A DNA stretch of 64,000 nucleotides from Phyllobacterium chamaecytisi. Lineage in GTDB: Bacteria; Pseudomonadota; Alphaproteobacteria; Rhizobiales; Rhizobiaceae. The stretch is taken from positions 1 to 64,000 of the forward strand of contig NZ_JAIQWW010000022.1 in assembly GCF_020164455.1 (NCBI RefSeq), given 5' to 3'. The translations under genes were made by a program, and so were the position numbers. Every line of letters begins with the position of its first letter. The stretch's first letter is position 1. This document shows positions 1-64,000 of the stretch, piece by piece. The notes beneath the pieces are model-generated. The model saw only the letters and a program-made list of their open reading frames with translations. It made no database searches and was not told the DNA's origin.

Positions 1-76
1 TCAATCGCACCTGGAGGATTCCAAAGCACGGGAGAAGCTGGCCAAGTATGAAGAGGCATTGGCGCGACTTTCGTGA
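1..76 (+). CDS. C-terminal end of an unidentified protein
   Basis: An open frame enters from the left edge and stops with TGA at 74-76. The last residues read QSHLEDSKAREKLAKYEEAL followed by ARLS, a charged helical tail. Only about 24 residues are visible, so no family can be named. A strong intrinsic terminator follows about 50 bases later, which supports this being a real gene end. Confidence 0.5.
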   Translation, partial: QSHLEDSKAREKLAKYEEALARLS

Positions 77-125
77 ATGGATGGATTCTCGCGTGGGAGA
101 AGCGATATGCGTATTCGATGGGATG

Positions 126-158
126 AAAAGCCCTCGCAACGGGGGTACGAGGGCTTTT
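126..158 (+). terminator. Rho-independent terminator
   Basis: A perfect 11-bp inverted repeat (AAAAGCCCTCG at 126-136, CGAGGGCTTTT at 148-158) encloses an 11-base loop and ends in a T run. It sits just after the truncated first gene and before the PfpI promoter. Confidence 0.85.
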
Positions 159-294
159 CGGGTGGGCTTTCCAAAAGGAAGCACAGTCAGGAGGACAGTG
201 TTTCAGATCCCCGCAATAAAATAAGACATGTCGCCCGCCCTTTCAGCGTCCTCGGAGCGCACATTGGCAGGCTGACAGCCCTACCGCTCCATTT

Positions 295-319
295 GGAACA
301 TTTGTGTTCGTTAAAAGTT
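295..319 (+). promoter_or_regulatory. EcfG-type stress promoter for the PfpI gene
   Basis: GGAAC at 295-299, 16 bases, AGTT at 316-319. The -10 element ends 77 bases before the chosen start at 397. Confidence 0.75.
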
Positions 320-396
320 TCCGACCTGTACAGCACGGCAGAGCTCAGCTCTCGATTGACCGTGCTGACAACATCCTGAACCGAAAGGAACAGCCC

Positions 397-957
397 ATGC
401 CTTCCATCAATGAAGCACGTATCCTTATTCTCGCAACCGATGGCTATGAGCGATCAGAGCTCCGGGTCCCCTACGACGAGTTGCGAAAGCGCGGTGCAGA
501 CGTCAAGATTGCATCCCCGAAAGCAGGTAGCATCAAGAGTTGGGACAAGAAAGATTGGGGCGATACCGTCGATGTGGACCTACTTGCCTCGGAAGCCTCG
601 GTTGACGACTTCGACGCGCTGGTGCTGCCAGGCGGACAGATCAACCCGGATCTTTTGAGACGGGACGACAGCGCCATGCGCATCGTGAAAGACTTCCTGA
701 ACAGCGGCAAGACGGTTGCTGCAATTTGTCATGCGCCATGGCTTCTTGTCGAAGCCGATGCCCTCCGCGGTCGCGATGCGACGTCATACTCGTCGATTAA
801 AACAGACGTTAAAAATGCCGGAGCGAATTGGAAGGACGAGGAAGTGGTGACTGACGAGGGTATTATCACCTCGCGCAGTCCGGACGATCTCCCGGCTTTT
901 GTTTCAAAGATCGTGGAAGAGATCGAAGAAGGGACGCACAAGCGCCGCGCAGCGTGA
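397..957 (+). CDS. DJ-1/PfpI family protein (type 1 glutamine amidotransferase-like, YhbO type)
   Basis: The 186-residue protein is full length for the PfpI/YhbO family, cytoplasmic stress proteins described as proteases or protein/nucleotide deglycases. The nucleophile elbow AICHAPW places the catalytic Cys at residue 111 and His at 112. The LVLPGG strand at about 75-80 and a Glu near residue 19-21 complete the usual site. The ATG at 397 is chosen because AAAGGAA lies just upstream; an in-frame upstream start at 304 would fall inside the promoter. An exact EcfG-type promoter precedes it. Deglycase versus protease activity cannot be decided from sequence. Confidence 0.9.
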   Translation: MPSINEARILILATDGYERSELRVPYDELRKRGADVKIASPKAGSIKSWDKKDWGDTVDVDLLASEASVDDFDALVLPGGQINPDLLRRDDSAMRIVKDFLNSGKTVAAICHAPWLLVEADALRGRDATSYSSIKTDVKNAGANWKDEEVVTDEGIITSRSPDDLPAFVSKIVEEIEEGTHKRRAA

Positions 958-1045
958 CGCGGCGATCACATCCAAGCTGCGGTGATCTCGGCACACCTAC
1001 TTCGGGTGCAGCAGTGAAGCGAAGGCCGCTCTCTGCTGATCAGTT

Positions 1046-1681
1046 CTACGCGCTGATCAATGGGACGAACATCACGGAGTCGAGGTCCTCCGCCTCAAAG
1101 GTGGTTTCGCTTGTGCGCGTTAGTTTGCGAAGCGTCTGGCTCCATTCGTCATGGCCGACTGGCATCACCAGGCGACCACCGATGGTTAACTGCTCCTTCA
1201 GCGCCGGGGGCACCATTGGCCCGCCGGCCGCGACCAGAATGACATCGAAGGGTGCGGCCTCGGGCCATCCCTTCGTGCCGTCACCAATACGCAGATCGAT
1301 ATTGTCGTAGCCGAGATCCCGCAATCGCTTACTCGCAGATTCGCCAAGCGTGCGATGGCGTTCGATGGCAAACACACGCTTGGCGATCTGGCTGGCCACC
1401 GCCGCGGCATAGCCAGATCCTGCCCCCACATCGAGGACCATTTCACCGGGCCTCAGCGCCGCGGCCTCGATCATTCGTGCAACGATGTAGGGCTGTGAGA
1501 TGGTCTGGCCCTCGCCTATGGATAAGGGGCTGTCTTCATAGGCAAGCTCTTCAAGTCGCGGATCGACAAAAGCTTCACGCGGCACACGGCGCATGGCGTG
1601 CAGAATATGAGGATCATTGATCCCGCGCCGGGCGATCTGGACATCGACCATTCGGTTCCGCGCACGGGAGAAATCACGCAT
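1046..1681 (-). CDS. pcm: Protein-L-isoaspartate O-methyltransferase
   Basis: This SAM-dependent enzyme methylates isoaspartyl residues in aged proteins to start their repair. The 211-residue product opens with MRDFSRARNRMVDVQI, typical of the family. It has the GEGQTISQPYIVARM motif (about 56-70) and the SAM motif VLDVGAGSGY (82-91). The frame is open upstream to 1873, but I choose the ATG at 1681 because an EcfG-type promoter (1717-1741) lies within that extension and GGAG precedes the ATG. It is divergent from the gene at 1866. Confidence 0.92.
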   Translation of the reverse strand: MRDFSRARNRMVDVQIARRGINDPHILHAMRRVPREAFVDPRLEELAYEDSPLSIGEGQTISQPYIVARMIEAAALRPGEMVLDVGAGSGYAAAVASQIAKRVFAIERHRTLGESASKRLRDLGYDNIDLRIGDGTKGWPEAAPFDVILVAAGGPMVPPALKEQLTIGGRLVMPVGHDEWSQTLRKLTRTSETTFEAEDLDSVMFVPLISA

Positions 1682-1716
1682 TCCAAGCACTCCGGTAGCG
1701 GTGCATCCAGTTTCCA

Positions 1717-1741
1717 AACGTCGAACGAAGTCGATTGTTCC
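1717..1741 (-). promoter_or_regulatory. EcfG-type stress promoter for pcm
   Basis: On the minus strand GGAAC (1741-1737), 16 bases, CGTT (1720-1717). The -10 element lies 36 bases from the pcm ATG at 1681 and decides that start over the longer open frame. Confidence 0.75.
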
Positions 1742-1865
1742 GGTTTCAGACGGGGGGCTTAAAAGCACGGCAGTGCCGATATTTGGCAACTCGTGGCGGC
1801 CTTCGGGCGTTGCATGCCCAGTATAAATGTCATTGAAGGTTATCATCTTGGTCGACCGTGGTTCC

Positions 1866-2732
1866 ATGAGCAAGGAACGGAAACCGGGGGCGCTGGCCGC
1901 CTTTCCTTACGACCGCATGACCGTTGAACGATTTCGTGAAGCATTTCCGCGTGCACGATGGAACAACGACAAGCGAGCTTGGTTCGTGCCGGGTAAGACG
2001 GCTGTGCGTCGTCTGGACCGTTGGCTGGCACGCGAGGCTGACCAAGCGCTCCCGCACGCCGACGCCAAAGGCCGGGATGCTTATGCGTTTGAGCCGATCA
2101 CCAGCGCTTATCTGGAAGCGGCCGACGATTTGCGTGTTAGAACACCCTATTCGAAGACTGTTATCGAGCAAATGCGGGCTATCCCATGGGCGCACTGGGA
2201 CGAGGAATTGCGGGCGTGGCGCGTTCCGTTCCGATCTTATGAGGAACTGTTGCATCGGTGGACCACCATAGAGGCTGCCGCTCGCCGCAACGAGCCGGAG
2301 GAACGTAAGCGGCGGTTGGGGTTGCAGAGGAATTCGTCCACTTATAAGGCCGCTCAGCTTCGTTATGCCGAACGGCGACGCCGAAGATATCCCCTGCCTA
2401 CCGAAGATCTGCCGCCACTCGAGCGTCCATTGATGACGGAGCGCTATGGCATCGTTGCTTTTACGGAGGTATCCGGGGAGTTGGTCGACCCTGCCTCGCT
2501 GGCGTTGTTTTACCCGCATGCTGCTCTCGGCATGTTCAACTACGTATGGGGCAGATGGCGAGCGCCGACGCTGGCGGAGCTCGTCGCAACGTGGCCTGCT
2601 CGTCGTGTGCCCGAGTTTTTGGAGCGTTCACGCGGATGGTGGCAGCCAACTTTGAGCGAGCTGCGATTGGCACGGCAACGGGCGCGGTCCGTCGAGCGCC
2701 GAAGGCAGCAGTCCGCTAGAATGACCCCGTAA
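1866..2732 (+). CDS. Hypothetical protein with two HARP-like tryptophan motifs
   Basis: The protein has about 288 residues. Two similar motifs, RWNNDKRAWFVP (about 31-42) and HWDEELRAWRVPF (about 110-122), resemble the HARP module of SMARCAL1-type annealing helicases. No helicase or nuclease motifs follow; the rest is basic and arginine-rich, which suggests nucleic-acid binding. The start is uncertain: ATG 1866 or ATG 1827, neither with a good ribosome site. The HARP link is inference from motif shape only. Confidence 0.65.
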   Translation: MSKERKPGALAAFPYDRMTVERFREAFPRARWNNDKRAWFVPGKTAVRRLDRWLAREADQALPHADAKGRDAYAFEPITSAYLEAADDLRVRTPYSKTVIEQMRAIPWAHWDEELRAWRVPFRSYEELLHRWTTIEAAARRNEPEERKRRLGLQRNSSTYKAAQLRYAERRRRRYPLPTEDLPPLERPLMTERYGIVAFTEVSGELVDPASLALFYPHAALGMFNYVWGRWRAPTLAELVATWPARRVPEFLERSRGWWQPTLSELRLARQRARSVERRRQQSARMTP

Positions 2733-2765
2733 TTCTTCTGCATTCCTCGTAGCATGAGGGAAATA

Positions 2766-2787
2766 CCGGCAGCGGTTTGCCTGCCGG
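2766..2787. terminator. Hairpin between convergent genes
   Basis: CCGGCAG (2766-2772) pairs with CTGCCGG (2781-2787) across an 8-base loop, 34 bases after the stop at 2732. It has no T run, so terminator function is tentative. Confidence 0.4.
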
Positions 2788-2800
2788 GACACGAGAAGAA

Positions 2801-2822
2801 AGGCGGGACCATGATCCCGCCT
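2801..2822 (-). terminator. Intrinsic terminator of the cold-shock gene
   Basis: AGGCGGGA (2801-2808) and TCCCGCCT (2815-2822) form an 8-bp perfect stem. On the minus strand it is followed by TTTCTTC, and it lies just past the stop of the cold-shock gene. Confidence 0.65.
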
Positions 2823-2853
2823 CGTTGCTGTTCTGGTATTCGGCTGGGACGGC

Positions 2854-3063
2854 TTAACCTGCACTCAATTGATCGGCAGACATCTTGCCGGATCTGTTAT
2901 CGCGCACCATTTCGTAGTTGATCTTCTGCCCGTCGTTCAGACTGCGCATTCCGGCGCGCTCGACGGCAGAAATATGGACGAAGACATCAGCGCCGCCATC
3001 GTCGGGCTGGATAAACCCGAAACCCTTGGTTGCATTGAACCATTTCACAGTACCTGTTGCCAC
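2854..3063 (-). CDS. CspA-family cold-shock protein
   Basis: A 69-residue single cold-shock domain that binds single-stranded RNA and DNA. RNP1-like [15 protein letters not shown] and RNP2-like DVFVHISA are intact, as is the C-terminal [12 protein letters not shown] segment. The start is GTG at 3063, giving [16 protein letters not shown] lies six bases upstream, while the longer ATG at 3084 lacks a site and adds residues atypical of the family. No EcfG-type promoter is seen. Confidence 0.93.
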
Positions 3064-3556
3064 GATGAATCCTCCCGCTAGCAAGTTCGAACAGTATCGT
3101 TATCGTTCGACGCATCCTGTATCAAGCCTTAGAGTCGGAAAGTATGATCTTGCAGTCCCTCCTCTCCTTGAAATCGCGTGTCTTCACCTTCATCGTATCG
3201 ATGTGCTTATAGTGATTAAAGGCAGATCGAGATTGACGCCCTTATGGGCGGCAAAGATCGAATTCGCGTTTCCTGCAAACAGCGTACCGAACTCGAGTCA
3301 GTCGACGTTAATGAACCGATGTCCGACCAAATAGTGACGAGGGAATAGTGCAAGGATATGACTGTCCAAACGCCCTGACGGCAAAACCCAAACTCTGGCA
3401 TAGGCGACTTTTGCCGAAAACGTTTCAGCAAACTCCTCCAGGCGAGTAACTCCTGTCGTGCATTGGTTCTTGTCATGGCACTGACTCGCGGTCGCAACTC
3501 GTCTGCAAAGGTGATAACCATTGCAGCACTCGGATAACGACCGATCAAGGAATGCT
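3064..3556. other. Intergenic region without recognised gene
   Basis: About 490 bases between divergent genes. I see no convincing gene, promoter consensus or repeat here. The cold-shock 5' leader presumably lies at its left end. Confidence 0.5.
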
Positions 3557-3928
3557 ATGAGATCGACTTGCTGCCTTCTACTTGCCGCTGCCCTCGCCGC
3601 TTCGACCTCATGCACGACCCCAGACACGATCCCGGATATTCAAGGCAGTTCCTTTGTCGACAGCAATGTCGCGGCCAACTCTCTCCGGAACTCGGTATAT
3701 GACCAGTGCGGATGGGCCGCGGAGCCTTCAAGTCTCAGAAACTTGGTACCAGGCATTACCGTAGGCCGAGACGGGTTTCAAAGGATAACCAATGCAATTT
3801 GCGCAGCGGCCCGGGGTACGCCGGCCCCAGCCTTACCGGGGGATTCCGTCACGGTTGAGATCGAGAGGACGCTGGTGCGCGGAAGGTTTCTCGAACCGGG
3901 CGAGGCATTTGCGGTTGCGCAAGACTGA
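3557..3928 (+). CDS. Small exported hypothetical protein
   Basis: The product has 123 residues. The N-terminus MRSTCCLLLAAALAAS is a clear signal peptide. It is followed by a Cys in TSC that could be lipidated, although the lipobox is poor because the -3 residue is Ser. The mature part carries SLRNSVYDQCGWA and a C-terminal stretch rich in Val and Glu, with no recognised domain. ATG 3557 is chosen over 3521 because AAGGAA precedes it and the signal peptide then starts at residue 1. Confidence 0.6.
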   Translation: MRSTCCLLLAAALAASTSCTTPDTIPDIQGSSFVDSNVAANSLRNSVYDQCGWAAEPSSLRNLVPGITVGRDGFQRITNAICAAARGTPAPALPGDSVTVEIERTLVRGRFLEPGEAFAVAQD

Positions 3929-4471
3929 GAGTCGAATCCATCCAACGGTACAGGACGCGTGCGTGCCGCCTTCCCAGTCACGGCAGAAACTCGCAACCAG
4001 ACAACTAACGTGCGTCCCGGGCAGTCGCGCGATGAGAAGGATACTGGTCCAGCTCGGATGTTGCGTCATGACCGGCGGACTAAATCAGAAGGTTTATTTG
4101 ACAGGATTTCGGTCTTAGCCCACTCTGATTTCTGTTGTATATCGGGATAATATTGCAACAGAGGCCCGGCGCTTTGGCCATCCTTCGATAAGACTGTCTC
4201 TCGCTGGGCTTCATTGCAACTTAATCTGCCCCTAGCGTATATTTAACAGCTGAAACCTGTGGGCCGGGGAGCAGGACGATTGTTTTGTGTATAGCAAGCC
4301 CGGGCCTTCATCGACATCACTATTATCATCGAAACCGCGATTGGTCCGGAACAAGGACGGAGCCCCTCTAAATTCGAGGTACCCGAGTTAATCCACCTCT
4401 GCATCTCAATTGGGTAGTTGCGTCCTGCCAGATTGTGTCTCATATCCACGGGTTTTGAGGGGATGCTGAAT
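3929..4471. other. Intergenic region, nothing recognised
   Basis: About 540 bases of lower GC content than the flanks. No gene or EcfG-type promoter was found. Confidence 0.5.
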
Positions 4472-4708
4472 ATGACGAAATACGCGGGCCTCACCGACTA
4501 CCTTAAACTTAGGACGGAAGGTGAACTTACTCTGACATTCGATGAGATTGCTGACATCATCGACGGATATCTTCCGAAGTCTGCAGAGCAGTCCCAATAT
4601 TGGGAAGACGCAGCCAAGATGTGCGCGGGGCACAAAGCATCACAAAAAGCTGGCTATAAGACATATCTCGTTCATGGGAACGACAAGGTGCGCTTCGTTC
4701 GAAGTTAA
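4472..4708 (+). CDS. DUF7662-like small protein
   Basis: A 78-residue protein. The opening YAGLTDYLKLR, then LTFDEIADIIDGYLPKSA and a WEDA segment, match the pattern I recall for DUF7662 (short plus LTDYL, LTF-EIE-IIG-LP-SA, W). Function is unknown. GAGGGG lies nine bases before ATG 4472; the ATG at 4463 touches that site and is less likely. Confidence 0.7.
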   Translation: MTKYAGLTDYLKLRTEGELTLTFDEIADIIDGYLPKSAEQSQYWEDAAKMCAGHKASQKAGYKTYLVHGNDKVRFVRS

Positions 4709-4896
4709 GTTTGTTGCGACTCCGATGCTAGGATGGTTGACAAAAATAAACTCACTTGTCTCCTGAGGAACTGAATTCGGCGTGAGGTGCGCTTCCGGAC
4801 GAGGACACCAAGCCGGGGCTCATTTACGCCGTTGACGGTATAGGCTACGCGATAGGCTCTGTTTCATCTACGCTCGTGCCAGTTTGGAGGACTATT

Positions 4897-5217
4897 TTGT
4901 TTGGACATCTATCGATCGCGGCAGTCAGCGCCCTGATGCTTGCAAGCAGCGTGCAATCCACGCCTGAAGCGTCGATCGGCGCGGGCAACCCCTATCCCGT
5001 CAGCAACTACACGTGCGCGGACGGCACGCATCTGGCAGTGCGTCTCCTCGGCGATCGCGCTTCGGTATCCGTCAACGGCGCGACCGCGGTCGATCTGCCC
5101 TCCATGGGATCAGAAGGAACGACCTTTTCGAATGGCCGGCAGACGCTGAGCATCGTGCAGGGGCACCTGTCGTGGGGCGTTGGCCGAGCCATGCCGTCCG
5201 CATGCACCGGCGGTTGA
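4897..5217 (+). CDS. MliC-like periplasmic lysozyme inhibitor
   Basis: The product has 106 residues. A signal peptide (about residues 1-22) is followed by a MliC-type domain beginning NYTCADGTHLAVRLL and ending in a Cys (SACTG), the usual disulfide pair. MliC proteins inhibit C-type lysozyme in the envelope. The start is TTG 4897: GGAGG lies six bases upstream and the signal peptide then begins MFGHLSIAAV. An in-frame GTG at 4876 lies upstream of that site. The usual Trp in the C-terminal motif is conserved in HLSWGVG. Confidence 0.75.
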   Translation: MFGHLSIAAVSALMLASSVQSTPEASIGAGNPYPVSNYTCADGTHLAVRLLGDRASVSVNGATAVDLPSMGSEGTTFSNGRQTLSIVQGHLSWGVGRAMPSACTGG

Positions 5218-5590
5218 GCGTTCTCGTCTTGCGGAACAGCGAGGTGTTCCGCCTATCGCCGAGACGGCCAACTGGTTGCCCGCGCTAGAGGGCGATTTCA
5301 ATTTGACCTTGAGATCCTACCGCCCAACCTCGGTCTCGGACGGAACATACCGCTTGCCGGCCATAAAAGCGCACGGAATGAGTGCGTCATGGCCGAGGCA
5401 GGAACGCTCTAAAGTCAACGCTAATATGATTGCTTTTCAATAGCATAGATGACAATTGGTGGCTTTTGCTACCTAATTCCGCAGTTATTGCGCCGACGAG
5501 ATCGCTGAGAATGTTTCGCGGCAAGGATCTGTGAAGGTGGTGATCGTCCTGACGTCGACATCGGGATTTCATGACGTGTCTTTTTCTTCT

Positions 5591-5615
5591 GGAACAAATT
5601 CTTCTTCTCAGGGTT
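5591..5615 (+). promoter_or_regulatory. EcfG-type stress promoter for the glsB-cyclase operon
   Basis: GGAAC at 5591-5595, 16 bases, GGTT at 5612-5615, 35 bases before the ATG at 5651. Confidence 0.8.
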
Positions 5616-5650
5616 GCATTTTCGACATTGTGTCACATGGAGAATTTGAA

Positions 5651-5914
5651 ATGGAAAATGCCGAAATTGGTTGGATTGCCGCGATCATCATAGGTGGTCT
5701 TGCAGGCTGGTTTGCTGAGATGTTTATGAAAAGCAATACAGGCGTGATCATGAACATCATTTTGGGAATTGTCGGCGCCATCATAGCCAATGCGTTGCTA
5801 TCGTTTTTTGGCGTTACCCTGACGGGGTGGTTGGGCTATTTGGTCGCCGGATTCATCGGCGCGTGTATTCTCATCGCTGTGGGCCGGATGTTTCGAGGAA
5901 CCAGGGCCGTATGA
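5651..5914 (+). CDS. GlsB/YeaQ/YmgE family stress-response membrane protein
   Basis: An 87-residue inner-membrane protein with three hydrophobic segments. It carries the family glycine pattern IIIGGLAGWFAE, NIILGIVGAIIAN and GWLGYLVAGFIGA. Members of this transglycosylase-associated family are induced by acid and general stress. GGAGAA precedes ATG 5651. The stop overlaps a small downstream frame by ATGA, and the genes to 7317 follow without a gap, so it is the first gene of an operon. A decayed copy lies at 47409-47620. Confidence 0.92.
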   Translation: MENAEIGWIAAIIIGGLAGWFAEMFMKSNTGVIMNIILGIVGAIIANALLSFFGVTLTGWLGYLVAGFIGACILIAVGRMFRGTRAV

Positions 5915-6042
5915 AACAACCACAGCACTTGGCCCGGTTGCAGGAGATTGCGACGGGTTTACTTAGCGGGGCCGATCAGGCCACGGGTTTTTTCCAGAAC
6001 AATACAGGATTGATCAATGCAAATCGACCCCACGTCCAATGA
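5911..6042 (+). CDS. Small open frame coupled to glsB
   Basis: A 43-residue frame (MKQPQHLARLQEIATGLLSG onward) overlaps the glsB stop by ATGA and overlaps the start of the next gene. No family is recognised. It may be a real coupled peptide or the 5' part of the next gene separated by a frameshift. Confidence 0.35.
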   Translation: MKQPQHLARLQEIATGLLSGADQATGFFQNNTGLINANRPHVQ

Positions 6043-6367
6043 AGATGAATTCGAAAATGGAAGCGACACCTACCTGGTTGACCAGGTTCTTGAACAGCGC
6101 AAGAAAGACCCGGGCGAAGCAATATCGCAATACAAACCTATGTCGGATCAACTGGCGGCACTCCGGGCGGAGATTGGCCGTCTCGCCGAGTCGGCAAGTC
6201 TTATCGCTGAGGAAGCAAGCGCAATCGTGGCCCAAGCGCCAGCACGGTTACGTTCCGAGGGAGAAAGACAATTTCATAAGCGCCCTGTGATCTCACTGCT
6301 GGCAATCGGCATTTTGAGCTTCCGTCTTACCCGGGCGCTCCTTGGCAGGTCTTACAGGATGAGATGA
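6017..6367 (+). CDS. Membrane-anchored helical protein (ElaB/YqjD-like layout)
   Basis: A 116-residue protein: an acidic N-terminus, a coiled-coil-like Ala/Glu region (LRAEIGRLAESASLIAEEAS, about 49-68), then one C-terminal hydrophobic segment ISLLAIGILSFRL followed by basic residues. This layout resembles DUF883/ElaB ribosome- or membrane-anchored stress proteins, but sequence identity is not evident. Its stop overlaps the cyclase start by ATGA, so the two are translationally coupled. Confidence 0.6.
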   Translation: MQIDPTSNEDEFENGSDTYLVDQVLEQRKKDPGEAISQYKPMSDQLAALRAEIGRLAESASLIAEEASAIVAQAPARLRSEGERQFHKRPVISLLAIGILSFRLTRALLGRSYRMR

Positions 6368-7317
6368 CCATCATGGAGGCACCCCCGCTTGAACGCAAGC
6401 TTGTTGCAATTCTGGCAGCTGATGTCGAAGGGTATTCGCGATTAATGCATCGGGATGAAGAGGCAGCTCTCGCAACACTATCGTCGCACCGTTCAATCAT
6501 CGACGCTATAATCGTTCAGGGCCGTGGAGAAATCTCCGGTACGGCGGGCGACAGCGTTCTGGCAGAGTTCGCCAGCGTCGTCGATGCCGTTCATTCCGCC
6601 GTATCAATCCAGCAAGCCCTGACCAAAGCCAACGCCGCTTTACCCCAGGACCGGAGAATGATGTTGCGCATCGGCATTAATGTTGGCGATGTGATGGTGA
6701 AGGATGACGGGATATTTGGAGACGGTGTCAATGTTGCCGCTCGGCTCGAGGCAATGGCGGAGCCTGGTAGCATCTCCGTGACCAGAGGAGTGCGTGATCA
6801 TCTGCGCGATAGGATGGACTATGAATTCGAAGACCTTGGAGAGCATACAGTTAAGAATATTACTCGGCCCGTCCGGGTGTTCCGTGTCAAGTTCGATCCG
6901 AACGCTACTTCCCCACTCCCGATATCGGAACCTGCTGATGGAAAGTCCAGTATTCAATTAACGGATATGGACGCCACTTCAGAAGGTCGCGGTGCCGATC
7001 CAGTCGAACTTGAATTTTGGAAATCGGTGGAATCGAGCGGTGATCACGAAGAGTATCGGGCGTATCTACAACAATATCCGGATGGCGACTTCACTGCTCT
7101 TGCGAAAACGCGTTTGGCAAAGCCGACTGCAGCCAAACCAGATGTGGCGGCTGACAGGGAGGTCGAGCTCGAATTCTGGGCTTCTATCAAAGATGGCGAC
7201 GTCGCGGCCAGTTTTGAGGCCTATTTGGAGAAATACCCCGAGGGAGAGTTTAAGGCTCTCGCTGAAATCCGGTTGGCCGAGCTGTCTGGATTCCAAAATC
7301 AACGGGACAATGGATAA
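6364..7317 (+). CDS. Class III adenylate/guanylate cyclase with C-terminal repeats
   Basis: The 317-residue protein starts with a class III catalytic domain (about 10-175). Metal-binding Asp20 lies in LAADVEGYSRLMH and Asp63 in GTAGDSVLAEF; RIGINVGDV and GDGVNVAARLEA follow. There is no membrane or sensory domain. Two roughly 36-residue repeats follow (about 214-252 and 267-306), each with ELEFW, AYL--YP-G-F and ALA--RLA. They look like helical protein-binding repeats, so the partner may deliver the signal. It is the last gene of a stress-promoter operon. A cAMP product is more likely than cGMP but not proved. Confidence 0.88.
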   Translation: MTIMEAPPLERKLVAILAADVEGYSRLMHRDEEAALATLSSHRSIIDAIIVQGRGEISGTAGDSVLAEFASVVDAVHSAVSIQQALTKANAALPQDRRMMLRIGINVGDVMVKDDGIFGDGVNVAARLEAMAEPGSISVTRGVRDHLRDRMDYEFEDLGEHTVKNITRPVRVFRVKFDPNATSPLPISEPADGKSSIQLTDMDATSEGRGADPVELEFWKSVESSGDHEEYRAYLQQYPDGDFTALAKTRLAKPTAAKPDVAADREVELEFWASIKDGDVAASFEAYLEKYPEGEFKALAEIRLAELSGFQNQRDNG

Positions 7318-7345
7318 TTTTCCTCGCTTTGGCATAATCCCCACA

Positions 7346-7475
7346 AGCGTTGTTACAAAGCCGACATTGAAAGGAGCAGGCAACCATTCACCTATGTCAT
7401 CCTTCTCGTCCTGTTTGGGGTGGTCGTTCTGTTCACTGCTTGGTTGCCGATGCGGCTTAAGAACTTTTCGACGAC
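7346..7475 (+). pseudogene. Truncated copy of the antiporter 5' end
   Basis: This stretch matches 13909-14030, the leader and first codons of the cation/proton antiporter. It includes AAGCGTTGT, AGGAG and codons for TYVILLVLFGVVVLFTAWLP. Most differences inside the codons are synonymous. Homology ends after the lysine codon at about 7460, and a stop follows. Two bases are missing next to the ATT that starts the intact gene, so it is a dead fragment. Confidence 0.75.
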
Positions 7476-7522
7476 GCCGTCATCATGATTTCATGGCGGA
7501 GGGCTCAGCTGATTGATGGCGT

Positions 7523-8193
7523 TTAGGCCCCCCACCTTTTAGCGATCGCCAGTGAAATACCGACGAGACACATGGTGAGCGGCACCCACCAAACGGGATC
7601 CCTTATGGTGAAAAGCGTGACGCTGCTGCTAACGAGCCAGAGCGTCGGGATAATGAACAACAGGAAGTCGTAGCGGTGCTCGGTTGATGCCAGAAACCCG
7701 ATCGTCGCGATCGCGGTCGGATCGGGCATTATGCCGAAGACTTCCGCAGTTCCCAATCCCGACCTGCAATCAACGACAGGCCGGGATAGATCAGGACAGC
7801 CACTGCCATTACGATCAGCCCTGCGAAACCGCCCGCCAATGACGCTCCCGTTCTGCGCGGGATAACCTGAACGGCGAGCAAAAGGATCGCCTGAGCCACA
7901 AAGCCACAAGCGGCGTATGTGGCTGCCCAGTTGATGCTTGACAGACGCGACCAGAGATAGGCCCAACCGACTAGCAGCCAAAGCGCAGCCAGAACCGTCG
8001 CAACGATCCTACTCGCATTCGGCCGAGCACGCGCGAGCAAGCAAACGAGGCCTACACCCACCAGTAACATCAGAATCTGAAGTGGCCAAAGGGCGAGGTT
8101 ATAGCTCTCGATCTGCCTGAAAAATACCCGAGGCGAAAACATAAAAAACTCGGAAGGCAATATGACCACCACTCCGTCACAAGGCATCCTCAT
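7523..8193 (-). pseudogene. DUF6064 membrane protein, frameshifted
   Basis: The first part (8193 to about 7740) encodes SEFFMFSPRVFFRQIESYN and several membrane helices. It ends at GRDWELR. The rest, in another frame, continues VFGIMPDPTAIATIGFL to the end at 7523, which is the conserved C-terminal motif of DUF6064. One added G in the run at about 7741-7748 would join them. The start of the protein is not well defined. Either a recent mutation or a sequencing error is possible. Function of DUF6064 is unknown. Confidence 0.75.
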
Positions 8194-8211
8194 TCGGGCG
8201 ATTGACAGCCA

Positions 8212-9234
8212 TTATAGGTTTTCCACGTCGTCGATGGTGCGTTTGCGCAAGGCCGGGTCCATGACGGTTCCCGTTGCCGCTTCCATGTTTTCCTGTACAT
8301 GCGCCACGTTTGCGGTTGCGGGAATGGCGCACGTAACAGCCGGATGCGAGATGATGAATTTGAGCATCAGTTGCGCCCGGGTCTTCGCGCCGGTTTCGGA
8401 GACCCGGTCCGGCAAGGGATGATCCGCCATCTCCGCGATGAGGTCGCCCTGCCTGAAGGGCCGATTGACGATAACGGCGATCTTGCGCTCTGTGGCGAGC
8501 CGCAGGATGCGGTCCTCCACATCGCGGTCCAAGACATTGTAAGTTATCTGGACGAAATCGATCGGCTGCGACATCAGGATATCTTCGACTTCAGAGTGGC
8601 GGCGTCCCTCCGAGGTCGTGATGCCGACATATTTAAGCTGGCCAGCGTCCTTCATTTCGAACAGCGTCTGGAGATGCTCTTTCCAGCTTAGCAAATTGTG
8701 GACCTGAAGCAGCGTGAATTGAGGCACACCCCAAAAGCTTTGGGACTGCCTGATTTGCTCCCTGCCGGACTGCGGATCGCCGATCCAGACCTTGTCGGCG
8801 GAAAACAGCGTTTGGGGCCGCGACAGCTTTTCAAGCCCGTAACCGATCGTCTCCTGCGCCGAACCATACATTGGCGAGGAATCGATCAGCCTGCCTCCTG
8901 CAGCGAAGAAGGCCTGCATAACCGCAGTACATTCATCTCTGAGCTGTGTGTCATCCCCGACGTTGAAGGTGATCCAGCTTCCGAGGCCGACGACGGGAAT
9001 TTCCTCTCCGGATGAAGGAATGGGCCTGGTCAAGACCGATGGCACCTGAGCAGACAGCCGGTCGGGAAAGCCCGCCAGAGCCCCGGAACCCGCTATTAGC
9101 GCAAGAGCTTCCCGCCGATTGATTGAGAATCGCCTCCCATCTTGTCTCCTCGCAAGTCGCGCCGGTTTGCCTCTTATTGGTGGAGTATCGGGTATCCGCC
9201 GCCACTTGAAAACCCATAGCTGGATGACCGTCAC
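8212..9234 (-). CDS. Aldo/keto reductase with Tat-like signal
   Basis: About 340 residues with a TIM-barrel AKR fold. The tetrad is visible: Asp and Tyr in RLIDSSPMYGSA, Lys in FSADKVW and His in LLQVHNLL. The N-terminal INRREALALIAG resembles a twin-arginine signal, so the enzyme may be exported to the periplasm, which is known for a subset of this family. The open frame begins at a GTG (9234) without a ribosome site, and no ATG lies near the signal, so the start is uncertain. Its natural substrate is unknown; small aldehydes are likely. Confidence 0.82.
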   Translation of the reverse strand: MTVIQLWVFKWRRIPDTPPIRGKPARLARRQDGRRFSINRREALALIAGSGALAGFPDRLSAQVPSVLTRPIPSSGEEIPVVGLGSWITFNVGDDTQLRDECTAVMQAFFAAGGRLIDSSPMYGSAQETIGYGLEKLSRPQTLFSADKVWIGDPQSGREQIRQSQSFWGVPQFTLLQVHNLLSWKEHLQTLFEMKDAGQLKYVGITTSEGRRHSEVEDILMSQPIDFVQITYNVLDRDVEDRILRLATERKIAVIVNRPFRQGDLIAEMADHPLPDRVSETGAKTRAQLMLKFIISHPAVTCAIPATANVAHVQENMEAATGTVMDPALRKRTIDDVENL

Positions 9235-9464
9235 TCACATTGAATTGAAGCCATGATGCAGTCCCTAAGTCTTGTAGCGCTTCCGGCTTATGGCGCGGGA
9301 TGATCAAATAATTTAGCTTCGGTCCGACAAGGCAGGATAGGTTTTCCGCAACATTTGAACACATTTGGTTCTGATTGCATCGATCCTAGATGCATGGTCA
9401 GTTCTCACTGGAATCAACGGCTGACGCGGCGAAGGACGCGAGATGCTGCAAGCAGGAGTTTTTC

Positions 9465-10547
9465 ATGTCAAAGACTGCTCTCTACCTGGGCACGTTGTGT
9501 ATCCTTCTATCCGTGGGCAGTCCATTTGCGCAAGAAATGCCTCAAGCCAAACAACCGGTCAGGGTGGGACTCTATGTGAGCCCGCCATTTGTCATACAGG
9601 AGAAGGACCATTTCACAGGAATGGCAGTCGAGCTTTGGGAGGCGCTTGCAAGAACACAAGGCCTTCAGACCGACTATCAACCGTTCCCGACGGTCCGCGC
9701 CCTGATCGACGCCACTGCGGATGGCGACATCGATGTTGCCGTCACCAATCTCACCATTACGCAAGGCCGGGCGCAGCGGATCGACTTCACCTATCCATGG
9801 TTCGACGCCGGACTGAGGATAATGGTCAACGAACATCAGGGCACGGGTTTTCTGGAGGTAGTAACAGGATTGAGGGACTCAGGATTCCTTCGCGCCTATG
9901 CATGGATTGCCTTTGTCGTTGCCGCGGCGACCGTACTGCTGACCCTCTTGGACCGAAGGTTTGCTCCCGACTTTCCACGGCGATGGCGTGACGGCATAGC
10001 AGAAAGCTTCTTCTCGGTCATGTCGATTGCTGCTGGCAAATCAACAGGCCGAAAGAATGTTTTTGGGTGGGTTGGGCGGATATGGCAGGGTTTGTGGCTC
10101 GTATGCGGGATTGCCGTGCTGGCATTTGTTACGTCCTCCGTGGCGACAGTAATGACCACGCTCTCGCTGACCAACCAAATCAACAGCCTTTCCGATCTTC
10201 CTGGCAAGGCTGTCGGGGTTTTCACCGGGAGTGTGTCGGAGGATTTTGCCCGTAACTCCGGGTTGGACTTGCATTTATTCCCGGACATTGACGCTGCCGT
10301 GGCGGCTTTACTCGACGGCAGCATCACAGCCATCATCGGCGATGCCCCGGTGCTGGAATATTATGCCCACAAACACCCCGAACAAAGGGTCGATGTCATC
10401 GGAGGCGTCTTCGAGCCGGACAAATACGGCTTCGGGCTTCCTCTCAACAGTCCCTCTACAAGGCGGCTGACCGTTGAACTCATAGGCGCTCATGAGCGTG
10501 GTCTCGTGGAGCAGCTGCACGCCAAATACTTTGGCGATTCACCCTAA
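9465..10547 (+). CDS. GluR0-like ligand-gated ion channel or transporter-related receptor
   Basis: A 360-residue protein: signal peptide (1-22), first half of a type-3 solute-binding domain (about 31-125), a membrane insertion (helix about 145-162, re-entrant loop about 180-193, helix about 208-232), then the second binding lobe (about 240-355). This is the layout of prokaryotic ionotropic glutamate receptors. The pore loop reads SVMSIAAGKSTGRK and lacks the TVGYG potassium filter. AGGAG precedes the chosen ATG. Ligand is probably an amino acid. Confidence 0.85.
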   Translation: MSKTALYLGTLCILLSVGSPFAQEMPQAKQPVRVGLYVSPPFVIQEKDHFTGMAVELWEALARTQGLQTDYQPFPTVRALIDATADGDIDVAVTNLTITQGRAQRIDFTYPWFDAGLRIMVNEHQGTGFLEVVTGLRDSGFLRAYAWIAFVVAAATVLLTLLDRRFAPDFPRRWRDGIAESFFSVMSIAAGKSTGRKNVFGWVGRIWQGLWLVCGIAVLAFVTSSVATVMTTLSLTNQINSLSDLPGKAVGVFTGSVSEDFARNSGLDLHLFPDIDAAVAALLDGSITAIIGDAPVLEYYAHKHPEQRVDVIGGVFEPDKYGFGLPLNSPSTRRLTVELIGAHERGLVEQLHAKYFGDSP

Positions 10548-10744
10548 ATGGGGGCTGACCACCAGGCTCGCCCGACTGGCCAACCAGCGCGCGACCTGCC
10601 CCAGTGTTTTTATCGTTCTTGCCGTGAGAACAAAATAAGAACGTCGGATCAACTCGTCAAGGAGGAAACCGCGCGTGCGACACGCTTGCACACAACCGGG
10701 GATGGCTTATCATCAACCTTGCAACCAAACACCTTAATGCCGAA

Positions 10745-11002
10745 GTGACGGCCCGTGCCATGCCGATACCAAAGCCCCACCATCCAAGAACTCATCCCGA
10801 GCGGTTTGATTCATGTCAGTTGGCGATTGAGGACAAGCTGATAGAATTGATCGGCCACGCCTCGGATATGGGCTGGCACAGAGACGAAATACTGTCGGCC
10901 ATCATCGCAATAGCCGACAACTTGTCCTTGGCCCGGCGTGACGATATCGCGCTCGCGATAGAAACGCAGTTATCGAAACTGATGAAGAAAAAGGATGTCT
11001 GA
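10745..11002 (+). CDS. Small helical protein, paralogue of the one at 25446
   Basis: About 80-85 residues. The pattern PERFDSCQLAIEDKLIELIG, GW-RDEILSAI, then SKLMKKKD is shared with the gene at 25446-25688 and more loosely with 24875-25075. No known domain is recognised. The start is a GTG at 10745 or ATG 10760, without a clear ribosome site. Its end overlaps the next gene by 8 bases, suggesting coupling. Confidence 0.7.
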   Translation: MTARAMPIPKPHHPRTHPERFDSCQLAIEDKLIELIGHASDMGWHRDEILSAIIAIADNLSLARRDDIALAIETQLSKLMKKKDV

Positions 11003-11258
11003 ATTGGCTGACGCCAAAGCGCATCCCGCGCGCCTTATCGTTGTTGTCGCATTCAGCCGGGCAGACAATGGGCAGCTTGTACCTGCCTACGATCCGATGC
11101 AGTTCGAAACCCCAGAAGAGGCCACGCGAATGGCGCGCTATCTCGCGGTAAAATGCGCTGGCGTTTTGGCATGGGTTCGCGATGCACAGCCTGACGCGGG
11201 AGGCTACGGGCCTCCGACGATCCTGTTTCAATCTGGCGACGTACCGGAGTTGGAGTAG
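10995..11258 (+). CDS. Small hypothetical protein
   Basis: An 87-residue protein with the segment ARLIVVVAFSRADNGQLVPAY and the helix EEATRMARYLAVKCAGVLAW. It resembles a compact alpha/beta fold, family unknown. AAAGG lies just before ATG 10995, inside the end of the upstream gene, so the two are translated together. Confidence 0.7.
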   Translation: MSELADAKAHPARLIVVVAFSRADNGQLVPAYDPMQFETPEEATRMARYLAVKCAGVLAWVRDAQPDAGGYGPPTILFQSGDVPELE

Positions 11259-11274
11259 CCCTCAAGCGATCAAG

Positions 11275-11730
11275 ATGACGTGGGAAGCAAACATTCAAAA
11301 TCTCGTCAAAATTGGCGCGGTCAAAACCACCCAGCGCAATGAAGCTGTCATTCACCAGCGCCTGGCAGACGCCGAGGCATATTTAATGGACGCTCGACAT
11401 GTTACGACCACTCAATCGCGCTTCCTGCTGGCCGTCGAAGGTGTGCGCCAGGTAAGTCTTGCGGTCCTCAACCACACCGGGATCAAAGTCATTCCCCACG
11501 CCCAGCACAAGATCGACGTGTCGCAGCTGGCTGCAATGATTACACAGCTTGAAACCGTCGTTCCGGCCGCGGCAAAGACCTTGGGAGACTTCCGGCATAT
11601 CCGCATACAACGGAAAAGCATGTCACCTGCCCCACCAATCTCGGTGGAACAGGCAGCCAAGGCAGTGGATATGCTGGAACAGCTTCTCGCCCGCGCCCAG
11701 ATTCTAACAAATGTCGGTAAAAACGCTTAG
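11275..11730 (+). CDS. Helical hypothetical protein
   Basis: A 151-residue, almost wholly helical protein following the previous gene by 16 bases. Segments such as HQRLADAEAYLMDARHV and FLLAVEGVRQVSLAVLNHTG resemble HEPN-type helical bundles, but the R-4-6-H catalytic motif is not evident. The chosen ATG follows GCGATCAAG, a weak site. Function unknown. Confidence 0.6.
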   Translation: MTWEANIQNLVKIGAVKTTQRNEAVIHQRLADAEAYLMDARHVTTTQSRFLLAVEGVRQVSLAVLNHTGIKVIPHAQHKIDVSQLAAMITQLETVVPAAAKTLGDFRHIRIQRKSMSPAPPISVEQAAKAVDMLEQLLARAQILTNVGKNA

Positions 11731-11763
11731 GGGATATAACCAGAGTTTGGTAGCGATTGGATG

Positions 11764-12230
11764 CTACTTGTTGATCGAGGTAACCGCCAAGTTTGTAAGC
11801 TTGTTGTTGGCCGCCTTTTCCTGGTCGAGGATTTCACTCAGCAGTACGTGAGCTGGTTCATTTCCGAGAACCTTTGCCCATTCGCGCAGAGAGCCATAAC
11901 GGGCTATTTCATAATGTTCGACGGCTTGGCAGGCGGCTAGTGCACCAGCTTCCAAGGCAACACCTTGCGCTTCGGCAAGAATACCCACCGCCTCTTTTAA
12001 AATACCATCCGTAGCATCGCATTTCTCGCCTGCAGGTTTGACGCCGATAGTCTTGAAAACCTTTTCCAAGGTTTTGATCTGGCCTTTAGTTTCTGCAAGG
12101 TGCTCCAGGCTCATTTTCAACGCTGCATTTTTTACCGCGCTCGATACTTTTGGAAGGGCCTTTGCGATAGCATCTCGGCATAATAAACATCTTTTAGAGT
12201 GTGCTCGAACAGCTCAGCGAGTGTCTTCAT
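11764..12230 (-). pseudogene. DUF892 ferritin-like protein, frameshifted
   Basis: ATG 12230 starts MKTLAELFEHTLKDVYYAE, the family N-terminus. The next codons run into a stop. In the other frame AIAKALPKVSSAVKNAALKM continues into the intact C-terminal part (to 11764) with HYEIARYGSLREWA. One extra base near 12170-12176 would restore a protein of about 155 residues. Intact relatives lie at 20242 and, also frameshifted, at 42137. An exact EcfG-type promoter is retained. Confidence 0.8.
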
Positions 12231-12264
12231 AATTTGGTGCTCCAATTGAAATCGGCACCTCAAC

Positions 12265-12289
12265 AACTCGCAGTTACATTTATCGTTCC
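12265..12289 (-). promoter_or_regulatory. EcfG-type stress promoter for the DUF892 gene at 12230
   Basis: Minus strand GGAAC (12289-12285), 16 bases, AGTT (12268-12265), 35 bases from the ATG. The sequence from here to 12594 holds nothing else recognised. Confidence 0.75.
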
Positions 12290-12594
12290 GGCTTCAAATA
12301 GTTTGCCCCTTGTCCGGCTCCTGTTGTTCGTCTTCTGCTGTACCGAGCCGCATCAAACGGCCCTCAGACTGTTTGCCCATCGCCGGAGCAGCATATGGCC
12401 CGGCGGCAAACACCGCGGCCACCCCTCGCCACAGCCGTCAAAGACGAGAAGGCCTTTTGTTGTTTGGCGGTCGCCTGCCGTCAGCGCGACCACCCCTTAG
12501 TTCGAATAATTTGTGCAGTGCAGCAACGATTGCTTTCGAGACGCGTTAGCCGTGTATCAGCGCCATCCCGTCGTTGACCAATGAGGACGCTGTC

Positions 12595-13683
12595 ATGAGG
12601 AATATTGCCGATACGATCAACCGCCTGAATGGTCAGCGCAGCCTGGCCAAGCCGACCTGGACGAAGTCGAACACGCGTTTATGCATGTTGCCCGACTTCG
12701 GTTCAAATCCAGGCGACCTGCTCGCATGGACGTATATTCCGAAGACGTTCCGGCCTGGATCGCCACTTGTGGTTGTCCTTCATGGCTGCACACAAACGGC
12801 AGCCGACTATAGCGACGGCTCAGGATGGTCTGAGCTGGCCGATAAATACGGATTTGCCTTGCTATTTGCCGAACAGCAACGGAAAAATAATCCGAACCTT
12901 TGCTTCAATTGGTTTGCCACTGAAGACACGACTCGAGGCCAAGGAGAGGTATGTTCAATCAGCCAGATGATTGAAGTCCTAATGGACAGGCTTTCCATAG
13001 ACCCGGCAAAGATCTATGTGACTGGCTTATCAGCAGGCGGTGCGATGGCCGCGGCCATGCTTGCCACTTATCCCGAGATGTTCAAAGGAGGCGCAATCAT
13101 TGCAGGTTTGCCGTACGGCAGCGCGTCAAGCATCCCCGAGGCATTCGACCGAATGCGTGGCCACGGCTTGCAGGAAGGCCGCGTTCTCGCTGATCGGGTC
13201 CGGCGCGCATCCGATCACCAAGGACCATGGCCCTCCATTGCCGTTTGGCACGGCACCGCCGATAGAACCGTCGATCCACTCAACATGGAAGCAATCCTTG
13301 GACAATGGCGCAACCTGCACGAATTCCATCAAGCTCCGATTGCGGGAATGGTGAATGGCCATCCCATGCGCAAATGGAGCGACACAGGAGGTACCACCGT
13401 AGTTGAAGCGTACACAATCAATGGAATGGGCCACGGCACTCCACTTCAGAGAGTGGGTGCAGACAGTTACGGGTCTCCCCGTCCGTTCATGCTTGATGTC
13501 GGCATCTCATCCACTTGGCATATCGCCAATTCCTGGGGACTCCTTGGCAATGAGCGAACGCTTGTCGTTGAGCAGGAAGCGAGTGCCGCCTCTCAACCTG
13601 AGCGGGAAGCTCCACGACATGCCAACCGATCGGTCAGCGATGTGATCGAAGATGCTCTGCGCACAGCTGGATTGCTGAAGTGA
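12595..13683 (+). CDS. PHB-depolymerase family esterase
   Basis: A 362-residue alpha/beta hydrolase of the PhaZ/feruloyl-esterase-like group. The oxyanion motif VVVLHGCTQTA (about 59-69) is followed by the nucleophile elbow GLSAGG with Ser146. The Asp lies in WHGTADRTVDP and the His in GMGHGTPL. No signal peptide is seen, so it is probably cytoplasmic, acting on short-chain polyester or aryl esters. ATG 12595 is chosen because GAGGAC precedes it; a TTG at 12574 is in frame. Confidence 0.9.
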   Translation: MRNIADTINRLNGQRSLAKPTWTKSNTRLCMLPDFGSNPGDLLAWTYIPKTFRPGSPLVVVLHGCTQTAADYSDGSGWSELADKYGFALLFAEQQRKNNPNLCFNWFATEDTTRGQGEVCSISQMIEVLMDRLSIDPAKIYVTGLSAGGAMAAAMLATYPEMFKGGAIIAGLPYGSASSIPEAFDRMRGHGLQEGRVLADRVRRASDHQGPWPSIAVWHGTADRTVDPLNMEAILGQWRNLHEFHQAPIAGMVNGHPMRKWSDTGGTTVVEAYTINGMGHGTPLQRVGADSYGSPRPFMLDVGISSTWHIANSWGLLGNERTLVVEQEASAASQPEREAPRHANRSVSDVIEDALRTAGLLK

Positions 13684-13684
13684 C

Positions 13685-13830
13685 GATATCCTGTCCTCTT
13701 TTGGATGAGAGGACAATGCGTCTAGATACAGCGGTGCACCAGTCGGCTGACTCTACGCTATCTAATATTTCAGATTATTTGGGTCGTGGAGAACAAAATA
13801 TTCAGTTGCGAGTTCGTTCCAAAGAAGGAT
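13685..13830. repeat. Orphan copy of the sigma-factor leader
   Basis: Starting at the esterase stop, this stretch aligns with 19385-19505, the leader of the ECF sigma gene. Both contain an 8-bp hairpin (TGTCCTCT 13692-13699, AGAGGACA 13708-13715), GACAATGCGTC, a TACGCTA block, ATTTCAG and TTTGGGTCGTGGA. Homology stops where the sigma start codon would be (ATC instead of the sigma gene's ATG on the minus strand). Confidence 0.7.
13790..13814 (+). promoter_or_regulatory. Near-consensus EcfG-type promoter upstream of the antiporter
   Basis: AGAAC at 13790-13794, 16 bases, AGTT at 13811-13814. One mismatch in the -35 element. It points at the antiporter 127 bases downstream. Confidence 0.35.
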
Positions 13831-13940
13831 GAACGAGAGCCTTTGGATCCAGCGTTTGGCGCTTCTGCTCAATAAGGTCTTCGAACTTCTCGTCACCTTA
13901 AGCGTTGTGGTAGGCCGCCGCTATCTACAGGAGTACGCTT

Positions 13941-15191
13941 ATTAACACCTATGTTGTCCTCCTCGCACTGCTTGGCGTGGTCGTTCTGTTCACCGCTTGG
14001 CTGCCTATGCTGCTCAAGGACTTTCCTCTGTCATTGCCTATGATATGCATTGCCTTCGGAACATTGTTTGTATGGACACCTCTTTCGACAATCGTCGGTT
14101 CCAATCCCCTCGACAGTCGCTACATGACCGAGAAGGTGACGGAATTCGCCGTTATCATTTCACTGATGGGGGCAGGTCTGAAGATCGATAGACCTTTGGG
14201 ATGGCGGAGCTGGATGACAACGTGGCGGCTTCTCGCCATCTCAATGCCGCTGACGATTGCTGCCATTGCTGCTCTCGGCTGGAGCATCCTTGGACTTGGA
14301 TTGGCGTCGGCCCTCTTGCTTGGATCTGCCTTAGCCCCGACGGACCCGGTCCTTGCCAGTGACGTTCAGGTTGGACCGCCGCAATCGGGCGAAGATGGAG
14401 AAGTTCGGTTCTCGCTAACGTCGGAAGCCGGCCTCAATGATGGTCTGAGCTTTCCCTTCGTGCATTTGGCCATCGCCTTGGCACTGGCAACGCAAGCTGG
14501 CAATCCGTGGTTGCAGAATTGGCTCCTGTTCGATGTGTTGTGGCGGCTCGGCGCAGGTGTTTGTTTGGGATGGCTGACTGGGAAGCTTTTGGGCATCTTG
14601 ACCTTTCGCCTTCCAAAACGAGCAAAACTCGCGCGCACTGGCGACGGATTTGTTGCGCTGGGTATCACTTGCCTGAGCTACGGTCTGATCGAGATGGCCC
14701 ATGGCTACGGTTTTGTTGGCGTGTTTGTCACGGCCCTGACGCTTAGGGCGGCTGAACGCGGAAGCGACTATCACACAAACTTGCACGATTTTGCTGAACA
14801 GATTGAACGGCTTTTGATGATGGTCGTGCTTGTGTGTTTTGGAGCAGCCATCGCAGAGGGAACAGTTTTCCGAGCGTTCGACTGGAGAGTAGCTGCAGTC
14901 GCACTCACAATTATCTTCCTTGTTCGTCCAGCCGCGGGTTGGCTCGGCTTGATTGGAAGCCCGATTCCGGGGAGGGAAAAGGCGGTCATTGCAATCTTCG
15001 GCATTCGGGGTTTGGGGTCGTTCTACTACATGGCCTATGCGACTGGTCATGCCGCATTCGCCAAAACCGATGTCCTGTGGGCCACCGTTTCGCTGGTCGT
15101 TTTGGTGTCCATCATCCTTCACGGCATCGTCGTGACGCCAGTCATGCGACGTCTAGATCGCCGGCAAAAGTCAGCTGCAAATGCTTTATGA
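13941..15191 (+). CDS. Cation/proton antiporter (CPA1/NhaP-like), ATT start
   Basis: About 416 residues with 11-12 membrane helices, a sodium/proton exchanger-type fold. The GSALAPTDPVLASDVQV stretch (about 133-149) carries the family's conserved acidic residues. Upstream codons down to 13944 are coding: the decayed copy at 7385 keeps their protein with synonymous changes. No ATG, GTG or TTG lies there; ATT 13941 follows AGGAG by 7 bases and a stop lies at 13911. The alternative is GTG 13977, with no ribosome site. Transported ion cannot be told. Confidence 0.85.
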   Translation: MNTYVVLLALLGVVVLFTAWLPMLLKDFPLSLPMICIAFGTLFVWTPLSTIVGSNPLDSRYMTEKVTEFAVIISLMGAGLKIDRPLGWRSWMTTWRLLAISMPLTIAAIAALGWSILGLGLASALLLGSALAPTDPVLASDVQVGPPQSGEDGEVRFSLTSEAGLNDGLSFPFVHLAIALALATQAGNPWLQNWLLFDVLWRLGAGVCLGWLTGKLLGILTFRLPKRAKLARTGDGFVALGITCLSYGLIEMAHGYGFVGVFVTALTLRAAERGSDYHTNLHDFAEQIERLLMMVVLVCFGAAIAEGTVFRAFDWRVAAVALTIIFLVRPAAGWLGLIGSPIPGREKAVIAIFGIRGLGSFYYMAYATGHAAFAKTDVLWATVSLVVLVSIILHGIVVTPVMRRLDRRQKSAANAL

Positions 15192-15237
15192 CGTCGGAGG
15201 AATGTGCATGATCCCGCTATACCAAAGCATTCTAAAA

Positions 15238-15275
15238 AAGAAGCCAAGCCGCAGACATCCGCGACCTGGCTTTTC
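15238..15275. terminator. Bidirectional terminator-like hairpin
   Basis: AAGCCA (15241-15246) pairs with TGGCTT (15267-15272), flanked by A and T runs, between the convergent antiporter and stress-protein genes. Confidence 0.4.
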
Positions 15276-15328
15276 CCAATCCAACATGCTCAAGAAAAAC
15301 TAGAACTCCATCTCGACAGGCATAGTGT

Positions 15329-15928
15329 TTACGCCATCGGACGGTAGTCGCGGGCTCGCTCACGCTCCCGCACCAGTTCTTCTTCGGTGAAGTCAGCGCT
15401 GTTTTCATCAAAGCCCTGCCAACCTTCCTCTCGATACATGGCGCGTCGTGTATTCAGGTCAACGGGAGCATTTTCATCGATGACCGAACGGGCAATATCA
15501 ACCTGATCATCCTCGACGCGCGCCGAAACCAACGTGCTGCCTCTTCGGACACCTTCTGCATAAACGTGAGCGTCGTTTTCATCGACGCCTGCACTCGTCA
15601 TTGAGCCGATTATTCCGCCTGCAGCACCACCAGCAACAGCGCCTGCAACCGCACCCGTTGCGGTAGCGACAAGCCAGCCCGCGGCGACGACTGGTCCGAC
15701 GCCCGGGATTGCCAGCATGCCAAGGCCCGCCAGGAGCCCGCCTGCGCCGCCCATGACGGCACCGACGCCAGCCCCGGTTGCTGCACCCTCGCCTGCGTTG
15801 GATTCATCCGTTTTGCCACTGCGGCTGACGATGCTGATATTGGACGAGGAAATCCCTGCATCCTCAAGCGCGTTGACAGCGGTTTTGGCATCTTCGTGAT
15901 TGTCATATAGTCCTGTTACGGTTTGCAT
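15329..15928 (-). CDS. General stress protein (YflT-like, glycine-rich membrane type)
   Basis: A 199-residue protein. The N-terminal TVTGLYDNHEDAKTAVNALE (about 3-22) is the YflT-type stress fold. A long Gly/Ala-rich hydrophobic hairpin follows (about 48-108), then a second repeat (HVYAEGVRRGSTLVSARVED, about 120-140) and a charged tail. GGAGGA precedes the ATG. It lies 31 bases after a PepSY gene and is probably co-transcribed from the promoter at 16322. Close paralogue at 52455. Biochemical function is unknown. Confidence 0.88.
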   Translation of the reverse strand: MQTVTGLYDNHEDAKTAVNALEDAGISSSNISIVSRSGKTDESNAGEGAATGAGVGAVMGGAGGLLAGLGMLAIPGVGPVVAAGWLVATATGAVAGAVAGGAAGGIIGSMTSAGVDENDAHVYAEGVRRGSTLVSARVEDDQVDIARSVIDENAPVDLNTRRAMYREEGWQGFDENSADFTEEELVRERERARDYRPMA

Positions 15929-15959
15929 AGTTCCTCCTGTTTATTGCCCGCTGAAAAAA

Positions 15960-16280
15960 TTATTTGGCGGCTTCGACAACGTTGCCTTGGAAATCGAGTT
16001 TTACCTCGACCGATTTGCCGTCTTTCATCGCGGTGCCCGTCCAGACGCCATCTTCACCCTTGGTCAAAGGACCGACGTCGGCGTAACCCTTGGCTTCGAT
16101 GCGTTCCCTTGCCTGGCCCTCGGTGAAACTGTTGGCCCCTTCAACTGGGGCTGCCGGATTTTTTGTATCTGGAGTCGCGACGGCAGGCGTTTGGGTATCA
16201 GTTGCAGGTTTTGTTGCCTCTTGGGCGTGGGCCGCGGAGAGGATAGAGAGAGCGCCGAGCGCGAGAGCTATACGTTTCAT
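15960..16280 (-). CDS. Periplasmic PepSY-like domain protein
   Basis: A 106-residue protein with a signal peptide ending at AHAQ (about residue 20), a Thr/Pro-rich linker and a PepSY-like domain (SFTEGQARERIEAKGYADVG to VKLDFQGNVVEA). Such domains occur as inhibitory or sensory modules in the envelope. AAGGAGG precedes the ATG. First gene of a stress-promoter operon with 15329. Confidence 0.82.
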   Translation of the reverse strand: MKRIALALGALSILSAAHAQEATKPATDTQTPAVATPDTKNPAAPVEGANSFTEGQARERIEAKGYADVGPLTKGEDGVWTGTAMKDGKSVEVKLDFQGNVVEAAK

Positions 16281-16321
16281 GGTGCCTCCTTATGTGATCG
16301 ATGATCGATCAGTGGAGTGAC

Positions 16322-16346
16322 AACCCGCCGTTGCTCCCAATGTTCC
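16322..16346 (-). promoter_or_regulatory. EcfG-type stress promoter for the PepSY-stress protein operon
   Basis: Minus strand GGAAC (16346-16342), 16 bases, GGTT (16325-16322), 42 bases from the ATG at 16280. Confidence 0.8.
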
Positions 16347-16472
16347 CGTACTATGCGCAATGCGCCCGAAGTTTATTTTTACTCGTGCATGGGACCAGAC
16401 GGCGGTGAGCAAATCTCGCCCAACTGCGATGGGCTAAATCTTCTCCCCCGCTTTCGAAACCGATATGCAATC

Positions 16473-16497
16473 GGAACTATCCACACATTTCCTCGTT
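16473..16497 (+). promoter_or_regulatory. EcfG-type stress promoter for the zinc metallopeptidase
   Basis: GGAAC 16473-16477, 16 bases, CGTT 16494-16497, 49 bases before ATG 16547. Confidence 0.75.
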
Positions 16498-16546
16498 TCA
16501 AAACGATTCTTCTCAATTCGAAGCCCTCTCCCGGAACAGCGGTCCA

Positions 16547-17641
16547 ATGCGCCTCTTCACCTGCGACAACTGCAAGAACGTTGTCTTTTTCGATAATCGC
16601 CAATGCGTCCAGTGCAAATCCAGGCTGGCCTATGAACCTGTTACTATGACAATGCGCGCGATCAGTTCCCAGGCTGCAGGTTCGTGGCGATTTTTGAGAG
16701 GTGAAGGATTGGATGCATGCATGTGCGCAAACGCATCTTTTGAGGTTTGCAATTGGCTGGTCGATCCCTCGGAGAACCGAGATTTCTGCCTGTCCTGCCG
16801 TCATAATCGTCTTGTGCCATCCGTTAAAACATCAGAGGGCCTAAACCATTGGCGCAAAATTAGTCGGGCGCAGCAGCACCTCTTCTATTCCATTTTGCGC
16901 TGGAACCTTCCGCATCCCGATCGCACCGAGGATCCAACGGGCGGACTGGTGTTCGATTTCCTTGAAGATCAACGTCTTCCCAGTGGAGTGATTGTACCCG
17001 CAATGAGTGGCCACGACGAAGGTCTCATCACCATTCGTGCCGCCGAGGCCGATGACGCGACGCGCGAAGAGGCGAGGCAATCGGTCCATGAACTGTACCG
17101 GACGCTGCTTGGTCACCTTCGTCACGAAAGCGGTCATTTTATATGGAACAAACTTGTTCGCGACGGCAATGACCTGGAGAACTACCGCTCAGTGTTTGGC
17201 GATGAGCGGGCAGATTATGAACGAGCTCTCCAGCACTATTATGCCAATGGTCCCCTCCTGGGATGGCAGGAAAGCTTCGTCTCGGCTTACGCAAGCTCCC
17301 ATCCGTGGGAGGACTTTGCCGAGTGCTTTGCACACTATATTCATATCGTTGACAGCCTTGAGACCGCACGTGAATTTGGCGTCGCAGCAAAACCGCCAGA
17401 GCATCTGGCAATGGCAGCATCAATCGATTTCGATCCTTATCAAGCGGATAGCGCCGAACAGCTTGTGAGCACCTGGGTCCCACTTAGTATCGCAATCAAT
17501 TCTATACAGCGCAGCATGGGTCAATCCGATTCGTATCCATTCGTCTTGTCCTCGCCCGTTATCGTGAAACTCGAATACCTGCATCGCCTTGTTCAGAAGT
17601 TCGGGAAGCAACAAGTCATTCGCGGAGCATATGATTGCTGA
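16547..17641 (+). CDS. Zinc-ribbon metallopeptidase family protein
   Basis: A 364-residue protein of the bacterial putative zinc-binding metallopeptidase family. An N-terminal zinc ribbon has paired Cys (CDNC at 6-9, CVQC at 20-23) and a second set near 58-84. The active-site HESGH occupies 193-197, and a Glu/His pair in PWEDFAECFAHYIH is a likely third ligand. Length is normal for the family. No signal peptide, so cytoplasmic. Substrate unknown. Preceded by an exact stress promoter. Confidence 0.88.
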   Translation: MRLFTCDNCKNVVFFDNRQCVQCKSRLAYEPVTMTMRAISSQAAGSWRFLRGEGLDACMCANASFEVCNWLVDPSENRDFCLSCRHNRLVPSVKTSEGLNHWRKISRAQQHLFYSILRWNLPHPDRTEDPTGGLVFDFLEDQRLPSGVIVPAMSGHDEGLITIRAAEADDATREEARQSVHELYRTLLGHLRHESGHFIWNKLVRDGNDLENYRSVFGDERADYERALQHYYANGPLLGWQESFVSAYASSHPWEDFAECFAHYIHIVDSLETAREFGVAAKPPEHLAMAASIDFDPYQADSAEQLVSTWVPLSIAINSIQRSMGQSDSYPFVLSSPVIVKLEYLHRLVQKFGKQQVIRGAYDC

Positions 17642-17712
17642 TCGTACCAAAGCAGGCGAAGCGATGATGCCTACAGCCAAGGCCATGACATGAGAATCTG
17701 TGGAGTCGACCC

Positions 17713-18576
17713 GTGTTCGAAGGTTTCGATCTAGAGCTAATCTCCCTGCGGGACGCGACGCTGCGCGTCCGGCATGGCGGAACGGGACCTCCCCTGCTGC
17801 TTTTGCATGGCCATCCTCGTACGCATACAACCTGGCACAAAGTTGCGCCGCGCTTGGCACAGTCTTTCTTTGTGGTTTGTCCTGATCTGCGGGGTTTTGG
17901 TCAATCGTCGAAACCTGTGGACACAGTCGATCACGCCGGGTCCTCCAAACGAGCAAAGGCCAAAGATTGCGTTGAATTAATGCATACGCTCGGACATGAA
18001 CAGTTCTCCATAGTGGGACATGATCGAGGGAGCTACACGGCTTTTCGGACTGCCATGGACTACCCTGACACAGTGAAGTCGCTCAGTATCCTTGATGGCG
18101 TTCCGATCTTGGACGCTCTGGAGCGATGCGACGAGAAATTTGCCAAGGCGTGGTGGCACTGGTTTTTCTTCGCCCAACAAGACAAACCGGAGCGCGCTAT
18201 CCTGGCCGATCCACTTACTTGGTATGGCGGATCCCCGGACAAGATGGGCAATGGCAACTTCCAAGATTTTTGTGCAGCAATTCATGATCCGCAAACCGTG
18301 CATGGCATGGTCGAGGATTATCGCGCTGGCCTGAAGATCGACCGTGCGCACGACCTGGAGGACCGCGATGCTGGGCGCAAGATCACGTGCCCCACGCAGG
18401 TCCTGTGGTCGCAACATGACGATTTGGAATTTCTCTACGGCGACGTCCTGGATGTGTGGCGTCCATGGACGACCGACTTATGCGGGCATGGCCTTCCGTG
18501 CGGACATCACATGGCGGAAGAAATCCCCGAACTGCTGACGAGGGAATTGGCTGCGTTCCATGAGCGACATCAGTAA
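17713..18576 (+). CDS. Alpha/beta hydrolase, haloacetate dehalogenase-like
   Basis: A 287-residue protein of the FAc-DEX-like group. HGHPRTHTTWHKVAP (about 32-46) carries the oxyanion region and the nucleophile is Asp104 in VGHDRGSYTA. A His-rich CGHGLPCGHHMAEE motif near residue 265 supplies the catalytic His. An Asp nucleophile favours dehalogenase or epoxide-hydrolase chemistry over esterase. The GTG start at 17713 has TGGAG upstream. The substrate cannot be assigned; most genomic members are uncharacterised. Confidence 0.82.
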   Translation: MFEGFDLELISLRDATLRVRHGGTGPPLLLLHGHPRTHTTWHKVAPRLAQSFFVVCPDLRGFGQSSKPVDTVDHAGSSKRAKAKDCVELMHTLGHEQFSIVGHDRGSYTAFRTAMDYPDTVKSLSILDGVPILDALERCDEKFAKAWWHWFFFAQQDKPERAILADPLTWYGGSPDKMGNGNFQDFCAAIHDPQTVHGMVEDYRAGLKIDRAHDLEDRDAGRKITCPTQVLWSQHDDLEFLYGDVLDVWRPWTTDLCGHGLPCGHHMAEEIPELLTRELAAFHERHQ

Positions 18577-18799
18577 CTTAAAAAGAGTCTTGAATGTCAT
18601 TATTAAGCTCCGTGAATGACCTCTGAACGCAATCCAGGGAAGTCCATTTTACCTGCGAAAATGATCCAGGTCGCAAAGGTGTGCCCGTCTCAGGCTAACG
18701 AGCGTGGGTATCGCAAATTGCATATGGAACCATTCCCTTCCCCTCGTACTGGACCTTGAATCATTGTTGTGGCGTTACACGTCGCCGAACCGTGGGCCG

Positions 18800-19387
18800 C
18801 TAATGCCGTCGATGTGAGGCGTGGTGCCACCCCGAGTGTTGGGGCGCTTCGAGAATTTCCTCACGGGACTTCTCACCCAACATTTCCAAGAGATGGGTCT
18901 TAGCCCGGTTTATTCTGCTTTTGATAGTTCCAATGGGGCAATCGCAAATTTCCGCGGCTTCGTCGTAGCTAGCACCCATGACACAAACCAGCATGATTGC
19001 TTGCCGGAAATCCGGGTCGAGTTGATGCAATGCTGTCTCAAGTTCATGACCCCGAATAGTCCATTCCTGGGATGGTGGCCGGGAGGGTCCGTTTTCAGCG
19101 ATATCTTTTTCCCCGCCTGTGACCTCCCTCAGTTGGTGCTTTATCGCTGTATTGAACGTATTTCTCATGATGGTGAACAACCATGACTTCATGCTCGTGC
19201 CCGGAGTAAACTGGTGCAATGATCCGAGCGCGCGTTTGAGTGTTTCTTGGACAAGATCGTCTGCGTCATCGGGTTGCCGATAGAATGACCTCGCAAATGC
19301 CCTTAACGCTGGCACAAGAGTAACGAGTTCCGCTCTGCAGTTAACTTCTAACTGGTAATCTTGATAAACGGGATCGATTGCAACCAT
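18800..19387 (-). CDS. ECF sigma factor, EcfG-like
   Basis: A 195-residue sigma-70 family factor. Region 2 spans about 26-95 (LRAFARSFYRQPDDADDLVQ) and region 4 about 115-165 (ASYDEAAEICDCPIGTIKSR). The IGTIKSRINRAK ending is characteristic of EcfG-type general stress factors. No NepR or PhyR neighbours are present, so it may be an accessory paralogue of the main EcfG. ATG 19387 is preceded by AGAGGACA, which is locked in a perfect hairpin. It probably drives at least part of the promoters in this window. Confidence 0.88.
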   Translation of the reverse strand: MVAIDPVYQDYQLEVNCRAELVTLVPALRAFARSFYRQPDDADDLVQETLKRALGSLHQFTPGTSMKSWLFTIMRNTFNTAIKHQLREVTGGEKDIAENGPSRPPSQEWTIRGHELETALHQLDPDFRQAIMLVCVMGASYDEAAEICDCPIGTIKSRINRAKTHLLEMLGEKSREEILEAPQHSGWHHASHRRH

Positions 19388-19505
19388 ATCTTGTCCTCTC
19401 TGGATAAGAGGACAATGCGTCGAAGAGATAACTCGTTCCTCCGTCGCCTGAACTGTACGCTACCGAACATTTCAGCTTTTTTGGGTCGTGGAAACCAAAG
19501 TGTTT
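19385..19505 (-). promoter_or_regulatory. Sigma-factor leader with ribosome-site hairpin
   Basis: In the sense direction UGUCCUCU (19414-19407) pairs perfectly with AGAGGACA (19399-19392), 7-base loop. The 3' arm contains the Shine-Dalgarno bases four bases from the AUG, so folding should hide it. A weak stress promoter lies upstream: GGAAC (19439-19435), 17 bases, CATT. The whole leader has a copy at 13685. Confidence 0.6.
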
Positions 19506-19610
19506 ACTAGCTCGTCTGTGCTCAGAAGAGCATGGTCGGCTCGCATGATGCAATTGAGAGCGAGTGTTTTGAGCGGCATGCTTTGTCACCTTTGAACGCT
19601 GCGGGTCCGC

Positions 19611-19640
19611 GCAAAGTGGCCGAGCTACAGGCCACTTTGC
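19611..19640 (-). terminator. Perfect 11-bp hairpin after the small gene
   Basis: GCAAAGTGGCC (19611-19621) and GGCCACTTTGC (19630-19640) enclose 8 bases, 14 bases past the stop of the gene at 19654. There is no U run. Confidence 0.6.
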
Positions 19641-19653
19641 TTGAAGGACGAGG

Positions 19654-19791
19654 TCAGCGACTCTTGCTGCCCTCGCTGCCTTTCGACTGCTTGTCGGATG
19701 AGTTGCTCGATGAGCCGCTCTTATCCCGCCTGTCGGTTGAGCTTTTCGAACCACCCTTGGTGCTTGATTTGCGATCCTGACTATTTGGCAT
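19654..19791 (-). CDS. Small Ser/Lys-rich hydrophilic protein
   Basis: A 45-residue, wholly disordered peptide rich in Ser, Lys, Gly and Asp (starts MPNSQDRKSSTKGGSKSS, ends SKSR). GGAGGAAAGAA lies directly before the ATG and an exact EcfG-type promoter 43 bases upstream; a perfect hairpin follows. Composition resembles desiccation-protectant small proteins, but that is inference. Confidence 0.75.
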   Translation of the reverse strand: MPNSQDRKSSTKGGSKSSTDRRDKSGSSSNSSDKQSKGSEGSKSR

Positions 19792-19833
19792 TTCTTTCCT
19801 CCATGTTGACTGGAAAAGTTCCAGTATCCAATC

Positions 19834-19858
19834 AACCCAGCATGAGGAAAACTGTTCC
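19834..19858 (-). promoter_or_regulatory. EcfG-type stress promoter for the small Ser/Lys-rich gene
   Basis: Minus strand GGAAC (19858-19854), 16 bases, GGTT (19837-19834), 43 bases from ATG 19791. Confidence 0.8.
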
Positions 19859-19927
19859 GGCTAGCTGACCTTTGGTGCGTTATCGCACCAAATCTCGTTC
19901 AGGACACGACATCGCCTTGAATCTCCA

Positions 19928-20182
19928 TCAGTCGCCATGTCGCGGCTGCGGATCCGCCGTTAGTAGATCCGCAAAAAATATCGTTCCGATCAGCTCACCT
20001 GGCTCATTATAGACGCGAACGACCCAGCTGGTTGGGTCGAGTCCTTCGAGAACGCCATCAACAATAGTTTCCTGTGCAGCCTGTTTTGCCTCCGCCAGCG
20101 CGTGTTCGTAATCCGGAAGCTCGATCCCTTTTACGTCCTCAAGAACGACGTCCTCGTGAAAAACAAAACGAAACAATGGCAT
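19928..20182 (-). CDS. DUF6894-like small protein
   Basis: An 84-residue protein starting MPLFRFVFHEDVVLEDVKGI, then an Ala-rich helix ALAEAKQAAQETI and WVVRVYNEPGELIGTIFFAD. This matches the layout of DUF6894 (FHL-D, D-G-ELPD, A--EA, V-D--G). Function unknown. A GGGGG site precedes ATG 20182. It lies 59 bases after the DUF892 gene, beyond a hairpin, so it may be partly co-transcribed. Confidence 0.78.
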   Translation of the reverse strand: MPLFRFVFHEDVVLEDVKGIELPDYEHALAEAKQAAQETIVDGVLEGLDPTSWVVRVYNEPGELIGTIFFADLLTADPQPRHGD

Positions 20183-20210
20183 GGGAATCCCCCCGCTCTG
20201 ATGAGGAAAC

Positions 20211-20234
20211 GTGCTCATTCCAGAGTGAGCACGG
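20211..20234 (-). terminator. Hairpin between DUF892 and DUF6894 genes
   Basis: CGTGCTCA (20211-20218) pairs with TGAGCACG (20227-20234), 8-base loop, 8 bases after the DUF892 stop. No U run; it could be an attenuator or mRNA stabiliser. Confidence 0.45.
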
Positions 20235-20241
20235 CTGAACA

Positions 20242-20739
20242 TCAAGCTGCTTTTTGGGCTTTGCTGTTAACGCCGCTTTCGGCGAGCTTGGTCAGCGCGG
20301 CATCGGTGGCGATTTCTTCCTCGAGGGTTTGCACCAGAAGTGCCGTCGCGTCTTTCATACCCAATTCGTCCGCCCAACGAGCCAATGTACCGTACCGGGC
20401 CATTTCGTAGTGTTCGACTGCCTGAGCTGACGAAACCAATCCTGCATCAAGAGCCGGCTGGCCTTTGAAATCTTCCAGGACGTCTTCACCTTCAGCGATG
20501 ATGCCTTCAATCGCATCACAGGTTTTGCCTTGTGCACGCTTTCCGAATATCTCGAAAACCTGCTGCAGGCGCTCGACGTGGACTTCCGTTTCATCACGGT
20601 GCTTCTCGAAAGCCGCCTTCAACTCCGGCGATTCTGCGCCCCTGGCCATCTTTGGTAGCGCTTTGAGAATTTTCCGTTCGGCGTAATAGACATCCTTCAG
20701 GGTCTCGTGAAATAAATTGTCCAATGTTTTTGTTACCAT
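20242..20739 (-). CDS. DUF892 (YciE/YciF) ferritin-like stress protein
   Basis: A 165-residue four-helix ferritin-like protein, intact. HETLKDVYYAERKILKALPK (about 11-30), KHRDETEVHVERLQQVF (about 46-62) and QAVEHYEMARYGTL (about 107-120) carry the conserved Glu/His residues of the putative metal site. GGAGGA precedes the ATG. It is the intact member of three copies in the window. Members are induced by osmotic and general stress; enzymatic role unproven. Confidence 0.93.
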   Translation of the reverse strand: MVTKTLDNLFHETLKDVYYAERKILKALPKMARGAESPELKAAFEKHRDETEVHVERLQQVFEIFGKRAQGKTCDAIEGIIAEGEDVLEDFKGQPALDAGLVSSAQAVEHYEMARYGTLARWADELGMKDATALLVQTLEEEIATDAALTKLAESGVNSKAQKAA

Positions 20740-20789
20740 GCTTTTGTCCTCCGGTTGTTATCGCTGCCCAATGTGGCGGGTGAGCAAGG

Positions 20790-20814
20790 AACCACGCCAG
20801 ACGACGATTGTTCC
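20790..20814 (-). promoter_or_regulatory. EcfG-type stress promoter for DUF892
   Basis: Minus strand GGAAC (20814-20810), 16 bases, GGTT (20793-20790), 51 bases from ATG 20739. Confidence 0.8.
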
Positions 20815-21031
20815 GCTTGGCGATAACAAATTAGTGGGAATTTTGGTGACGGTGGAGAAATCCATGAGGGTGAAGGTGGCAATTACCAATCCTGCGAATT
20901 TCTCGACCAAGCGGAATTTTAAACATCAAGCCCTTTCCGCCGACAACTGCAAACGGTCAGCGCTCCAACCTCATCGGTTTGTGTGATGCACTGGTCTGAC
21001 CCCGGGAGCCGCTCGGCCCTGCAACGCTTAA

Positions 21032-21751
21032 CTACCGCAATGACCAGCCAGTCAGACGAACGGATTCTTCCTCGGCCAGACCATATGCCCCGTCCGCAAG
21101 CACCATTAAGCCTTCGCGGTCCAAAACTATGATCTCCGATCTCCTGGAACGGATGAGCCCCTTTCCCTCCAGGATGTGTAGAGCGACCGTAACGCCCGAT
21201 CGTCTCACGCCTAACATGCGGGCAAGATGTTCATGTGTAAAGCTCATGCTATCGCCGTCCACCCTGTCATGTGCGAGCAAAACCCATCGGGCCAGCCGGT
21301 CCTCCAGTTTCGAATGCCCGTTGGCAATCGCCGTAGACCCCACCTGAATGGAAAGCGCACGCGCAAATCTTGTAAGCAATATTCTTATGGATTCCTTGGC
21401 GCGAACTGCATCCAATAAATCGGATGCGTCGATTCGAAAAGCGGTTCCATTCATTTGAACGACAGTGCGATATGCGCTGCGGTCGTCATATTGGAGAAGC
21501 GCAGAGCCGGACATCCCATCTCTACCGAATAGACCGACTTCCAGATCGCGACTGCGTGGCAAGCTCGCCATCATCGAGGCGATACCGCTTTCAAGAAAAT
21601 AGACGCATTCAAGCTTTTGTGCGGGGATCTCGATCTCCTGTCCGAGCTTCAACGGAACGATCCGCATTTTAGGCAACAGTAAAGCTTTGTCCTCCTCGGA
21701 CAACCTCGATAACAAATGATTGCGTATCGGGGGTAGTTGATCGCTTGCCAT
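21032..21751 (-). CDS. Crp/Fnr family transcription regulator
   Basis: A 239-residue regulator with an N-terminal cyclic-nucleotide-like beta-barrel (about 25-140) and a C-terminal winged helix (FTHEHLARMLGVRRSGVTVA, about 175-194). It has no Fnr-type iron-sulfur Cys cluster. AAGGAAAG precedes ATG 21751. It follows the hybrid kinase by 43 bases on the same strand and is likely co-transcribed from the stress promoter at 23740. Could in principle read cAMP from the cyclase at 6364, but ligand binding is not demonstrable here. Confidence 0.88.
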   Translation of the reverse strand: MASDQLPPIRNHLLSRLSEEDKALLLPKMRIVPLKLGQEIEIPAQKLECVYFLESGIASMMASLPRSRDLEVGLFGRDGMSGSALLQYDDRSAYRTVVQMNGTAFRIDASDLLDAVRAKESIRILLTRFARALSIQVGSTAIANGHSKLEDRLARWVLLAHDRVDGDSMSFTHEHLARMLGVRRSGVTVALHILEGKGLIRSRRSEIIVLDREGLMVLADGAYGLAEEESVRLTGWSLR

Positions 21752-21794
21752 AGTCTTTCCTTCCAAGAACGACTTACAGGTCGTGACCTGCAAG

Positions 21795-23696
21795 TTATGA
21801 ACTTTGGAGCATGACTTCGGAGACTTTTTGCGAGAGCTCGCTCTGCATAAACGGCTTTGACAGTAGGGATATGTCCTTGCCAGCACCGTCAGGCAATTCC
21901 GAGTAGCCGGTAGCCAGGATAACGGGCATATCCGGCCACCCTACCTGGATTTCCCGGATGAGCTGGGTTCCCGTCATGTTCGGCATTGCCTGGTCGGTCA
22001 AAACAAGATCAATACAGCTGTGGGACCGTAGAAGTTCGAGTGCCCGTCTACCGGAACCAGCTTCGATCACCGTATGACCGAGTTCTTCAAGCATGGCGAC
22101 TGTGTTCATCAGCACCAAGGCATCATCGTCCACCGCCAAAATAGTCAAGGATTGCGGTGCACCAAGATCCTCCACCGTCGAAGAATCATCCTGAGCGGCC
22201 GTCGTCATTGGTTCTGGTATAACCGGCAACCAGAGCTCCGCTCTTGTTCCCTTGCCGATCTCACTCTGAAGAACGAGCTGACCGTCTGACTGCTTCATTA
22301 TGCCATGAACCATCGACAGACCTAGCCCCGTGCCCTTTCCAACACCTTTGGTTGTGAAAAAAGGCTCGACGGACCGTCCGAGGGTCTCGTCATCCATACC
22401 CTCACCTTCATCGTTCACAGAGAGACAGATGTAGTCGCCCGGCGAGAGCTCCGAGTGAGCATCCGTGATTTTTGCTGTGCGGGCTGCAATCGAGATGGTG
22501 CCGCCATTTGGCATTGCATCTCGCGCATTGACCGCAAGGTTGAGAAGCGCAAGTTCAAGCTGATTGGGGTCGGTCTGGACCTTGGCGAGTGACAACGGAA
22601 ACAACGTCTCGACCACGACTGTCGAGCCGAGCGATCGCTCAAGGAGGTCGGCCATGCCCCGCACAAGAGCTGGGACGTCAACGGGCTCAAGATGCAACTT
22701 TTGTCTTCTGGCGAAGGCCAGCATCCGTTTGGTAAGAGTGGCTCCGCGTTGCGCGCCCTGCATCGCGTTATCCAGCAATGCCAAGGTTTTGCGATCATCG
22801 GGTAATCTTCTCCGTAGAAGTTCCAGGCTTCCAAGAATTGCCATCAGGAGATTGTTGAAATCATGGGCAACTCCTCCAGTCAGTTGCCCGATGGTTTCCA
22901 TTTTCTGGGATTGGAACAGCGCTTCGCGGGCCCTTGCCAGTTCTTGTTGGTTATGGTTTCGGTCGGTTACATCTCGGGTAACTTTGGCAAAGCCGACAAG
23001 CTCGCCAGTTTCGTTTTTGACGGCGTCGATAATTACGCTAGCCCAGAAGCGCGTGCCGTCCTTTCGAACCCGCCAGCCCTCATTCTCAAATCGACCTTGT
23101 TCCAGGGCAGTTTCTAAAGCCTTATTCGGCAGATCCAGATCCAAATCTTCCTGGGTATAGAATCGAGAGAAATGCTGCCCAATGATCTCGGAAGGAGGGT
23201 AGCCTTTGATGCGTTGAGCACCTGTGTTCCAGGTTATGACATTTCCCCGAAGATCGAGCATGTAGATGGCATAGTCAGTGACGCCCTGGACGAGTATCTT
23301 GAACTGCTCCTCGCTCAATCTCAGCGCCTCGTCCGAAGCCTTGTGTTCCGTTAGATCTCGGGTAACGTTCGCGTATTCAACTACCCCTCCGGACCTGCTG
23401 TAGATGGGGTCTATTACGACATGCGCCCAGAAACGGCTACCGTCCTTCTTGATCCGCCAGCCTTCACCTTCGAATTTGCCGTCACGGGTTGCGCGCTCCA
23501 GTGTATTCACAGGAAGACCAGAGACGTTGTCATCTTCCGTATAAAACCGCAAAAAATGCTCGCCGATGATTTCCTCTGCCCGATAACCCATAATGCGTTG
23601 CGCGCCAGGGCTCCATCCCGTCACAATACCGCTGCCATCCAGCATGCAGATGGCGTAGTCTGTCACCGCATCCGGCGATCGCTCATTGCGTTGCAT
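21795..23696 (-). CDS. PAS-PAS hybrid sensor histidine kinase
   Basis: A 633-residue cytoplasmic sensor. Two similar PAS/PAC units (about 12-118 and 130-245) each have GWRIKKDG/GWRVRKDG-RFWA. The His-box GQLTGGVAHDFNNLL lies near 275-290, followed by the ATPase boxes (LLNLAVNARDAM; GKGTGLGLSMVHG) and a C-terminal receiver (about 515-628) with phospho-acceptor Asp in DLVLTDQAMPNM. No membrane helices. The kinase is under an exact stress promoter and precedes a Crp regulator. Confidence 0.93.
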   Translation of the reverse strand: MQRNERSPDAVTDYAICMLDGSGIVTGWSPGAQRIMGYRAEEIIGEHFLRFYTEDDNVSGLPVNTLERATRDGKFEGEGWRIKKDGSRFWAHVVIDPIYSRSGGVVEYANVTRDLTEHKASDEALRLSEEQFKILVQGVTDYAIYMLDLRGNVITWNTGAQRIKGYPPSEIIGQHFSRFYTQEDLDLDLPNKALETALEQGRFENEGWRVRKDGTRFWASVIIDAVKNETGELVGFAKVTRDVTDRNHNQQELARAREALFQSQKMETIGQLTGGVAHDFNNLLMAILGSLELLRRRLPDDRKTLALLDNAMQGAQRGATLTKRMLAFARRQKLHLEPVDVPALVRGMADLLERSLGSTVVVETLFPLSLAKVQTDPNQLELALLNLAVNARDAMPNGGTISIAARTAKITDAHSELSPGDYICLSVNDEGEGMDDETLGRSVEPFFTTKGVGKGTGLGLSMVHGIMKQSDGQLVLQSEIGKGTRAELWLPVIPEPMTTAAQDDSSTVEDLGAPQSLTILAVDDDALVLMNTVAMLEELGHTVIEAGSGRRALELLRSHSCIDLVLTDQAMPNMTGTQLIREIQVGWPDMPVILATGYSELPDGAGKDISLLSKPFMQSELSQKVSEVMLQSS

Positions 23697-23739
23697 TCAT
23701 TTCCCTCTCGCCCTATCCGTAAACCATTGATCACCTGAC

Positions 23740-23764
23740 AACGACAGTTCATCTGCAAGGTTCC
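23740..23764 (-). promoter_or_regulatory. EcfG-type stress promoter for the hybrid kinase-Crp pair
   Basis: Minus strand GGAAC (23764-23760), 16 bases, CGTT (23743-23740), 44 bases from ATG 23696. Confidence 0.78.
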
Positions 23765-24329
23765 GCCACGCTCAGATTTTGATGAAAATCGCTTACCGCC
23801 AAGCTTGCGGCAGAACAAAATTCAACACTTCCGCTTTCAAAGCGATAGCGTGAAACGATCGTGTCGGTCCGCTCGTCGCTGACTGTCTTCACTGTCAAGA
23901 TTGGCACCTCCCGGTGGCGAGTCAATGTCGAGAAAGGTCTATGCCCTTTTTACAACCTTCGAACCATGTATCGTGCAAAACGTTCTCGCATTTCTCGCAT
24001 ATTGGATGAGATTTTCTCGCCAATGCCTTGCGAACACTGAGGTCAGATGTGGACACCCGCGTGTCAGGATAGGCGTTTGGGTCTACCGCGCCCCTGTCGC
24101 GGAGTGGTCAATGCCTCCCAAACACAAGCCGAATGCACATTCCAGATTTCAGTTCCGTCGGCGACCAATTCAGCCGCAACTTTTCTAACGCACCACAAGT
24201 GCGGTGCGCACACATGTACCTCAAAAGTATGTCCGCTAACGCACAGTCCGTCCGACACGAATCAGGAACATTTTGCTTTGGCTTTTGGTCGGGGAATAAC
24301 GGGGAATTTAGTAGCAACAGGAGGAAAGT
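23765..24329. other. Intergenic region with one weak promoter-like site
   Basis: No gene recognised over about 565 bases. GGAAC at 24265-24269 followed after 17 bases by GGTC points at the KGG protein gene but breaks the -10 consensus. Confidence 0.4.
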
Positions 24330-24722
24330 ATGGCGAACAATGAACGTAACCAGCAGGGGGATACTTCGAATCGCGGCTTTGGATCTATGGATGACGACAA
24401 GCAGCGCGAGATCGCAGGCCAAGGCGGAAAGCAGTCCGGAGGCAATTTCAAGAATGATCCGGAACGCGCTGCGGAGGCTGGTCGAAGCGGTGGCGAGCAG
24501 TCTGGAGGCAATTCTAAAAATCCGGAGAGGTCAGCCGAGGCAGGTCGAGAAGGCGGACAGCAAGTCGGCGGGAACCGGGAATCCAATCAACAGTCCGGTG
24601 GAAACCACGAAGGTGAGCAACGAACCGCCGAAGAAGGTCAAAACGACCGACAGCAGGGTGGAAACTTCGCGGACGATCCCGAACGCGCTCGCGAAGCGGG
24701 TCGCAAGGGTGGACAGAGCTAA
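24330..24722 (+). CDS. KGG-repeat stress protein (con-10/YciG type)
   Basis: A 130-residue, extremely hydrophilic Gly/Gln/Glu-rich protein. It is built from degenerate repeats of the form EAGR-GG-QSGGN, four or five copies between about 25 and 128, with DPERAAEAG and DPERAREAG units. This is the stress-induced KGG motif also seen in GsiB and conidiation protein 10. Predicted disordered and desiccation-protective by analogy. AGGAGGAAAG precedes the ATG. Confidence 0.88.
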   Translation: MANNERNQQGDTSNRGFGSMDDDKQREIAGQGGKQSGGNFKNDPERAAEAGRSGGEQSGGNSKNPERSAEAGREGGQQVGGNRESNQQSGGNHEGEQRTAEEGQNDRQQGGNFADDPERAREAGRKGGQS

Positions 24723-24874
24723 ACGCTGAACTCTTCGAGAGCGGCCGGGACACATCCCAGCGCTCAGGGGTAGTCAAAAGCCCATACCCGAACCGGACAG
24801 CCTTCGGTGGTGCAAATAATGCGGAATCAGCTTTGCAGGAACTTTCGCAAATGAGAGAGACTCTCACTCGCAAT

Positions 24875-25075
24875 TTAAGCTTTGCGTTCCGTAGACAAAT
24901 GAACATCGATTAGCTGCACAATCGCCCTACGCGCCTCATGGGCAGGCCAACCGATCGAAACAGCATCGTCCAGTAGCCGCTTCAATGCTGGTCCGGCATG
25001 AGCCAGGAATTCAACTTCCAAGCTCTCCTGGCAATCCAGATCATCACGGTCGTCCTGGGGCGGTATTATAGGCAT
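24875..25075 (-). CDS. Small helical protein related to 10745 and 25446
   Basis: A 66-residue protein with a helix GPALKRLLDDAVSIGWPAHE and then ARRAIVQLIDVHL. The GW-x2-x-E-x-xRAI core resembles the GW--EVLAAMI core of the 25446 protein. No known domain. Modest ribosome site, so start is uncertain. Confidence 0.5.
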   Translation of the reverse strand: MPIIPPQDDRDDLDCQESLEVEFLAHAGPALKRLLDDAVSIGWPAHEARRAIVQLIDVHLSTERKA

Positions 25076-25217
25076 GGCGGATTCCCATTGTTATTTGCAG
25101 TCTTCTTGAGCGGTATGCGACTCAAACCTCCGCCATCACTGCCGGGAGTTTCGAGATATCGTTCATACGTCTTTCGAACTTGGCTGGCTGCTAGCTGTCG
25201 CAACGATTGAACACCGC

Positions 25218-25406
25218 TCACTCCATCCAGCCGAAACTGCGAATGGCGAGTAAAAATTTCCAGCACCACAGTCCACTTTCCGGGCCGCCATCAATGCGAT
25301 GAACGCGACCGACATCGATTCCGCTACGATTCGTCGCAGTGAAATCCTGCGCTTGCTCTTCTAGTCCTACGCGAGTTTTTTGCCATTTAATTTCCATGGC
25401 TTTCAA
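25218..25406 (-). CDS. Small hypothetical protein
   Basis: A 62-residue frame; the segment DFTATNRSGIDVGRVHRIDG, then GGPESGLWCWKF, reads like a compact beta protein of the kind common in rhizobial genomes. No domain or promoter is recognised. Confidence 0.45.
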   Translation of the reverse strand: MKAMEIKWQKTRVGLEEQAQDFTATNRSGIDVGRVHRIDGGPESGLWCWKFLLAIRSFGWME

Positions 25407-25445
25407 ACTCTGAACAATTCAATTTGTTTCAAACTTCCAATCGCT

Positions 25446-25688
25446 TCAAATATCTTTTCTCTTCATCAATTTGCGCAGTTCCCTTTCGACCGACGAAAGC
25501 ACGTTCTGATGCATCGCCAGATTGGTATTCTCGGCAACCTCAATCATCGCGGCGAGAACCTCTTGCTTGGTCCATCCTGCAACCTGGGCGTCACCAAGCA
25601 ATTCGAGTATCCGGTCTTCCACTGCTCGCTGACAGTCAGCGAAGCGATCCGGGTCGTCTCTTGTGCGCGTCGGGCCGGGAACCGTCAT
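25446..25688 (-). CDS. Small helical protein, paralogue of 10745
   Basis: An 80-residue protein. DPDRFADCQRAVEDRILELL, GWTKQEVLAAMIEVAENTNL and ELRKLMKRKDI closely follow the 10745 protein over its length. Its ATG overlaps the stop of the upstream gene (ATGA at 25685-25688), so the two are coupled. Function unknown. Confidence 0.78.
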   Translation of the reverse strand: MTVPGPTRTRDDPDRFADCQRAVEDRILELLGDAQVAGWTKQEVLAAMIEVAENTNLAMHQNVLSSVERELRKLMKRKDI

Positions 25689-26044
25689 GAGCCATTGCCC
25701 GTAAAGTTCTCGTCGTTGAATGGCGGGAGGGCTCCGAAGTTTTTAGCGCTATAAAGCGCGATCAATTGTCCTTCGCCTTCATTGGGTACGCCCGAGAAGA
25801 GGAATACCTCACCAAGTTCAGGGTGATGACCGTGGACACCATTGAACGGGAACTCGTCGGGATCGGAGGATTCGTGAACGGTCACGTCGTCAACAAATCC
25901 GTCCTTCACATGAATAATTATTTCTGCAGAACCTGAAAGCTCCTGCGTATCCGTCAAAGCATCTCTGACCTCAAATTCAGACTCCGGATCCCAGCCTTCG
26001 TTTCCAATGAAATCCTTGTCGCGCAACCTGACTTTCCATGGCAT
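25685..26044 (-). CDS. Hypothetical acidic protein
   Basis: A 119-residue acidic, beta-rich protein (EIIIHVKDGFVDDVTVHESS; NGVHGHHPELGEVFLFSGVP). No signal peptide or known domain. First gene of a two-gene unit with 25446. No stress promoter was found directly upstream. Confidence 0.68.
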   Translation of the reverse strand: MPWKVRLRDKDFIGNEGWDPESEFEVRDALTDTQELSGSAEIIIHVKDGFVDDVTVHESSDPDEFPFNGVHGHHPELGEVFLFSGVPNEGEGQLIALYSAKNFGALPPFNDENFTGNGS

Positions 26045-26212
26045 GGCTCAATCCTCCGATCAGAGCAACAGCGGTTGTTCTTCCGCGTTTGGCAGGCTTT
26101 CCAACAGTACGCCTCGGGTCATCCCACGCGCTTCTTACGAGAAATTCGCGATAGCTGTCAGGGTCACTTAGATCACGTGACCATCCATGCCGCGTCAATA
26201 ACCGCGATGCCG

Positions 26213-26665
26213 TTAAAGCTGGACTGGCTTGATATTGTCCACGCTGATTGACCCCGTTATAACGCCGCGTACCAGATCGGTTCTATCCGTTTCAATTTCG
26301 ATCACAGTGTATAGTTTATCGTCTCTGAAAGCACTCGCGTTGATCGTTGTCACATCGTCAGCCGGCGCTGAGTCGATTTCCATAAAGTCGAGTTCGCGCC
26401 CTGCAGCAACAATTCTGGCGTCGCCCGTGGTACGGGCAGCGACAAGCACTTCGCCTTGATGGGGCGAGTTTTGCCAGCGCGGATCGCCAGCGGGTGCCGT
26501 CGGTACTAGCCGATAAAGGTGGAGCGTCTCACCCATTCCTGGCAAGGGTGATGCACGGCTCTCCGCGTCCATAACTTGCGCATGGCTTTCCACGGAACGG
26601 CCAAAGGTTGTGGCGCTACTTCTCTCAAATGCCTCATCACCATCGGCTTTGTTATCTTTCGACAT
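26213..26665 (-). CDS. Hypothetical stress-promoter protein
   Basis: A 150-residue protein. The N-terminal third is Ser/Ala-rich and likely disordered; the rest is beta-rich (ETLHLYRLVP, GEVLVAARTTGDARIVAAG, KLYTVIEIETDRTDLVRGVI). No known family. ATG 26665 has AAGGGG upstream and an exact EcfG-type promoter 35 bases away, which fixes the start. Confidence 0.75.
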   Translation of the reverse strand: MSKDNKADGDEAFERSSATTFGRSVESHAQVMDAESRASPLPGMGETLHLYRLVPTAPAGDPRWQNSPHQGEVLVAARTTGDARIVAAGRELDFMEIDSAPADDVTTINASAFRDDKLYTVIEIETDRTDLVRGVITGSISVDNIKPVQL

Positions 26666-26699
26666 CACATGCCCCTTGCTGCGTTTGCCTCCAACCTCA

Positions 26700-26724
26700 A
26701 ACGCCATGATGTCGGAATTGTTCC
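26700..26724 (-). promoter_or_regulatory. EcfG-type stress promoter for 26213
   Basis: Minus strand GGAAC (26724-26720), 16 bases, CGTT (26703-26700). Confidence 0.75.
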
Positions 26725-26935
26725 GGTCTGGCCTCTGGCAGGCTGGGTGCAGCGCTCCCATGGCGCAGGCCGGGATAGCAAGGATTGAGCAATCAAGAGG
26801 GGCTGTGAAACCGCCGCTCTCTGCACGTATGCCTTGAGTGCTCGCCGGACCAACTGATTTAACACCAGCGTCCCCTGCCGTACCAAGGGCTCTTCACAAA
26901 TCCCGCAACCAGACGAGACGAAGGCCAATATATCC

Positions 26936-27613
<678 letters not shown>

Positions 27614-27615
27614 TC

Positions 27616-27693
27616 ATGGGTCGCGGCATTCTTCTTTGGTTACTCGGAGTTCCGATTCCAATCATCCTGCTCCTCTTTCTGTTCATGCGATAG
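27616..27693 (+). CDS. 25-residue membrane peptide
   Basis: MGRGILLWLLGVPIPIILLL, then FLFMR: a single hydrophobic helix with a central proline. ACAGGAGG lies just before the ATG. It ends nine bases before the next gene, with which it is probably co-transcribed. This kind of mini membrane protein is widespread in rhizobia, but no role is known to me. Confidence 0.75.
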   Translation: MGRGILLWLLGVPIPIILLLFLFMR

Positions 27694-27702
27694 GAGAGCA
27701 AA

Positions 27703-28617
27703 ATGTCCCTCACCGATATGCAAACGGATGTTGATGCATCCGTGGAGACCAGTGCGAGCGCCGTCAGTTGGGGTCCGATTTTTGCGGGTGCTGTGACGGC
27801 TGCAGCCGTAACATTGCTATTGACCCTGCTGGGGTCAGGTTTCGGATTGACAATGGTTTCGCCGTGGGCTTCCGAAAGTTCCTCCGCCACAACATTTGCG
27901 GTGTCCACCGCCATCTGGTTGATCCTCGTTCAATGGGTATCCGCCGGAGTCGGTGGTTACTTAACAGGTCGCCTTAGGACCAAATGGGCGGGCATCCATA
28001 CCAACGAAGTTTACTTTCGTGATACTGCGCATGGCTTTGTCGCATGGGCTCTCGCAACTTTGTTTGTTGCCGCTGTGCTCGGGTCTGCTGTTTCGTCGAC
28101 AATCCATGCAGGTTTGCAGGCAGCGTCCAACGTCGCTTCCGAAGCCGCAAGTGCCGCCACCGCTGCCGCCAGCTCCACCTCAAGCGATACATCTGTTTCC
28201 TACTTCGTAGACAGTTTGCTACGGCCGGCCTCGCCTGCGTCGGCAACGCCCGAACGCGCAGGGGATGCAAGTGCAGAGGTATCACGCATTTTGTTGAACG
28301 CGGCAGCTACCGGAACGCTCCCTCCCGAAGATCGCACGTACCTTGACCAGTTGGTTGCGGCGCGCAGCGGCCTGAACGAGGCGGATGCGAAGGCACGCGT
28401 AGACGCCGTTCTCGCACGGGCGGATGCTGCAAAAAAATCGGCAGCCGAGGCAGCAGACAGTGCAAGAAAGGCCGCAGCCGCGGCGGCGTTCATGGCAGCG
28501 TTCTCATTGCTGCTCGGGGCGTTTATCGCAAGCGTTGCCGCAGCTCTTGGTGGTAGACAGCGCGATGATGACGAAACACTTTATCTGTCGGCATCAGATA
28601 GGGCCCGTGTCACCTGA
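27703..28617 (+). CDS. Ala-rich membrane protein
   Basis: A 304-residue protein. Two N-terminal helices (about 20-48 and 62-84), a third (about 108-130), a long Ala/Ser-rich linker and coiled region (DAVLARADAAKKSAAEAADS, about 228-247), and a last helix (about 258-285). No enzymatic motif. TAGGAGAG precedes the ATG. The layout suggests an envelope stress or organising role; family name unknown to me. Confidence 0.78.
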   Translation: MSLTDMQTDVDASVETSASAVSWGPIFAGAVTAAAVTLLLTLLGSGFGLTMVSPWASESSSATTFAVSTAIWLILVQWVSAGVGGYLTGRLRTKWAGIHTNEVYFRDTAHGFVAWALATLFVAAVLGSAVSSTIHAGLQAASNVASEAASAATAAASSTSSDTSVSYFVDSLLRPASPASATPERAGDASAEVSRILLNAAATGTLPPEDRTYLDQLVAARSGLNEADAKARVDAVLARADAAKKSAAEAADSARKAAAAAAFMAAFSLLLGAFIASVAAALGGRQRDDDETLYLSASDRARVT

Positions 28618-29199
28618 CGAATTCAGATGATCTGCGTTCCGCCCACGAATGGACAGCAGAATGGCTCCGTCGCGAGGTTGGATGAGAGACGAATACGGTT
28701 AAGGCGGGAGTGTGCTCTCGCCATTCACTTGGGAAAAGCTCATTACATGGCGATTGATTGATTCCGACGCCTCTGTAAGAACACTGCTTTTAAGGAGCAC
28801 TGCTCTGCTCAACGAGCGGCGGTGTAGCATTGCGCGCAATTATCTTCGAGCGTCATGAAGAAAAAATTGCGATACCGGCTTTGTTACTGGCACCCGCTCA
28901 AGGAGCCAGAAGACAATCTCGTGCCACCGGACAAAGGTATGATTCTGCACTCGAGGCGTACCTCATCCAAGATTTGTTCCTTTGTTGGCTAAGTCTGATC
29001 AAGCAACCATGGCCAGCTACAGCGACATGATTGCGTCATGTCGCGGCGAGAAGACCGGCACGACGATCATGCCGACGGGATTTCTAAACCTTGGAGGTAA
29101 CGGCGAAGAATACTGAGCGTCTCCTGACGGATGCCTGCCAGGAAGGCTGTGCTAGACACCTCATCCCTTGGCTGGCAAAGAATAAAGGGTCGTTTGACT
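28618..29199. other. Intergenic region with a repeat element
   Basis: No gene recognised. It contains one copy (28707-28741) of a 35-base repeat also found at 29757-29792. Confidence 0.45.
28707..28741 (+). repeat. Direct repeat, copy 1
   Basis: GGAGTGTGCTCTCG, then CATT and GGGAAAAGCTC after short variable spacers; the same order recurs at 29757-29792. The two copies bracket the gene at 29200. Confidence 0.6.
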
Positions 29200-29733
29200 A
29201 TGACGATATCTCTGTTTCTCGCTGCTCTCGGATGCGAAGCTCCGCCAACCGACCGGGCGAAAGAATTGGACCTATATGGTTGGTTAATCGGAAGCTGGGA
29301 AATGGAAACCATCCGCTATCTCGACGATGGCACAACCCAAGGATCGACTGCAGAAATCCATTTCGGCTGGGTGCTGGAAGGTCGCGCCATCCAGGATATC
29401 CGGATCAGGCCAAAACGACCTGCTCCGTCCACCATGGATGGTACGACTTTGCGCATCTTCGATCCAGGCATTGGCGGCTGGCATATCATCTGGAGTGACC
29501 CACTCAACCAAGATTACTCGCGTCAGATCGGACGGGCCGAGAGTAAGGACATTGTTCAGGTCGGCGACGACTCGCGTGGCCTGAAAGCTCGATGGCGTTT
29601 CACTGAGATCACTGCCGACAGCTTCCATTGGATCGGCGAGGAAAGATCTTCCAACAGCGCTCTTGGCAAATCACTTACGAACATTTTGCCTGCAGAACCG
29701 ATCCTTGCTTTGGGCAGTTTTGTGACGAAATAG
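29200..29733 (+). CDS. DUF1579-like hypothetical protein
   Basis: A 177-residue protein. After a short N-terminus, LYGWLIGSWEMETIRYLDDG, HFGWVLEGRAIQDIRI and GTTLRIFDPGIGGWHIIW match the lipocalin-like DUF1579 pattern (GxW--E, GRAI-D, T-R-YDP). The start is uncertain: the ATG at 29200 has AAGGG about ten bases upstream, while one at 29131 is in frame. Function unknown. Confidence 0.7.
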   Translation: MTISLFLAALGCEAPPTDRAKELDLYGWLIGSWEMETIRYLDDGTTQGSTAEIHFGWVLEGRAIQDIRIRPKRPAPSTMDGTTLRIFDPGIGGWHIIWSDPLNQDYSRQIGRAESKDIVQVGDDSRGLKARWRFTEITADSFHWIGEERSSNSALGKSLTNILPAEPILALGSFVTK

Positions 29734-29756
29734 CCACAGATGAATAAGTGCAGCCA

Positions 29757-29792
29757 GGAGTGTGCTCTCGACATTTTGTGGGGAAAAAGCTC
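29757..29792 (+). repeat. Direct repeat, copy 2
   Basis: Second copy of the 28707 element, located 24 bases after the stop of the DUF1579-like gene. Confidence 0.6.
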
Positions 29793-29832
29793 GCGATGAT
29801 ATCGCGACGGGTGGTAGGGCACTTCCGAGGTA

Positions 29833-30318
29833 TCAGTTCAAAGTGACGTCGGCCACATCTTTCTTATAGTCTGCCTTCGGATCGACTCCGATAAGCACTT
29901 TGATACCTGCCAGAATACTCGATCCGTTCAACCATATTTCAGCGCGGTCCGCTTCGAAGCGCAGCAGAACAAGTTTGGGATCGTCTTTTCCGTGCTCGTA
30001 CCACGCCGCCACAAAGGTATTCCACAGTCGATCGATTGTGGCGCGATCGTTGTGGACAGCAACCGATCCATGAACGGAAGCAAAAAGATCGTGGCCCTTT
30101 GCGGCGAACGCCGCAACGGCCCGGCTGTTTTCTCCAAGGTTTTGGACAAGCGAGCTTTCCGTCGAAGTAAAGAAGAAGATGGGTCCATGATCTCCCTCTA
30201 CCTGGGCTGTCATAGGTCGCGTATGGCTCTCTTCCACCCCCACCAGACCCAACATCATTGTCATGTCAGATTTTAGCGTTTTCCAGAATTTTTGCTGCAG
30301 TTCTTGAGGGGTTGTCAT
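29833..30318 (-). CDS. Pyridoxamine 5'-phosphate oxidase-fold general stress protein
   Basis: A 161-residue split-barrel flavin-binding-fold protein like Bacillus GS26. HTRPMTAQVEG (about 32-42), GPIFFFTSTESSLVQNL and the C-terminal RAEIWLN segment fit the family. It likely binds FMN or a deazaflavin; substrate unknown. AAAGGA precedes the ATG and an exact stress promoter lies 30 bases away. Confidence 0.9.
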   Translation of the reverse strand: MTTPQELQQKFWKTLKSDMTMMLGLVGVEESHTRPMTAQVEGDHGPIFFFTSTESSLVQNLGENSRAVAAFAAKGHDLFASVHGSVAVHNDRATIDRLWNTFVAAWYEHGKDDPKLVLLRFEADRAEIWLNGSSILAGIKVLIGVDPKADYKKDVADVTLN

Positions 30319-30347
30319 CTTCCGATCCTTTCTGAAATCGGATTGTA

Positions 30348-30372
30348 AACTGTCCGGAGCGAGAAAAGTTCC
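30348..30372 (-). promoter_or_regulatory. EcfG-type stress promoter for the oxidase-fold protein
   Basis: Minus strand GGAAC (30372-30368), 16 bases, AGTT (30351-30348). Confidence 0.8.
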
Positions 30373-30656
30373 TGCCGTTTAAGCGGATAAGAATGGCGCA
30401 CGCAGGTTCCAGTGTCGCGCTGGGAGATTTCTATTGCGTTCTTCGCAGCATCAGAACCGAATTTGTGGCTGCTTGAGAACATTGTTTGCAGAGCACGACA
30501 AGAAAGCGGGACTCCCGAACAAGCCTCACCAAGTGCCTGGCAATGGATCGATCGGAACAATATTTTGCTATCGGAGTTCGTGGGCCTGTCGGAGAGCGGG
30601 GGACCTCTTCGGCAGAGGCTCGGCGTGTCACCGCCCATTGAACCCCGCGTCGGGCC

Positions 30657-30974
30657 TCACCTGTCGTTTTTTATATAGGCATTAGCTAAATCCGTCGCCT
30701 CCGTGCGCTTGGCGTCGTATTTCCCTATGTGTTCGGCAAACGCTCCAGCTGACTCATAGGCGTGCCAACGAGCCGGAACGACGTTTCCGCACCGCGGCAT
30801 GGCATCGATTTTTGCTGCATCGGCGCAGGATACCAACTTGGCCAACGTCTCGATTTGACAAGCGCATGGAATGGAATGGTATTGTCGGAGCATCCAGGGT
30901 AGGCGGACAAAGTCGCCTTGAACCCTTGGATCTCGTTCCGGTATTTGGATTATACTCTCAAACGAGCTTGGCAT
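30657..30974 (-). CDS. Doubtful hypothetical protein
   Basis: A 105-residue frame whose C-terminal part (ADAAKIDAMPRCGNVVPARW, then HIGKYDAKRTEATDLANAYI) reads like protein, but no family, ribosome site or promoter supports it. Confidence 0.3.
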   Translation of the reverse strand: MPSSFESIIQIPERDPRVQGDFVRLPWMLRQYHSIPCACQIETLAKLVSCADAAKIDAMPRCGNVVPARWHAYESAGAFAEHIGKYDAKRTEATDLANAYIKNDR

Positions 30975-31015
30975 AGCCGCCCCTGAGCAACCGGTCTCGG
31001 CAAATCATGACCATC

Positions 31016-31340
31016 GATTGGATATCAACACTGCAAGAGGCAGGCGGAGTTCGCGAACCTGATCGCGGACGACGTGAAACAAACTCTGGAAATCCCTGAT
31101 TTGCGCGTTGCCGAGGCTAGCGGGCTTTACCGCGTCGTGGAGCAAGGCGCGCACAGACATTTGATCGGATCATGGAGCAAATGAAGAGCGCCAGCGATAT
31201 CGACGATGACTTAAGGGACGGCGCGGGATCAATAGCGGACGTGTGGACCAATCTTTCCGTGACGACTGCGAACAAGGTCCGCTCCATGCAGGGCTTGTCA
31301 CCGATAGACTTCCCCTCGGGTCCCAGCGGTAGGGATTGAG
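31016..31340 (+). pseudogene. Remnant of a helical, phasin-like protein
   Basis: One frame reads AEFANLIADDVKQTLEIPDL, RVAEASGLYRVVEQGAHR; after a one-base shift near 31163 the next reads FDRIMEQMKSASDIDDDLRD to the TGA at 31340. Together they form a continuous helical segment resembling phasin-type proteins. There is no start codon in frame, so the N-terminus is missing. Family assignment is weak. Confidence 0.35.
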
Positions 31341-31353
31341 GACCGATGGGCAT

Positions 31354-31572
31354 TCAGTCAGCATAAAGCAGCAGGATGCCGCCAACCACAATCAGAACTA
31401 TCGCCGGAATGTTTCTCGTCAATCCGAGGAACTTCAGCCCCTGCCCGCGAGGTTCCAAGGAGGGTGAGTTTTGATTGTCTGGCGGCCGGCTCAGCCTGCG
31501 ACCACTGAGCGCTGACCAAGCCGAATAGAGCACGCCAGCAGTCACCAAAACTGCACCAAGAGCCTTCAGCAT
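31354..31572 (-). CDS. Small two-helix membrane protein
   Basis: A 72-residue protein. Helix one (LGAVLVTAGVLYSAWSAL), a polar loop, then helix two (AIVLIVVGGILLLYAD). GGAG lies seven bases before ATG 31572. No family recognised. Confidence 0.6.
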   Translation of the reverse strand: MLKALGAVLVTAGVLYSAWSALSGRRLSRPPDNQNSPSLEPRGQGLKFLGLTRNIPAIVLIVVGGILLLYAD

Positions 31573-31665
31573 CACTCATCTCCACCACAATCGTGGAACT
31601 TCAATCATTCCACCGTCTCGGCGATCAGCTCGTGCGCCCGAATTGGTAAAGTTCGGACTCGCCTG

Positions 31666-31854
31666 TCAAAAGCCCTGCTTTTTTCCCGCGCTCTTGCCGT
31701 CGGAGCTTTTCGAGCGTTCCTCAAAACGATCTGCACCCTTGGCAAGGTCAGAACCTTTTTGCGCTTCGACCTTTTTCTCATCGGCAGCGGTGCTTTTTCT
31801 CAATCCGCGCGCGGCTTGCTTGCCTTTTTCTGTTGGAGCTTGCTCGATACCCAT
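31666..31854 (-). CDS. Small Lys/Glu-rich hydrophilic protein
   Basis: A 62-residue disordered, charged peptide (KGKQAARGLRKSTAADEKKV; FEERSKSSDGKSAGKKQGF). GAGGAGGAAAGG lies directly before the ATG. Similar in style to the stress peptide at 19654, but no exact stress promoter is seen. Confidence 0.6.
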   Translation of the reverse strand: MGIEQAPTEKGKQAARGLRKSTAADEKKVEAQKGSDLAKGADRFEERSKSSDGKSAGKKQGF

Positions 31855-32026
31855 CGCCTTTCCTCCTCGCTTACTTCGCTGGGCTCAACGGTTAGATTGT
31901 GCCCTTCTTCCGCCACCTCTCGTTAGCCGCCGCGTGGCTTTTGGGGGTGCCTCGCTGTCTGCAGGCGGGTACTCACATCTCAAAGCAGGCAGGGCACAGA
32001 CTCTGCCGCAAAGCAACTGATTATGG

Positions 32027-32044
32027 GCGTCCACCGTTGGACGC
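32027..32044 (-). terminator. Hairpin after the exported Ala/Thr-rich gene
   Basis: GCGTCCA (32027-32033) pairs with TGGACGC (32038-32044), 33 bases after the stop at 32077 on the minus strand. Confidence 0.4.
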
Positions 32045-32076
32045 GTAATGGTCTACGTGTCCAACGGATGCCAACT

Positions 32077-32433
32077 TTAGCTTTTGCAATCCTTGTCGGC
32101 ATCGGCTGAAGCGGCAGCAGTCTTGTCGCCCTTCTGCTGGGCCTGGACATCCTGCTGCGATGTTGCCTGATTTTTGTCGGCCGCCATGGGCATCGTGTCA
32201 CCGGACTTTTGCTCCGTTTTGGCTGCCGTGCTGGAGCTTGTCGTGGTGCCCACACTCGCCGCCCCTGTTTGGGTCGTGCTATTCGCACTGTCCTGCATCG
32301 GGGCTTTCGTGCCGTCCTTCGCTATGCCCGCTTGGGTGTCTTTCTTCGCTGCGTCCGGGCAATCGGCCATAGCGGACGTTATTGCCATTGCTGAAATGGC
32401 TGCCGCGACAAAAATTGAAGCAATTGGTTTCAT
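32077..32433 (-). CDS. Exported Ala/Thr/Lys-rich low-complexity protein
   Basis: A 118-residue protein. The signal peptide MKPIASIFVAAAISAMAITS ends at AMA-D (about residue 23). The mature part is disordered and rich in Ala, Thr, Gln and Lys, with a Cys near each end (ADCPDA; DKDCKS). ATG 32433 is chosen because GGAG precedes it and the signal peptide starts there. Stress promoter 32 bases upstream. Confidence 0.8.
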   Translation of the reverse strand: MKPIASIFVAAAISAMAITSAMADCPDAAKKDTQAGIAKDGTKAPMQDSANSTTQTGAASVGTTTSSSTAAKTEQKSGDTMPMAADKNQATSQQDVQAQQKGDKTAAASADADKDCKS

Positions 32434-32464
32434 CTCGATCTCCTCCATAGGTGCCTTGCGACGA

Positions 32465-32489
32465 AACCGTTTCATGAAGGAAAAGTTCC
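32465..32489 (-). promoter_or_regulatory. EcfG-type stress promoter for 32077
   Basis: Minus strand GGAAC (32489-32485), 16 bases, GGTT (32468-32465). Confidence 0.8.
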
Positions 32490-32647
32490 TGTCGTTTGCG
32501 GCCAACGGCGTCGATAAATCAATTCCTTTATGGAGATTCGACTAACGGTGAACGAAAACTGACCTTTGTCATTTTACTGCCTATCCCTCATCGAACCTTA
32601 CCATGCGACGAAGGGTCATTATTGTTTAACCAGGGGCACGTTGAACG

Positions 32648-33505
32648 TTACAATATCGGTTTGCCGCCTGTTACGGCGATTGTAGCTCCGGATACGTAGC
32701 TAGATAGCGGATCCGCGAGCATCACGTAAGCAGTTGCAAGTTCAGCCGGTTGCCCGGGTCGTTTCATCGGAACCTGGTTCCCGAAGCTTTCCACCGCATC
32801 CTTTGGCATAGTAGATGGTATGAGGGGAGTCCAAATCGGCCCCGGTGCGACCGAATTGGCACGGATCCCCTTTTCGGCAAGAAGCTGTGCCAGGCCGGCC
32901 GTAAAGTTCTGAATTGCACCTTTAGTCGTCGCATATGCGAGCAGCGAAGGATTGGGGGTGTCGGCATTGATCGACGTCGTGTTGATGATAGCGCTGCCTG
33001 GTCTCATGTGCGGAACGGCGGCCTTTGTGAGGTAGAACATGGCGTGAATGTTGACCTTAAACGTCAGCTCCCACTCCTCGTCAGAGATATCTTCTATTTT
33101 CTCGAAAGTCTTTTGATGGGCAGCATTGTTTACGAGGATATCGATGCCGCCGAGTTCGCTTATGGCGCGGTCAATGATTAAACGGCACTGCTCGGGCGAC
33201 TGGATATCGCCTGCGAGGAGCACCGCTTTTCGCCCCGCCTCTTCAACGAGCCGTTTCGTTTCTCGGGCATCCTCGTCTTCATTGAGATAAGCAATCAACA
33301 TGTCTGCGCCCTCGCGCGCATACGCGATAGCGACAGCCCGGCCGATACCACTGTCGCCGCCGGTAATGACAGCGCGCATGTCCCTAAGACGGTTGCTACC
33401 TTTATAGGATAACTCCCCGTGATCAGGAATAGGCCGCATCGAACCTGTGTGGCCGGGAATGGGTTGTTCTTGTGACGGAAATGGTGGAGTTGGAAAGTCA
33501 GACAT
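32648..33505 (-). CDS. SDR family oxidoreductase, general stress type
   Basis: A 285-residue short-chain dehydrogenase with the long N-terminal extension typical of the YdaD/YghA stress group. The cofactor motif TGGDSGIGRA is at about 48-57, NNAA at about 125-128, Ser in INTTSINA, and YATTK is the catalytic Tyr/Lys motif. Last gene of the four-gene stress operon (14 bases after the preceding stop). Substrate unknown. Confidence 0.92.
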   Translation of the reverse strand: MSDFPTPPFPSQEQPIPGHTGSMRPIPDHGELSYKGSNRLRDMRAVITGGDSGIGRAVAIAYAREGADMLIAYLNEDEDARETKRLVEEAGRKAVLLAGDIQSPEQCRLIIDRAISELGGIDILVNNAAHQKTFEKIEDISDEEWELTFKVNIHAMFYLTKAAVPHMRPGSAIINTTSINADTPNPSLLAYATTKGAIQNFTAGLAQLLAEKGIRANSVAPGPIWTPLIPSTMPKDAVESFGNQVPMKRPGQPAELATAYVMLADPLSSYVSGATIAVTGGKPIL

Positions 33506-33519
33506 CTCAGTACCTCATT

Positions 33520-34500
33520 TCAACTATGGTCGGCTGACGTCGCATCCTTTATACGCCCGCTTGCTGCTTCATAAGCGTCGTCGACCACGGCCGCAGTCTG
33601 ATCATAGATGTCTGACGCAGCCTCCTTGCCCTTGTCGAGAATGTCTTCTGCCTTATCGGAGATACTGTCTTTGACACTTTCCGCGGCCTCTCCCGCGACA
33701 GAATCCTCAACTTGTGTGGGTGGGAGAGCCGCTCCGATCGCCGCTCCAACGGCGAAGGCGAGAGCGCCACCCACCAAAGGCTGATCTCTGAAATGCGCCA
33801 GGATTGACTCGTTCAGCCTTGTCGTTTGATCTTGGAACACACGACCGGCGGAAGCAGACGTATGACTGAATTGACGGGCTTTGTCGGCAACCTTGTCGGA
33901 AAGATCGTGCGCCGTGTCACTTACTTGCTGCCACGTGTCGGAGATCCAACCGGACGCATCATCCAGCATTGCGCCAGCTTCGTCCCTGATGCTTGTAACA
34001 CGATTTCCAGCCGCATCTGCAAAACCGCGGTAGCTTCTGCCGCTCTCGTCAATGAAATAGCCGGCGCGTTTGCCTACTGTATCGGTCAGAGCTTTGAAAC
34101 GGTTGCCAGCCGCGTCGGCAAAGTGGCTGTAGGACATACCTCCTTCTTCTTGTATCGGTCCGGTACGGCGGACTTCGCCGGTGATTGTTGCCAGAGGATA
34201 TAGATCCGAGTCCCTAGCCTTATCGGCGTTTGTCCACTGATTGTTTTGCCCAGTCATTAGCCAAGCTAAACTCACTCCCATTAGAGCCATGGGGATCGGG
34301 TTTGCCTTGATAGCGCTACCCAAGTTGGCAGCATATTCCCCACCACCGCTGCTCTTTACGTAGCCAAGCACTTCATCGATCAGTTGCCCCGGAGACATCT
34401 TTTCCTGGATGGCGTCAATTCGCTCTTCAATGCGACGACGATCGCTTTCGATGTCTCGCTGGATCTCGGCTGCATTGGGTTTGTCGGCAGTCAGGGTCAT
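33520..34500 (-). CDS. DUF3618 domain protein
   Basis: A 326-residue protein. DUF3618 (about 10-75) covers EIQRDIESDRRRIEERIDAI and the membrane helix IPMALMGVSLAWLM. A long region with YRGFADAAGNR-type repeats (about 125-185) and coiled segments follows, then a second helix (LVGGALAFAVGAAIGAALP, about 240-258) and a charged tail. Likely an inner-membrane protein bridging to the periplasm or cytoplasm. Its start overlaps the preceding stop (ATGA). Confidence 0.88.
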   Translation of the reverse strand: MTLTADKPNAAEIQRDIESDRRRIEERIDAIQEKMSPGQLIDEVLGYVKSSGGGEYAANLGSAIKANPIPMALMGVSLAWLMTGQNNQWTNADKARDSDLYPLATITGEVRRTGPIQEEGGMSYSHFADAAGNRFKALTDTVGKRAGYFIDESGRSYRGFADAAGNRVTSIRDEAGAMLDDASGWISDTWQQVSDTAHDLSDKVADKARQFSHTSASAGRVFQDQTTRLNESILAHFRDQPLVGGALAFAVGAAIGAALPPTQVEDSVAGEAAESVKDSISDKAEDILDKGKEAASDIYDQTAAVVDDAYEAASGRIKDATSADHS

Positions 34501-34916
34501 GACATTTTCTCCTTGATGACATTGGCGTCATTGCCGAGTGAAGTAGTGGTGCGCTCCATTTTCCAGTTGCTGCCACGCAGAGCGGAAATGCCTTTGGATA
34601 TTAACGCCCATGCAATGACTCCGATTACGGTGGCGACGACGAGCGCCGAGAGGGCGTTCGCACTTGGTTCAGTGAAACCTTGCGAGACGAGGATGGTGGT
34701 CAGTCCGGTTACGAGCGCACTCAGCAGAACGCCAAGCGCGCCAATCGCAAATACCACTCCAGCAGCCAGTATCTCGATCCCACCCAGTGCCCTGGTGAAA
34801 CTTTCGGATGCCTCCGTCTTGGCAAGATTCAGTTCCTTGCGGACCAGTCCAGTGACATCTGTGATCAGCCCACGGACTAGCTCAGGCAACGGCCTGCTCT
34901 CGTTGACGTCAGTCAT
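34497..34916 (-). CDS. Phage holin family protein (DUF1469 type)
   Basis: A 139-residue inner-membrane protein: an amphipathic N-terminus (LPELVRGLITDVTGLVRKEL), two membrane helices (about 50-75 and 82-108). DUF1469/holin-superfamily III proteins commonly sit beside DUF3618 in alphaproteobacteria. Not part of a prophage here. It overlaps genes at both ends, so the operon is tightly coupled. Confidence 0.88.
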   Translation of the reverse strand: MTDVNESRPLPELVRGLITDVTGLVRKELNLAKTEASESFTRALGGIEILAAGVVFAIGALGVLLSALVTGLTTILVSQGFTEPSANALSALVVATVIGVIAWALISKGISALRGSNWKMERTTTSLGNDANVIKEKMS

Positions 34917-35478
34917 TTACGTTTCTCCTCCATTGATCACTTTGGCTACGCGCCTCGGTGGGATTGGCCGTCGATTCCCCGGTCGGGCGTCTGTGGGCAG
35001 AGGTTGTCAAAAAGCGGCTTGCTGCAAGTCCGGCGAGTGCCGCGACCCCAAGAAAGGCCAACGGTTGCCGCCGACCGAAATCCCCCGCCATATTTGCAAC
35101 TTCTCTGAGTTCACGGTCCTCAATATCCTTTGCATAGGATTTAACCGTCGAGCCGAGTTCCCTGGCATACTGGCCTACCTGTGCGTCTTCTCCGGATTGC
35201 ATCTCTGCGCCGACCTTTTCCAAGGCTGTCCCGATCGAGGCAGCATAGCGGGCTGCAATATTCTTTTGCTTGGATGCGACTTCCTCGACTTTGCCGGAAG
35301 CTTCCTGCAGCTGCTCTTTGGCCTTGTCTTTTACGGTGCCAAAATCATCGGAGGCTTTGCGCCTCAGATCACCAAATGATGGCTTGGTTTCTATAGTCCC
35401 GGAAATAGCATCCGGCTGATCGCCATGAGCAGACGCACCAGATCGAGATCTCGTCTCTTTTTGAGAATGGTCTTGCAT
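34909..35478 (-). CDS. Nutrient-deprivation-induced-like membrane protein
   Basis: A 189-residue protein. A disordered N-terminus is followed by a long coiled region (FGTVKDKAKEQLQEASGKVE, about 47-66), then one membrane helix (LAFLGVAALAGLAASRFL, about 145-162) and a basic tail. Rhizobial relatives are annotated nutrient deprivation-induced protein. ATG 35478 has GGAGGG upstream; the longer frame from 35526 lacks a site. First gene of the operon. Confidence 0.82.
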   Translation of the reverse strand: MQDHSQKETRSRSGASAHGDQPDAISGTIETKPSFGDLRRKASDDFGTVKDKAKEQLQEASGKVEEVASKQKNIAARYAASIGTALEKVGAEMQSGEDAQVGQYARELGSTVKSYAKDIEDRELREVANMAGDFGRRQPLAFLGVAALAGLAASRFLTTSAHRRPTGESTANPTEARSQSDQWRRNVND

Positions 35479-35527
35479 CGTTCCCTCCAGTCGCCGCGGT
35501 TGGTACGCGATGTTGAATTGCATCACG

Positions 35528-35552
35528 AACTTTAGATGGAGGTAAAAGTTCC
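35528..35552 (-). promoter_or_regulatory. EcfG-type stress promoter for the four-gene operon
   Basis: Minus strand GGAAC (35552-35548), 16 bases, AGTT (35531-35528), 50 bases from ATG 35478. Transcription covers 35478 to 32648. Confidence 0.82.
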
Positions 35553-35727
35553 CGGTCGTTGTTTGGATTTTTGAAATTAAGACGAGTGACGTGGCCGTTT
35601 CGAATGATCGTCATCGGAGCACGGTTTTCGGGTTCGCTGGAAGAGGCTGGGCGAGAGCTTCTGTCCAACGCGAATGAGCGACTGTCCATTCACATTTCGG
35701 CGACGCCCGCCGCGATTCACAATCGCT

Positions 35728-35752
35728 GGAACAAAAGTCCTGAGCGATGGTT
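35728..35752 (+). promoter_or_regulatory. EcfG-type stress promoter for 35781
   Basis: GGAAC 35728-35732, 16 bases, GGTT 35749-35752, 28 bases before the ATG. Confidence 0.78.
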
Positions 35753-35780
35753 GATTGCAGATAACGGAGGATGCCTTTTC

Positions 35781-36167
35781 ATGAGGATCATAAAAAGACA
35801 TATTACTGCTCGTGAAGGCGGTGGCGGCCATACCGTCGAGTTTGTCTACGAGGATGGAAAACGGGCTTCGGTTGATCTGTCCGAGGCGAATTCTGTCGGT
35901 GTCGGCGAAGACGAGCTTATTCGTCAGGCAGAGCGTTTGCTCGACCAAATAGACGAAAGCGGGGTGCGAGGGGATTTGCCTCCGTATGATGCCGGGGAAC
36001 GACAGAAATCTCCAAGTGCTCAAATGGCGAGCTCCTCGGGAACGGATTTCTCAACCACTCCTGATCAGCCGGAAGGGCCGCTTGCCCCAAAAAACCCGCT
36101 CCTTGAGGAGCAGGACGACGACGCCAATATTGTCGGGCTCGAGGGCGAAGGCATTCTCAAGCCTTAG
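35781..36167 (+). CDS. Hypothetical acidic protein
   Basis: A 128-residue protein. The N-terminal half is ordered (MRIIKRHITAREGGGGHTVE; DELIRQAERLLDQIDESGVR), the C-terminal half is acidic and disordered. GGAGG precedes ATG 35781, and the promoter at 35728 excludes a longer start at 35559. No family recognised. Divergent from the membrane operon, each with its own stress promoter. Confidence 0.75.
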   Translation: MRIIKRHITAREGGGGHTVEFVYEDGKRASVDLSEANSVGVGEDELIRQAERLLDQIDESGVRGDLPPYDAGERQKSPSAQMASSSGTDFSTTPDQPEGPLAPKNPLLEEQDDDANIVGLEGEGILKP

Positions 36168-36307
36168 GCGAGCAGGCAGCAGCTCCCATGCATCACCTAT
36201 GCCGGGAATGCGCTATCTACCGATCTGCTCCTTGCTGACCTGACATTGATTGTCTCGTGCGAATGAGGATGCGGCGGACACCGGTTACTGACGCGAAGAC
36301 GCAACAC

Positions 36308-37285
36308 CTACGGATCGGCCTGGAATCCTTCAAGCTGCGCCAATACCGTACATCTTAACCCCTCAATGGCATACTCCAAATCGACCTGGTTCGGCGTGCC
36401 TGCGATACCGCTTTTTACCAGCCTGGTGCCCAGACCCTCGACGGTGGGTTCCACAACCGGCGGCCCGTTCGTTTCCCTCCAATCAAGTTTGAATGCCGGT
36501 TCCTCATTCATTTCCGCGATCCCCCATACAACGGATATCTGGCCTTGCGAGGTAGAAAGAGCGCCATACTTGAAGGCATTGGTTGTGAGTTCGTGCAGCA
36601 GCATCGCCAAGGACAACGCCGACTGGGGACCCACCTGTATCTCGGGTCCGTTGAGACTGAACTGACTGCCGCGCCCGTCCTGATCGAGATTGATCGCCCT
36701 TTCGATCAAGGTACGAACTGCGATCCGTTCGCCATATCCAGTCAATAACAAGTCGTGCGCTCGTCCCAGAACTCCAAGACGCTGGCTGATCGAAAGGCGG
36801 GCGGCCTCGATATTATCCGCTCGGCGTAGAGACTGATTGACGATGCCCTGGACCATTGCCAGCTGGTTCTTCAACCGATGGCTCAGTTCCTGACTCAACA
36901 TCGACTGTAGCTCCTCCGCCCGCTTTTGCTGCGTTCGGTCGCGAACGATCTTGAGAAAGCCTTCTGCGGCACCGTCGTCGTGAAGTCGCAGCATTTCACC
37001 GCTTGCCCAAAACCTGGAGCCATCCTTGCGCACATGCCAACGCTCATCAGTCGCTCGGCCGTTTTGCAGCGCGTTTGCCAGTTCTTTGCCGGGAATATTG
37101 TGCGCACGGTCATCGCTCGTGAAGATGATATCGGCGGGCAGTCCCAACACCTCATCCTCGGTCCAGCCAAAGATATTCTCAGCGCCGGTGCTCCACGAGG
37201 TGACATTGCCGGAAAGGTCAGCAGTGATAATGGCGTAATCGATCGCGCTCTCGAGAACCATTTCCGCGATACCTCTGTTCGTCAT
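36308..37285 (-). CDS. PAS-HWE sensor histidine kinase
   Basis: A 325-residue cytoplasmic sensor. One PAS/PAC domain (about 8-122, with WSTGAENIFGWTEDEVLG and VRKDGSRFWASGEM). The HWE-type dimerisation box LSQELSHRLKNQLAMVQGIV has the phospho-His near residue 140. The ATPase domain carries LHELTTNAFKYGAL and GLGTRLVKSGI. HWE kinases feed the PhyR-NepR-EcfG stress pathway in several alphaproteobacteria; that role here is inference. No stress promoter is seen. Confidence 0.9.
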   Translation of the reverse strand: MTNRGIAEMVLESAIDYAIITADLSGNVTSWSTGAENIFGWTEDEVLGLPADIIFTSDDRAHNIPGKELANALQNGRATDERWHVRKDGSRFWASGEMLRLHDDGAAEGFLKIVRDRTQQKRAEELQSMLSQELSHRLKNQLAMVQGIVNQSLRRADNIEAARLSISQRLGVLGRAHDLLLTGYGERIAVRTLIERAINLDQDGRGSQFSLNGPEIQVGPQSALSLAMLLHELTTNAFKYGALSTSQGQISVVWGIAEMNEEPAFKLDWRETNGPPVVEPTVEGLGTRLVKSGIAGTPNQVDLEYAIEGLRCTVLAQLEGFQADP

Positions 37286-37594
37286 TAGGCAGCATCCTTA
37301 ACGACTTGACAGTTCCCGAGGAACCTAAATGTGGAACAGAAAAACTTCAACGCAAAATGATGTGGTCCGGACGAGGTCACTCATGCAAAATATCGCCAAA
37401 CCTGTCTCTAGAGTAAGCGCTGAGCATCACCCTGTTTATCCCACTATTCCACTTTGGCCTCCCGGTCGAGAGACCACACCTGCGGATGTTTATGTTGTCG
37501 GAACACAATGGCCCGCGAAGAACAAGCTGTCAGGCAAAGATGAACCGCGTTTTTCCAATAGTTCCGAACGAAGCTCAGAGCCAACTCAGGCCTG
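37286..37594. other. Intergenic region, one doubtful frame
   Basis: A 90-residue plus-strand frame at 37329-37601 has no family, poor ribosome site and runs into the next gene; I do not call it. Confidence 0.35.
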
Positions 37595-37861
37595 TCACTG
37601 ATCCTTGGAGATGAATTTGTTAAAGCGGCTCATTTTTCCATCCGCAGTCTTGTCCTGATAAAGGAAAGCCAGCTTTCGTTCGTCAAAAACCTGGAAAAAG
37701 TCGTTCCACGAAATCTTCTCTAGACCTTCTTCCGGCTCACCGAAATCAATACGCAGGATACCGCCTTCTCCGCTTTCCGCGACTTTAGATGGAACGCCCT
37801 TTCGCTCTTCCGCACAGCGCTGGATCGTCTTGTGATCAGTTGTCGTTTTGCTGTCGGTCAT
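37595..37861 (-). CDS. Small hypothetical protein
   Basis: An 88-residue protein with an ordered core (GGILRIDFGEPEEGLEKISW, NDFFQVFDERKLAFLYQD) and a disordered N-terminus. AGGAAAGAGG directly precedes the ATG. The pattern is one I associate with conserved small rhizobial proteins of unknown function. Confidence 0.7.
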   Translation of the reverse strand: MTDSKTTTDHKTIQRCAEERKGVPSKVAESGEGGILRIDFGEPEEGLEKISWNDFFQVFDERKLAFLYQDKTADGKMSRFNKFISKDQ

Positions 37862-37896
37862 CCTCTCTTTCCTCGCTGTTACTTTGCGGCCTGCAA

Positions 37897-38004
37897 CTAC
37901 TTGGCGGGTGCTCGCCTATCGCGTTCATTCTCTTTCGCATCGTTCTTGAAAGTGGCATCACCGCCAGATTTACCGGACAGCACTCGGGGGTTTGCACTTG
38001 CCAT
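37897..38004 (-). CDS. Possible 35-residue hydrophilic peptide
   Basis: The frame reads MASANPRVLSGKSGGDATFK, then NDAKENERDRRAPAK. It is charged and disordered like other small stress peptides here, but the ribosome site is weak. Confidence 0.35.
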   Translation of the reverse strand: MASANPRVLSGKSGGDATFKNDAKENERDRRAPAK

Positions 38005-38138
38005 ACCATCATCTGTCGGGCCATGCCTGATGCGGGCATACTGCCCCTTGGCATCCGCTTGCGGTGAACTCTTTACCTCGTCTTTCCCAGGTATTTTGGC
38101 CTATTACCTCCTTTTGCAGGGCAGCTTGTGACCAAACT

Positions 38139-38666
38139 CTACTTGTTTAAATCCTCAGCCATCATCAGATGGTGTTCCAAAGCTGGACGAGTTTTTGCGG
38201 CCCAGGCCTTCAGGTCAGCGTTCTCGCCCTCGTCGCCATACCGTTTGAAGAGATCAACCGCATCCTTGTGAGCGGACACCTGGTCCGCATGATATTGTTC
38301 GGTAAAATCCGCACCCTGCAAACCCTTTAGTTTGTCGAGCGTTTCCTGCTGCGCTTCGGTCATGGAGGTCGGAAGTGCGGCCTTGACCTTGCCACCATCA
38401 ACCAGCTGTTTCATTTCATCGGTTGTTTTCTGATGATCTGCAACCATCTGCTGCGCAAACGTTTTTGTCGGGGCGTCGGCACGCTCGAGAGCAAGCTTGC
38501 TCGACTCGATCTCGAACATGTCACTCGTCGCGGCCTTCAGTACGAAATCCTCTGTCGTAGGTGCAACGCCTATCAAAGAGTTAACTCCTGTTTTTTCAGT
38601 AGCCGACTGGGCAAAGGCGGGGCCGGCCAAGAGGATAGCAAGCGCAGTCATAGCAAATGGTTTCAT
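38139..38666 (-). CDS. DUF4142 periplasmic protein
   Basis: A 175-residue exported helical-bundle protein. Signal peptide about 1-20 (ending AFAQ). DUF4142 ferritin-like layout: DFVLKAATSDMFEIESSKLA, FAQQMVADHQKT, LDKLKGLQGADFTEQYHADQ and HHLMMAEDL. Conserved Glu/His residues suggest a metal site. ATG 38666 follows AGGAGA. Promoter 29 bases upstream has the classic CGTT -10. Paralogue at 58356. Confidence 0.9.
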   Translation of the reverse strand: MKPFAMTALAILLAGPAFAQSATEKTGVNSLIGVAPTTEDFVLKAATSDMFEIESSKLALERADAPTKTFAQQMVADHQKTTDEMKQLVDGGKVKAALPTSMTEAQQETLDKLKGLQGADFTEQYHADQVSAHKDAVDLFKRYGDEGENADLKAWAAKTRPALEHHLMMAEDLNK

Positions 38667-38694
38667 GGCGGTTCTCCTGTTTTTCTGTCCACCC

Positions 38695-38719
38695 AACGTC
38701 CTAATTGCTGCAATGTTCC
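38695..38719 (-). promoter_or_regulatory. EcfG-type stress promoter for DUF4142
   Basis: Minus strand GGAAC (38719-38715), 16 bases, CGTT (38698-38695). Confidence 0.8.
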
Positions 38720-38968
38720 TCGCTCGCTAGCCCAGATGAATACATTTTGCTGAGGTGGCTTCGTCGTCTCCATCTCGGGACCGCGGAAACACGGTGCCGA
38801 TCAACACCGCTTCGCGCGTGGCTTTGCCAAGGCTGCTGATGATCCTCGGTTCGACAGCATGGTCCTGTTCCGGTTTTGTCGGCCGTCTCAGGTCCTGCAA
38901 TATAAGGCGCCGTTCTTCGTTCCGGATGCAAATAGGCACGAAAACAAGAGAGACGCTGTGCCTCGGTG

Positions 38969-38993
38969 GAACCATCGAACGTCCAGCATGTTC
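38969..38993 (+). promoter_or_regulatory. EcfG-type stress promoter for 39021 (TGTT variant)
   Basis: GGAAC 38969-38973, 16 bases, TGTT 38990-38993, 27 bases before ATG 39021. Confidence 0.65.
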
Positions 38994-39020
38994 ACCTTCA
39001 ACACGAAAAGGATGAACGCG

Positions 39021-39356
39021 ATGGACAAAAATTCACAACCTCCGGTCCGGGAAACAGCCAGAGAGGCGCGTCAGGGTCTTCTTGGCAAACCGATACTGAT
39101 GGTGTTGATCGGGGGGCTATTCTTAGCTGCAGTGGCTTGGGGTGTCGCCGAAATTTATGGCGAGAGCACCGATAACAATGCCTCACAAACAAATCAGCAG
39201 AATAACCCGGGTAATCAAAATGCCCAGCCTGGTGACGTTACAAGTCCTTCCCCAGACCTGCCGAATGCGAATCCCGCGGTAGACAAGGATCCCACACCGC
39301 AAACGGGGACCGGCGGCGATAGCCAGACAAAAAATCCGCCAAACACGCAGCCGTAA
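39021..39356 (+). CDS. Single-helix membrane protein with disordered tail
   Basis: A 111-residue protein: a short basic cytoplasmic N-terminus, one membrane helix (PILMVLIGGLFLAAVAWGVA, about 24-43), then a long Asn/Gln/Pro-rich disordered periplasmic tail. AAGGA sits eight bases before ATG 39021; a second ATG at 39012 overlaps that site. Function unknown. Confidence 0.75.
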   Translation: MDKNSQPPVRETAREARQGLLGKPILMVLIGGLFLAAVAWGVAEIYGESTDNNASQTNQQNNPGNQNAQPGDVTSPSPDLPNANPAVDKDPTPQTGTGGDSQTKNPPNTQP

Positions 39357-39499
39357 GGAAGATAAAGACAAGGCGAAAGGAGCACCAAAACAGTGGTGAC
39401 AACAACTCTACGCGGCGAATTTGAACGTCGATGAACATGTTGAGCACGGTGGCGGAATTTGCGATATCGCCGGAGAAGCTTCGTTCTCTTCAGCTCAAG

Positions 39500-39742
39500 T
39501 CAGTGACGAGCCATTGGTGGATACTTCCTGATACCCGGCCATGGCCGACGAAAGCCACGTTTCTGATCCGTGTGCCTGGCCGCCTCATCCAATTTTCTCA
39601 ACAGATCTTCGAACATCCGGTCGGATGCGATCGGAAGCTTATATCGGAATCGCAACGCTTCTCTAAACTCGCGCATACTCACTTGTTCCTTAAAATTACG
39701 GAACTGTTTCCTCTTGTTCAAGTCATCATCATGGTCTGACAT
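39500..39742 (-). CDS. Small basic hypothetical protein
   Basis: An 80-residue protein, helical and charged (LNKRKQFRNFKEQVSMREFR; RMFEDLLRKLDEAARHTDQK). No family recognised. An exact EcfG-type promoter ends 30 bases upstream of ATG 39742, which is the main support for it being a gene. Confidence 0.65.
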   Translation of the reverse strand: MSDHDDDLNKRKQFRNFKEQVSMREFREALRFRYKLPIASDRMFEDLLRKLDEAARHTDQKRGFRRPWPGIRKYPPMARH

Positions 39743-39771
39743 CAGAACGGTCCCAAAGGAATTCCACCACC

Positions 39772-39796
39772 AACTTCAGGGCCGGGAAATCGTTCC
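39772..39796 (-). promoter_or_regulatory. EcfG-type stress promoter for 39500
   Basis: Minus strand GGAAC (39796-39792), 16 bases, AGTT (39775-39772). Confidence 0.72.
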
Positions 39797-39895
39797 CCGT
39801 GCGCAACAAAAATCATTCCCAAACGCGCCATTGAATGGGTCAAAGTCGTCGGCGGCAAATTCAGTGACGGTAGTCCAGCCAACTGCATGGCGCCG

Positions 39896-39920
39896 GAAAC
39901 CATTTGGGTGGGAAAACGTT
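39896..39920 (+). promoter_or_regulatory. Near-consensus stress promoter for the LOV kinase
   Basis: GAAAC 39896-39900, 16 bases, CGTT 39917-39920, 34 bases before the TTG start at 39955. One mismatch in the -35. Confidence 0.4.
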
Positions 39921-39954
39921 CTGGCTTTGGCTTTAATAGAAGGGTGTTCGTAGA

Positions 39955-40986
39955 TTGTCCGACAGCAAGCGTCGATCCGTGAAACTGCATGGTGACCGCC
40001 CGGCGGCGTCTTCGCAACGAGGATACCTGGACCGCAAGGAGCTTGCCGCAAGCGCGTTCGAGCGTACCCGCATGCCCATGGTAGTGACCGACGCCCGGCA
40101 GCTGGATTTCCCCATCGTGCTTGCCAATCAAGCCTTCCTCGAGCTGACACGCTACAGCGCCGAAGAGGTGGTCGGGCAAAATTGCCGCTTTCTTCAGGGA
40201 CCGGGGACATCGCCCGCTGCAGTTGCCGAAGTTCGATTTGCGGTGTCTCAGGAACGCGAAGCCAACGTAGAATTATTGAACTATCGAAAGGACGGTTCGG
40301 TGTTTTGGAACCAGCTGCATCTCAGTCCAATACGCGATGATGACGGGCGATTGCTCTATTACTTCGGCTCGCAGCTCGACGTCACCGAATACCGCAAGGT
40401 CCAGTACCTTGAAGCAACGGAACATCGGCTGCTCAAGGAAGTCGATCATCGCGCCAAGAATGTATTGGCCGTGGTCGAAGGCATCGTCAGGCTGAGCCGA
40501 TCCGACGATGCCGCCTTGTATGCAGCATCCATTCAGCAGCGGATTCAGGCTTTGTCGCATGCCCATGTTCTGCTCGCCGAGCGCGGCTGGCAAGAGATTG
40601 AGCTTGGGGAGATCATCAAGCGTCAAATGGAATCCTTCTCGAGTGAACGCGTCTCGATGGAAGGACCGGAGATTCTCGTTCCGGCGATGATTGTCCAACC
40701 TTTGGCACTTGTCGTGCATGAATTGCTCATCAACGCGGCCGTACACGGGTCACTGAGTGCCCCGTCGGGCCGGTTGAACATCCATTGGCAGGAAGTACCG
40801 GGACAAGGCGGCTTCAAACTTCGTTGGGAAGAAACCGGGGGCCGTACCCCCTCGTCCGATCGTCAGCCCGGTTTTGGTACGGCCATGGTCGGTGCGATGA
40901 TAGAAAAGCAGCTTCTTGGCAAGGTTGAGCGAGAATGGTCCGATGACGGCGTTGTCGTTGATATCCTCGTACCCATGAAAAGCTGA
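39955..40986 (+). CDS. LOV-HWE blue-light sensor histidine kinase
   Basis: A 343-residue soluble kinase. The LOV domain (about 35-150) has the flavin-reactive motif GQNCRFLQG with Cys77, and FWNQLHLSPIRDDDG. The HWE box is LLKEVDHRAKNVLAVVEGIV with His165; the ATPase N-box is VVHELLINAAVHGS. Brucella LOV-HK, of the same layout, feeds the general stress pathway. The start is TTG 39955, giving MSDSKRRS; AAGGG lies about ten bases upstream. Confidence 0.93.
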   Translation: MSDSKRRSVKLHGDRPAASSQRGYLDRKELAASAFERTRMPMVVTDARQLDFPIVLANQAFLELTRYSAEEVVGQNCRFLQGPGTSPAAVAEVRFAVSQEREANVELLNYRKDGSVFWNQLHLSPIRDDDGRLLYYFGSQLDVTEYRKVQYLEATEHRLLKEVDHRAKNVLAVVEGIVRLSRSDDAALYAASIQQRIQALSHAHVLLAERGWQEIELGEIIKRQMESFSSERVSMEGPEILVPAMIVQPLALVVHELLINAAVHGSLSAPSGRLNIHWQEVPGQGGFKLRWEETGGRTPSSDRQPGFGTAMVGAMIEKQLLGKVEREWSDDGVVVDILVPMKS

Positions 40987-41448
40987 TTGGTTTTCGCCGC
41001 ACCGACCCTATTTTCGGAGCTGTCATTCAGCGCCCCGAAGAGCCAAGCACGGTTCTTTGACGAGGGTGTGCGAAGCATCGTTGCGGGCGGTTGCGATAAT
41101 CGAAGAAGGGTGCCAGGACGCTTGCCCGGGAATGATGCAGCAATATGGGTACGCTCCGGGAAAACCTGTGATCGAAGTTTTTTGGCTCCCGGTACTTCCT
41201 CTTGCGCATCCGGCGATATGCGCAATCATCGGCATGATGTCAATCATTTGGCAAGGGACACGGAAAAGCTCGGCGCTGAAGCGACAAGTGAACAACGCGT
41301 TAATTGCAGGACGCGGCGATTTGGATTTCTCGAAACCATATCTGACAACCAACGGCGCGCTTCACAATCGCGCAGTGGGATGCATTTACAGCGACCGCCA
41401 TTGATTGCTAACAGCCGGCCGTAATCGCCATCAAGCTGCTTCGCCAGC
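40987..41448. other. Intergenic region, nothing recognised
   Basis: About 460 bases between convergent genes; frames on both strands have no family resemblance or ribosome site. Confidence 0.5.
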
Positions 41449-42069
41449 TTACACACGACGGCGCGCAACCCAGCTATCCAACACTTCTTCCGTCGAAGCA
41501 GTCTCGACTTGCTGGGATAACCGTTGACCGTAGAAGAGCTGCATCGCATCATGAGCCGCATCGGACGAACTGCACACTGCGTCATGAACGACAATCACCC
41601 TGAAGCCAAAGTCAACCGCTCCGAGCACGGTTGAAAGCACACAGACGTCGGTTTCGCCGCCTGTTACAACAATCGTGTGGGTGGCGCGGGTTTTTAAAAG
41701 CGTCGGTAGGTTGCCTCCAAACCAGGGAGAGTAGACGGACTTATCCACGATCGCGGCCGGTGGTGCATAGCGCTTTAGCTCGGGGACGATGTCGACCTTT
41801 GACGGGTCGACGCGATCGAGCATGAGTCCCTCCCATTTTTGATAGTAGCGGAACCAAGCTCCCCCAGCTTCGCTAAGATTTCTCGCGGGCAAGAACCGCG
41901 TGAAGATTGTTGCATCAGGGTCCCGCTCGACGAGCAAGTGAATGTTTGGCAGCACCTTGTCGAACCACGGCATCGCCCATGGGCCTTGTCCCTGGAACAA
42001 GCCTTGCATGTCGACACAGATATGGCTCGCCAGTTTATCGATTGGTCCGAACCTTAGTCCTTCGGCCAT
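41449..42069 (-). CDS. Cysteine hydrolase, isochorismatase family
   Basis: A 206-residue hydrolase. The triad is visible: Asp20 in ICVDMQGLF, Lys in IVDKSVYSPW and Cys in GGETDVCVLSTVLGAVD. Such enzymes hydrolyse amide or vinyl-ether bonds, for example nicotinamide-like compounds; substrate unknown. GAGAGG precedes the ATG. A fragment of this gene's 3' end recurs at 59062. Confidence 0.9.
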   Translation of the reverse strand: MAEGLRFGPIDKLASHICVDMQGLFQGQGPWAMPWFDKVLPNIHLLVERDPDATIFTRFLPARNLSEAGGAWFRYYQKWEGLMLDRVDPSKVDIVPELKRYAPPAAIVDKSVYSPWFGGNLPTLLKTRATHTIVVTGGETDVCVLSTVLGAVDFGFRVIVVHDAVCSSSDAAHDAMQLFYGQRLSQQVETASTEEVLDSWVARRRV

Positions 42070-42103
42070 GATGCCTCTCGTGCGTTGTTTTCCGAAAACA
42101 AAC

Positions 42104-42128
42104 AGAGCGCCATTTTTTGCGGCGCTCT
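42104..42128 (-). terminator. Terminator hairpin after the third DUF892 gene
   Basis: AGAGCGCC (42104-42111) pairs with GGCGCTCT (42121-42128), 9-base loop, between the DUF892 stop and the hydrolase start. Confidence 0.6.
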
Positions 42129-42136
42129 CATCTCAA

Positions 42137-42630
42137 TCACGCCGCCCTAGCGGCCGAATTAAGCGAGCCTTCGGCCAAAGCGGTCAAAGCTTCGGCCGTT
42201 TTGGTCTCTTCCTGCAGGGTGGTGAGAAGAAGCTTTTGCGCGTCCTTCAGTCCGAGTTCGCCTGCCCAGCGTGCCAATGTGCCGTAGCGGGCTATCTCGT
42301 AATGTTCAACCGCCTGCGCTGCTGAGACAAGCCCCGCATCCAAGGCAGCCTGCCCTTTGAAAGCCTCAAGGATCTCATCTCCTTCGGCAAGGATTCCCTC
42401 TATGGCGTCGCAGGTCTTGCCACGGCTGGCTTCCCCAGAACGTCAAAAACCTGTTGAAGACGCTCCACGTGGGCCTCCGTCTCATCGCGGTGCTTCTCAA
42501 AAGCGGCCTTCAGCTTCGGCGAGGTCGCGCCTCGTGCCATCTTGGGAAGAGCCTTCAGAATCTTGCGTTCTGCGTAATAGACGTCTTTGAGCGTTTCATG
42601 GAATAAAGTTGCCAATGTTTTTTCGGCCAT
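42137..42630 (-). pseudogene. DUF892 ferritin-like protein, frameshifted
   Basis: ATG 42630 starts MAEKTLATLFHETLKDVYYA and runs to VLGK, where the frame breaks. In the next frame ASRGKTCDAIEGIL leads into the intact end AAQAVEHYEIARYGTLARWA to 42137. One A added to the AA at about 42430-42433 would restore a protein of about 164 residues, very close to the intact copy at 20242. The promoter and terminator are intact, so the break is recent or a sequencing error. Confidence 0.82.
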
Positions 42631-42671
42631 AATGATGTCTCCTCTTGAGCGGGCGGTGATAACAGGTCCCA

Positions 42672-42696
42672 AACGCAGGAAATGAGCGAGCGTTCC
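42672..42696 (-). promoter_or_regulatory. EcfG-type stress promoter for the third DUF892 gene
   Basis: Minus strand GGAAC (42696-42692), 16 bases, CGTT (42675-42672), 42 bases from ATG 42630. Confidence 0.78.
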
Positions 42697-42810
42697 CGAG
42701 GTCCTTCTGTGTCCACCCGTGGACGCTTCTGTTGACAGATCGGACCCCCTGGCAGGCGAACCACGCCATTTTCTCTTCGTTCCGCCCATCGCATTATTTC
42801 GGTCGGGCGA

Positions 42811-44127
42811 TCAAAACGGGATTACGTTGGTCGCGATCATCGCAATCGCCGCCAATGCCATGAACACGGTGGCAATCCATCCAAAAATCTTGAGCGTCAA
42901 ACCGATCGTCTGTTCACCCATGATGCGCGGCTGGGTGGCCATGCGCATCATGATGATCATGACGGGGACGGCGACGACGCCGTTGATCACCGCGCTCCAA
43001 TACAGCGCTTGCATCGGGTTGATGGGCGTGAAGTCGAGCCCGATACCGATGGCCGTGGCAAGCGCAATCGTTGCATAGAAGGCTTTCGCTTCCTTGGGCT
43101 TGCGATTGAGGCCAGTCGGCCATTTCAAGGTTTCCCCGACACCATAAGCGGCCGAGCCGCCAAGCACCGGAACGGCCAGCAGACCCGTTCCCAAAATACC
43201 AAGAACAAAAAGAAACTGGGCAAAGGAGCCGGCAATTGGCTTCAGCGCCTCTGCAGCCTGGGCCGAGCTTTCAATCTGGGTTATGCCATTCTTATGCAGG
43301 GTTGCCGCGGCTGTCACCATGATGGCCAAAGCGATGACGGTGGAAAAGCCCATGCCGACAAGCGTATCGAGGTTGATGCGTTGATCGGCACCGCGTGCCT
43401 GCTCGGGGGCATCCTTCAGCGGCTCGCGCTCCGGCTTTTCCCTCATGTCTTCCACTTCCTGCGACGATTGCCAGAAAAAGAGATAGGGACTGATCGTCGT
43501 GCCGACGATGGCGACGATGGCGGTCAGATACGCGGAGTTGAATGCGATCGGTGGGAACACCGTATCGTGCAGCAGGGCCATCCAATCGATCGTCACGAAG
43601 AACAGCGTGCCGATATAAGTGAAAAGCGCCAGTGTCAGCCATTTCAGGATGCGGACATAGTGTCTGTATTCGAGGAATATCTGCATCAGGATGCAGACAG
43701 CGCCAAAGATCAGCACATAGAGAATGATTGATCCGCCGATCAGTCCCGACATCGCATCCGCCATCGCACCAATGTCGGCACCGATATTGATGATGTTGGC
43801 GATCACAAGAAGCGTAACGCAGACATAGACGATCCAGCTTGGATAATATCGCCGGATATTCCCGGCAAGTCCGCGCCCTGTCGTTCTGCCAAGCCGCGCC
43901 GTGATAATCTGGACGGCCGCCATCAATGGATAGCAGAACGGCATGGTCCACACCGTGCCGTAACCGAACTGCGCACCCGCTTGGGAATAGGTCGCAATCC
44001 CGCTCGGATCATCGTCGGCAGCGCCTGTAATGAGACCGGGGCCAAGGACACTCAGCAGTCTTGGTTTGCTCGGCTCGACGACGGGGTCGCGCTTGGCATT
44101 TCCATGTCCGATCGAAGCTTGTGTCAT
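42811..44127 (-). CDS. NRAMP family divalent metal transporter
   Basis: A 438-residue, about 11-helix inner-membrane protein. The signature GPGLITGAADDDPSGIATYSQ (about 30-50) corresponds to the DPG(N) helix-1 motif but reads DDPSG, characteristic of the NRAMP-related branch whose substrates include Mg2+ or are unknown. A conserved later stretch reads TTISPYLFFWQSSQEVED. GGGAG precedes the ATG; stress promoter 32 bases upstream. Manganese uptake should not be assumed. Confidence 0.88.
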   Translation of the reverse strand: MTQASIGHGNAKRDPVVEPSKPRLLSVLGPGLITGAADDDPSGIATYSQAGAQFGYGTVWTMPFCYPLMAAVQIITARLGRTTGRGLAGNIRRYYPSWIVYVCVTLLVIANIINIGADIGAMADAMSGLIGGSIILYVLIFGAVCILMQIFLEYRHYVRILKWLTLALFTYIGTLFFVTIDWMALLHDTVFPPIAFNSAYLTAIVAIVGTTISPYLFFWQSSQEVEDMREKPEREPLKDAPEQARGADQRINLDTLVGMGFSTVIALAIMVTAAATLHKNGITQIESSAQAAEALKPIAGSFAQFLFVLGILGTGLLAVPVLGGSAAYGVGETLKWPTGLNRKPKEAKAFYATIALATAIGIGLDFTPINPMQALYWSAVINGVVAVPVMIIMMRMATQPRIMGEQTIGLTLKIFGWIATVFMALAAIAMIATNVIPF

Positions 44128-44158
44128 AAAATCAACTCCCGAATTTGGTCAGCTGACA

Positions 44159-44183
44159 AACTCCGGCGAAGCCGCAGTGTTCC
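44159..44183 (-). promoter_or_regulatory. EcfG-type stress promoter for the NRAMP gene
   Basis: Minus strand GGAAC (44183-44179), 16 bases, AGTT (44162-44159). Confidence 0.78.
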
Positions 44184-44311
44184 CGAGCGACACGCATTGA
44201 GCGTCATTTGTCATCCACCGGACGGTTGGACGTCGGTGCAAATCTCTTGGGAACAATCACTCTTCGTCGGGCTTTGAGCACGCGTGACAAGTTCATCTTT
44301 GGAGAAATCCG

Positions 44312-45481
44312 ATGAAAGCACTGACCTGGCACGGCAAGGGCGACATGCGCTGCGAAAGCGTGCCCGATCCCGAAATTGAACATGGCCGCGACGCCATCAT
44401 CAAGGTGACCGCCTGCGCCATCTGCGGTTCGGATCTTCACATTTTCGACGGCGTCATTCCCTCGATGGAACACGGGGACATCATCGGTCACGAAACCATG
44501 GGCGAAGTCGTCGAGGTCGGTGCGGACAACAAGGCGTTGGAAGTGGGCGACCGCGTCGTCGTGCCGTTCACCATCGCCTGCGGCGAATGCTTCTTTTGCA
44601 AAAAGGGCTATTTTTCAGGCTGCGAGCGATCCAACCCCGACAAGGCAAAGGCCGCGAAGCTTTGGGGAAGCTCGCCGGCGGGGCTTTTTGGTTATTCGCA
44701 CCTTCTTGGCGGCTACAGCGGCGGTCAGGCAGAATATCTGCGCGTGCCCTACGCTGATGTGGGGCCAATGAAGGTGCCGGACGGTCTATCGGATGAACAG
44801 GTGCTGTTTCTTTCCGACATTTTCCCGACGGGGTTTATGGCAGCGGAATTCTGCAATATCCAGGAGGGAGACACCATCGCCATCTGGGGTTGCGGACCAG
44901 TCGGACAAATGGCGATCCGCAGCGCTTTCCTGCTTGGTGCCGATCGGGTTCTCGCCATCGACACCGTTGCCGAACGGCTGACCTTGGCGCGGTCAAGCGG
45001 AGCAGAAACCCTCGATTTCCGGCACGAGGATATATATGACCGGATCATGGAGTTGACGAACGGCAGAGGCGCTGACGCATGTATCGACGCCGTCGGCACC
45101 GAGCCGGATACGATGGCAAGCTTCGATTCCGTGGTCGACCGCATCAAGGCTGCAACCTTCATGGGCACCGACCGGCCGCACGTGCTGCGTCAGGCGATCC
45201 ACTGCTGCCGCAACTTCGGCACGGTGTCCATTGTTGGCGTCTATGGCGGCTTCGTTGATAAAATCCCGATGGGTTCTGCAATCAATCGCGGACTGACCTT
45301 TCGCATGGCGCAGACCCCGGTTCAGCATTACCTGCCGATGCTGATGGAGCGTATCCAAAAGGGTGAGATCGACCCGTCTTTCGTTATTACCCACCGGGCA
45401 AGCCTCGAAGAAGGTCCCGAGCTTTACAAGACATTTCGAGACAAAAAGGACGGCTGCATCAAAGTCGTCCTCAAACCCTGA
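44312..45481 (+). CDS. Zinc-dependent alcohol dehydrogenase (formaldehyde-dehydrogenase-like)
   Basis: A 389-residue medium-chain dehydrogenase. Catalytic zinc ligand in [11 protein letters not shown] (about 33-43) with GHETMGEV; the structural zinc site is [15 protein letters not shown] (about 91-105). The NAD motif is [20 protein letters not shown] precedes the ATG. Upstream is GGAAC-16-GCTT, a stress-promoter-like element also kept in the truncated copy at 59242. Followed 14 bases later by an SDR gene, likely an operon. Confidence 0.92.
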
Positions 45482-45495
45482 TCGGAGACAATGAT

Positions 45496-46290
45496 ATGGT
45501 AAACACAGCGCGTCCCCTCGCCGTCGTTACCGGCGCTTCGTCCGGCATCGGACTAGAACTGGCCAGGATCGCCGTCGGCGAAGGCTATGATCTTATTATT
45601 GCCGCCGACGAACCGGACATCAAAAGGGCTGCGGAAAAACTGCGGCGAGAGGGCGCGACGGTCGATGCCATGACGATCGACCTTGCGGACGTTGCGGGTG
45701 TCGAGAAGTTCTGCACGTTCATAGCCGACAAGGGCAAGCCCGTTGACATTCTCCTCGCCAATGCAGGCCATGGACTTGGCCAGGGCTTTCTCGATCAGGA
45801 TCTCGCCGAAGCGCTGCACGTCGTTGACACCAACATCACTGGCACAATCGCTTTGATCCATAAGATCGGCAACGCGATGCGCCAACGGGGCGAAGGACGC
45901 ATTCTCATCACCGGGTCGATAGCGGGCTTCATACCAGGCACCTATCAGGCAGTTCATAACGGCACCAAGGCCTTCCTGAACAGTTTTTCCTTCGCCCTGC
46001 GTGAAGAGCTTGAGGACACCGGCGTGACGGTAAGCTGCCTTATGCCGGGTGCCACGGACACCCGCTTCTTCGAGCGCGCGCATATGCTTGACACGGCAAT
46101 AGGCCAGTCCAAGAAGGATGACCCTGCTGATGTCGCACGGGCCGGATTCGACGCCATGATGGGCAACGAGGGCGACGTCGTCAGTGGCTGGAAGAACAAG
46201 CTCCAGTCGGCAATTGCGAACATCACACCGTCTGCAATGCTGGCCGGGCAGCATGCCAAAACAGCAGCACCAGGATCGGCGAAGGAATGA
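45496..46290 (+). CDS. SDR-family protein with altered active site
   Basis: A 264-residue short-chain dehydrogenase. TGASSGIGLE (12-21), NAG (89-91) and Ser141 are present. The usual YNGTK becomes HNGTK: His154 replaces the catalytic Tyr, with Lys158 in place. GGAGACA precedes the ATG. It is the second gene after the alcohol dehydrogenase. It may use His for acid catalysis, or bind cofactor without reducing. Confidence 0.9.
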   Translation: MVNTARPLAVVTGASSGIGLELARIAVGEGYDLIIAADEPDIKRAAEKLRREGATVDAMTIDLADVAGVEKFCTFIADKGKPVDILLANAGHGLGQGFLDQDLAEALHVVDTNITGTIALIHKIGNAMRQRGEGRILITGSIAGFIPGTYQAVHNGTKAFLNSFSFALREELEDTGVTVSCLMPGATDTRFFERAHMLDTAIGQSKKDDPADVARAGFDAMMGNEGDVVSGWKNKLQSAIANITPSAMLAGQHAKTAAPGSAKE

Positions 46291-46496
46291 TCAACATTGC
46301 ATGTCATCACAACGACCGATCTTGAGACTGCAGCGATGGGTCGGACAACGTCCGCCAGCTTGCATTGTCCGGGCGGCTACCTGTGTTGGCGTAAGCAGAT
46401 TTGGTTCGCCAAGGGCGCGTCGCGTCTCTCAGCTCGCATTCTGGATTCTGGATTAAAGTTAGTCTGCAGTGGTTACGCGCAGGAAAAATTGCTGCC

Positions 46497-47393
46497 GTGA
46501 GCGATCGTTCCCCCGAAGAGATCCAACAACGACGCGAGCGGCGCGCCGAGCGCAGGCAAAGGCAACGACTGACAAATCTACAACGCGCGGCAAAGATGCA
46601 CGCAGTTCGTATTTCGAAGGAAGACGTGCTTGAGCCGGTGGCCCCGTCTAATCGTCTGCGGGATGGCGTCCATGTTGGGTGTTCCGGCTGGTACTATTGG
46701 CATTGGAAGGGCAAATTTTATCCAGATGGCGTGCCATCCAGTCAATGGTTTTCGATTTACGAAAAAAGTTTTGGAACCGTGGAGCTCAATGCACCATTTT
46801 ATGCCTGGCCAACGGTTGCGACAGTCAGGACTTGGCTGCGCCAGGCGACTGGCGACTTCGTCTACACGATCAAAGTATGCGAACTGATCACTCATGTTAA
46901 GCGTTTTGACGGTACCGAACCCTTGATACGCGATTTCGGATACATCGCAGATTTGCTTGGGGAACGAATGGGCTGTTTTCTGTTTCAGCTACCTCCAAGC
47001 GTTCGCTACGACCCGACATTTCTTAAAACCATCTTGCAGCAACTGAATCCACGTCACCGCAACGTCGTTGAATTTCGTCACAAAAGCTGGTGGAACGAGG
47101 AAGTCTATGCGGCTTTTCGTGCGGCCGGAGCGATCTTCTGCTCCTGCAGCGGACCGCGACTTCCAGAGGAACTGGTCAAAACCGCCGACGATATCTACGT
47201 CCGATTCCACGGAACCAAGAATTGGTACCGTCATGACTACAGCGACGAAGAATTAGCGAATTGGGCTGCGCGAATCCGCAAGAGCCGCGCCAAAAATGTT
47301 TGGGTCTATTTCAACAATGACCGTGACGGTCATGCGATCAAGAACGCAAAAGCGCTTATAGAACTCCTGAAAAGCGATGGTTTGCGCACATAG
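46497..47393 (+). CDS. DUF72 family protein
   Basis: A 298-residue TIM-barrel-like DUF72 protein. After a basic N-terminal tail (RRERRAERRQRQR), the domain starts HVGCSGWYYWHWKGKFYP and continues with TVELNAPFYAWP, YTIKV and FRHKSWW; YVRFHGTKNWYRHDYSDEEL and VWVYFNNDRDGHAIKNA end it. Function unknown. GTG 46497 is chosen, with AGGAAA upstream; the longer frame from 46401 runs through the intergenic region. Confidence 0.88.
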   Translation: MSDRSPEEIQQRRERRAERRQRQRLTNLQRAAKMHAVRISKEDVLEPVAPSNRLRDGVHVGCSGWYYWHWKGKFYPDGVPSSQWFSIYEKSFGTVELNAPFYAWPTVATVRTWLRQATGDFVYTIKVCELITHVKRFDGTEPLIRDFGYIADLLGERMGCFLFQLPPSVRYDPTFLKTILQQLNPRHRNVVEFRHKSWWNEEVYAAFRAAGAIFCSCSGPRLPEELVKTADDIYVRFHGTKNWYRHDYSDEELANWAARIRKSRAKNVWVYFNNDRDGHAIKNAKALIELLKSDGLRT

Positions 47394-47408
47394 GGAATGT
47401 GAAGAAAA

Positions 47409-47620
47409 ATGGCGGAACGGCGGGGATTGCAGCGATCACTATGGGGGTCTTGGGTGGTTCGCGCAGATGTTCATGAAATAATCTGGCGTCGTTATTCATG
47501 GGGCCGTTCCTGGCCAATGCGTCAATGGCTGTTCGGCGCTGCCAGGCTGGCTGGGTATTTGATCCGGAATCGTCGGCGCATGGTTTCTCGTCGCGGTCGG
47601 CGCATGTTTCGAGCGCGTCG
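47409..47620 (+). pseudogene. Degenerate GlsB/YeaQ membrane-protein copy
   Basis: Nucleotide blocks follow the intact glsB gene (5675-5900) in order: ATTGCAGCGATCA, GGTCTTGGGTGG, CAGATGTTCATGAAA, CCAATGCGTCAATGG, GGCTGGCTGGGTATTTG, and CGGTCGGCGCATGTTTCGAG. Several indels break the reading frame and no continuous protein remains. Confidence 0.6.
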
Positions 47621-47712
47621 AGAGGTGCTGGACTCCGGCAATGCCCTAGAGTTCACCAGTTACGCGAAGGCGGCCTATTCGGCAGCTGTACTGTCGGCAA
47701 AGGTTCACTGAA

Positions 47713-47738
47713 GGAACCTGTGGAGCGGCAAGTGAGTT
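47713..47738 (+). promoter_or_regulatory. Possible stress promoter, 17-base spacing
   Basis: GGAAC 47713-47717, 17 bases, AGTT 47735-47738, upstream of the gene at 47853. The spacing differs from the 16 seen elsewhere. Confidence 0.35.
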
Positions 47739-47852
47739 AAATCGGGAGCGCGGTCCGGGTTGATAGGACAAAGGGTACTGGGACGCCTGGTCAAGGGCCG
47801 GGAAACCGGGATCCCGGCATTTGTGGATTGAGACGATCATCGAAGGCAGGAA

Positions 47853-48158
47853 ATGCATTTGGTCAAGATATATCTTCCCCTGAATGATCCGGATGGCCGC
47901 GCTCTTCCTTCCGAAACGCACGACCGGGTGAAACAGAAGCTGACGGCCAAATTCGGCGGCGTCACCATGTTTTCCAACGCGCCCGCTGAAGGATTGTGGG
48001 CGCACGGGGGAAAATTGGAGTTCGACCAGATCATCGTCTTCGAGGTCATGACCAAAAGGCTGTCTTATGACTGGTGGAAAGACTACCGAAAAACTCTCGA
48101 ATCCGTTTTTCAGCAACACCAGATCATCATCAGCACCCATACGGTCGACATTCTTTGA
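47853..48158 (+). CDS. Conserved-looking hypothetical protein
   Basis: A 101-residue alpha/beta protein (LVKIYLPLNDPDGRALPSET, VTMFSNAPAEGLW, FDQIIVFEVMT, then IIISTHTVDIL). The layout suggests a small cytoplasmic fold with two strands per half, but I know no family name. CAGGAA precedes the ATG. Confidence 0.7.
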   Translation: MHLVKIYLPLNDPDGRALPSETHDRVKQKLTAKFGGVTMFSNAPAEGLWAHGGKLEFDQIIVFEVMTKRLSYDWWKDYRKTLESVFQQHQIIISTHTVDIL

Positions 48159-48243
48159 CGGCAATGCAATCTGGCGGGTCTGCTGGAGGCTCGTGTTGCT
48201 TGAAAGGGGCCGCGGGCTGTTACGTGCACCAGCGTACAAGTGC

Positions 48244-48268
48244 GGAACAATCTCTTGCTATGAAAGTT
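48244..48268 (+). promoter_or_regulatory. EcfG-type stress promoter for DUF3606
   Basis: GGAAC 48244-48248, 16 bases, AGTT 48265-48268, 111 bases before ATG 48380. Confidence 0.7.
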
Positions 48269-48379
48269 TGGGCCGAGTCGGGAGCGCTTAGCTCACCTGA
48301 CGGAGGCACGTCGCGCAAACTCTGATATTCCTTGTTCTGCGGCGAGCCCCACCTGGCCAATCTATGGATGGAGGAAGTC

Positions 48380-48583
48380 ATGGCTGATGATAAGACAAAA
48401 CGTACGACCGACCGGGAGACAGTCGCCGCTGGCGAGAAGTATGAAGTCCAATATCTTATGAAGTCCCTGCATCTGCGGCGCGACGATGCCGATCAACTGA
48501 TCGCGAAGTACAATGGCGACAGGGAAAAAATAAAGGCAGAGCTGTCGAAGCGAAAAACGCGTCAGACTTATGCGCACCTCTAG
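48380..48583 (+). CDS. DUF3606 protein
   Basis: A 67-residue protein. Core YEVQYLMKSLHLRRDDADQL and NGDREKIKAELSKR matches DUF3606 (Y-V-YW--F-V--D-L---V---G). Function unknown; the family is common among small stress genes of proteobacteria. GGAGGA precedes the ATG. Confidence 0.82.
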   Translation: MADDKTKRTTDRETVAAGEKYEVQYLMKSLHLRRDDADQLIAKYNGDREKIKAELSKRKTRQTYAHL

Positions 48584-48626
48584 TTGGAATATCGGCTAGC
48601 TGTTTGCCCTCGAACTGGTATGGCAG

Positions 48627-48731
48627 ATGCACGGTCCTTTCACGCTTTTCGCCCTTGACTGGGAAGTGTTCGTGGCGGCAGTCGTTGTCGTTTTAGCGCT
48701 TCTCTGGATTCGTTTCGCCTTTACCTCTTAG
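48627..48731 (+). CDS. Possible 34-residue membrane peptide
   Basis: The frame reads MHGPFTLFALDWEVFVAAVV and continues VVLALLWIRFAFTS: one membrane helix. The ribosome site is weak. Confidence 0.3.
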   Translation: MHGPFTLFALDWEVFVAAVVVVLALLWIRFAFTS

Positions 48732-48912
48732 CCTACAGACGACGCGCAATGCACATGCTTGCTGACTTGCTCGCCCGCAACGCTTCAGGCCGCTGAATGG
48801 TTGGAGGACGGAACCCACACGGTGAAATGTGCCTTTCCATTTTGCATTGCGCTCGTACCATTGAACATTTATCTCATTCATTGATCCGTTCCGGAAATGA
48901 TTTGTCCAGCAT

Positions 48913-50214
48913 TCATGAGACGGTGCTTACAGGCAGGGCGCGTTTGTGTTGCGTGGCTTTATAGGCCCGAACAATGATGTCCCTGGCATTCTCCACGATC
49001 AGCTTCCCTTCCAGGAAGTCATCGATCTGGTCGTAGGTGACCCCATACGCATCTTCATCGGGACGCTGTGGCACGAGAGACTCAAGGTCGGCTGTCGGGA
49101 CCTTGGTAACCAGGTGATCCGGAGCGCCCAGCGTTGCAGCCATGGCGCGAATGCGCCGTTTGATCAATCCGGACAGCGGCAGGATGTCGGCCGCTCCGTC
49201 GCCATGCTTGGTGAAGAAGCCCATGACTGCCTCTGCCGCATGATCCGTGCCGATGACGAGGCCGTGGTGAGCCCCAGCAATTGCGTACTGGGCGATCATG
49301 CGTTCCCTGGCCTTTATGTTGCCGAGTACGAAATCCTCATGGGCCTCGTCGCGGAACGCGAGATCCCCCCGCTTCAGTGCCATCATCATCGCGTCGACGG
49401 CCGGCTTGATGTTGATCGTAAGAACACGGTCCGGTGAAATGGCCGTCAGGGCCATCGATGCCGCATCTTCATCTGCCTGCACGCCGTAGGGCAGACGCAC
49501 TGCAATGAACTGGGCGTCGTATCCGTTTTCGCGCAGTTGCTCCACGGCACTTTGGGCAAGCATGCCTGCAAGGAGAGAATCGACGCCTCCGCTGATACCA
49601 AGAACATAGGTCATTGATCCGGACGATCGCAAATATTCGGCCAGAAAATCAATTCGGTCCTGGGTCTGCGAAACCGGATCGAAGTCTTGGCTCACTCCGA
49701 GTGATCGAATGATTTCTTGTTGCCCGGTGCTGATGTTGACTGTCTCCCTTCCTTTCGATCGTTCTCCGCAAGTCTTTCGGGTGTTGGGATTGCCAAATTC
49801 GGCGTCTCGGATACGTGTATATTCATCAAACCGCGGGAGATTGTCAGAAAATTCGACCCAGGAAAGTTTCTCTCGCCAATAGCCGTGAGCCGCCGGCTTG
49901 AACCGCTCGGGGTTATCGAAGAAGCCGATCGTCAGATATATCTCGTCCTTGATACCCTCATCGAAATATCCGATTGACGATCCGCAGTTCCCGCAAAACG
50001 TCCGGGTAATGCCAGATGTCCTCGAGAACCTCTTCATCTCACCCTTGGTTATGCGGAATTGCTGCGGTCTATATCCTACCCAAACAGTAAGCGGGCCGCC
50101 GATCGCTTGCCTGCAATCGGCATCATGATCGTAATTGATCCAGAACGGTTCGCCTTCGCATTCCGCTTGTACGCTGCCGCAAAAACAGCTGGCTGTCTCT
50201 AGCCGGTCAACCAT
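48913..50214 (-). CDS. nadE: GFA domain fused to ammonia-dependent NAD+ synthetase
   Basis: A 433-residue protein. Residues 1 to about 150 are a GFA/CENP-V-type domain with zinc Cys residues (CFCG 10-13; FCGNCGSS about 73-80). Residues about 161-433 are a complete NadE: PP-loop SGGVDS (208-213), GTDHAAEA, FFTKHGDGAAD and HKRALPV. NadE makes NAD+ from deamido-NAD+, ATP and ammonia. A purine-rich Shine-Dalgarno-like run (49745-49755) lies at the junction but no ATG, GTG or TTG follows it. ATG 50214 has GGAGGAA upstream. Confidence 0.88.
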   Translation of the reverse strand: MVDRLETASCFCGSVQAECEGEPFWINYDHDADCRQAIGGPLTVWVGYRPQQFRITKGEMKRFSRTSGITRTFCGNCGSSIGYFDEGIKDEIYLTIGFFDNPERFKPAAHGYWREKLSWVEFSDNLPRFDEYTRIRDAEFGNPNTRKTCGERSKGRETVNISTGQQEIIRSLGVSQDFDPVSQTQDRIDFLAEYLRSSGSMTYVLGISGGVDSLLAGMLAQSAVEQLRENGYDAQFIAVRLPYGVQADEDAASMALTAISPDRVLTINIKPAVDAMMMALKRGDLAFRDEAHEDFVLGNIKARERMIAQYAIAGAHHGLVIGTDHAAEAVMGFFTKHGDGAADILPLSGLIKRRIRAMAATLGAPDHLVTKVPTADLESLVPQRPDEDAYGVTYDQIDDFLEGKLIVENARDIIVRAYKATQHKRALPVSTVS

Positions 50215-50236
50215 CTGGTTCCTCCACTGCACGTGC

Positions 50237-50261
50237 AACAGAGATGGCGGGACTTTGTTCC
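50237..50261 (-). promoter_or_regulatory. EcfG-type stress promoter for GFA-NadE (TGTT variant)
   Basis: Minus strand GGAAC (50261-50257), 16 bases, TGTT (50240-50237), 23 bases from ATG 50214. Confidence 0.6.
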
Positions 50262-50389
50262 TTGCAACGCATCAAGGTTCCGAATCTTAGTCTAACGATG
50301 AGGAACACACCGGGGCCATGACTTGGTTGCTAGCCAAGGAATTGCGCGCGCTTCCCTGCTTGGTCCTGACCGAAGTAAAACGTCGATCG

Positions 50390-51550
50390 TCACAACGGAA
50401 CCATAATCCGCAGCGATTGGTGAAGATCAGCAATAAGATCGTCGGGTTCTTCCAGACCGATATTCAACCTGACGATTCGCCCGCTGAAATCTTCACCGCC
50501 GTTTGCAAGATAGGGATAAGTCATCGCCAACGAGGTGACCCCTCCCCAACTGTAGCCGGCTTTGAACAGCGCCAGTCGATCAACGAAGTCGTCAACGTCC
50601 TTCGGACCAAATGTTTTCTTGAACACGATTGAAAAGACACTCGCGGACCCGGTGAAATCGCGTTTCCAGAAGACATGACCCGGCGACGACGGGAGCGCCG
50701 GATGAAGCACATTCTGGATCGCCGATTGTTCGGCAAGCCAATTTGCAACCTGCAGTGTCGAACGTTCCAGCCTTTCCAGACGCACGCCGAGCGTTTGCAG
50801 ACCGCGCAAAGCCAGGCTGGCGTCATCGGGCGAAACCGCCATGCCCAACAGATCCCAGGCAGTACCCACTGACTCGTACAAGGCATCGTCTTTCACGGAG
50901 ACGGTGCCCAAAAGAAGATCGCTGTGCCCTCCTACATACTTGGTCAGGGCCTGCATGCTGATATCCACACCATGCGCGAAGGCGTCGAAGAGAACGCCGG
51001 CAGAATATGTGTTGTCGAGGGCAACCGGAACACCACGAGCATGAGCGACCCCAACTATGGAGGGAACATCCTGGACTTCCATCGTGATCGAACCCGGGCT
51101 TTCCGTCCACACTAGCGCTGTGTTGTGTCTTATCAACGCGCCGATCCCATCACCAACCAGAGGATCATAGGGCTCAACCTCTATGCCCAGACGCTGCAGT
51201 AGCTTTTGGGCCAATTCCCTGTTTGGGCCATAGGCGCTGGCCGGTACCAGGGCATGGCTGCCGGTCTTGCAGACGGCGAGATAGATCAAGGCGATTGCGG
51301 CCTGACCTCCTGGGACCACAAAAGTGCGGTAAGCACCCTCTAGTTCAGCAATCCGTGCACCCAATTCCAGCACGGTAGGCGTTCCATAAAGTCCGTAATT
51401 GTAACCGGCCTCGATCTGACGCCAGTTATTGTGCGCTGCTCCCACATTGTCAAAGATCACGGTCGAACCCCGATAGGTCGGGATGACAAGAGACTGGTAC
51501 CCGCCGATTGGCTTCTGTTCCGGGTTCAAGAGCCTGGTACGCCAATGCAT
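50390..51550 (-). CDS. PLP-dependent Cys/Met metabolism enzyme (cystathionine beta-lyase-like)
   Basis: A 386-residue fold-type I enzyme. NYGLYGTPTVLELGARIAEL (about 51-70), VPGGQAAIAL, DNTYSAGVLF and the PLP-binding Lys204 in MQALTKYVGGHSD are intact. Length and motifs fit cystathionine beta-lyase, which splits cystathionine to homocysteine, pyruvate and ammonia; gamma-synthase or lyase activity cannot be excluded. Convergent with nothing close; no stress promoter seen. Confidence 0.9.
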   Translation of the reverse strand: MHWRTRLLNPEQKPIGGYQSLVIPTYRGSTVIFDNVGAAHNNWRQIEAGYNYGLYGTPTVLELGARIAELEGAYRTFVVPGGQAAIALIYLAVCKTGSHALVPASAYGPNRELAQKLLQRLGIEVEPYDPLVGDGIGALIRHNTALVWTESPGSITMEVQDVPSIVGVAHARGVPVALDNTYSAGVLFDAFAHGVDISMQALTKYVGGHSDLLLGTVSVKDDALYESVGTAWDLLGMAVSPDDASLALRGLQTLGVRLERLERSTLQVANWLAEQSAIQNVLHPALPSSPGHVFWKRDFTGSASVFSIVFKKTFGPKDVDDFVDRLALFKAGYSWGGVTSLAMTYPYLANGGEDFSGRIVRLNIGLEEPDDLIADLHQSLRIMVPL

Positions 51551-52454
51551 TCGGAATCCTTCAGAAAATGATATTGCTGTGAACCACCAATGCCAAATCC
51601 TTCTTGGTCAGAAATGTTCCGAAGCGGAGCTATGTTCCAAGCTGCCCGGCGAAGGTGCCCACCAAAAAAGAGAGCATTCTCCCATGCGTTTCCTCCGAGA
51701 CAACGGTGCTCTATTGCGCGCCTTCTTCGCAAGTATATGGCTTTGCTCAGGGTCGTGCCGCGAAAAACATGAAGTGCCAGGCATCGTCTCCCGCCACCGG
51801 ATTTGTTGCATACATCACCGGCGAAAATTTCGTTCCGGCGTTATTTGCAAACCGAAAAAGTGAGTGGCTGCCGATGGCGACTCATGTGGTCCTCGCCGCA
51901 TATCTTTTTGCAACGAGGATCGTCGGAGTCGCGCGACCCGATGATATGCCTACAGACAAGGAGCCACCGCCGCGGTCCCGCAGCTGGATTTACGCTTTTC
52001 GTTCTGGCTATTTCCTTGGAGCCATTCTGCATTCAACTCCGATGCAGCCGCCCATGGTGCGACTGTGCAATCCGCGCTGCTTGTCTTGGCAACGCACGTT
52101 TCTGCCTTGAATCTTGCCAAAACTGGCAATCGGAGTTTTTTCGACAGCGACGCGGGTCATGTCTCCATCTTCCTGCGCCATCGCGGATCGCCTTGATCAA
52201 GCCGGTTGAAGCATCCGATAGTCAGACCGGAAATTAACTGGGATCTCGGCCGACACCACCGGAGGCAGCCCAGGAACCATTCGGCATATTGAGAATATGT
52301 CGCGCAAAAGGGACATCTCCATAAGCGCTGGACGACAATCTCGACTTTTTTCTTCTGGCTTTACAACGCGAGGATCTCGCTGAGATGAAGGAAGTCGTTT
52401 CGCCGTTGAAAATAGCCACCCGGGAGCCCTCGCCTCGAGTGGCCAAGCTGAAGC
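51551..52454. other. Long intergenic region, nothing recognised
   Basis: About 900 bases. Overlapping frames exist in several phases but none shows family resemblance, ribosome site or promoter. It may be decayed coding sequence. Confidence 0.45.
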
Positions 52455-53057
52455 CTATGGCATCATCTGAGTGGTCTGACGCAAACGATCGCGTTCTTTG
52501 AGCACATCTTCTTCTGTGTAATCGGGCAGGGATCCATCGAACCTCTCCCACCCGGCTTCACGATACGAGGCGCGGCGTGTGTCAAGGTCGACCGGCGCGT
52601 TGGCCTTAAGGATGGCCTGAGCACCTTCGGCCTCACTGTCGTCAACTCGTGCCGAAACCAGTGTGCTTCCGCGGCGAACGCCCTCCGCATAAACGTGCGC
52701 GTCTTTTTCGTCTACGCCTTCATTTGTCAAAGACCCTATAATGCCGCCTGCAGCGCCACCGGCGGCTGCGCCAGCTACCGCACCTGCCGCGGTGGCGGCG
52801 AGCCAACCTGCGGCCACCACGGGACCGATGCCCGGTATGGCGAGCATCCCAAGTCCGGCAAGAAGCCCTCCGGTGCCCCCCACCGCAGCACCGATTCCAG
52901 CACCGGTCGCAGCACCCTCCCCGGCGTTGTCGTCGCGCTCGTCGCCGTCGCGACCGACAATACTAATGCGGTCTGAAGCAATGCCGGCATCTTCGAGTGC
53001 GCGAACCACGGCTCGGGCATCGGCATGATTGTCGTACAGTCCTGTGATTGTTTGCAT
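52455..53057 (-). CDS. General stress protein (YflT-like), paralogue of 15329
   Basis: A 200-residue protein. TITGLYDNHADARAVVRALE, the Gly/Ala-rich hydrophobic hairpin (about 48-108), HVYAEGVRRGSTLVSARVDD and the tail RASYREAGWERFDG follow the 15329 protein along its whole length. GGGAG precedes the ATG; an exact stress promoter lies 46 bases upstream. Function unknown. Confidence 0.9.
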   Translation of the reverse strand: MQTITGLYDNHADARAVVRALEDAGIASDRISIVGRDGDERDDNAGEGAATGAGIGAAVGGTGGLLAGLGMLAIPGIGPVVAAGWLAATAAGAVAGAAAGGAAGGIIGSLTNEGVDEKDAHVYAEGVRRGSTLVSARVDDSEAEGAQAILKANAPVDLDTRRASYREAGWERFDGSLPDYTEEDVLKERDRLRQTTQMMP

Positions 53058-53102
53058 TTGCTATCTCCCTTGATTTTCTTACCCAACTATAGGGAAGTAG
53101 AT

Positions 53103-53127
53103 AACCGTTGGATCAGGTGAAGGTTCC
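53103..53127 (-). promoter_or_regulatory. EcfG-type stress promoter for 52455
   Basis: Minus strand GGAAC (53127-53123), 16 bases, GGTT (53106-53103). Confidence 0.8.
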
Positions 53128-53267
53128 AGCCAACCCGTTGGCGCATTTGCCTTTTTGTGAAGAACGGCGGACTGGGATAGCTCTTAGTCGAACGCACAAA
53201 GAGCAAGATCGCTGACACCATTAATCGAACTACGACAGATCTCGTCTGGCCATTTAATCGGCGGCCC

Positions 53268-53378
53268 CTATCTTAACGGCGGAACTGGTACTGGTCCTGG
53301 CTCAGGATGGGGGATAGGCGGATCGTCCGGCAGCGGTGGGCTCGGTTCTGGCTCTGGGGTAGGTATTGGATCACCCAT
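53268..53378 (-). CDS. 36-residue proline-rich peptide
   Basis: The frame MGDPIPTPEPEPSPPLPDDP, then PIPHPEPGPVPVPPLR is built from Pro-Glu and Pro-x pairs. AGGAGG lies shortly before the ATG. Short Pro-rich peptides of this style recur in rhizobial genomes; function unknown. No exact stress promoter is present. Confidence 0.6.
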   Translation of the reverse strand: MGDPIPTPEPEPSPPLPDDPPIPHPEPGPVPVPPLR

Positions 53379-53511
53379 ATCAAGGTCTCCTCCTGATGGA
53401 TACAAACTGTTACAAGCGGCTTGTCAGCCACGCTCCAGGTTCCACTGTCGAATACCTGTTCACCCCGAGGGAGCTTGAGCCACCATAATTCAATGAATCT
53501 GGTTCGCTAGA

Positions 53512-54552
53512 CTAGACAAGTTGTTCAACGGTGCATTGATCTGGCCGCTTGTCGGGTCGCCAGCGCATAAGTTTGGTGCCATGGCGAAAGCGGTCGCCTG
53601 TGATATGGTCGAACCGCACCTCGACGACGAGCTCCGGACGCAGCGGCTCCCACTCACTACTTCGTTTGCTCCAGCGGCTGATGCCACCAGGCGACGTCCC
53701 GGTAAAGCCGGGCGGCTCACGCAGTAGCTCCAGCCGCTTGGTTAAAGCCCCGCGTTCGTCGTCCTGAATCGTGGAGGTGAAGCCGACATGATTGAGTTTT
53801 CCAACTCTGTCATAAAGGCCAAGAAGCAGAGACCCGACCTCGCGAGATTGGCTTTCATAGCGAAAGCCTCCGACAACACAGTCGGCGGTGCGTAGCCGCT
53901 TCACCTTGACCATGACCCGCTGACCCGCCTCGTAGGTTCCCTCAAGCCGTTTCGCTATGACACCGTCGGAGCCCCCATGGCCAGCTTCGGACAACCATTT
54001 CAAGGCTTGCTTCACCTGTCTTGTTGTCGGGGAAAGGACAATATTTTCAAGCGACGCGTCCTCTTCAACCCGACCAAAAAGCTGTTCCAGCAGCTTCCGG
54101 CGTTGAGACAGGGGTTGATCCAAAACAGACTTGCCGTCTTCAGAAGCCAGCAAGTCAAACAGGACGAGCTTGGCAGGGGTTTCGTGCGCCAGTTTTCGTA
54201 TCCGGCTCTCGGCAGGATGAAGTCGCAACTGCAAAGCGTCAAACGCAGGCTGACCGTCAATCTCAACGACAAGCTCACCATCGACGACAAATCTTTCAGA
54301 TGGCCAATTTCGTAGACAGGTGATCATCTCAGGAAAATAACGCCCCAGGGGCTTGCCGGATTTAGCTCTGAGATCGATCTGGCTGCCTTCCTTGAAAACC
54401 AGGCAGCGAAAGCCGTCCCATTTGGGTTCGTATTGCCAGTTGACACCTTCAGGCAACTCTTGGGCGGAACGCGCTTCGATGGGCGGCGTATCGAGGGGTA
54501 ACGCGAAGAGGCAAGCTTTCCCGCTTCCGGATGTCTTTGGGCTCTTCCCCAT
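53512..54552 (-). CDS. ATP-dependent DNA ligase (LigD ligase-domain type)
   Basis: A 346-residue stand-alone ligase. Nucleotidyl-transfer motif YEPKWDGFR with adenylated Lys44; VVDGELVV, VLFDLLA, DGVIAKR and MVKVKRLRTAD are motifs III-V. The C-terminal OB-fold ends VVEVRFDHITGDRFRHG. It lacks the polymerase and nuclease modules of full LigD, and no Ku gene is in the window. It follows the flavodoxin-fold gene by 33 bases and is probably in its stress-promoter operon. Confidence 0.92.
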   Translation of the reverse strand: MGKSPKTSGSGKACLFALPLDTPPIEARSAQELPEGVNWQYEPKWDGFRCLVFKEGSQIDLRAKSGKPLGRYFPEMITCLRNWPSERFVVDGELVVEIDGQPAFDALQLRLHPAESRIRKLAHETPAKLVLFDLLASEDGKSVLDQPLSQRRKLLEQLFGRVEEDASLENIVLSPTTRQVKQALKWLSEAGHGGSDGVIAKRLEGTYEAGQRVMVKVKRLRTADCVVGGFRYESQSREVGSLLLGLYDRVGKLNHVGFTSTIQDDERGALTKRLELLREPPGFTGTSPGGISRWSKRSSEWEPLRPELVVEVRFDHITGDRFRHGTKLMRWRPDKRPDQCTVEQLV

Positions 54553-54585
54553 CTATGAACCTCGGCGTCTTTGAACCAGACCTGG

Positions 54586-55188
54586 CTATTCACCCGGATA
54601 AGGTTGGTTCTTTAACAGGTCAGCAAGATGAGCGGTGTTGCGCGCCAGCATGGCAATCGCATCAGCGACTTGTTTCGGAACCTCTTTCAAGTCAATAAAA
54701 TCGGTACTGCCCATCGCCTCGCCCACCCAATAGGCAACGGCATTGGGGGCAATGGAAAACCCGACATCGTTCAACGCCTGATACAACTCTGCTGAGACAT
54801 GGTGCGCTCCATCTTCATTACCGACGACTGCAATCGCCGCAACCTTCCCATAAGACGGCATCCTTCCCTTATCATCCGTTTCTTCCAAGAAGGCGTCCAT
54901 CCGCTCAAGTGCCCGTTTGCAAACACTTGACGGCTGTCCCAACCAGATGGGAGTGCCAAGGATCAGAATATCCGCATCGATGATCTGTTGTCTCAAGTCG
55001 GGCCAATCATCGCCGTCACCTTCATCGGACGTTACACCGGGTTTGATGTTCACTTCAGCCAACCGGACGCTCGACGTGTTGATATCGAGTGCCTTGAAAG
55101 CTTCAATGACCAGATCAAGCATCCGTTGGGTAGAAGATTCGCCACTTGCCTTCAGCGTACAATTTATCGCTAGAACATTCAGGGGCAT
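54586..55188 (-). CDS. Flavodoxin-fold NAD(P)H-dependent oxidoreductase
   Basis: A 200-residue FMN-binding reductase. NVLAINCTLKASGESSTQRM (about 3-22) is the phosphate loop, and LILGTPIWLGQPSSVCKRAL the FMN-binding 80s loop region. Likely reduces quinones or disposes of electrophiles. ATG 55188 has TAGGAAC upstream; the longer frame from 55392 passes through the promoter. First gene of the unit with the ligase. Confidence 0.86.
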   Translation of the reverse strand: MPLNVLAINCTLKASGESSTQRMLDLVIEAFKALDINTSSVRLAEVNIKPGVTSDEGDGDDWPDLRQQIIDADILILGTPIWLGQPSSVCKRALERMDAFLEETDDKGRMPSYGKVAAIAVVGNEDGAHHVSAELYQALNDVGFSIAPNAVAYWVGEAMGSTDFIDLKEVPKQVADAIAMLARNTAHLADLLKNQPYPGE

Positions 55189-55234
55189 GTCGTTCCTAAT
55201 GAGCGTTGCGTGTTCGTCGGACTTAGGACCAAGG

Positions 55235-55259
55235 AACTGTTGCGCTCGGGAAAAGTTCC
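55235..55259 (-). promoter_or_regulatory. EcfG-type stress promoter for the reductase-ligase unit
   Basis: Minus strand GGAAC (55259-55255), 16 bases, AGTT (55238-55235), 47 bases from ATG 55188. Confidence 0.8.
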
Positions 55260-55576
55260 ACGTGACCTCAATGCGACATCTTTTGCCTACGCCAGTTTTC
55301 GCGGTCGATAGGCCTTTAATGCTCCCTCCTTGGAGCGCGCAATCTCTCTGATGCTGGTTACCTCGCGCCCAACGACGAACCTGTCCTTCCATTGCAAGTC
55401 ATGCACGGTTGGTTGCGTGGACATTCACGGCCGACACGAGCCCCGCCTGTCATGCCCGCTGAAGCCCAGCGCCGGGTTCGTTGGATCTCACCAGCATGCT
55501 TGTTAGAACCGCAGCGACAATTTCCATCGCAAGTGTATTCATATTCCGATGAAACAATTTTTAGCGAGCTTTTTTC

Positions 55577-55601
55577 GGAACATTATCAACTTTGCCAGGT
55601 T
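55577..55601 (+). promoter_or_regulatory. Orphan EcfG-type promoter
   Basis: GGAAC 55577-55581, 16 bases, GGTT 55598-55601. No gene follows within 300 bases; a hairpin-forming sequence lies at 55637-55676. Confidence 0.5.
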
Positions 55602-55636
55602 CACGGCTTGTTGGAGAGTGTGACGCTCTTCCGCAC

Positions 55637-55676
55637 GGGATCCGGTGCCGTTACGGTTACCGCGGCGTCGGATCCC
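55637..55676 (+). other. Inverted repeat downstream of the orphan promoter
   Basis: GGGATCCG (55637-55644) pairs with CGGATCCC (55669-55676) across a GC-rich 24-base centre. It could be part of a small RNA or a decayed terminator. The rest of 55602-56457 holds nothing I recognise. Confidence 0.35.
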
Positions 55677-56457
55677 ACCCCTTGCTAAACCAGAACATTG
55701 CAGGTCTCCACTGCCCATACGCCCAATGCTATCGCACCGACCTGTTCTTACTTTAGCACGGCGTCATGCCAACCTGCTATTAATGGTGGGTAGGATCGCT
55801 AAAAGTGGCTTGGTCCGTACATCCACGGAAACGCGTCTTTGAATTTTTATCATTTGTCATGAAACAAGCCTCGAGGTGTCCAGGCCTCAACTTTAGCCGT
55901 GCAGGTTGCCTGGCCAAGACGTTGTGGCTTTCCTACCAGGATTTTGAAACAGGTTCGAGCCCTTGTTCCCGCCCGAATGGAACAGATCGTTTGCGATCGG
56001 GTTGTGTGATAGAGCTCAAGAATGGAAGGAATGGCTGTGAGTCCCACGGACAAAGCTTCAGGCACGGGTACCCTGTTTGAGAACGATACCCAAACGCTCG
56101 TATCCGACGCATTTGGTGGTGACGCATCAGGCGGCGGAGCGTGGCCAAAATATTTAGAGACACACCAATCGGCGACCGAAAATCGTTCCATATATTCATC
56201 GCAATCATCGCAAATCGCTGACAACGCCAAGAGTGCCGCCACGCCTTGATGGCGGGATGGGCAAGTGCAACACTTTGTGTTTGGGCCCGACGTATCGTGG
56301 AGGTTCGCTCAAGTCTAAAGGACTTAACGCCCACCATGACGAAACCAATGCCCGATAAAAATATGGCGGCTGATTTCTCGGTCCATATTGCTGCCGGTCG
56401 CGGGACCATTCGCCTTCATATTCAACAAGAAGGTGCCCGATAGTCAGGGCGCTTTTC

Positions 56458-56738
56458 CTCATTGCATTTTGACGTTAGGTTGCGACCAAATTCGCAAATT
56501 TCCGAGTAACTCGACAAGCGAGGCAACATCCTTTGGCGCGGCCAGCAGGCTAACGCCCTCATCGACACCTTCGGAAATGCCGGCCTTTTCAAGTCACGGC
56601 GGGGCAGCCGCGGTGTATCCAATGAACTTGCAGTGCGCAAAGCGTCAAGACCCGTCGTTGCGGACTTCGATTGCTCCGGCCTCGTCTTCGATGCCCTCGA
56701 CGATGACATTTTCCGTCAAAAGAATTCGTGACGCCATC
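56458..56738 (-). pseudogene. Remnant of a single-domain response regulator
   Basis: ATG 56738, with AAGGAG six bases upstream, starts MASRILLTENVIVEGIEDEA, resembling the first strand and helix of a receiver domain, then stops after 30 residues. Downstream in the same direction lie KFIGYTAAAPP and GVSLLAAPKDVASLVELLG, resembling the GY and KP-F-L ends of receivers. The acidic pair and phospho-Asp region are lost. Confidence 0.35.
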
Positions 56739-56870
56739 CTTTGCTCCTTGTGGGTTGCCGCTCCAACCAGCCGCGCCTCACTTTGTCGCGTGGAGATACA
56801 GCGGCGGGAGAAAGCAATCTCAGCTACACAAGACGATTTTCCCACCTCCAGCGGCAAGTGCGGCAACTGG

Positions 56871-56895
56871 GGAACCAATCCTGTCCTTGCAAGTT
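56871..56895 (+). promoter_or_regulatory. EcfG-type stress promoter for the cytochrome-DUF4142 operon
   Basis: GGAAC 56871-56875, 16 bases, AGTT 56892-56895, 34 bases before ATG 56930. Confidence 0.8.
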
Positions 56896-56929
56896 CGTGC
56901 GTTGTTCATGAGTGTTCTGGAGATTGGCC

Positions 56930-58327
56930 ATGTCACCCTTAAAATTGGTTGCTCTTGCCTGTGTTGTGAGTGCGAGTGCGGCAAGCCTTGCTGCATATTC
57001 GGATCCCCTCCCCCCGGATTTGACCTACCGTCCGCTACCGACGCAGCCCCTTTCGAGCGTCAGGGCCAATGACGAGGCGCAGAAACCCAAAGTCATGAAA
57101 CGCCAGCAAAACCTTCTCAACAAACGATATGACCTCGCGGATAAACCTATTCCCGACGCCCGCATGTCCGGGGGCCAGAAAAAAGTGCAGGACGGTGTAA
57201 GGGTCAGGCTGCCTGACGGGGTCACCTGGGATACCTTGGCAAGTATGAGCCCAACCGAGATCCGCGACAAGAACCTTCTTCCCGAGGGCTTCAGACCCCT
57301 GCCGCATGTGAAGCAAGCCACGGGGGGACAGGTTTTCCCGCAAAAGGCAATAGACGAGATCGGCAAACAGGAGAACCGCGACCTCAAACGCTTTGATGTC
57401 GATTTTGATCTTCCCGATCACTTGACGCCGGAATTTCCCCCTCCGATTTTCCTGACCACGCATCCCGAACTGGGTGACGTGTCGCGCGGAGAACTTCTGA
57501 CGATCAAAAATTTCTACGAATATATGAATGGCATCATTACGCCGGTCCAGATGGAGGGGCTCAGGCTTCTCCTGACGCCATTTCCCCAAGAGGAGTTCAA
57601 CCAGACAGAAGATCGCAAGGTCGCGCAGCAGAGCATGGGCGTTGCCTGCCTCGACTGTCACGCCAATTTTCACACCAACGGAGCCTTTCACCTCACGCCG
57701 GATGTCCGGCCGCAAGCCGCACGTTTCCGCCTCGACAGCACCAGTCTGCGCGGCATGTTCAACCAACAAATCCATGGTTCAAAACGCTCGCTGCGTTCAA
57801 TCGAGGATTTCACCGAATTCGAACAGCGCACGGCTTATTTTAATGGCGACCATGTCAGCGCCACCCGCAAAGGGGTGAACTTGCCCGACAGACCCAACCA
57901 AGTTGCCATGATGGCGCAAATGCAGAACATCATCGATTTTCCGCCGGCACCGAAGCTCGACCCGATGGGCAAACTCGACCCGGCGAAAGCGAGCGAGCAG
58001 GAATTGGCGGGCGAGCGTGTCTTCATGGGCAAAGGCCGCTGCGGCGAATGCCACCTGCCGCAAACCTCATTCCTTGACAACAACATGCATGATCTCAAGC
58101 TCGAACGTTTTTACAACATCGGTTACACCGCCAATGATCAGGTCGCCATTGCGGACGGTCCGATCAAGACGTTTACCTTGCGTGGTATCAAGGATTCGCC
58201 GCCCTATCTGCACGACGGGCGCCTGCTCACCTTGGCCGACACAGTGGAATATTTCAATCTTGTCCTCGGTGTGAAGCTGACGAAGGAGGAGAAGGATTCA
58301 CTGGTGGCCTACATGCTGACGCTTTGA
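56930..58327 (+). CDS. Exported di-haem cytochrome c protein
   Basis: A 465-residue periplasmic protein. Signal peptide about 1-22. Two CxxCH haem sites: CLDCH (240-244) and CGECH (371-375). The C-terminal half (GERVFMGKGRCGECHLP; FTLRGIKDSPPYLHDGRLLT) resembles the MauG/cytochrome c peroxidase superfamily; annotation of relatives as cytochrome B6 is common but misleading. GGAG precedes ATG 56930. Likely a peroxidase-like or electron-transfer protein for oxidative stress. Confidence 0.88.
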   Translation: MSPLKLVALACVVSASAASLAAYSDPLPPDLTYRPLPTQPLSSVRANDEAQKPKVMKRQQNLLNKRYDLADKPIPDARMSGGQKKVQDGVRVRLPDGVTWDTLASMSPTEIRDKNLLPEGFRPLPHVKQATGGQVFPQKAIDEIGKQENRDLKRFDVDFDLPDHLTPEFPPPIFLTTHPELGDVSRGELLTIKNFYEYMNGIITPVQMEGLRLLLTPFPQEEFNQTEDRKVAQQSMGVACLDCHANFHTNGAFHLTPDVRPQAARFRLDSTSLRGMFNQQIHGSKRSLRSIEDFTEFEQRTAYFNGDHVSATRKGVNLPDRPNQVAMMAQMQNIIDFPPAPKLDPMGKLDPAKASEQELAGERVFMGKGRCGECHLPQTSFLDNNMHDLKLERFYNIGYTANDQVAIADGPIKTFTLRGIKDSPPYLHDGRLLTLADTVEYFNLVLGVKLTKEEKDSLVAYMLTL

Positions 58328-58355
58328 TGCTGCCGACAACATCAGGAGACAGGAT

Positions 58356-58958
58356 ATGCGCAATTTTCTGACCATTATTCTCATGACAATCACTACCGCG
58401 CCGGCGGCCGCGCAGATAGGCAATCCCGCGGGGTTTGCACCGGACACACGGATGCAGGAACCGGGCGTACCCGCAGATCATCAAACGAACAATCAGGATC
58501 GGCTTTTTGCCCAGCTCGCGGCGGCGGGTGGACTGGCCGAAGTTGATCTTGCAAAGCTTGCCGCAACAAAGGCGGCCGATGCCAGGGTCAAGGAATTTGC
58601 ACAGGCTTTGGTTGATGATCATTCCGATGCCAACAGCAGACTGAAGGCGTTGGCGGATGCGGCCAAGATACCATTGCCGGACACGTTGGACGCCGATCAT
58701 AAGGCAGTACGACAGAAGCTGGACGCGGCCGAGGGACAAGCATTTGACGTTGCATACATCCGTTCGCAGATCATCGCTCATCAAAAAACCGCGCAATTAC
58801 TGGCATGGGAGATCGGGTCCGGCGAGGACGCGCAATTGCAACGATATTCGGCGGCAACCTTGCCCGCAGTGATGAAACATCTACGGATGGCACAGGACAT
58901 CGCCTCCGCGCTTACAGGGCAAGCGTCCCGCGAAATCGTTGCTGCAAAACATAATTGA
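58356..58958 (+). CDS. DUF4142 periplasmic protein
   Basis: A 200-residue exported protein. Signal peptide about 1-19 (ending AAAQ). DUF4142 helices: LFAQLAAAGGLAEVDLAKLA, FAQALVDDHSDAN, FDVAYIRSQIIAHQKTAQLL and VMKHLRMAQDI. AGGAGACAGG precedes the ATG, 28 bases after the cytochrome stop, so they form an operon. More diverged than the 38139 paralogue. Confidence 0.88.
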   Translation: MRNFLTIILMTITTAPAAAQIGNPAGFAPDTRMQEPGVPADHQTNNQDRLFAQLAAAGGLAEVDLAKLAATKAADARVKEFAQALVDDHSDANSRLKALADAAKIPLPDTLDADHKAVRQKLDAAEGQAFDVAYIRSQIIAHQKTAQLLAWEIGSGEDAQLQRYSAATLPAVMKHLRMAQDIASALTGQASREIVAAKHN

Positions 58959-59061
58959 CGGTGTCAAATGTTTCGGCGATCCGTGGCCAGGCGGGCGAGA
59001 CCACCTGTGCGGTGAACATGCCTATGACATCGGGGCCCTCGTCAAGCGAATGGCTTCTTGC

Positions 59062-59110
59062 CTAGCGCTGTACCACCCAGCTCTCCAACACTTCTTCGTC
59101 GAAGTCGTCT
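59062..59110 (-). pseudogene. 3' fragment of the cysteine hydrolase gene
   Basis: The minus strand encodes EEVLESWV and a stop, matching the end of the intact hydrolase (EEVLDSWV) at 41449. About 45 bases align closely at the nucleotide level. Confidence 0.6.
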
Positions 59111-59241
59111 CCGGACAAGTCGCATTGAGCGGCATTGGTCATCCACCGGACAGTTGGGACCCCAGGCCAATTTCTCGGGAACCAATCACGCGTCATCGGC
59201 TTTGAATGACCCGTCACACCTTCATTTCTTGGAGACATCCG
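59111..59241 (+). promoter_or_regulatory. Copy of the alcohol dehydrogenase promoter region
   Basis: GTCATCCACCGGACAGTTGG, then GGAAC-16-GCTT and TTGGAGA align in order with 44180-44311. Transcription here would lead only into the truncated gene. Confidence 0.5.
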
Positions 59242-59400
59242 ATGAAAGCACTGAGCATGCATGGCAAGGTCGACTGGCGCTGCGAAAGCATGCCCGATCC
59301 CAAAGTTGAACATGGCCGCGACGCCATCATCAACGTGACCGCCGGCTCGGAACTTCACATTTTCGACGGCGTCTTTGCCTCAATGAAGGTGCGGACCTGA
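59242..59400 (+). pseudogene. 5' fragment of the zinc alcohol dehydrogenase gene
   Basis: Encodes MKALSMHGKVDWRCESMPDP and continues to ELHIFDGVFASM, about 48 residues matching the start of the 44312 gene with one small deletion around the zinc-ligand Cys residues (CAICGSD becomes GSE). It then leaves homology and stops. Confidence 0.75.
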
Positions 59401-59401
59401 T

Positions 59402-59533
59402 ATGCAGCACTACTATGATCTGCTGCTTGTTACGGGACCGTTGTTGCTCTTCATCCTGATGCTCTCCGTCCCAAGGGGCGATGGTGGCTCAGCCGCACCT
59501 GAAGTCCCTTTCAGCACGTCTCACTGCTGCTAA
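59402..59533 (+). CDS. Possible 43-residue membrane peptide
   Basis: The frame begins MQHYYDLLLVTGPLLLFILM, a single helix, then a Gly/Ser/Pro tail. It directly follows the truncated dehydrogenase and touches the next gene's stop. No family. Confidence 0.3.
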   Translation: MQHYYDLLLVTGPLLLFILMLSVPRGDGGSAAPEVPFSTSHCC

Positions 59534-60681
59534 TATTGGCCGAACAGACGGTTTTGGCGTCTCAACTCCTCGGCGAGAGGAACATACTCCCCGCGGCGGC
59601 CGTTGTCCGGGAGGGCTGACAGAAGACCATTTCGGCACAGGCGGTCATCATCCCAGCCAAGATGTTCAAGGATAGGATAAAGGCAAATACCTTCCAGAGG
59701 CACACCAGCAGACATAGCAATGCGGGCCTCCGAGCAGACATGTCGTAGCCATCCCGGCCGCGCTTCGTCCTCGATCCCGGTCTCTGCGATAAAAATCGGC
59801 TTTCCGTACCGGGTGAATGTATCCAACAACATTGAATTCAAGGGTCTGTACCGCGGGTCGTCTGAGGTGAGAGGGCCGCCCCCGAAAACCCACTGATTGT
59901 GTCGATAGTAGTTCACCCCAATGATATCGAGAAGGCTTTGATGGCCGCCAAGTTGGGGCCAACGGATCCCGCCTATCATGTCCCAGGCTTCGAACTGTGC
60001 CCGGCGGTGACCTTCTGCAGCATCATGTTCCCATGGCCGAGCGGGATCCACCACGACGTTGATGATCGGGTCGCAATGGACAAAACGGGCGCGAGGATCA
60101 ACGTCAAGAATGGCATGCATGGCTGCAATCGACGATCGCACGAGTTGGACCTTCAGTTCAAAACCCCGGCCGTGCGCAAAAGGATTTAAATAGCCAACGT
60201 CGCCGCCGCCCCACGCCATGAAAGAAATTTCGTTTATCGGAGCGTAAAATGGGATGTCGTCACTATGTTCTTTGACTGTTTTGGCAGCCGCAGCGGCGAA
60301 TAATGCAAATCGCGTCACGAATTCCGGTTTCCAGATATCGAGGCCGCACGGCCAACCGTAATGCAACAAGTCCCAAATGACTTGGGTTCCAGCCTCCCGG
60401 GCGGCTTGCAGCATCGGGAGGAAACTATCCCAGTTGTACGTCCCGGTCCCCCGGTCGATCAAATGCCAGCGAATCCCATCGCGAACCGTCGATATGGAAT
60501 GTTCGTTCAATTGCGCGTAATCGGCTACAGCCGAAATGTCGTGTTTCGTCGAAGCGAGTATGTCGAGGCGGCGTCCAGAGACCAATTGGTGGGTTGAGCA
60601 TTCAAACCCGCCTTGAAAGAAAGACTGGAATAGACCTCCGGCCGACATCACATCCACTGCACGGGGCTGAAGTAGTTTCAA
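59530..60681 (-). CDS. Family-1-like beta-glycosidase
   Basis: A 383-residue TIM-barrel glycosidase-like protein. FAPINE is present as YAPINEISFM (the acid/base Glu, about residue 165) and FIAETGIEDEA is the nucleophile region (about 305). GVNYYRHNQWV resembles substrate-site loops of GH1. The start is TTG 60681: GAGGGA lies seven bases upstream and the frame otherwise overlaps the neighbour. It follows the glycosyltransferase-mutase fusion and is probably co-transcribed. Confidence 0.82.
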   Translation of the reverse strand: MKLLQPRAVDVMSAGGLFQSFFQGGFECSTHQLVSGRRLDILASTKHDISAVADYAQLNEHSISTVRDGIRWHLIDRGTGTYNWDSFLPMLQAAREAGTQVIWDLLHYGWPCGLDIWKPEFVTRFALFAAAAAKTVKEHSDDIPFYAPINEISFMAWGGGDVGYLNPFAHGRGFELKVQLVRSSIAAMHAILDVDPRARFVHCDPIINVVVDPARPWEHDAAEGHRRAQFEAWDMIGGIRWPQLGGHQSLLDIIGVNYYRHNQWVFGGGPLTSDDPRYRPLNSMLLDTFTRYGKPIFIAETGIEDEARPGWLRHVCSEARIAMSAGVPLEGICLYPILEHLGWDDDRLCRNGLLSALPDNGRRGEYVPLAEELRRQNRLFGQY

Positions 60682-60712
60682 GTGACAATCCCTCACGCAA
60701 AGGACGATGGGA

Positions 60713-63094
60713 CTATTCAGCGCTTGGGGAACAAGCCTTGGACACTTGCTCTGATCGGGACGCCAGTTTTTCACCGCTTGTGAAATTCTTCAAGCGGCGA
60801 TAGGTAGCCAAGGCTTGGCCGACAACCTGATCCATATTGTAGTATTTGTATGTGGCCAGACGCCCGACGAAAGTGACATTTGGGCTTGCCTTGGCAAGTT
60901 GCTCGTACCGCTTGAAAAGGGCCTGATTTTCCGGACGCGGGATCGGATAGTACGGGTCCCCCTCTGCGCAAGCAAACTCATAGCTCACGCTGGTTTTCGG
61001 GTGAACTTGTCCGGTGAGGTGTTTGTACTCTGTAATGCGGGTATACGGAATTTCTTCTGATGGATAGTTTATCACGCCCACAGGTTGGAAACGTCGCCTA
61101 TCGTGCGTTTCATGTTGAAACTGCAGGCTTCGATAGGGCAGCGCTCCATACCTATAACCGTAATATTCATCGATTGGCCCGGTGAAAATCGTATGAGCTG
61201 CCTCATATTCTTTGCGCACATCAGAAAACTCTGCTTCCAGCAGAATATCTATATTGTCAAGGTCAAGCATATTCTCAAACATTTGAGAATAGCCATGGAG
61301 GGGCATGGCCTGGATACTGTCCTGAAAATAACGGTCGTCGGTGTTTGTGCGTGTCGGAATCCGCGCGGTGACGGATTTATCGAGCTCTGAGGGGTCAAGA
61401 CCCCACTGCTTGCGTGTGTATCCCTCGAAAAAAGTACGATAAAGATCACGACCGACAGTGGCGACAACGGCATCTTTTGACGAAATGATCGCCGGTAGAT
61501 TTTCCGCGCGACTGGCCAGAAAAGCCGCAGCTTGCCCGTCATTTTCAAGATCGAGCTGATACAGTCCGTTGAGCGTGGTGCGGTTGATCGGGATCGGAAG
61601 CAGCATTCCCCCCACATCCGCAAGGACCCGATGTTCGTAAACCCGCCAAGCGGTGAATCTGGACAGATAGGAAAAAATTGCGTCGCTGTTGGTATGAAAG
61701 ATGTGCGGGCCGTATTTGTGGACAAGGATGCCACTGGCATCGTGAAAATCGTAAGCATTGCCCCCGACGTGGGGGCGACGATCGCACAATAGCACGCGTT
61801 TGCCACCATCAGAGGCCAGTCGCTCCGCCAACACTGAGCCGGCAAAGCCAGCGCCGACGATGAGATAGTCATACCTCTGGCCTGGGCGACTTTGCCGACG
61901 GATCGACGGACGGGAAAGATTTTGAACAGATTCCGCCCTGCGAACCATTGCAGCATCGAGATGGCTGTTCATGCGGTTGAAGGTTTCATCCCAGGTACAG
62001 GACGCAAGAATTTCATCAACTGGCACCAACCAAGAATCATCCGATTTTTTGAGTGAAAGCGCCCTCTCACAGAGCTCGATAAATTCCTGACTATCGTCGG
62101 CGATGAATACGCCTTTCACTCCGCCATAATGACGAACCACGTCCTTAACCGGCGTCGAGACGACGGGTCGCCCCGAGGCAAGGTACTCAGGCGTTTTTGT
62201 TGGACTTATAAAACGCGTCGCGTCGTTCAATGCAAAAGGCATAATCGCCACATCCCACCCGGCGAGATGGGCGGGAAGGTCCGCATAGGGGACCTGACCG
62301 ACGTAGCGAATATTGGGGGCACGCGGCAGATCACCTTGGGAGATTTTGACAACTGGCCCAATCAAGACAACAGTCCAGTTCGGTCGAGCGGCCGCCGTCG
62401 CCGCGATCAATGCCAAATCCAGGCGTTCGTCGATCACGCCACAATACCCCAACCTCGGACGATCTGTGGTTGTCGCGCCAGGAAGTTTGGAAGGTCCGTT
62501 GCGGGCAATGCGAAAGTGCTCAATGTCGACACCCGAAGGAAAGGGATGAATGTTATCGTGAAGCAGCCGCTTTGCTTCGAACAAACTGTATCCACCTGTG
62601 AATACGACATCCGCTCTTCTCATCAATTCGGCTTCCAATGCGTGCAGACGCGCCGGCGCGCCTAAAAAATTCGCCAGTTCGTCCATGCAGTCATAAATCA
62701 CCAGTTCGGCGTCGATCTTCCGTGCGAAATCGTACATCATCGGCGTGTAAAACCAGAAGGTTGGGTTTCGGCCCCCGCTCAAGTCAATCAACTGACGCAC
62801 CATTTCCTCCAACGCATCCCGGGTCCGGGTCGCTGAATATGTATGAGGAATGCGGGGGCGAATGCACTTGACGCGAGAACCCTTAAATGTGTGAAATTCG
62901 AAGTAGGGCGCATGGTGATCTGTGCCGATCATTTCTTCAAAGAAGAATACTGGTTGATGGACCGCAAACCGCTCCATGAGATGCTGGGGGCGCTGATAGA
63001 CAAAATCCCATCGAAGGTGGGAAAAACATATGAGCGGGCCGCGTTCGTTTGCGTTATTGTACTGAAATACAGTGGATTTTTCTCGGATGTTCAT
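60713..63094 (-). CDS. Glycosyltransferase fused to UDP-galactopyranose mutase
   Basis: A 793-residue two-domain protein. Residues about 18-390 are a GT-B glycosyltransferase (SHLRWDFVYQRPQHLMERF; PSGVDIEHF; YLASGRPVVSTP). Residues about 407-775 are a complete UDP-galactopyranose mutase: FAD motif IVGAGFAGS (412-420), HKYGPHIFHT, RKQWGLDP and TGPIDEYYGYRYG. The mutase makes UDP-galactofuranose; the fused transferase may use it. AGGAG precedes the ATG; stress promoter 34 bases upstream. Confidence 0.93.
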   Translation of the reverse strand: MNIREKSTVFQYNNANERGPLICFSHLRWDFVYQRPQHLMERFAVHQPVFFFEEMIGTDHHAPYFEFHTFKGSRVKCIRPRIPHTYSATRTRDALEEMVRQLIDLSGGRNPTFWFYTPMMYDFARKIDAELVIYDCMDELANFLGAPARLHALEAELMRRADVVFTGGYSLFEAKRLLHDNIHPFPSGVDIEHFRIARNGPSKLPGATTTDRPRLGYCGVIDERLDLALIAATAAARPNWTVVLIGPVVKISQGDLPRAPNIRYVGQVPYADLPAHLAGWDVAIMPFALNDATRFISPTKTPEYLASGRPVVSTPVKDVVRHYGGVKGVFIADDSQEFIELCERALSLKKSDDSWLVPVDEILASCTWDETFNRMNSHLDAAMVRRAESVQNLSRPSIRRQSRPGQRYDYLIVGAGFAGSVLAERLASDGGKRVLLCDRRPHVGGNAYDFHDASGILVHKYGPHIFHTNSDAIFSYLSRFTAWRVYEHRVLADVGGMLLPIPINRTTLNGLYQLDLENDGQAAAFLASRAENLPAIISSKDAVVATVGRDLYRTFFEGYTRKQWGLDPSELDKSVTARIPTRTNTDDRYFQDSIQAMPLHGYSQMFENMLDLDNIDILLEAEFSDVRKEYEAAHTIFTGPIDEYYGYRYGALPYRSLQFQHETHDRRRFQPVGVINYPSEEIPYTRITEYKHLTGQVHPKTSVSYEFACAEGDPYYPIPRPENQALFKRYEQLAKASPNVTFVGRLATYKYYNMDQVVGQALATYRRLKNFTSGEKLASRSEQVSKACSPSAE

Positions 63095-63127
63095 CAGGGC
63101 TCCTAATTGGTAGGTTTGACCTTGGCG

Positions 63128-63152
63128 AACCGATGGCTACCAACTAGGTTCC
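63128..63152 (-). promoter_or_regulatory. EcfG-type stress promoter for the fusion-glycosidase unit
   Basis: Minus strand GGAAC (63152-63148), 16 bases, GGTT (63131-63128). Confidence 0.78.
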
Positions 63153-63995
63153 TTAAACGAAGCCAAGTGTACTCTATCGCACAATTAGTCCCACGTTCCT
63201 TTGAATGACTGCAACGCTCGAACTGTCGTTTTGGCGGGCTCACCCTCATCGACATGACGTTTGAAGGTTGGTCAACCTACGCCCAAAATACCGACGATAC
63301 TGTTGACCCAATGCCGGAACGTTAGGTCACACGCCTGTTCTTCGTCTATGCCGACAAACATGCGCATGCGTGGCGTAGGCATTGAAAACGCCCAGGGTGG
63401 ATTCGTTTGATGACCCAGATTGTCCACCAGATGACATGCGATTGTAGCGAGAAAAATTAGGCATGTGACAGGATGCTGGGAGATGGAGAGATTTGGAAAT
63501 AGATTTCCATTTTAAGGGAACGGCCACGGCGTCTTTGAAATGAATGAAGGCCAAATCATACACAAGGAATGATCCTGTGCGAATCGATTTCGACGATCCC
63601 AAAGACGCGCGGAATAATCTGCTCTATCACCACTACGCCGGGCTATTTTGTATCGACCTTGCATTTGCCGGCGTAACTGGCTGGCTGGTCTACTTAGAAT
63701 TCATGGAGCCAATGTTTCCATGGTCACAGCTAAACTTCACATCGCCCCGACGCGTTCATGCAGTTGAATGAGCAGTCATCCTACGCCAGGCTGTATTCCA
63801 TCCGGGGTGGCCTCGGCAAGGGCGAGTACTGCCTTCGAAAGCAGTAGCCTGTCGCCTGCGTTACTTCTTTTGCGGTAATACGTACGCTCATTTGGTCACT
63901 TCATACGCACAAATCCTGAGAGCTGTTGAGGTTACCCCTGATGTAAGCTGGTAAGCAGTATCTGGGAGGGTACGCTAAATCACAAGGAGGAAACC
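63153..63995. other. Intergenic region, nothing recognised
   Basis: About 840 bases; short frames on both strands lack family resemblance or supporting signals. GGAAC at 63314 has no NGTT at 16 bases. Confidence 0.45.
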
Positions 63996-64000
63996 ATGTC
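63996..64000 (+). CDS. Start of a gene cut by the window edge
   Basis: CACAAGGAGGAAACC directly precedes ATG 63996, an excellent ribosome site. Only the first codons (Met-Ser) are visible. Confidence 0.55.

What the first reader, a model, noticed from the sequence alone, without database searches (positions are those of the whole stretch)
295..63152. Dense general-stress-response regulon: 26 exact EcfG-type promoters in 64 kb
GGAAC, exactly 16 bases, NGTT occurs at 295, 1717, 5591, 12265, 16322, 16473, 19834, 20790, 23740, 26700, 30348, 32465, 35528, 35728, 38695, 38969, 39772, 42672, 44159, 48244, 50237, 53103, 55235, 55577, 56871 and 63128. Eight fixed bases predict about two chance hits on both strands. 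All but 55577 point at a gene; NGTT typically lies 23-51 bases from a start picked on ribosome-site grounds. The -10 varies (9 AGTT, 9 GGTT, 6 CGTT, 2 TGTT), but the spacing is fixed. The region behaves as a stress island with its own sigma factor and sensor kinases.
Basis: partly seen in the sequence, partly recalled or inferred. Interest (0 to 1): 0.85.

Follow-up and report, generated by a model that had tools for sequence, protein, structure and literature searches.

The report
Plasmid-type island of bacterial stress promoters
A soil bacterium (Phyllobacterium) has about 25 genes, many of them stress-protection genes, each behind the same kind of general-stress promoter and packed around a second stress sigma-factor gene, an arrangement that several related rhizobial plasmids share on a smaller scale.

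Summary
GGAAC-N16-NGTT matches the window 32 times (30 places) against 2.1 expected. The spacer is sharply 16, and density is about 12 times that of the rest of the genome. Of 32 matches 31 lie outside called genes. The sites are not copies of each other, and the eight fixed bases are conserved in relatives (96.7% against 83% for spacers). Many genes behind them belong to stress families (DUF892, YflT, GlsB-type, PCMT, DJ-1, DUF4142).

The island sigma (18800-19387, minus) is not the core EcfG, which sits with nepR and phyR on another contig. It groups with the plasmid-borne EcfG2 of Rhizobium etli. Around EcfG2-type genes on 15 plasmids the promoter is about tenfold enriched (162 against about 17 per other spacer), and on 6 of 6 replicons counted it is denser there than elsewhere. 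Against a special EcfG2 role: canonical ecfG loci of Rhizobiaceae and of this genome are similarly dense. Which sigma reads the sites, and whether they are expressed, is untested.

The parts
295..319 (+). EcfG-type promoter for a DJ-1/PfpI protein gene (397-957)
1717..1741 (-). EcfG-type promoter for protein-L-isoaspartate methyltransferase (1046-1681)
5591..5615 (+). EcfG-type promoter for a Transgly_assoc (GlsB-type) membrane protein (5651-5914)
   Evidence: kept in P. onerii, P. bourgognense and P. zundukense
12265..12289 (-). EcfG-type promoter before a DUF892 gene that looks frame-broken (11764-12230)
16322..16346 (-). EcfG-type promoter for a small protein (15960-16280; relative annotated PepSY) and a YflT-domain protein (15329-15928)
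16473..16497 (+). EcfG-type promoter for a putative zinc-binding metallopeptidase (16547-17641)
18800..19387 (-). EcfG2-type sigma factor gene (195 aa)
   Evidence: Sigma70_r2, Sigma70_r4_2 and PhyR_sigma2 hits; 45% identical to the core EcfG; tree
19414..19439 (-). Conserved GGAAC-N17-CATT element just upstream of the sigma gene; likely its own promoter with a deviant -10
19834..19858 (-). EcfG-type promoter for a 45-aa Ser/Lys-rich ORF (19655-19791) upstream of the sigma gene
   Evidence: kept in 4 of 5 relatives aligned
20788..20814 (.). Palindromic site GGAAC-N17-GTTCC; the minus face points at DUF892 (20242-20739)
23740..23764 (-). EcfG-type promoter for a PAS-PAS-HisKA-HATPase-receiver hybrid kinase (21795-23696) followed by a Crp-type regulator (21032-21751)
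26700..26724 (-). EcfG-type promoter for an unknown protein (start nearer 26665)
30348..30372 (-). EcfG-type promoter for a pyridoxamine-oxidase-like protein (29833-30318)
32465..32489 (-). EcfG-type promoter for an unknown 118-aa protein (32077-32433)
35528..35552 (-). EcfG-type promoter for an operon-like row 34909-35478 (no Pfam family), 34497-34916 (Holin-X family), 33520-34500 (DUF3618)
   Evidence: kept in P. bourgognense and P. zundukense
35728..35752 (+). EcfG-type promoter for an unknown 128-aa protein (35781-36167)
36308..37285 (-). PAS-HWE histidine kinase
38695..38719 (-). EcfG-type promoter for a DUF4142 protein (38139-38666)
38968..38992 (+). EcfG-type promoter for an unknown 111-aa protein (39021-39356)
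39772..39796 (-). EcfG-type promoter; only a small ORF (39500-39676) behind it
   Evidence: kept in two relatives
39955..40986 (+). PAS-HWE histidine kinase
42672..42783 (-). Two EcfG-type sites (42672-42696 and 42759-42783) before a DUF892 gene in two separate ORFs (42400-42630, 42137-42343)
44159..44183 (-). EcfG-type promoter for an Nramp metal transporter (42811-44127)
48244..48268 (+). EcfG-type promoter for DUF3606 (48380-48583)
50237..50261 (-). EcfG-type promoter for a GFA-NAD synthase fusion (48913-50214)
53103..53127 (-). EcfG-type promoter for a YflT-domain protein (52455-53057)
55233..55259 (.). Palindromic site; the minus face points at an FMN reductase (54586-55188) followed by an ATP-dependent DNA ligase (53512-54552)
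56871..56895 (+). EcfG-type promoter for 56930-58327 (no Pfam family; relative annotated cytochrome B6) and DUF4142 (58356-58958)
63128..63152 (-). EcfG-type promoter for a glycosyltransferase/UDP-galactopyranose mutase fusion (60713-63094)

Best explanation
The window is a general-stress-response island, most likely on a secondary replicon of a Phyllobacterium species. About 25 genes or short operons each carry their own EcfG (ECF15) promoter, GGAAC-N16-NGTT. Under stress, HWE-type kinases (two of them coded in the island) would phosphorylate PhyR, and PhyR would titrate NepR away from the core EcfG sigma coded on another contig. EcfG-RNA polymerase would then transcribe the island, including a 45-aa ORF just upstream of the island's second sigma gene; that gene has its own conserved GGAAC-N17-CATT element. 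The second sigma (EcfG2 type, with no NepR found nearby) would reinforce or prolong transcription of the same promoters. Shown from sequence: the promoters, their enrichment, conservation and gene content, and the identity of the sigma. Inferred from the known EcfG pathway: the signalling order, which sigma reads which promoter, and that the sites are active.
For: 32 sites against 2.1 expected; only spacer N16; 12-fold local enrichment; 31 of 32 outside called genes; 21 of 32 at 22-50 bases from a start, close to the 16-50 bases reported in R. etli (PMC4167512, passages). Orthologous sites: 48 of 53 alignments keep the exact pattern, and two of the five misses are alignment gaps over sites that searches list; motif columns 294/304 identical against 536/646 for spacers. 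GGAAC-N16-CGTT is the published EcfG motif (PMC3892343, section; PMC7083833, passages). Stress families. The region-4 helices of the two sigmas are nearly the same (GTIKSRVSRAR and GTIKSRINRAK). Core PhyR, NepR and EcfG lie together on C45.
Against: No expression data. In R. etli only 1 of 19 EcfG2-dependent units carries the EcfG1 motif, and S. meliloti RpoE5 overexpression gave one putative target, so the local sigma may not read these sites. Nine of the 32 matches had no orthologue in the relatives' DNA that I held. Six matches have no gene behind them.
Confidence: 0.87

Rival explanations
1. The promoters are ordinary core-EcfG targets that happen to be grouped because stress genes gather on the accessory replicon and near ecfG genes of any kind; the island sigma has a different, narrow role.
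For: R. etli EcfG2 targets mostly lack the motif; S. meliloti RpoE5 has one putative target; the sigma's own upstream element is GGAAC-N17-CATT, not NGTT; canonical ecfG loci of Rhizobiaceae and of this genome are about as dense as EcfG2 loci (median 2.0 per 10 kb against 3.0 for Rhizobiaceae EcfG2 loci and 3.5 for Phyllobacterium; p = 0.39 for Rhizobiaceae alone, 0.11 with Phyllobacterium added).
Against: On 6 of 6 plasmids counted whole, the stretch around the EcfG2-type gene is 2.9-13 times denser than the rest of the replicon; the two sigmas share nearly the same region-4 helix; a later R. etli paper states that one motif is recognised by both sigmas (PMC4167512, passage).
Confidence: 0.45
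2. One promoter-bearing element was copied many times (a repeat family), not a selected regulon.
For: Many identical core motifs in a short region.
Against: Outside the eight bases, 29 sites share 26% identity on average, 43% at most; sites are kept at orthologous places in other species.
Confidence: 0.02
3. Chance or base-composition artefact.
For: The genome-wide total is below the reversed-pattern control.
Against: No shuffle of 100 exceeded 7; other spacers give 1-5; conservation.
Confidence: 0.01

Closest known systems
Alphaproteobacterial general stress response (PhyR-NepR-EcfG, ECF15)
   Same: Promoter motif and spacing, stress genes, HWE kinases, core phyR-nepR-ecfG in the same genome.
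   Different: Here about 25 promoters sit in 64 kb around a second sigma gene. On S. meliloti pSymB, by contrast, 25 strict-pattern sites are spread over 1.68 Mb.
Rhizobium etli non-canonical sigma EcfG2 (PF00052, plasmid p42f; PMC3892343, PMC3188799)
   Same: Same sigma subgroup (I take RHE_RS26680 to be PF00052 from homology and gene order), plasmid-borne, no anti-sigma or response-regulator gene nearby according to the paper; its surroundings on p42f hold two DUF892 genes, a DUF4142 and a Crp/Fnr gene, a PAS-HisKA_2/HWE kinase and 14 EcfG sites in 45 kb.
   Different: The Phyllobacterium island is larger; the sections and passages of the papers that I read do not mention clustering of promoters around ecfG2.
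Sinorhizobium meliloti RpoE5 (ECF15, pSymB; PMC6180224)
   Same: Second ECF15 sigma on a secondary replicon; its promoter as printed reads GGAAC-N16-CATT, like the element before the island sigma.
   Different: RpoE5 overexpression gave only one putative target.

Membership tests
EcfG/ECF15-type promoter | GGAAC -35, 16-17 base spacer, CGTT/NGTT -10 | tested here: met
   32 matches, spacer strictly 16; among 12 -35 and 10 -10 forms tried (the real ones included), no other gives a comparable independent peak in the window (CGAAC explained, TTT at N17 and GGT at N15 are register shifts)
EcfG/ECF15-type promoter | Transcription start a few bases after the -10 | not testable with these tools
   Needs RNA 5' ends
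General stress response system | phyR, nepR and ecfG together in the genome | tested here: met
   C45: PhyR (PhyR_sigma2, PhyR_sigma-like, receiver), NepR and EcfG by Pfam; one NepR in the genome
General stress response system | Sigma-dependent, stress-induced expression of targets | not testable with these tools
   No expression data
EcfG2 (non-canonical, plasmid-borne) sigma subgroup | Groups with R. etli EcfG2 apart from canonical EcfG | tested here: met
   23 rows against 25, split 100/100; midpoint root
EcfG2 (non-canonical, plasmid-borne) sigma subgroup | No nepR or phyR beside it | tested here: met
   The NepR profile finds one place in the genome, on C45; tblastn of PhyR finds none in the window, L011-L014 or L046. 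tblastn of NepR is weak evidence: it hit only 7 of the 25 loci that have PhyR.
EcfG2 (non-canonical, plasmid-borne) sigma subgroup | On a secondary replicon | tested here: inconclusive
   The own contig is a fragment; the syntenic island of P. zundukense is on a 990-kb plasmid

The most novel reading that the evidence does not exclude
EcfG2 sigma genes of rhizobial secondary replicons are the centres of cohesive stress islands: the sigma travels and is inherited together with its own promoters and target genes, adding a replicon-borne, NepR-independent second stage to the chromosomal stress response. This would explain why non-canonical EcfG copies are so common and plasmid-borne.
Probability: 0.33. 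Interest if true: 0.72.

Novelty: new variant of a known kind. Interest (0 to 1): 0.55.

Why it matters
Jans et al. (PMC3892343, abstract seen) state that the widespread extra EcfG copies have not been satisfactorily explained. Embedding of plasmid-borne EcfG2-type genes in a dense field of EcfG promoters, seen in Phyllobacterium, several Rhizobium, Neorhizobium and a Roseinatronobacter plasmid, gives a testable reason: the extra sigma may serve a local, co-inherited target island. It also lists about 25 genes, many of unknown function, with predicted stress promoters.

Tried and rejected
Claim withdrawn on checking: a first comparison of 21 EcfG2-type loci with 23 canonical loci (of 25 with PhyR; L043 and L045 were left out) gave 128 against 62 sites within 10 kb and p = 1.3e-4. 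But most canonical loci came from distant taxa. Restricted to 6 Rhizobiales canonical loci (Rhizobiaceae, and L045 titled only Rhizobiales) plus the own core locus, against 11 Rhizobiaceae EcfG2 loci, the difference is not significant (p = 0.39; 0.11 with 7 Phyllobacterium loci added). The own core locus has 8 places in 20 kb, against 7 for the window around its sigma. So promoter crowding is not shown to be special to EcfG2.

Bidirectional promoters: two window sites are palindromes (GGAAC-N17-GTTCC), and the CGAAC-N16-NGTT excess (11 in the window) suggested a second class. Listing them shows that 6 of 11 are the reverse face of GGAAC matches whose -10 continues GTTCG, so I treat both as a by-product of self-complementary boxes. 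A repeat family: rejected. Known RNAs at gene-less sites: none in Rfam at gathering scores. NepR beside the island sigma: none. A distinct CATT-type regulon: GGAAC-N16-NATT is not enriched in the window (4; 2-4 at other spacers); over 174.9 kb of own islands it was 15 against 3-8, weak support only. GAAAC-N16-NGTT had a slight excess (6 against 0-3 in the window).

Results against the general pattern: among 15 plasmid loci R. leguminosarum 248 has 1 site in 40 kb, Rhizobium BG4 4 in 40 kb, and NZLR1 4 in 31 kb; in Mesorhizobium B2-1-8 most sites lie more than 10 kb from the sigma. The loci were picked by me: 14 of 40 listed of 700 records plus R. etli p42f. They were found by similarity to the island sigma, so the sample is not random. 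Whole-record counts cover 6 of these 16 plasmids (P. zundukense counted in).
Full report
What is there. The window is bases 1-64000 of contig C15 (110,920 bases) of a 6.36-Mb genome. The closest named relatives of its sigma gene are Candidatus Phyllobacterium onerii (97%), P. trifolii (95%) and P. bourgognense (90%), so it is a Phyllobacterium. GGAAC-N16-NGTT occurs 32 times (30 places) against 2.09 expected, with no shuffle of 100 above 7. All 26 reader positions hold; six were missed. The spacer peak is very sharp: N16 gives 32, and every other spacer from N7 to N24 gives 1-5. Of the 12 -35 and 10 -10 forms tried, none but GGAAC and GTT gives a comparable independent peak in the window. A further preference appears at the third base after GGAAC: T in 22 of 29 sites and A in 7 (1960 and the two reverse palindrome faces were dropped before that count).

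Is it local? The genome holds 287 matches, fewer than the reversed-pattern control (417): 5.0 per 10 kb in the window and 0.41 per 10 kb elsewhere. The stricter GGAACNNT form has 91 matches (control 80), 23 of them in this 1% of the genome. Six more matches follow on C15. The window is not alone: contig C24 has 18 in 53.9 kb, 20 kb around the core locus on C45 has 9, and 20 kb of C5 has 8. In P. onerii, sites matching those of C24, C41 and C15 follow one another on one contig. In P. zundukense the homologues lie at 324-374 kb and about 411-415 kb of one 990-kb plasmid. The island is therefore probably part of a secondary replicon (inferred).

Is it functional? Of the 32 matches, 31 lie outside called genes although about 70% of the window is called coding; of 33 control-spacer matches, 22 lie inside. 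A start codon follows within 160 bases in 26 of 32, at 22-50 bases in 21. Gene calls are my own (a periodic Markov model plus manual additions). Orthologous stretches were found for 23 of 32 matches in up to five relatives, with palindromes counted on both strands. In 48 of 53 alignments the exact pattern is kept; two of the five misses are alignment gaps over intact sites. Excluding P. onerii, the closest, the eight fixed columns are 96.7% identical (294/304), spacers 83.0%, the 60 bases upstream 79.4%, and positions 45-84 counted from the site's first base, partly coding, 88.4%. The sites are not copies of each other: 26% mean identity outside the eight bases.

What the genes are. Among genes behind sites, Pfam gives DJ-1/PfpI, PCMT, Transgly_assoc (GlsB type), DUF892, YflT (two), DUF4142 (two, one as the second gene of its row), DUF3606, DUF3618, a pyridoxamine-oxidase-like protein, Nramp, a GFA-NAD synthase fusion, an FMN reductase with a DNA ligase, and a hybrid kinase; several others match no family. 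A KGG stress-repeat gene (24330-24722) lies in the island without an exact site near it. Two PAS-HWE kinases lie at 36308-37285 and 39955-40986. The syntenic P. zundukense region, annotated independently, has similar genes and 20 sites in 49.5 kb.

The sigma. The gene at 18800-19387 (minus) has sigma regions 2 and 4 with PhyR_sigma2 similarity. The core system is on C45: PhyR, NepR and EcfG by Pfam, with two HisKA_2/HWE kinases near them; NepR occurs once in the genome. The island sigma is 45% identical to the core EcfG. In a 48-row tree (midpoint root; L041-L045 left out) the 7 Phyllobacterium sigmas, 14 further plasmid-borne ones including that of R. etli p42f, and two from other contigs form one side of a 100/100 branch; the core EcfG, 23 canonical rows and L027 form the other. 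R. etli EcfG2 is described as a plasmid-borne, non-canonical subgroup (PMC3892343: sections, passages) and is needed for oxidative-stress survival (PMC3188799: section, passages). I take RHE_RS26680 to be that gene (PF00052) from homology and gene order.

The sigma's own upstream element. Just before the sigma gene a block is conserved in all six Phyllobacterium aligned, even in P. sophorae where the rest has diverged. It holds GGAAC-N17-CATT (N16 in P. sophorae and strain A18/5-2), which would place a start some 20 bases before the ATG. GGAAC-N16-CATT also precedes the sigma homologues in L015, L016, L079 and L082; L074, L076, L077, L078, L083 and L084 have GGAAC-N16-NGTT instead (L075 has it at -410 and an N17 form at -219); L072, L080, L081, L085 and L086 have no GGAAC within 420 bases. 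The own core nepR has GGAAC-N16-AATT. The S. meliloti rpoE5 promoter printed in PMC6180224 also reads GGAAC-N16-CATT (passage). A deviant -10 at the sigma's own promoter is thus recurrent but not general; its meaning is unknown.

A wider pattern, with its limit. I fetched 14 plasmid loci around EcfG2 homologues (of 40 listed, 700 records found) plus R. etli p42f. In 590 kb there are 162 N16 matches (148 places), against 10-34 at each other spacer between N7 and N25. Whole-record counts were obtained for 6 plasmids: matches in the fetched stretch, of all on the replicon, were 14 of 38 (p42f), 9 of 129 (A18/5-2), 18 of 119 (NXC24), 19 of 99 (CB3060), 21 of 76 (AB2/73) and 20 of 86 (P. zundukense), 2.9 to 13 times the density elsewhere. 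However, crowding is not shown to be special to EcfG2. Against mixed canonical loci the excess looked strong (p = 1.3e-4), but against canonical loci of Rhizobiaceae and near kin plus the own core locus it is not significant (p = 0.39, or 0.11 with Phyllobacterium added). My nine literature searches turned up no description of such clustering in the listings or passages that I saw; that library lacks most subscription papers.

Mechanism and limits. The most likely reading is that the chromosomal PhyR-NepR-EcfG switch, fed by HWE kinases, turns on the island, including the ORF in front of the second sigma gene, and that this sigma then adds to it. The nearly identical region-4 helix favours shared -35 recognition, and PMC4167512 (passage) speaks of one motif for both R. 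etli sigmas. Against that, R. etli EcfG2-dependent units mostly lack the motif (1 of 19) and S. meliloti RpoE5 has one putative target. I therefore hold firmly that these are EcfG-type promoters, and only moderately that the local sigma reads them.

Noticed in passing
window 11764-12230 (-) and 42137-42630 (-): Two DUF892 genes behind EcfG-type promoters appear split between frames, while the DUF892 gene at 20242-20739 is intact; decay or sequencing error.
   Followed up: partly
window 7523-8193 (-): DUF6064 profile matched in two overlapping frames, another likely broken gene.
   Followed up: no
window 19400-19470 (-): About 65 bases before the sigma gene are strikingly conserved in six Phyllobacterium; a 19-base core upstream of GGAAC occurs nowhere else in the genome with at most 2 mismatches (one place has 3).
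   Followed up: partly
window 48913-50214 (-): One ORF joins a GFA (formaldehyde-activating-like) domain to an NAD synthase domain.
   Followed up: no
window 60713-63094 (-): One ORF joins a glycosyltransferase to a UDP-galactopyranose mutase.
   Followed up: no
window 21032-23696 (-): PAS-PAS hybrid kinase with receiver next to a Crp-type regulator under an EcfG-type promoter, reminiscent (recalled, not tested) of hybrid FixL/FixK pairs.
   Followed up: no
L018, L022, L023, L027, L033, L035, L037, L043: At these 8 loci a palindrome GGAAC-N17-GTTCC lies upstream of the ecfG-type gene and matches on both strands; in seven of them a phyR is coded divergently.
   Followed up: partly
L059 (own contig C45:16001-36000), L005 (C5:88001-108000) and L004 (C3:100001-120000): Further clusters of the motif in the same genome: 9 (around the core phyR-nepR-ecfG), 8 and 6 matches in 20 kb each.
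   Followed up: partly
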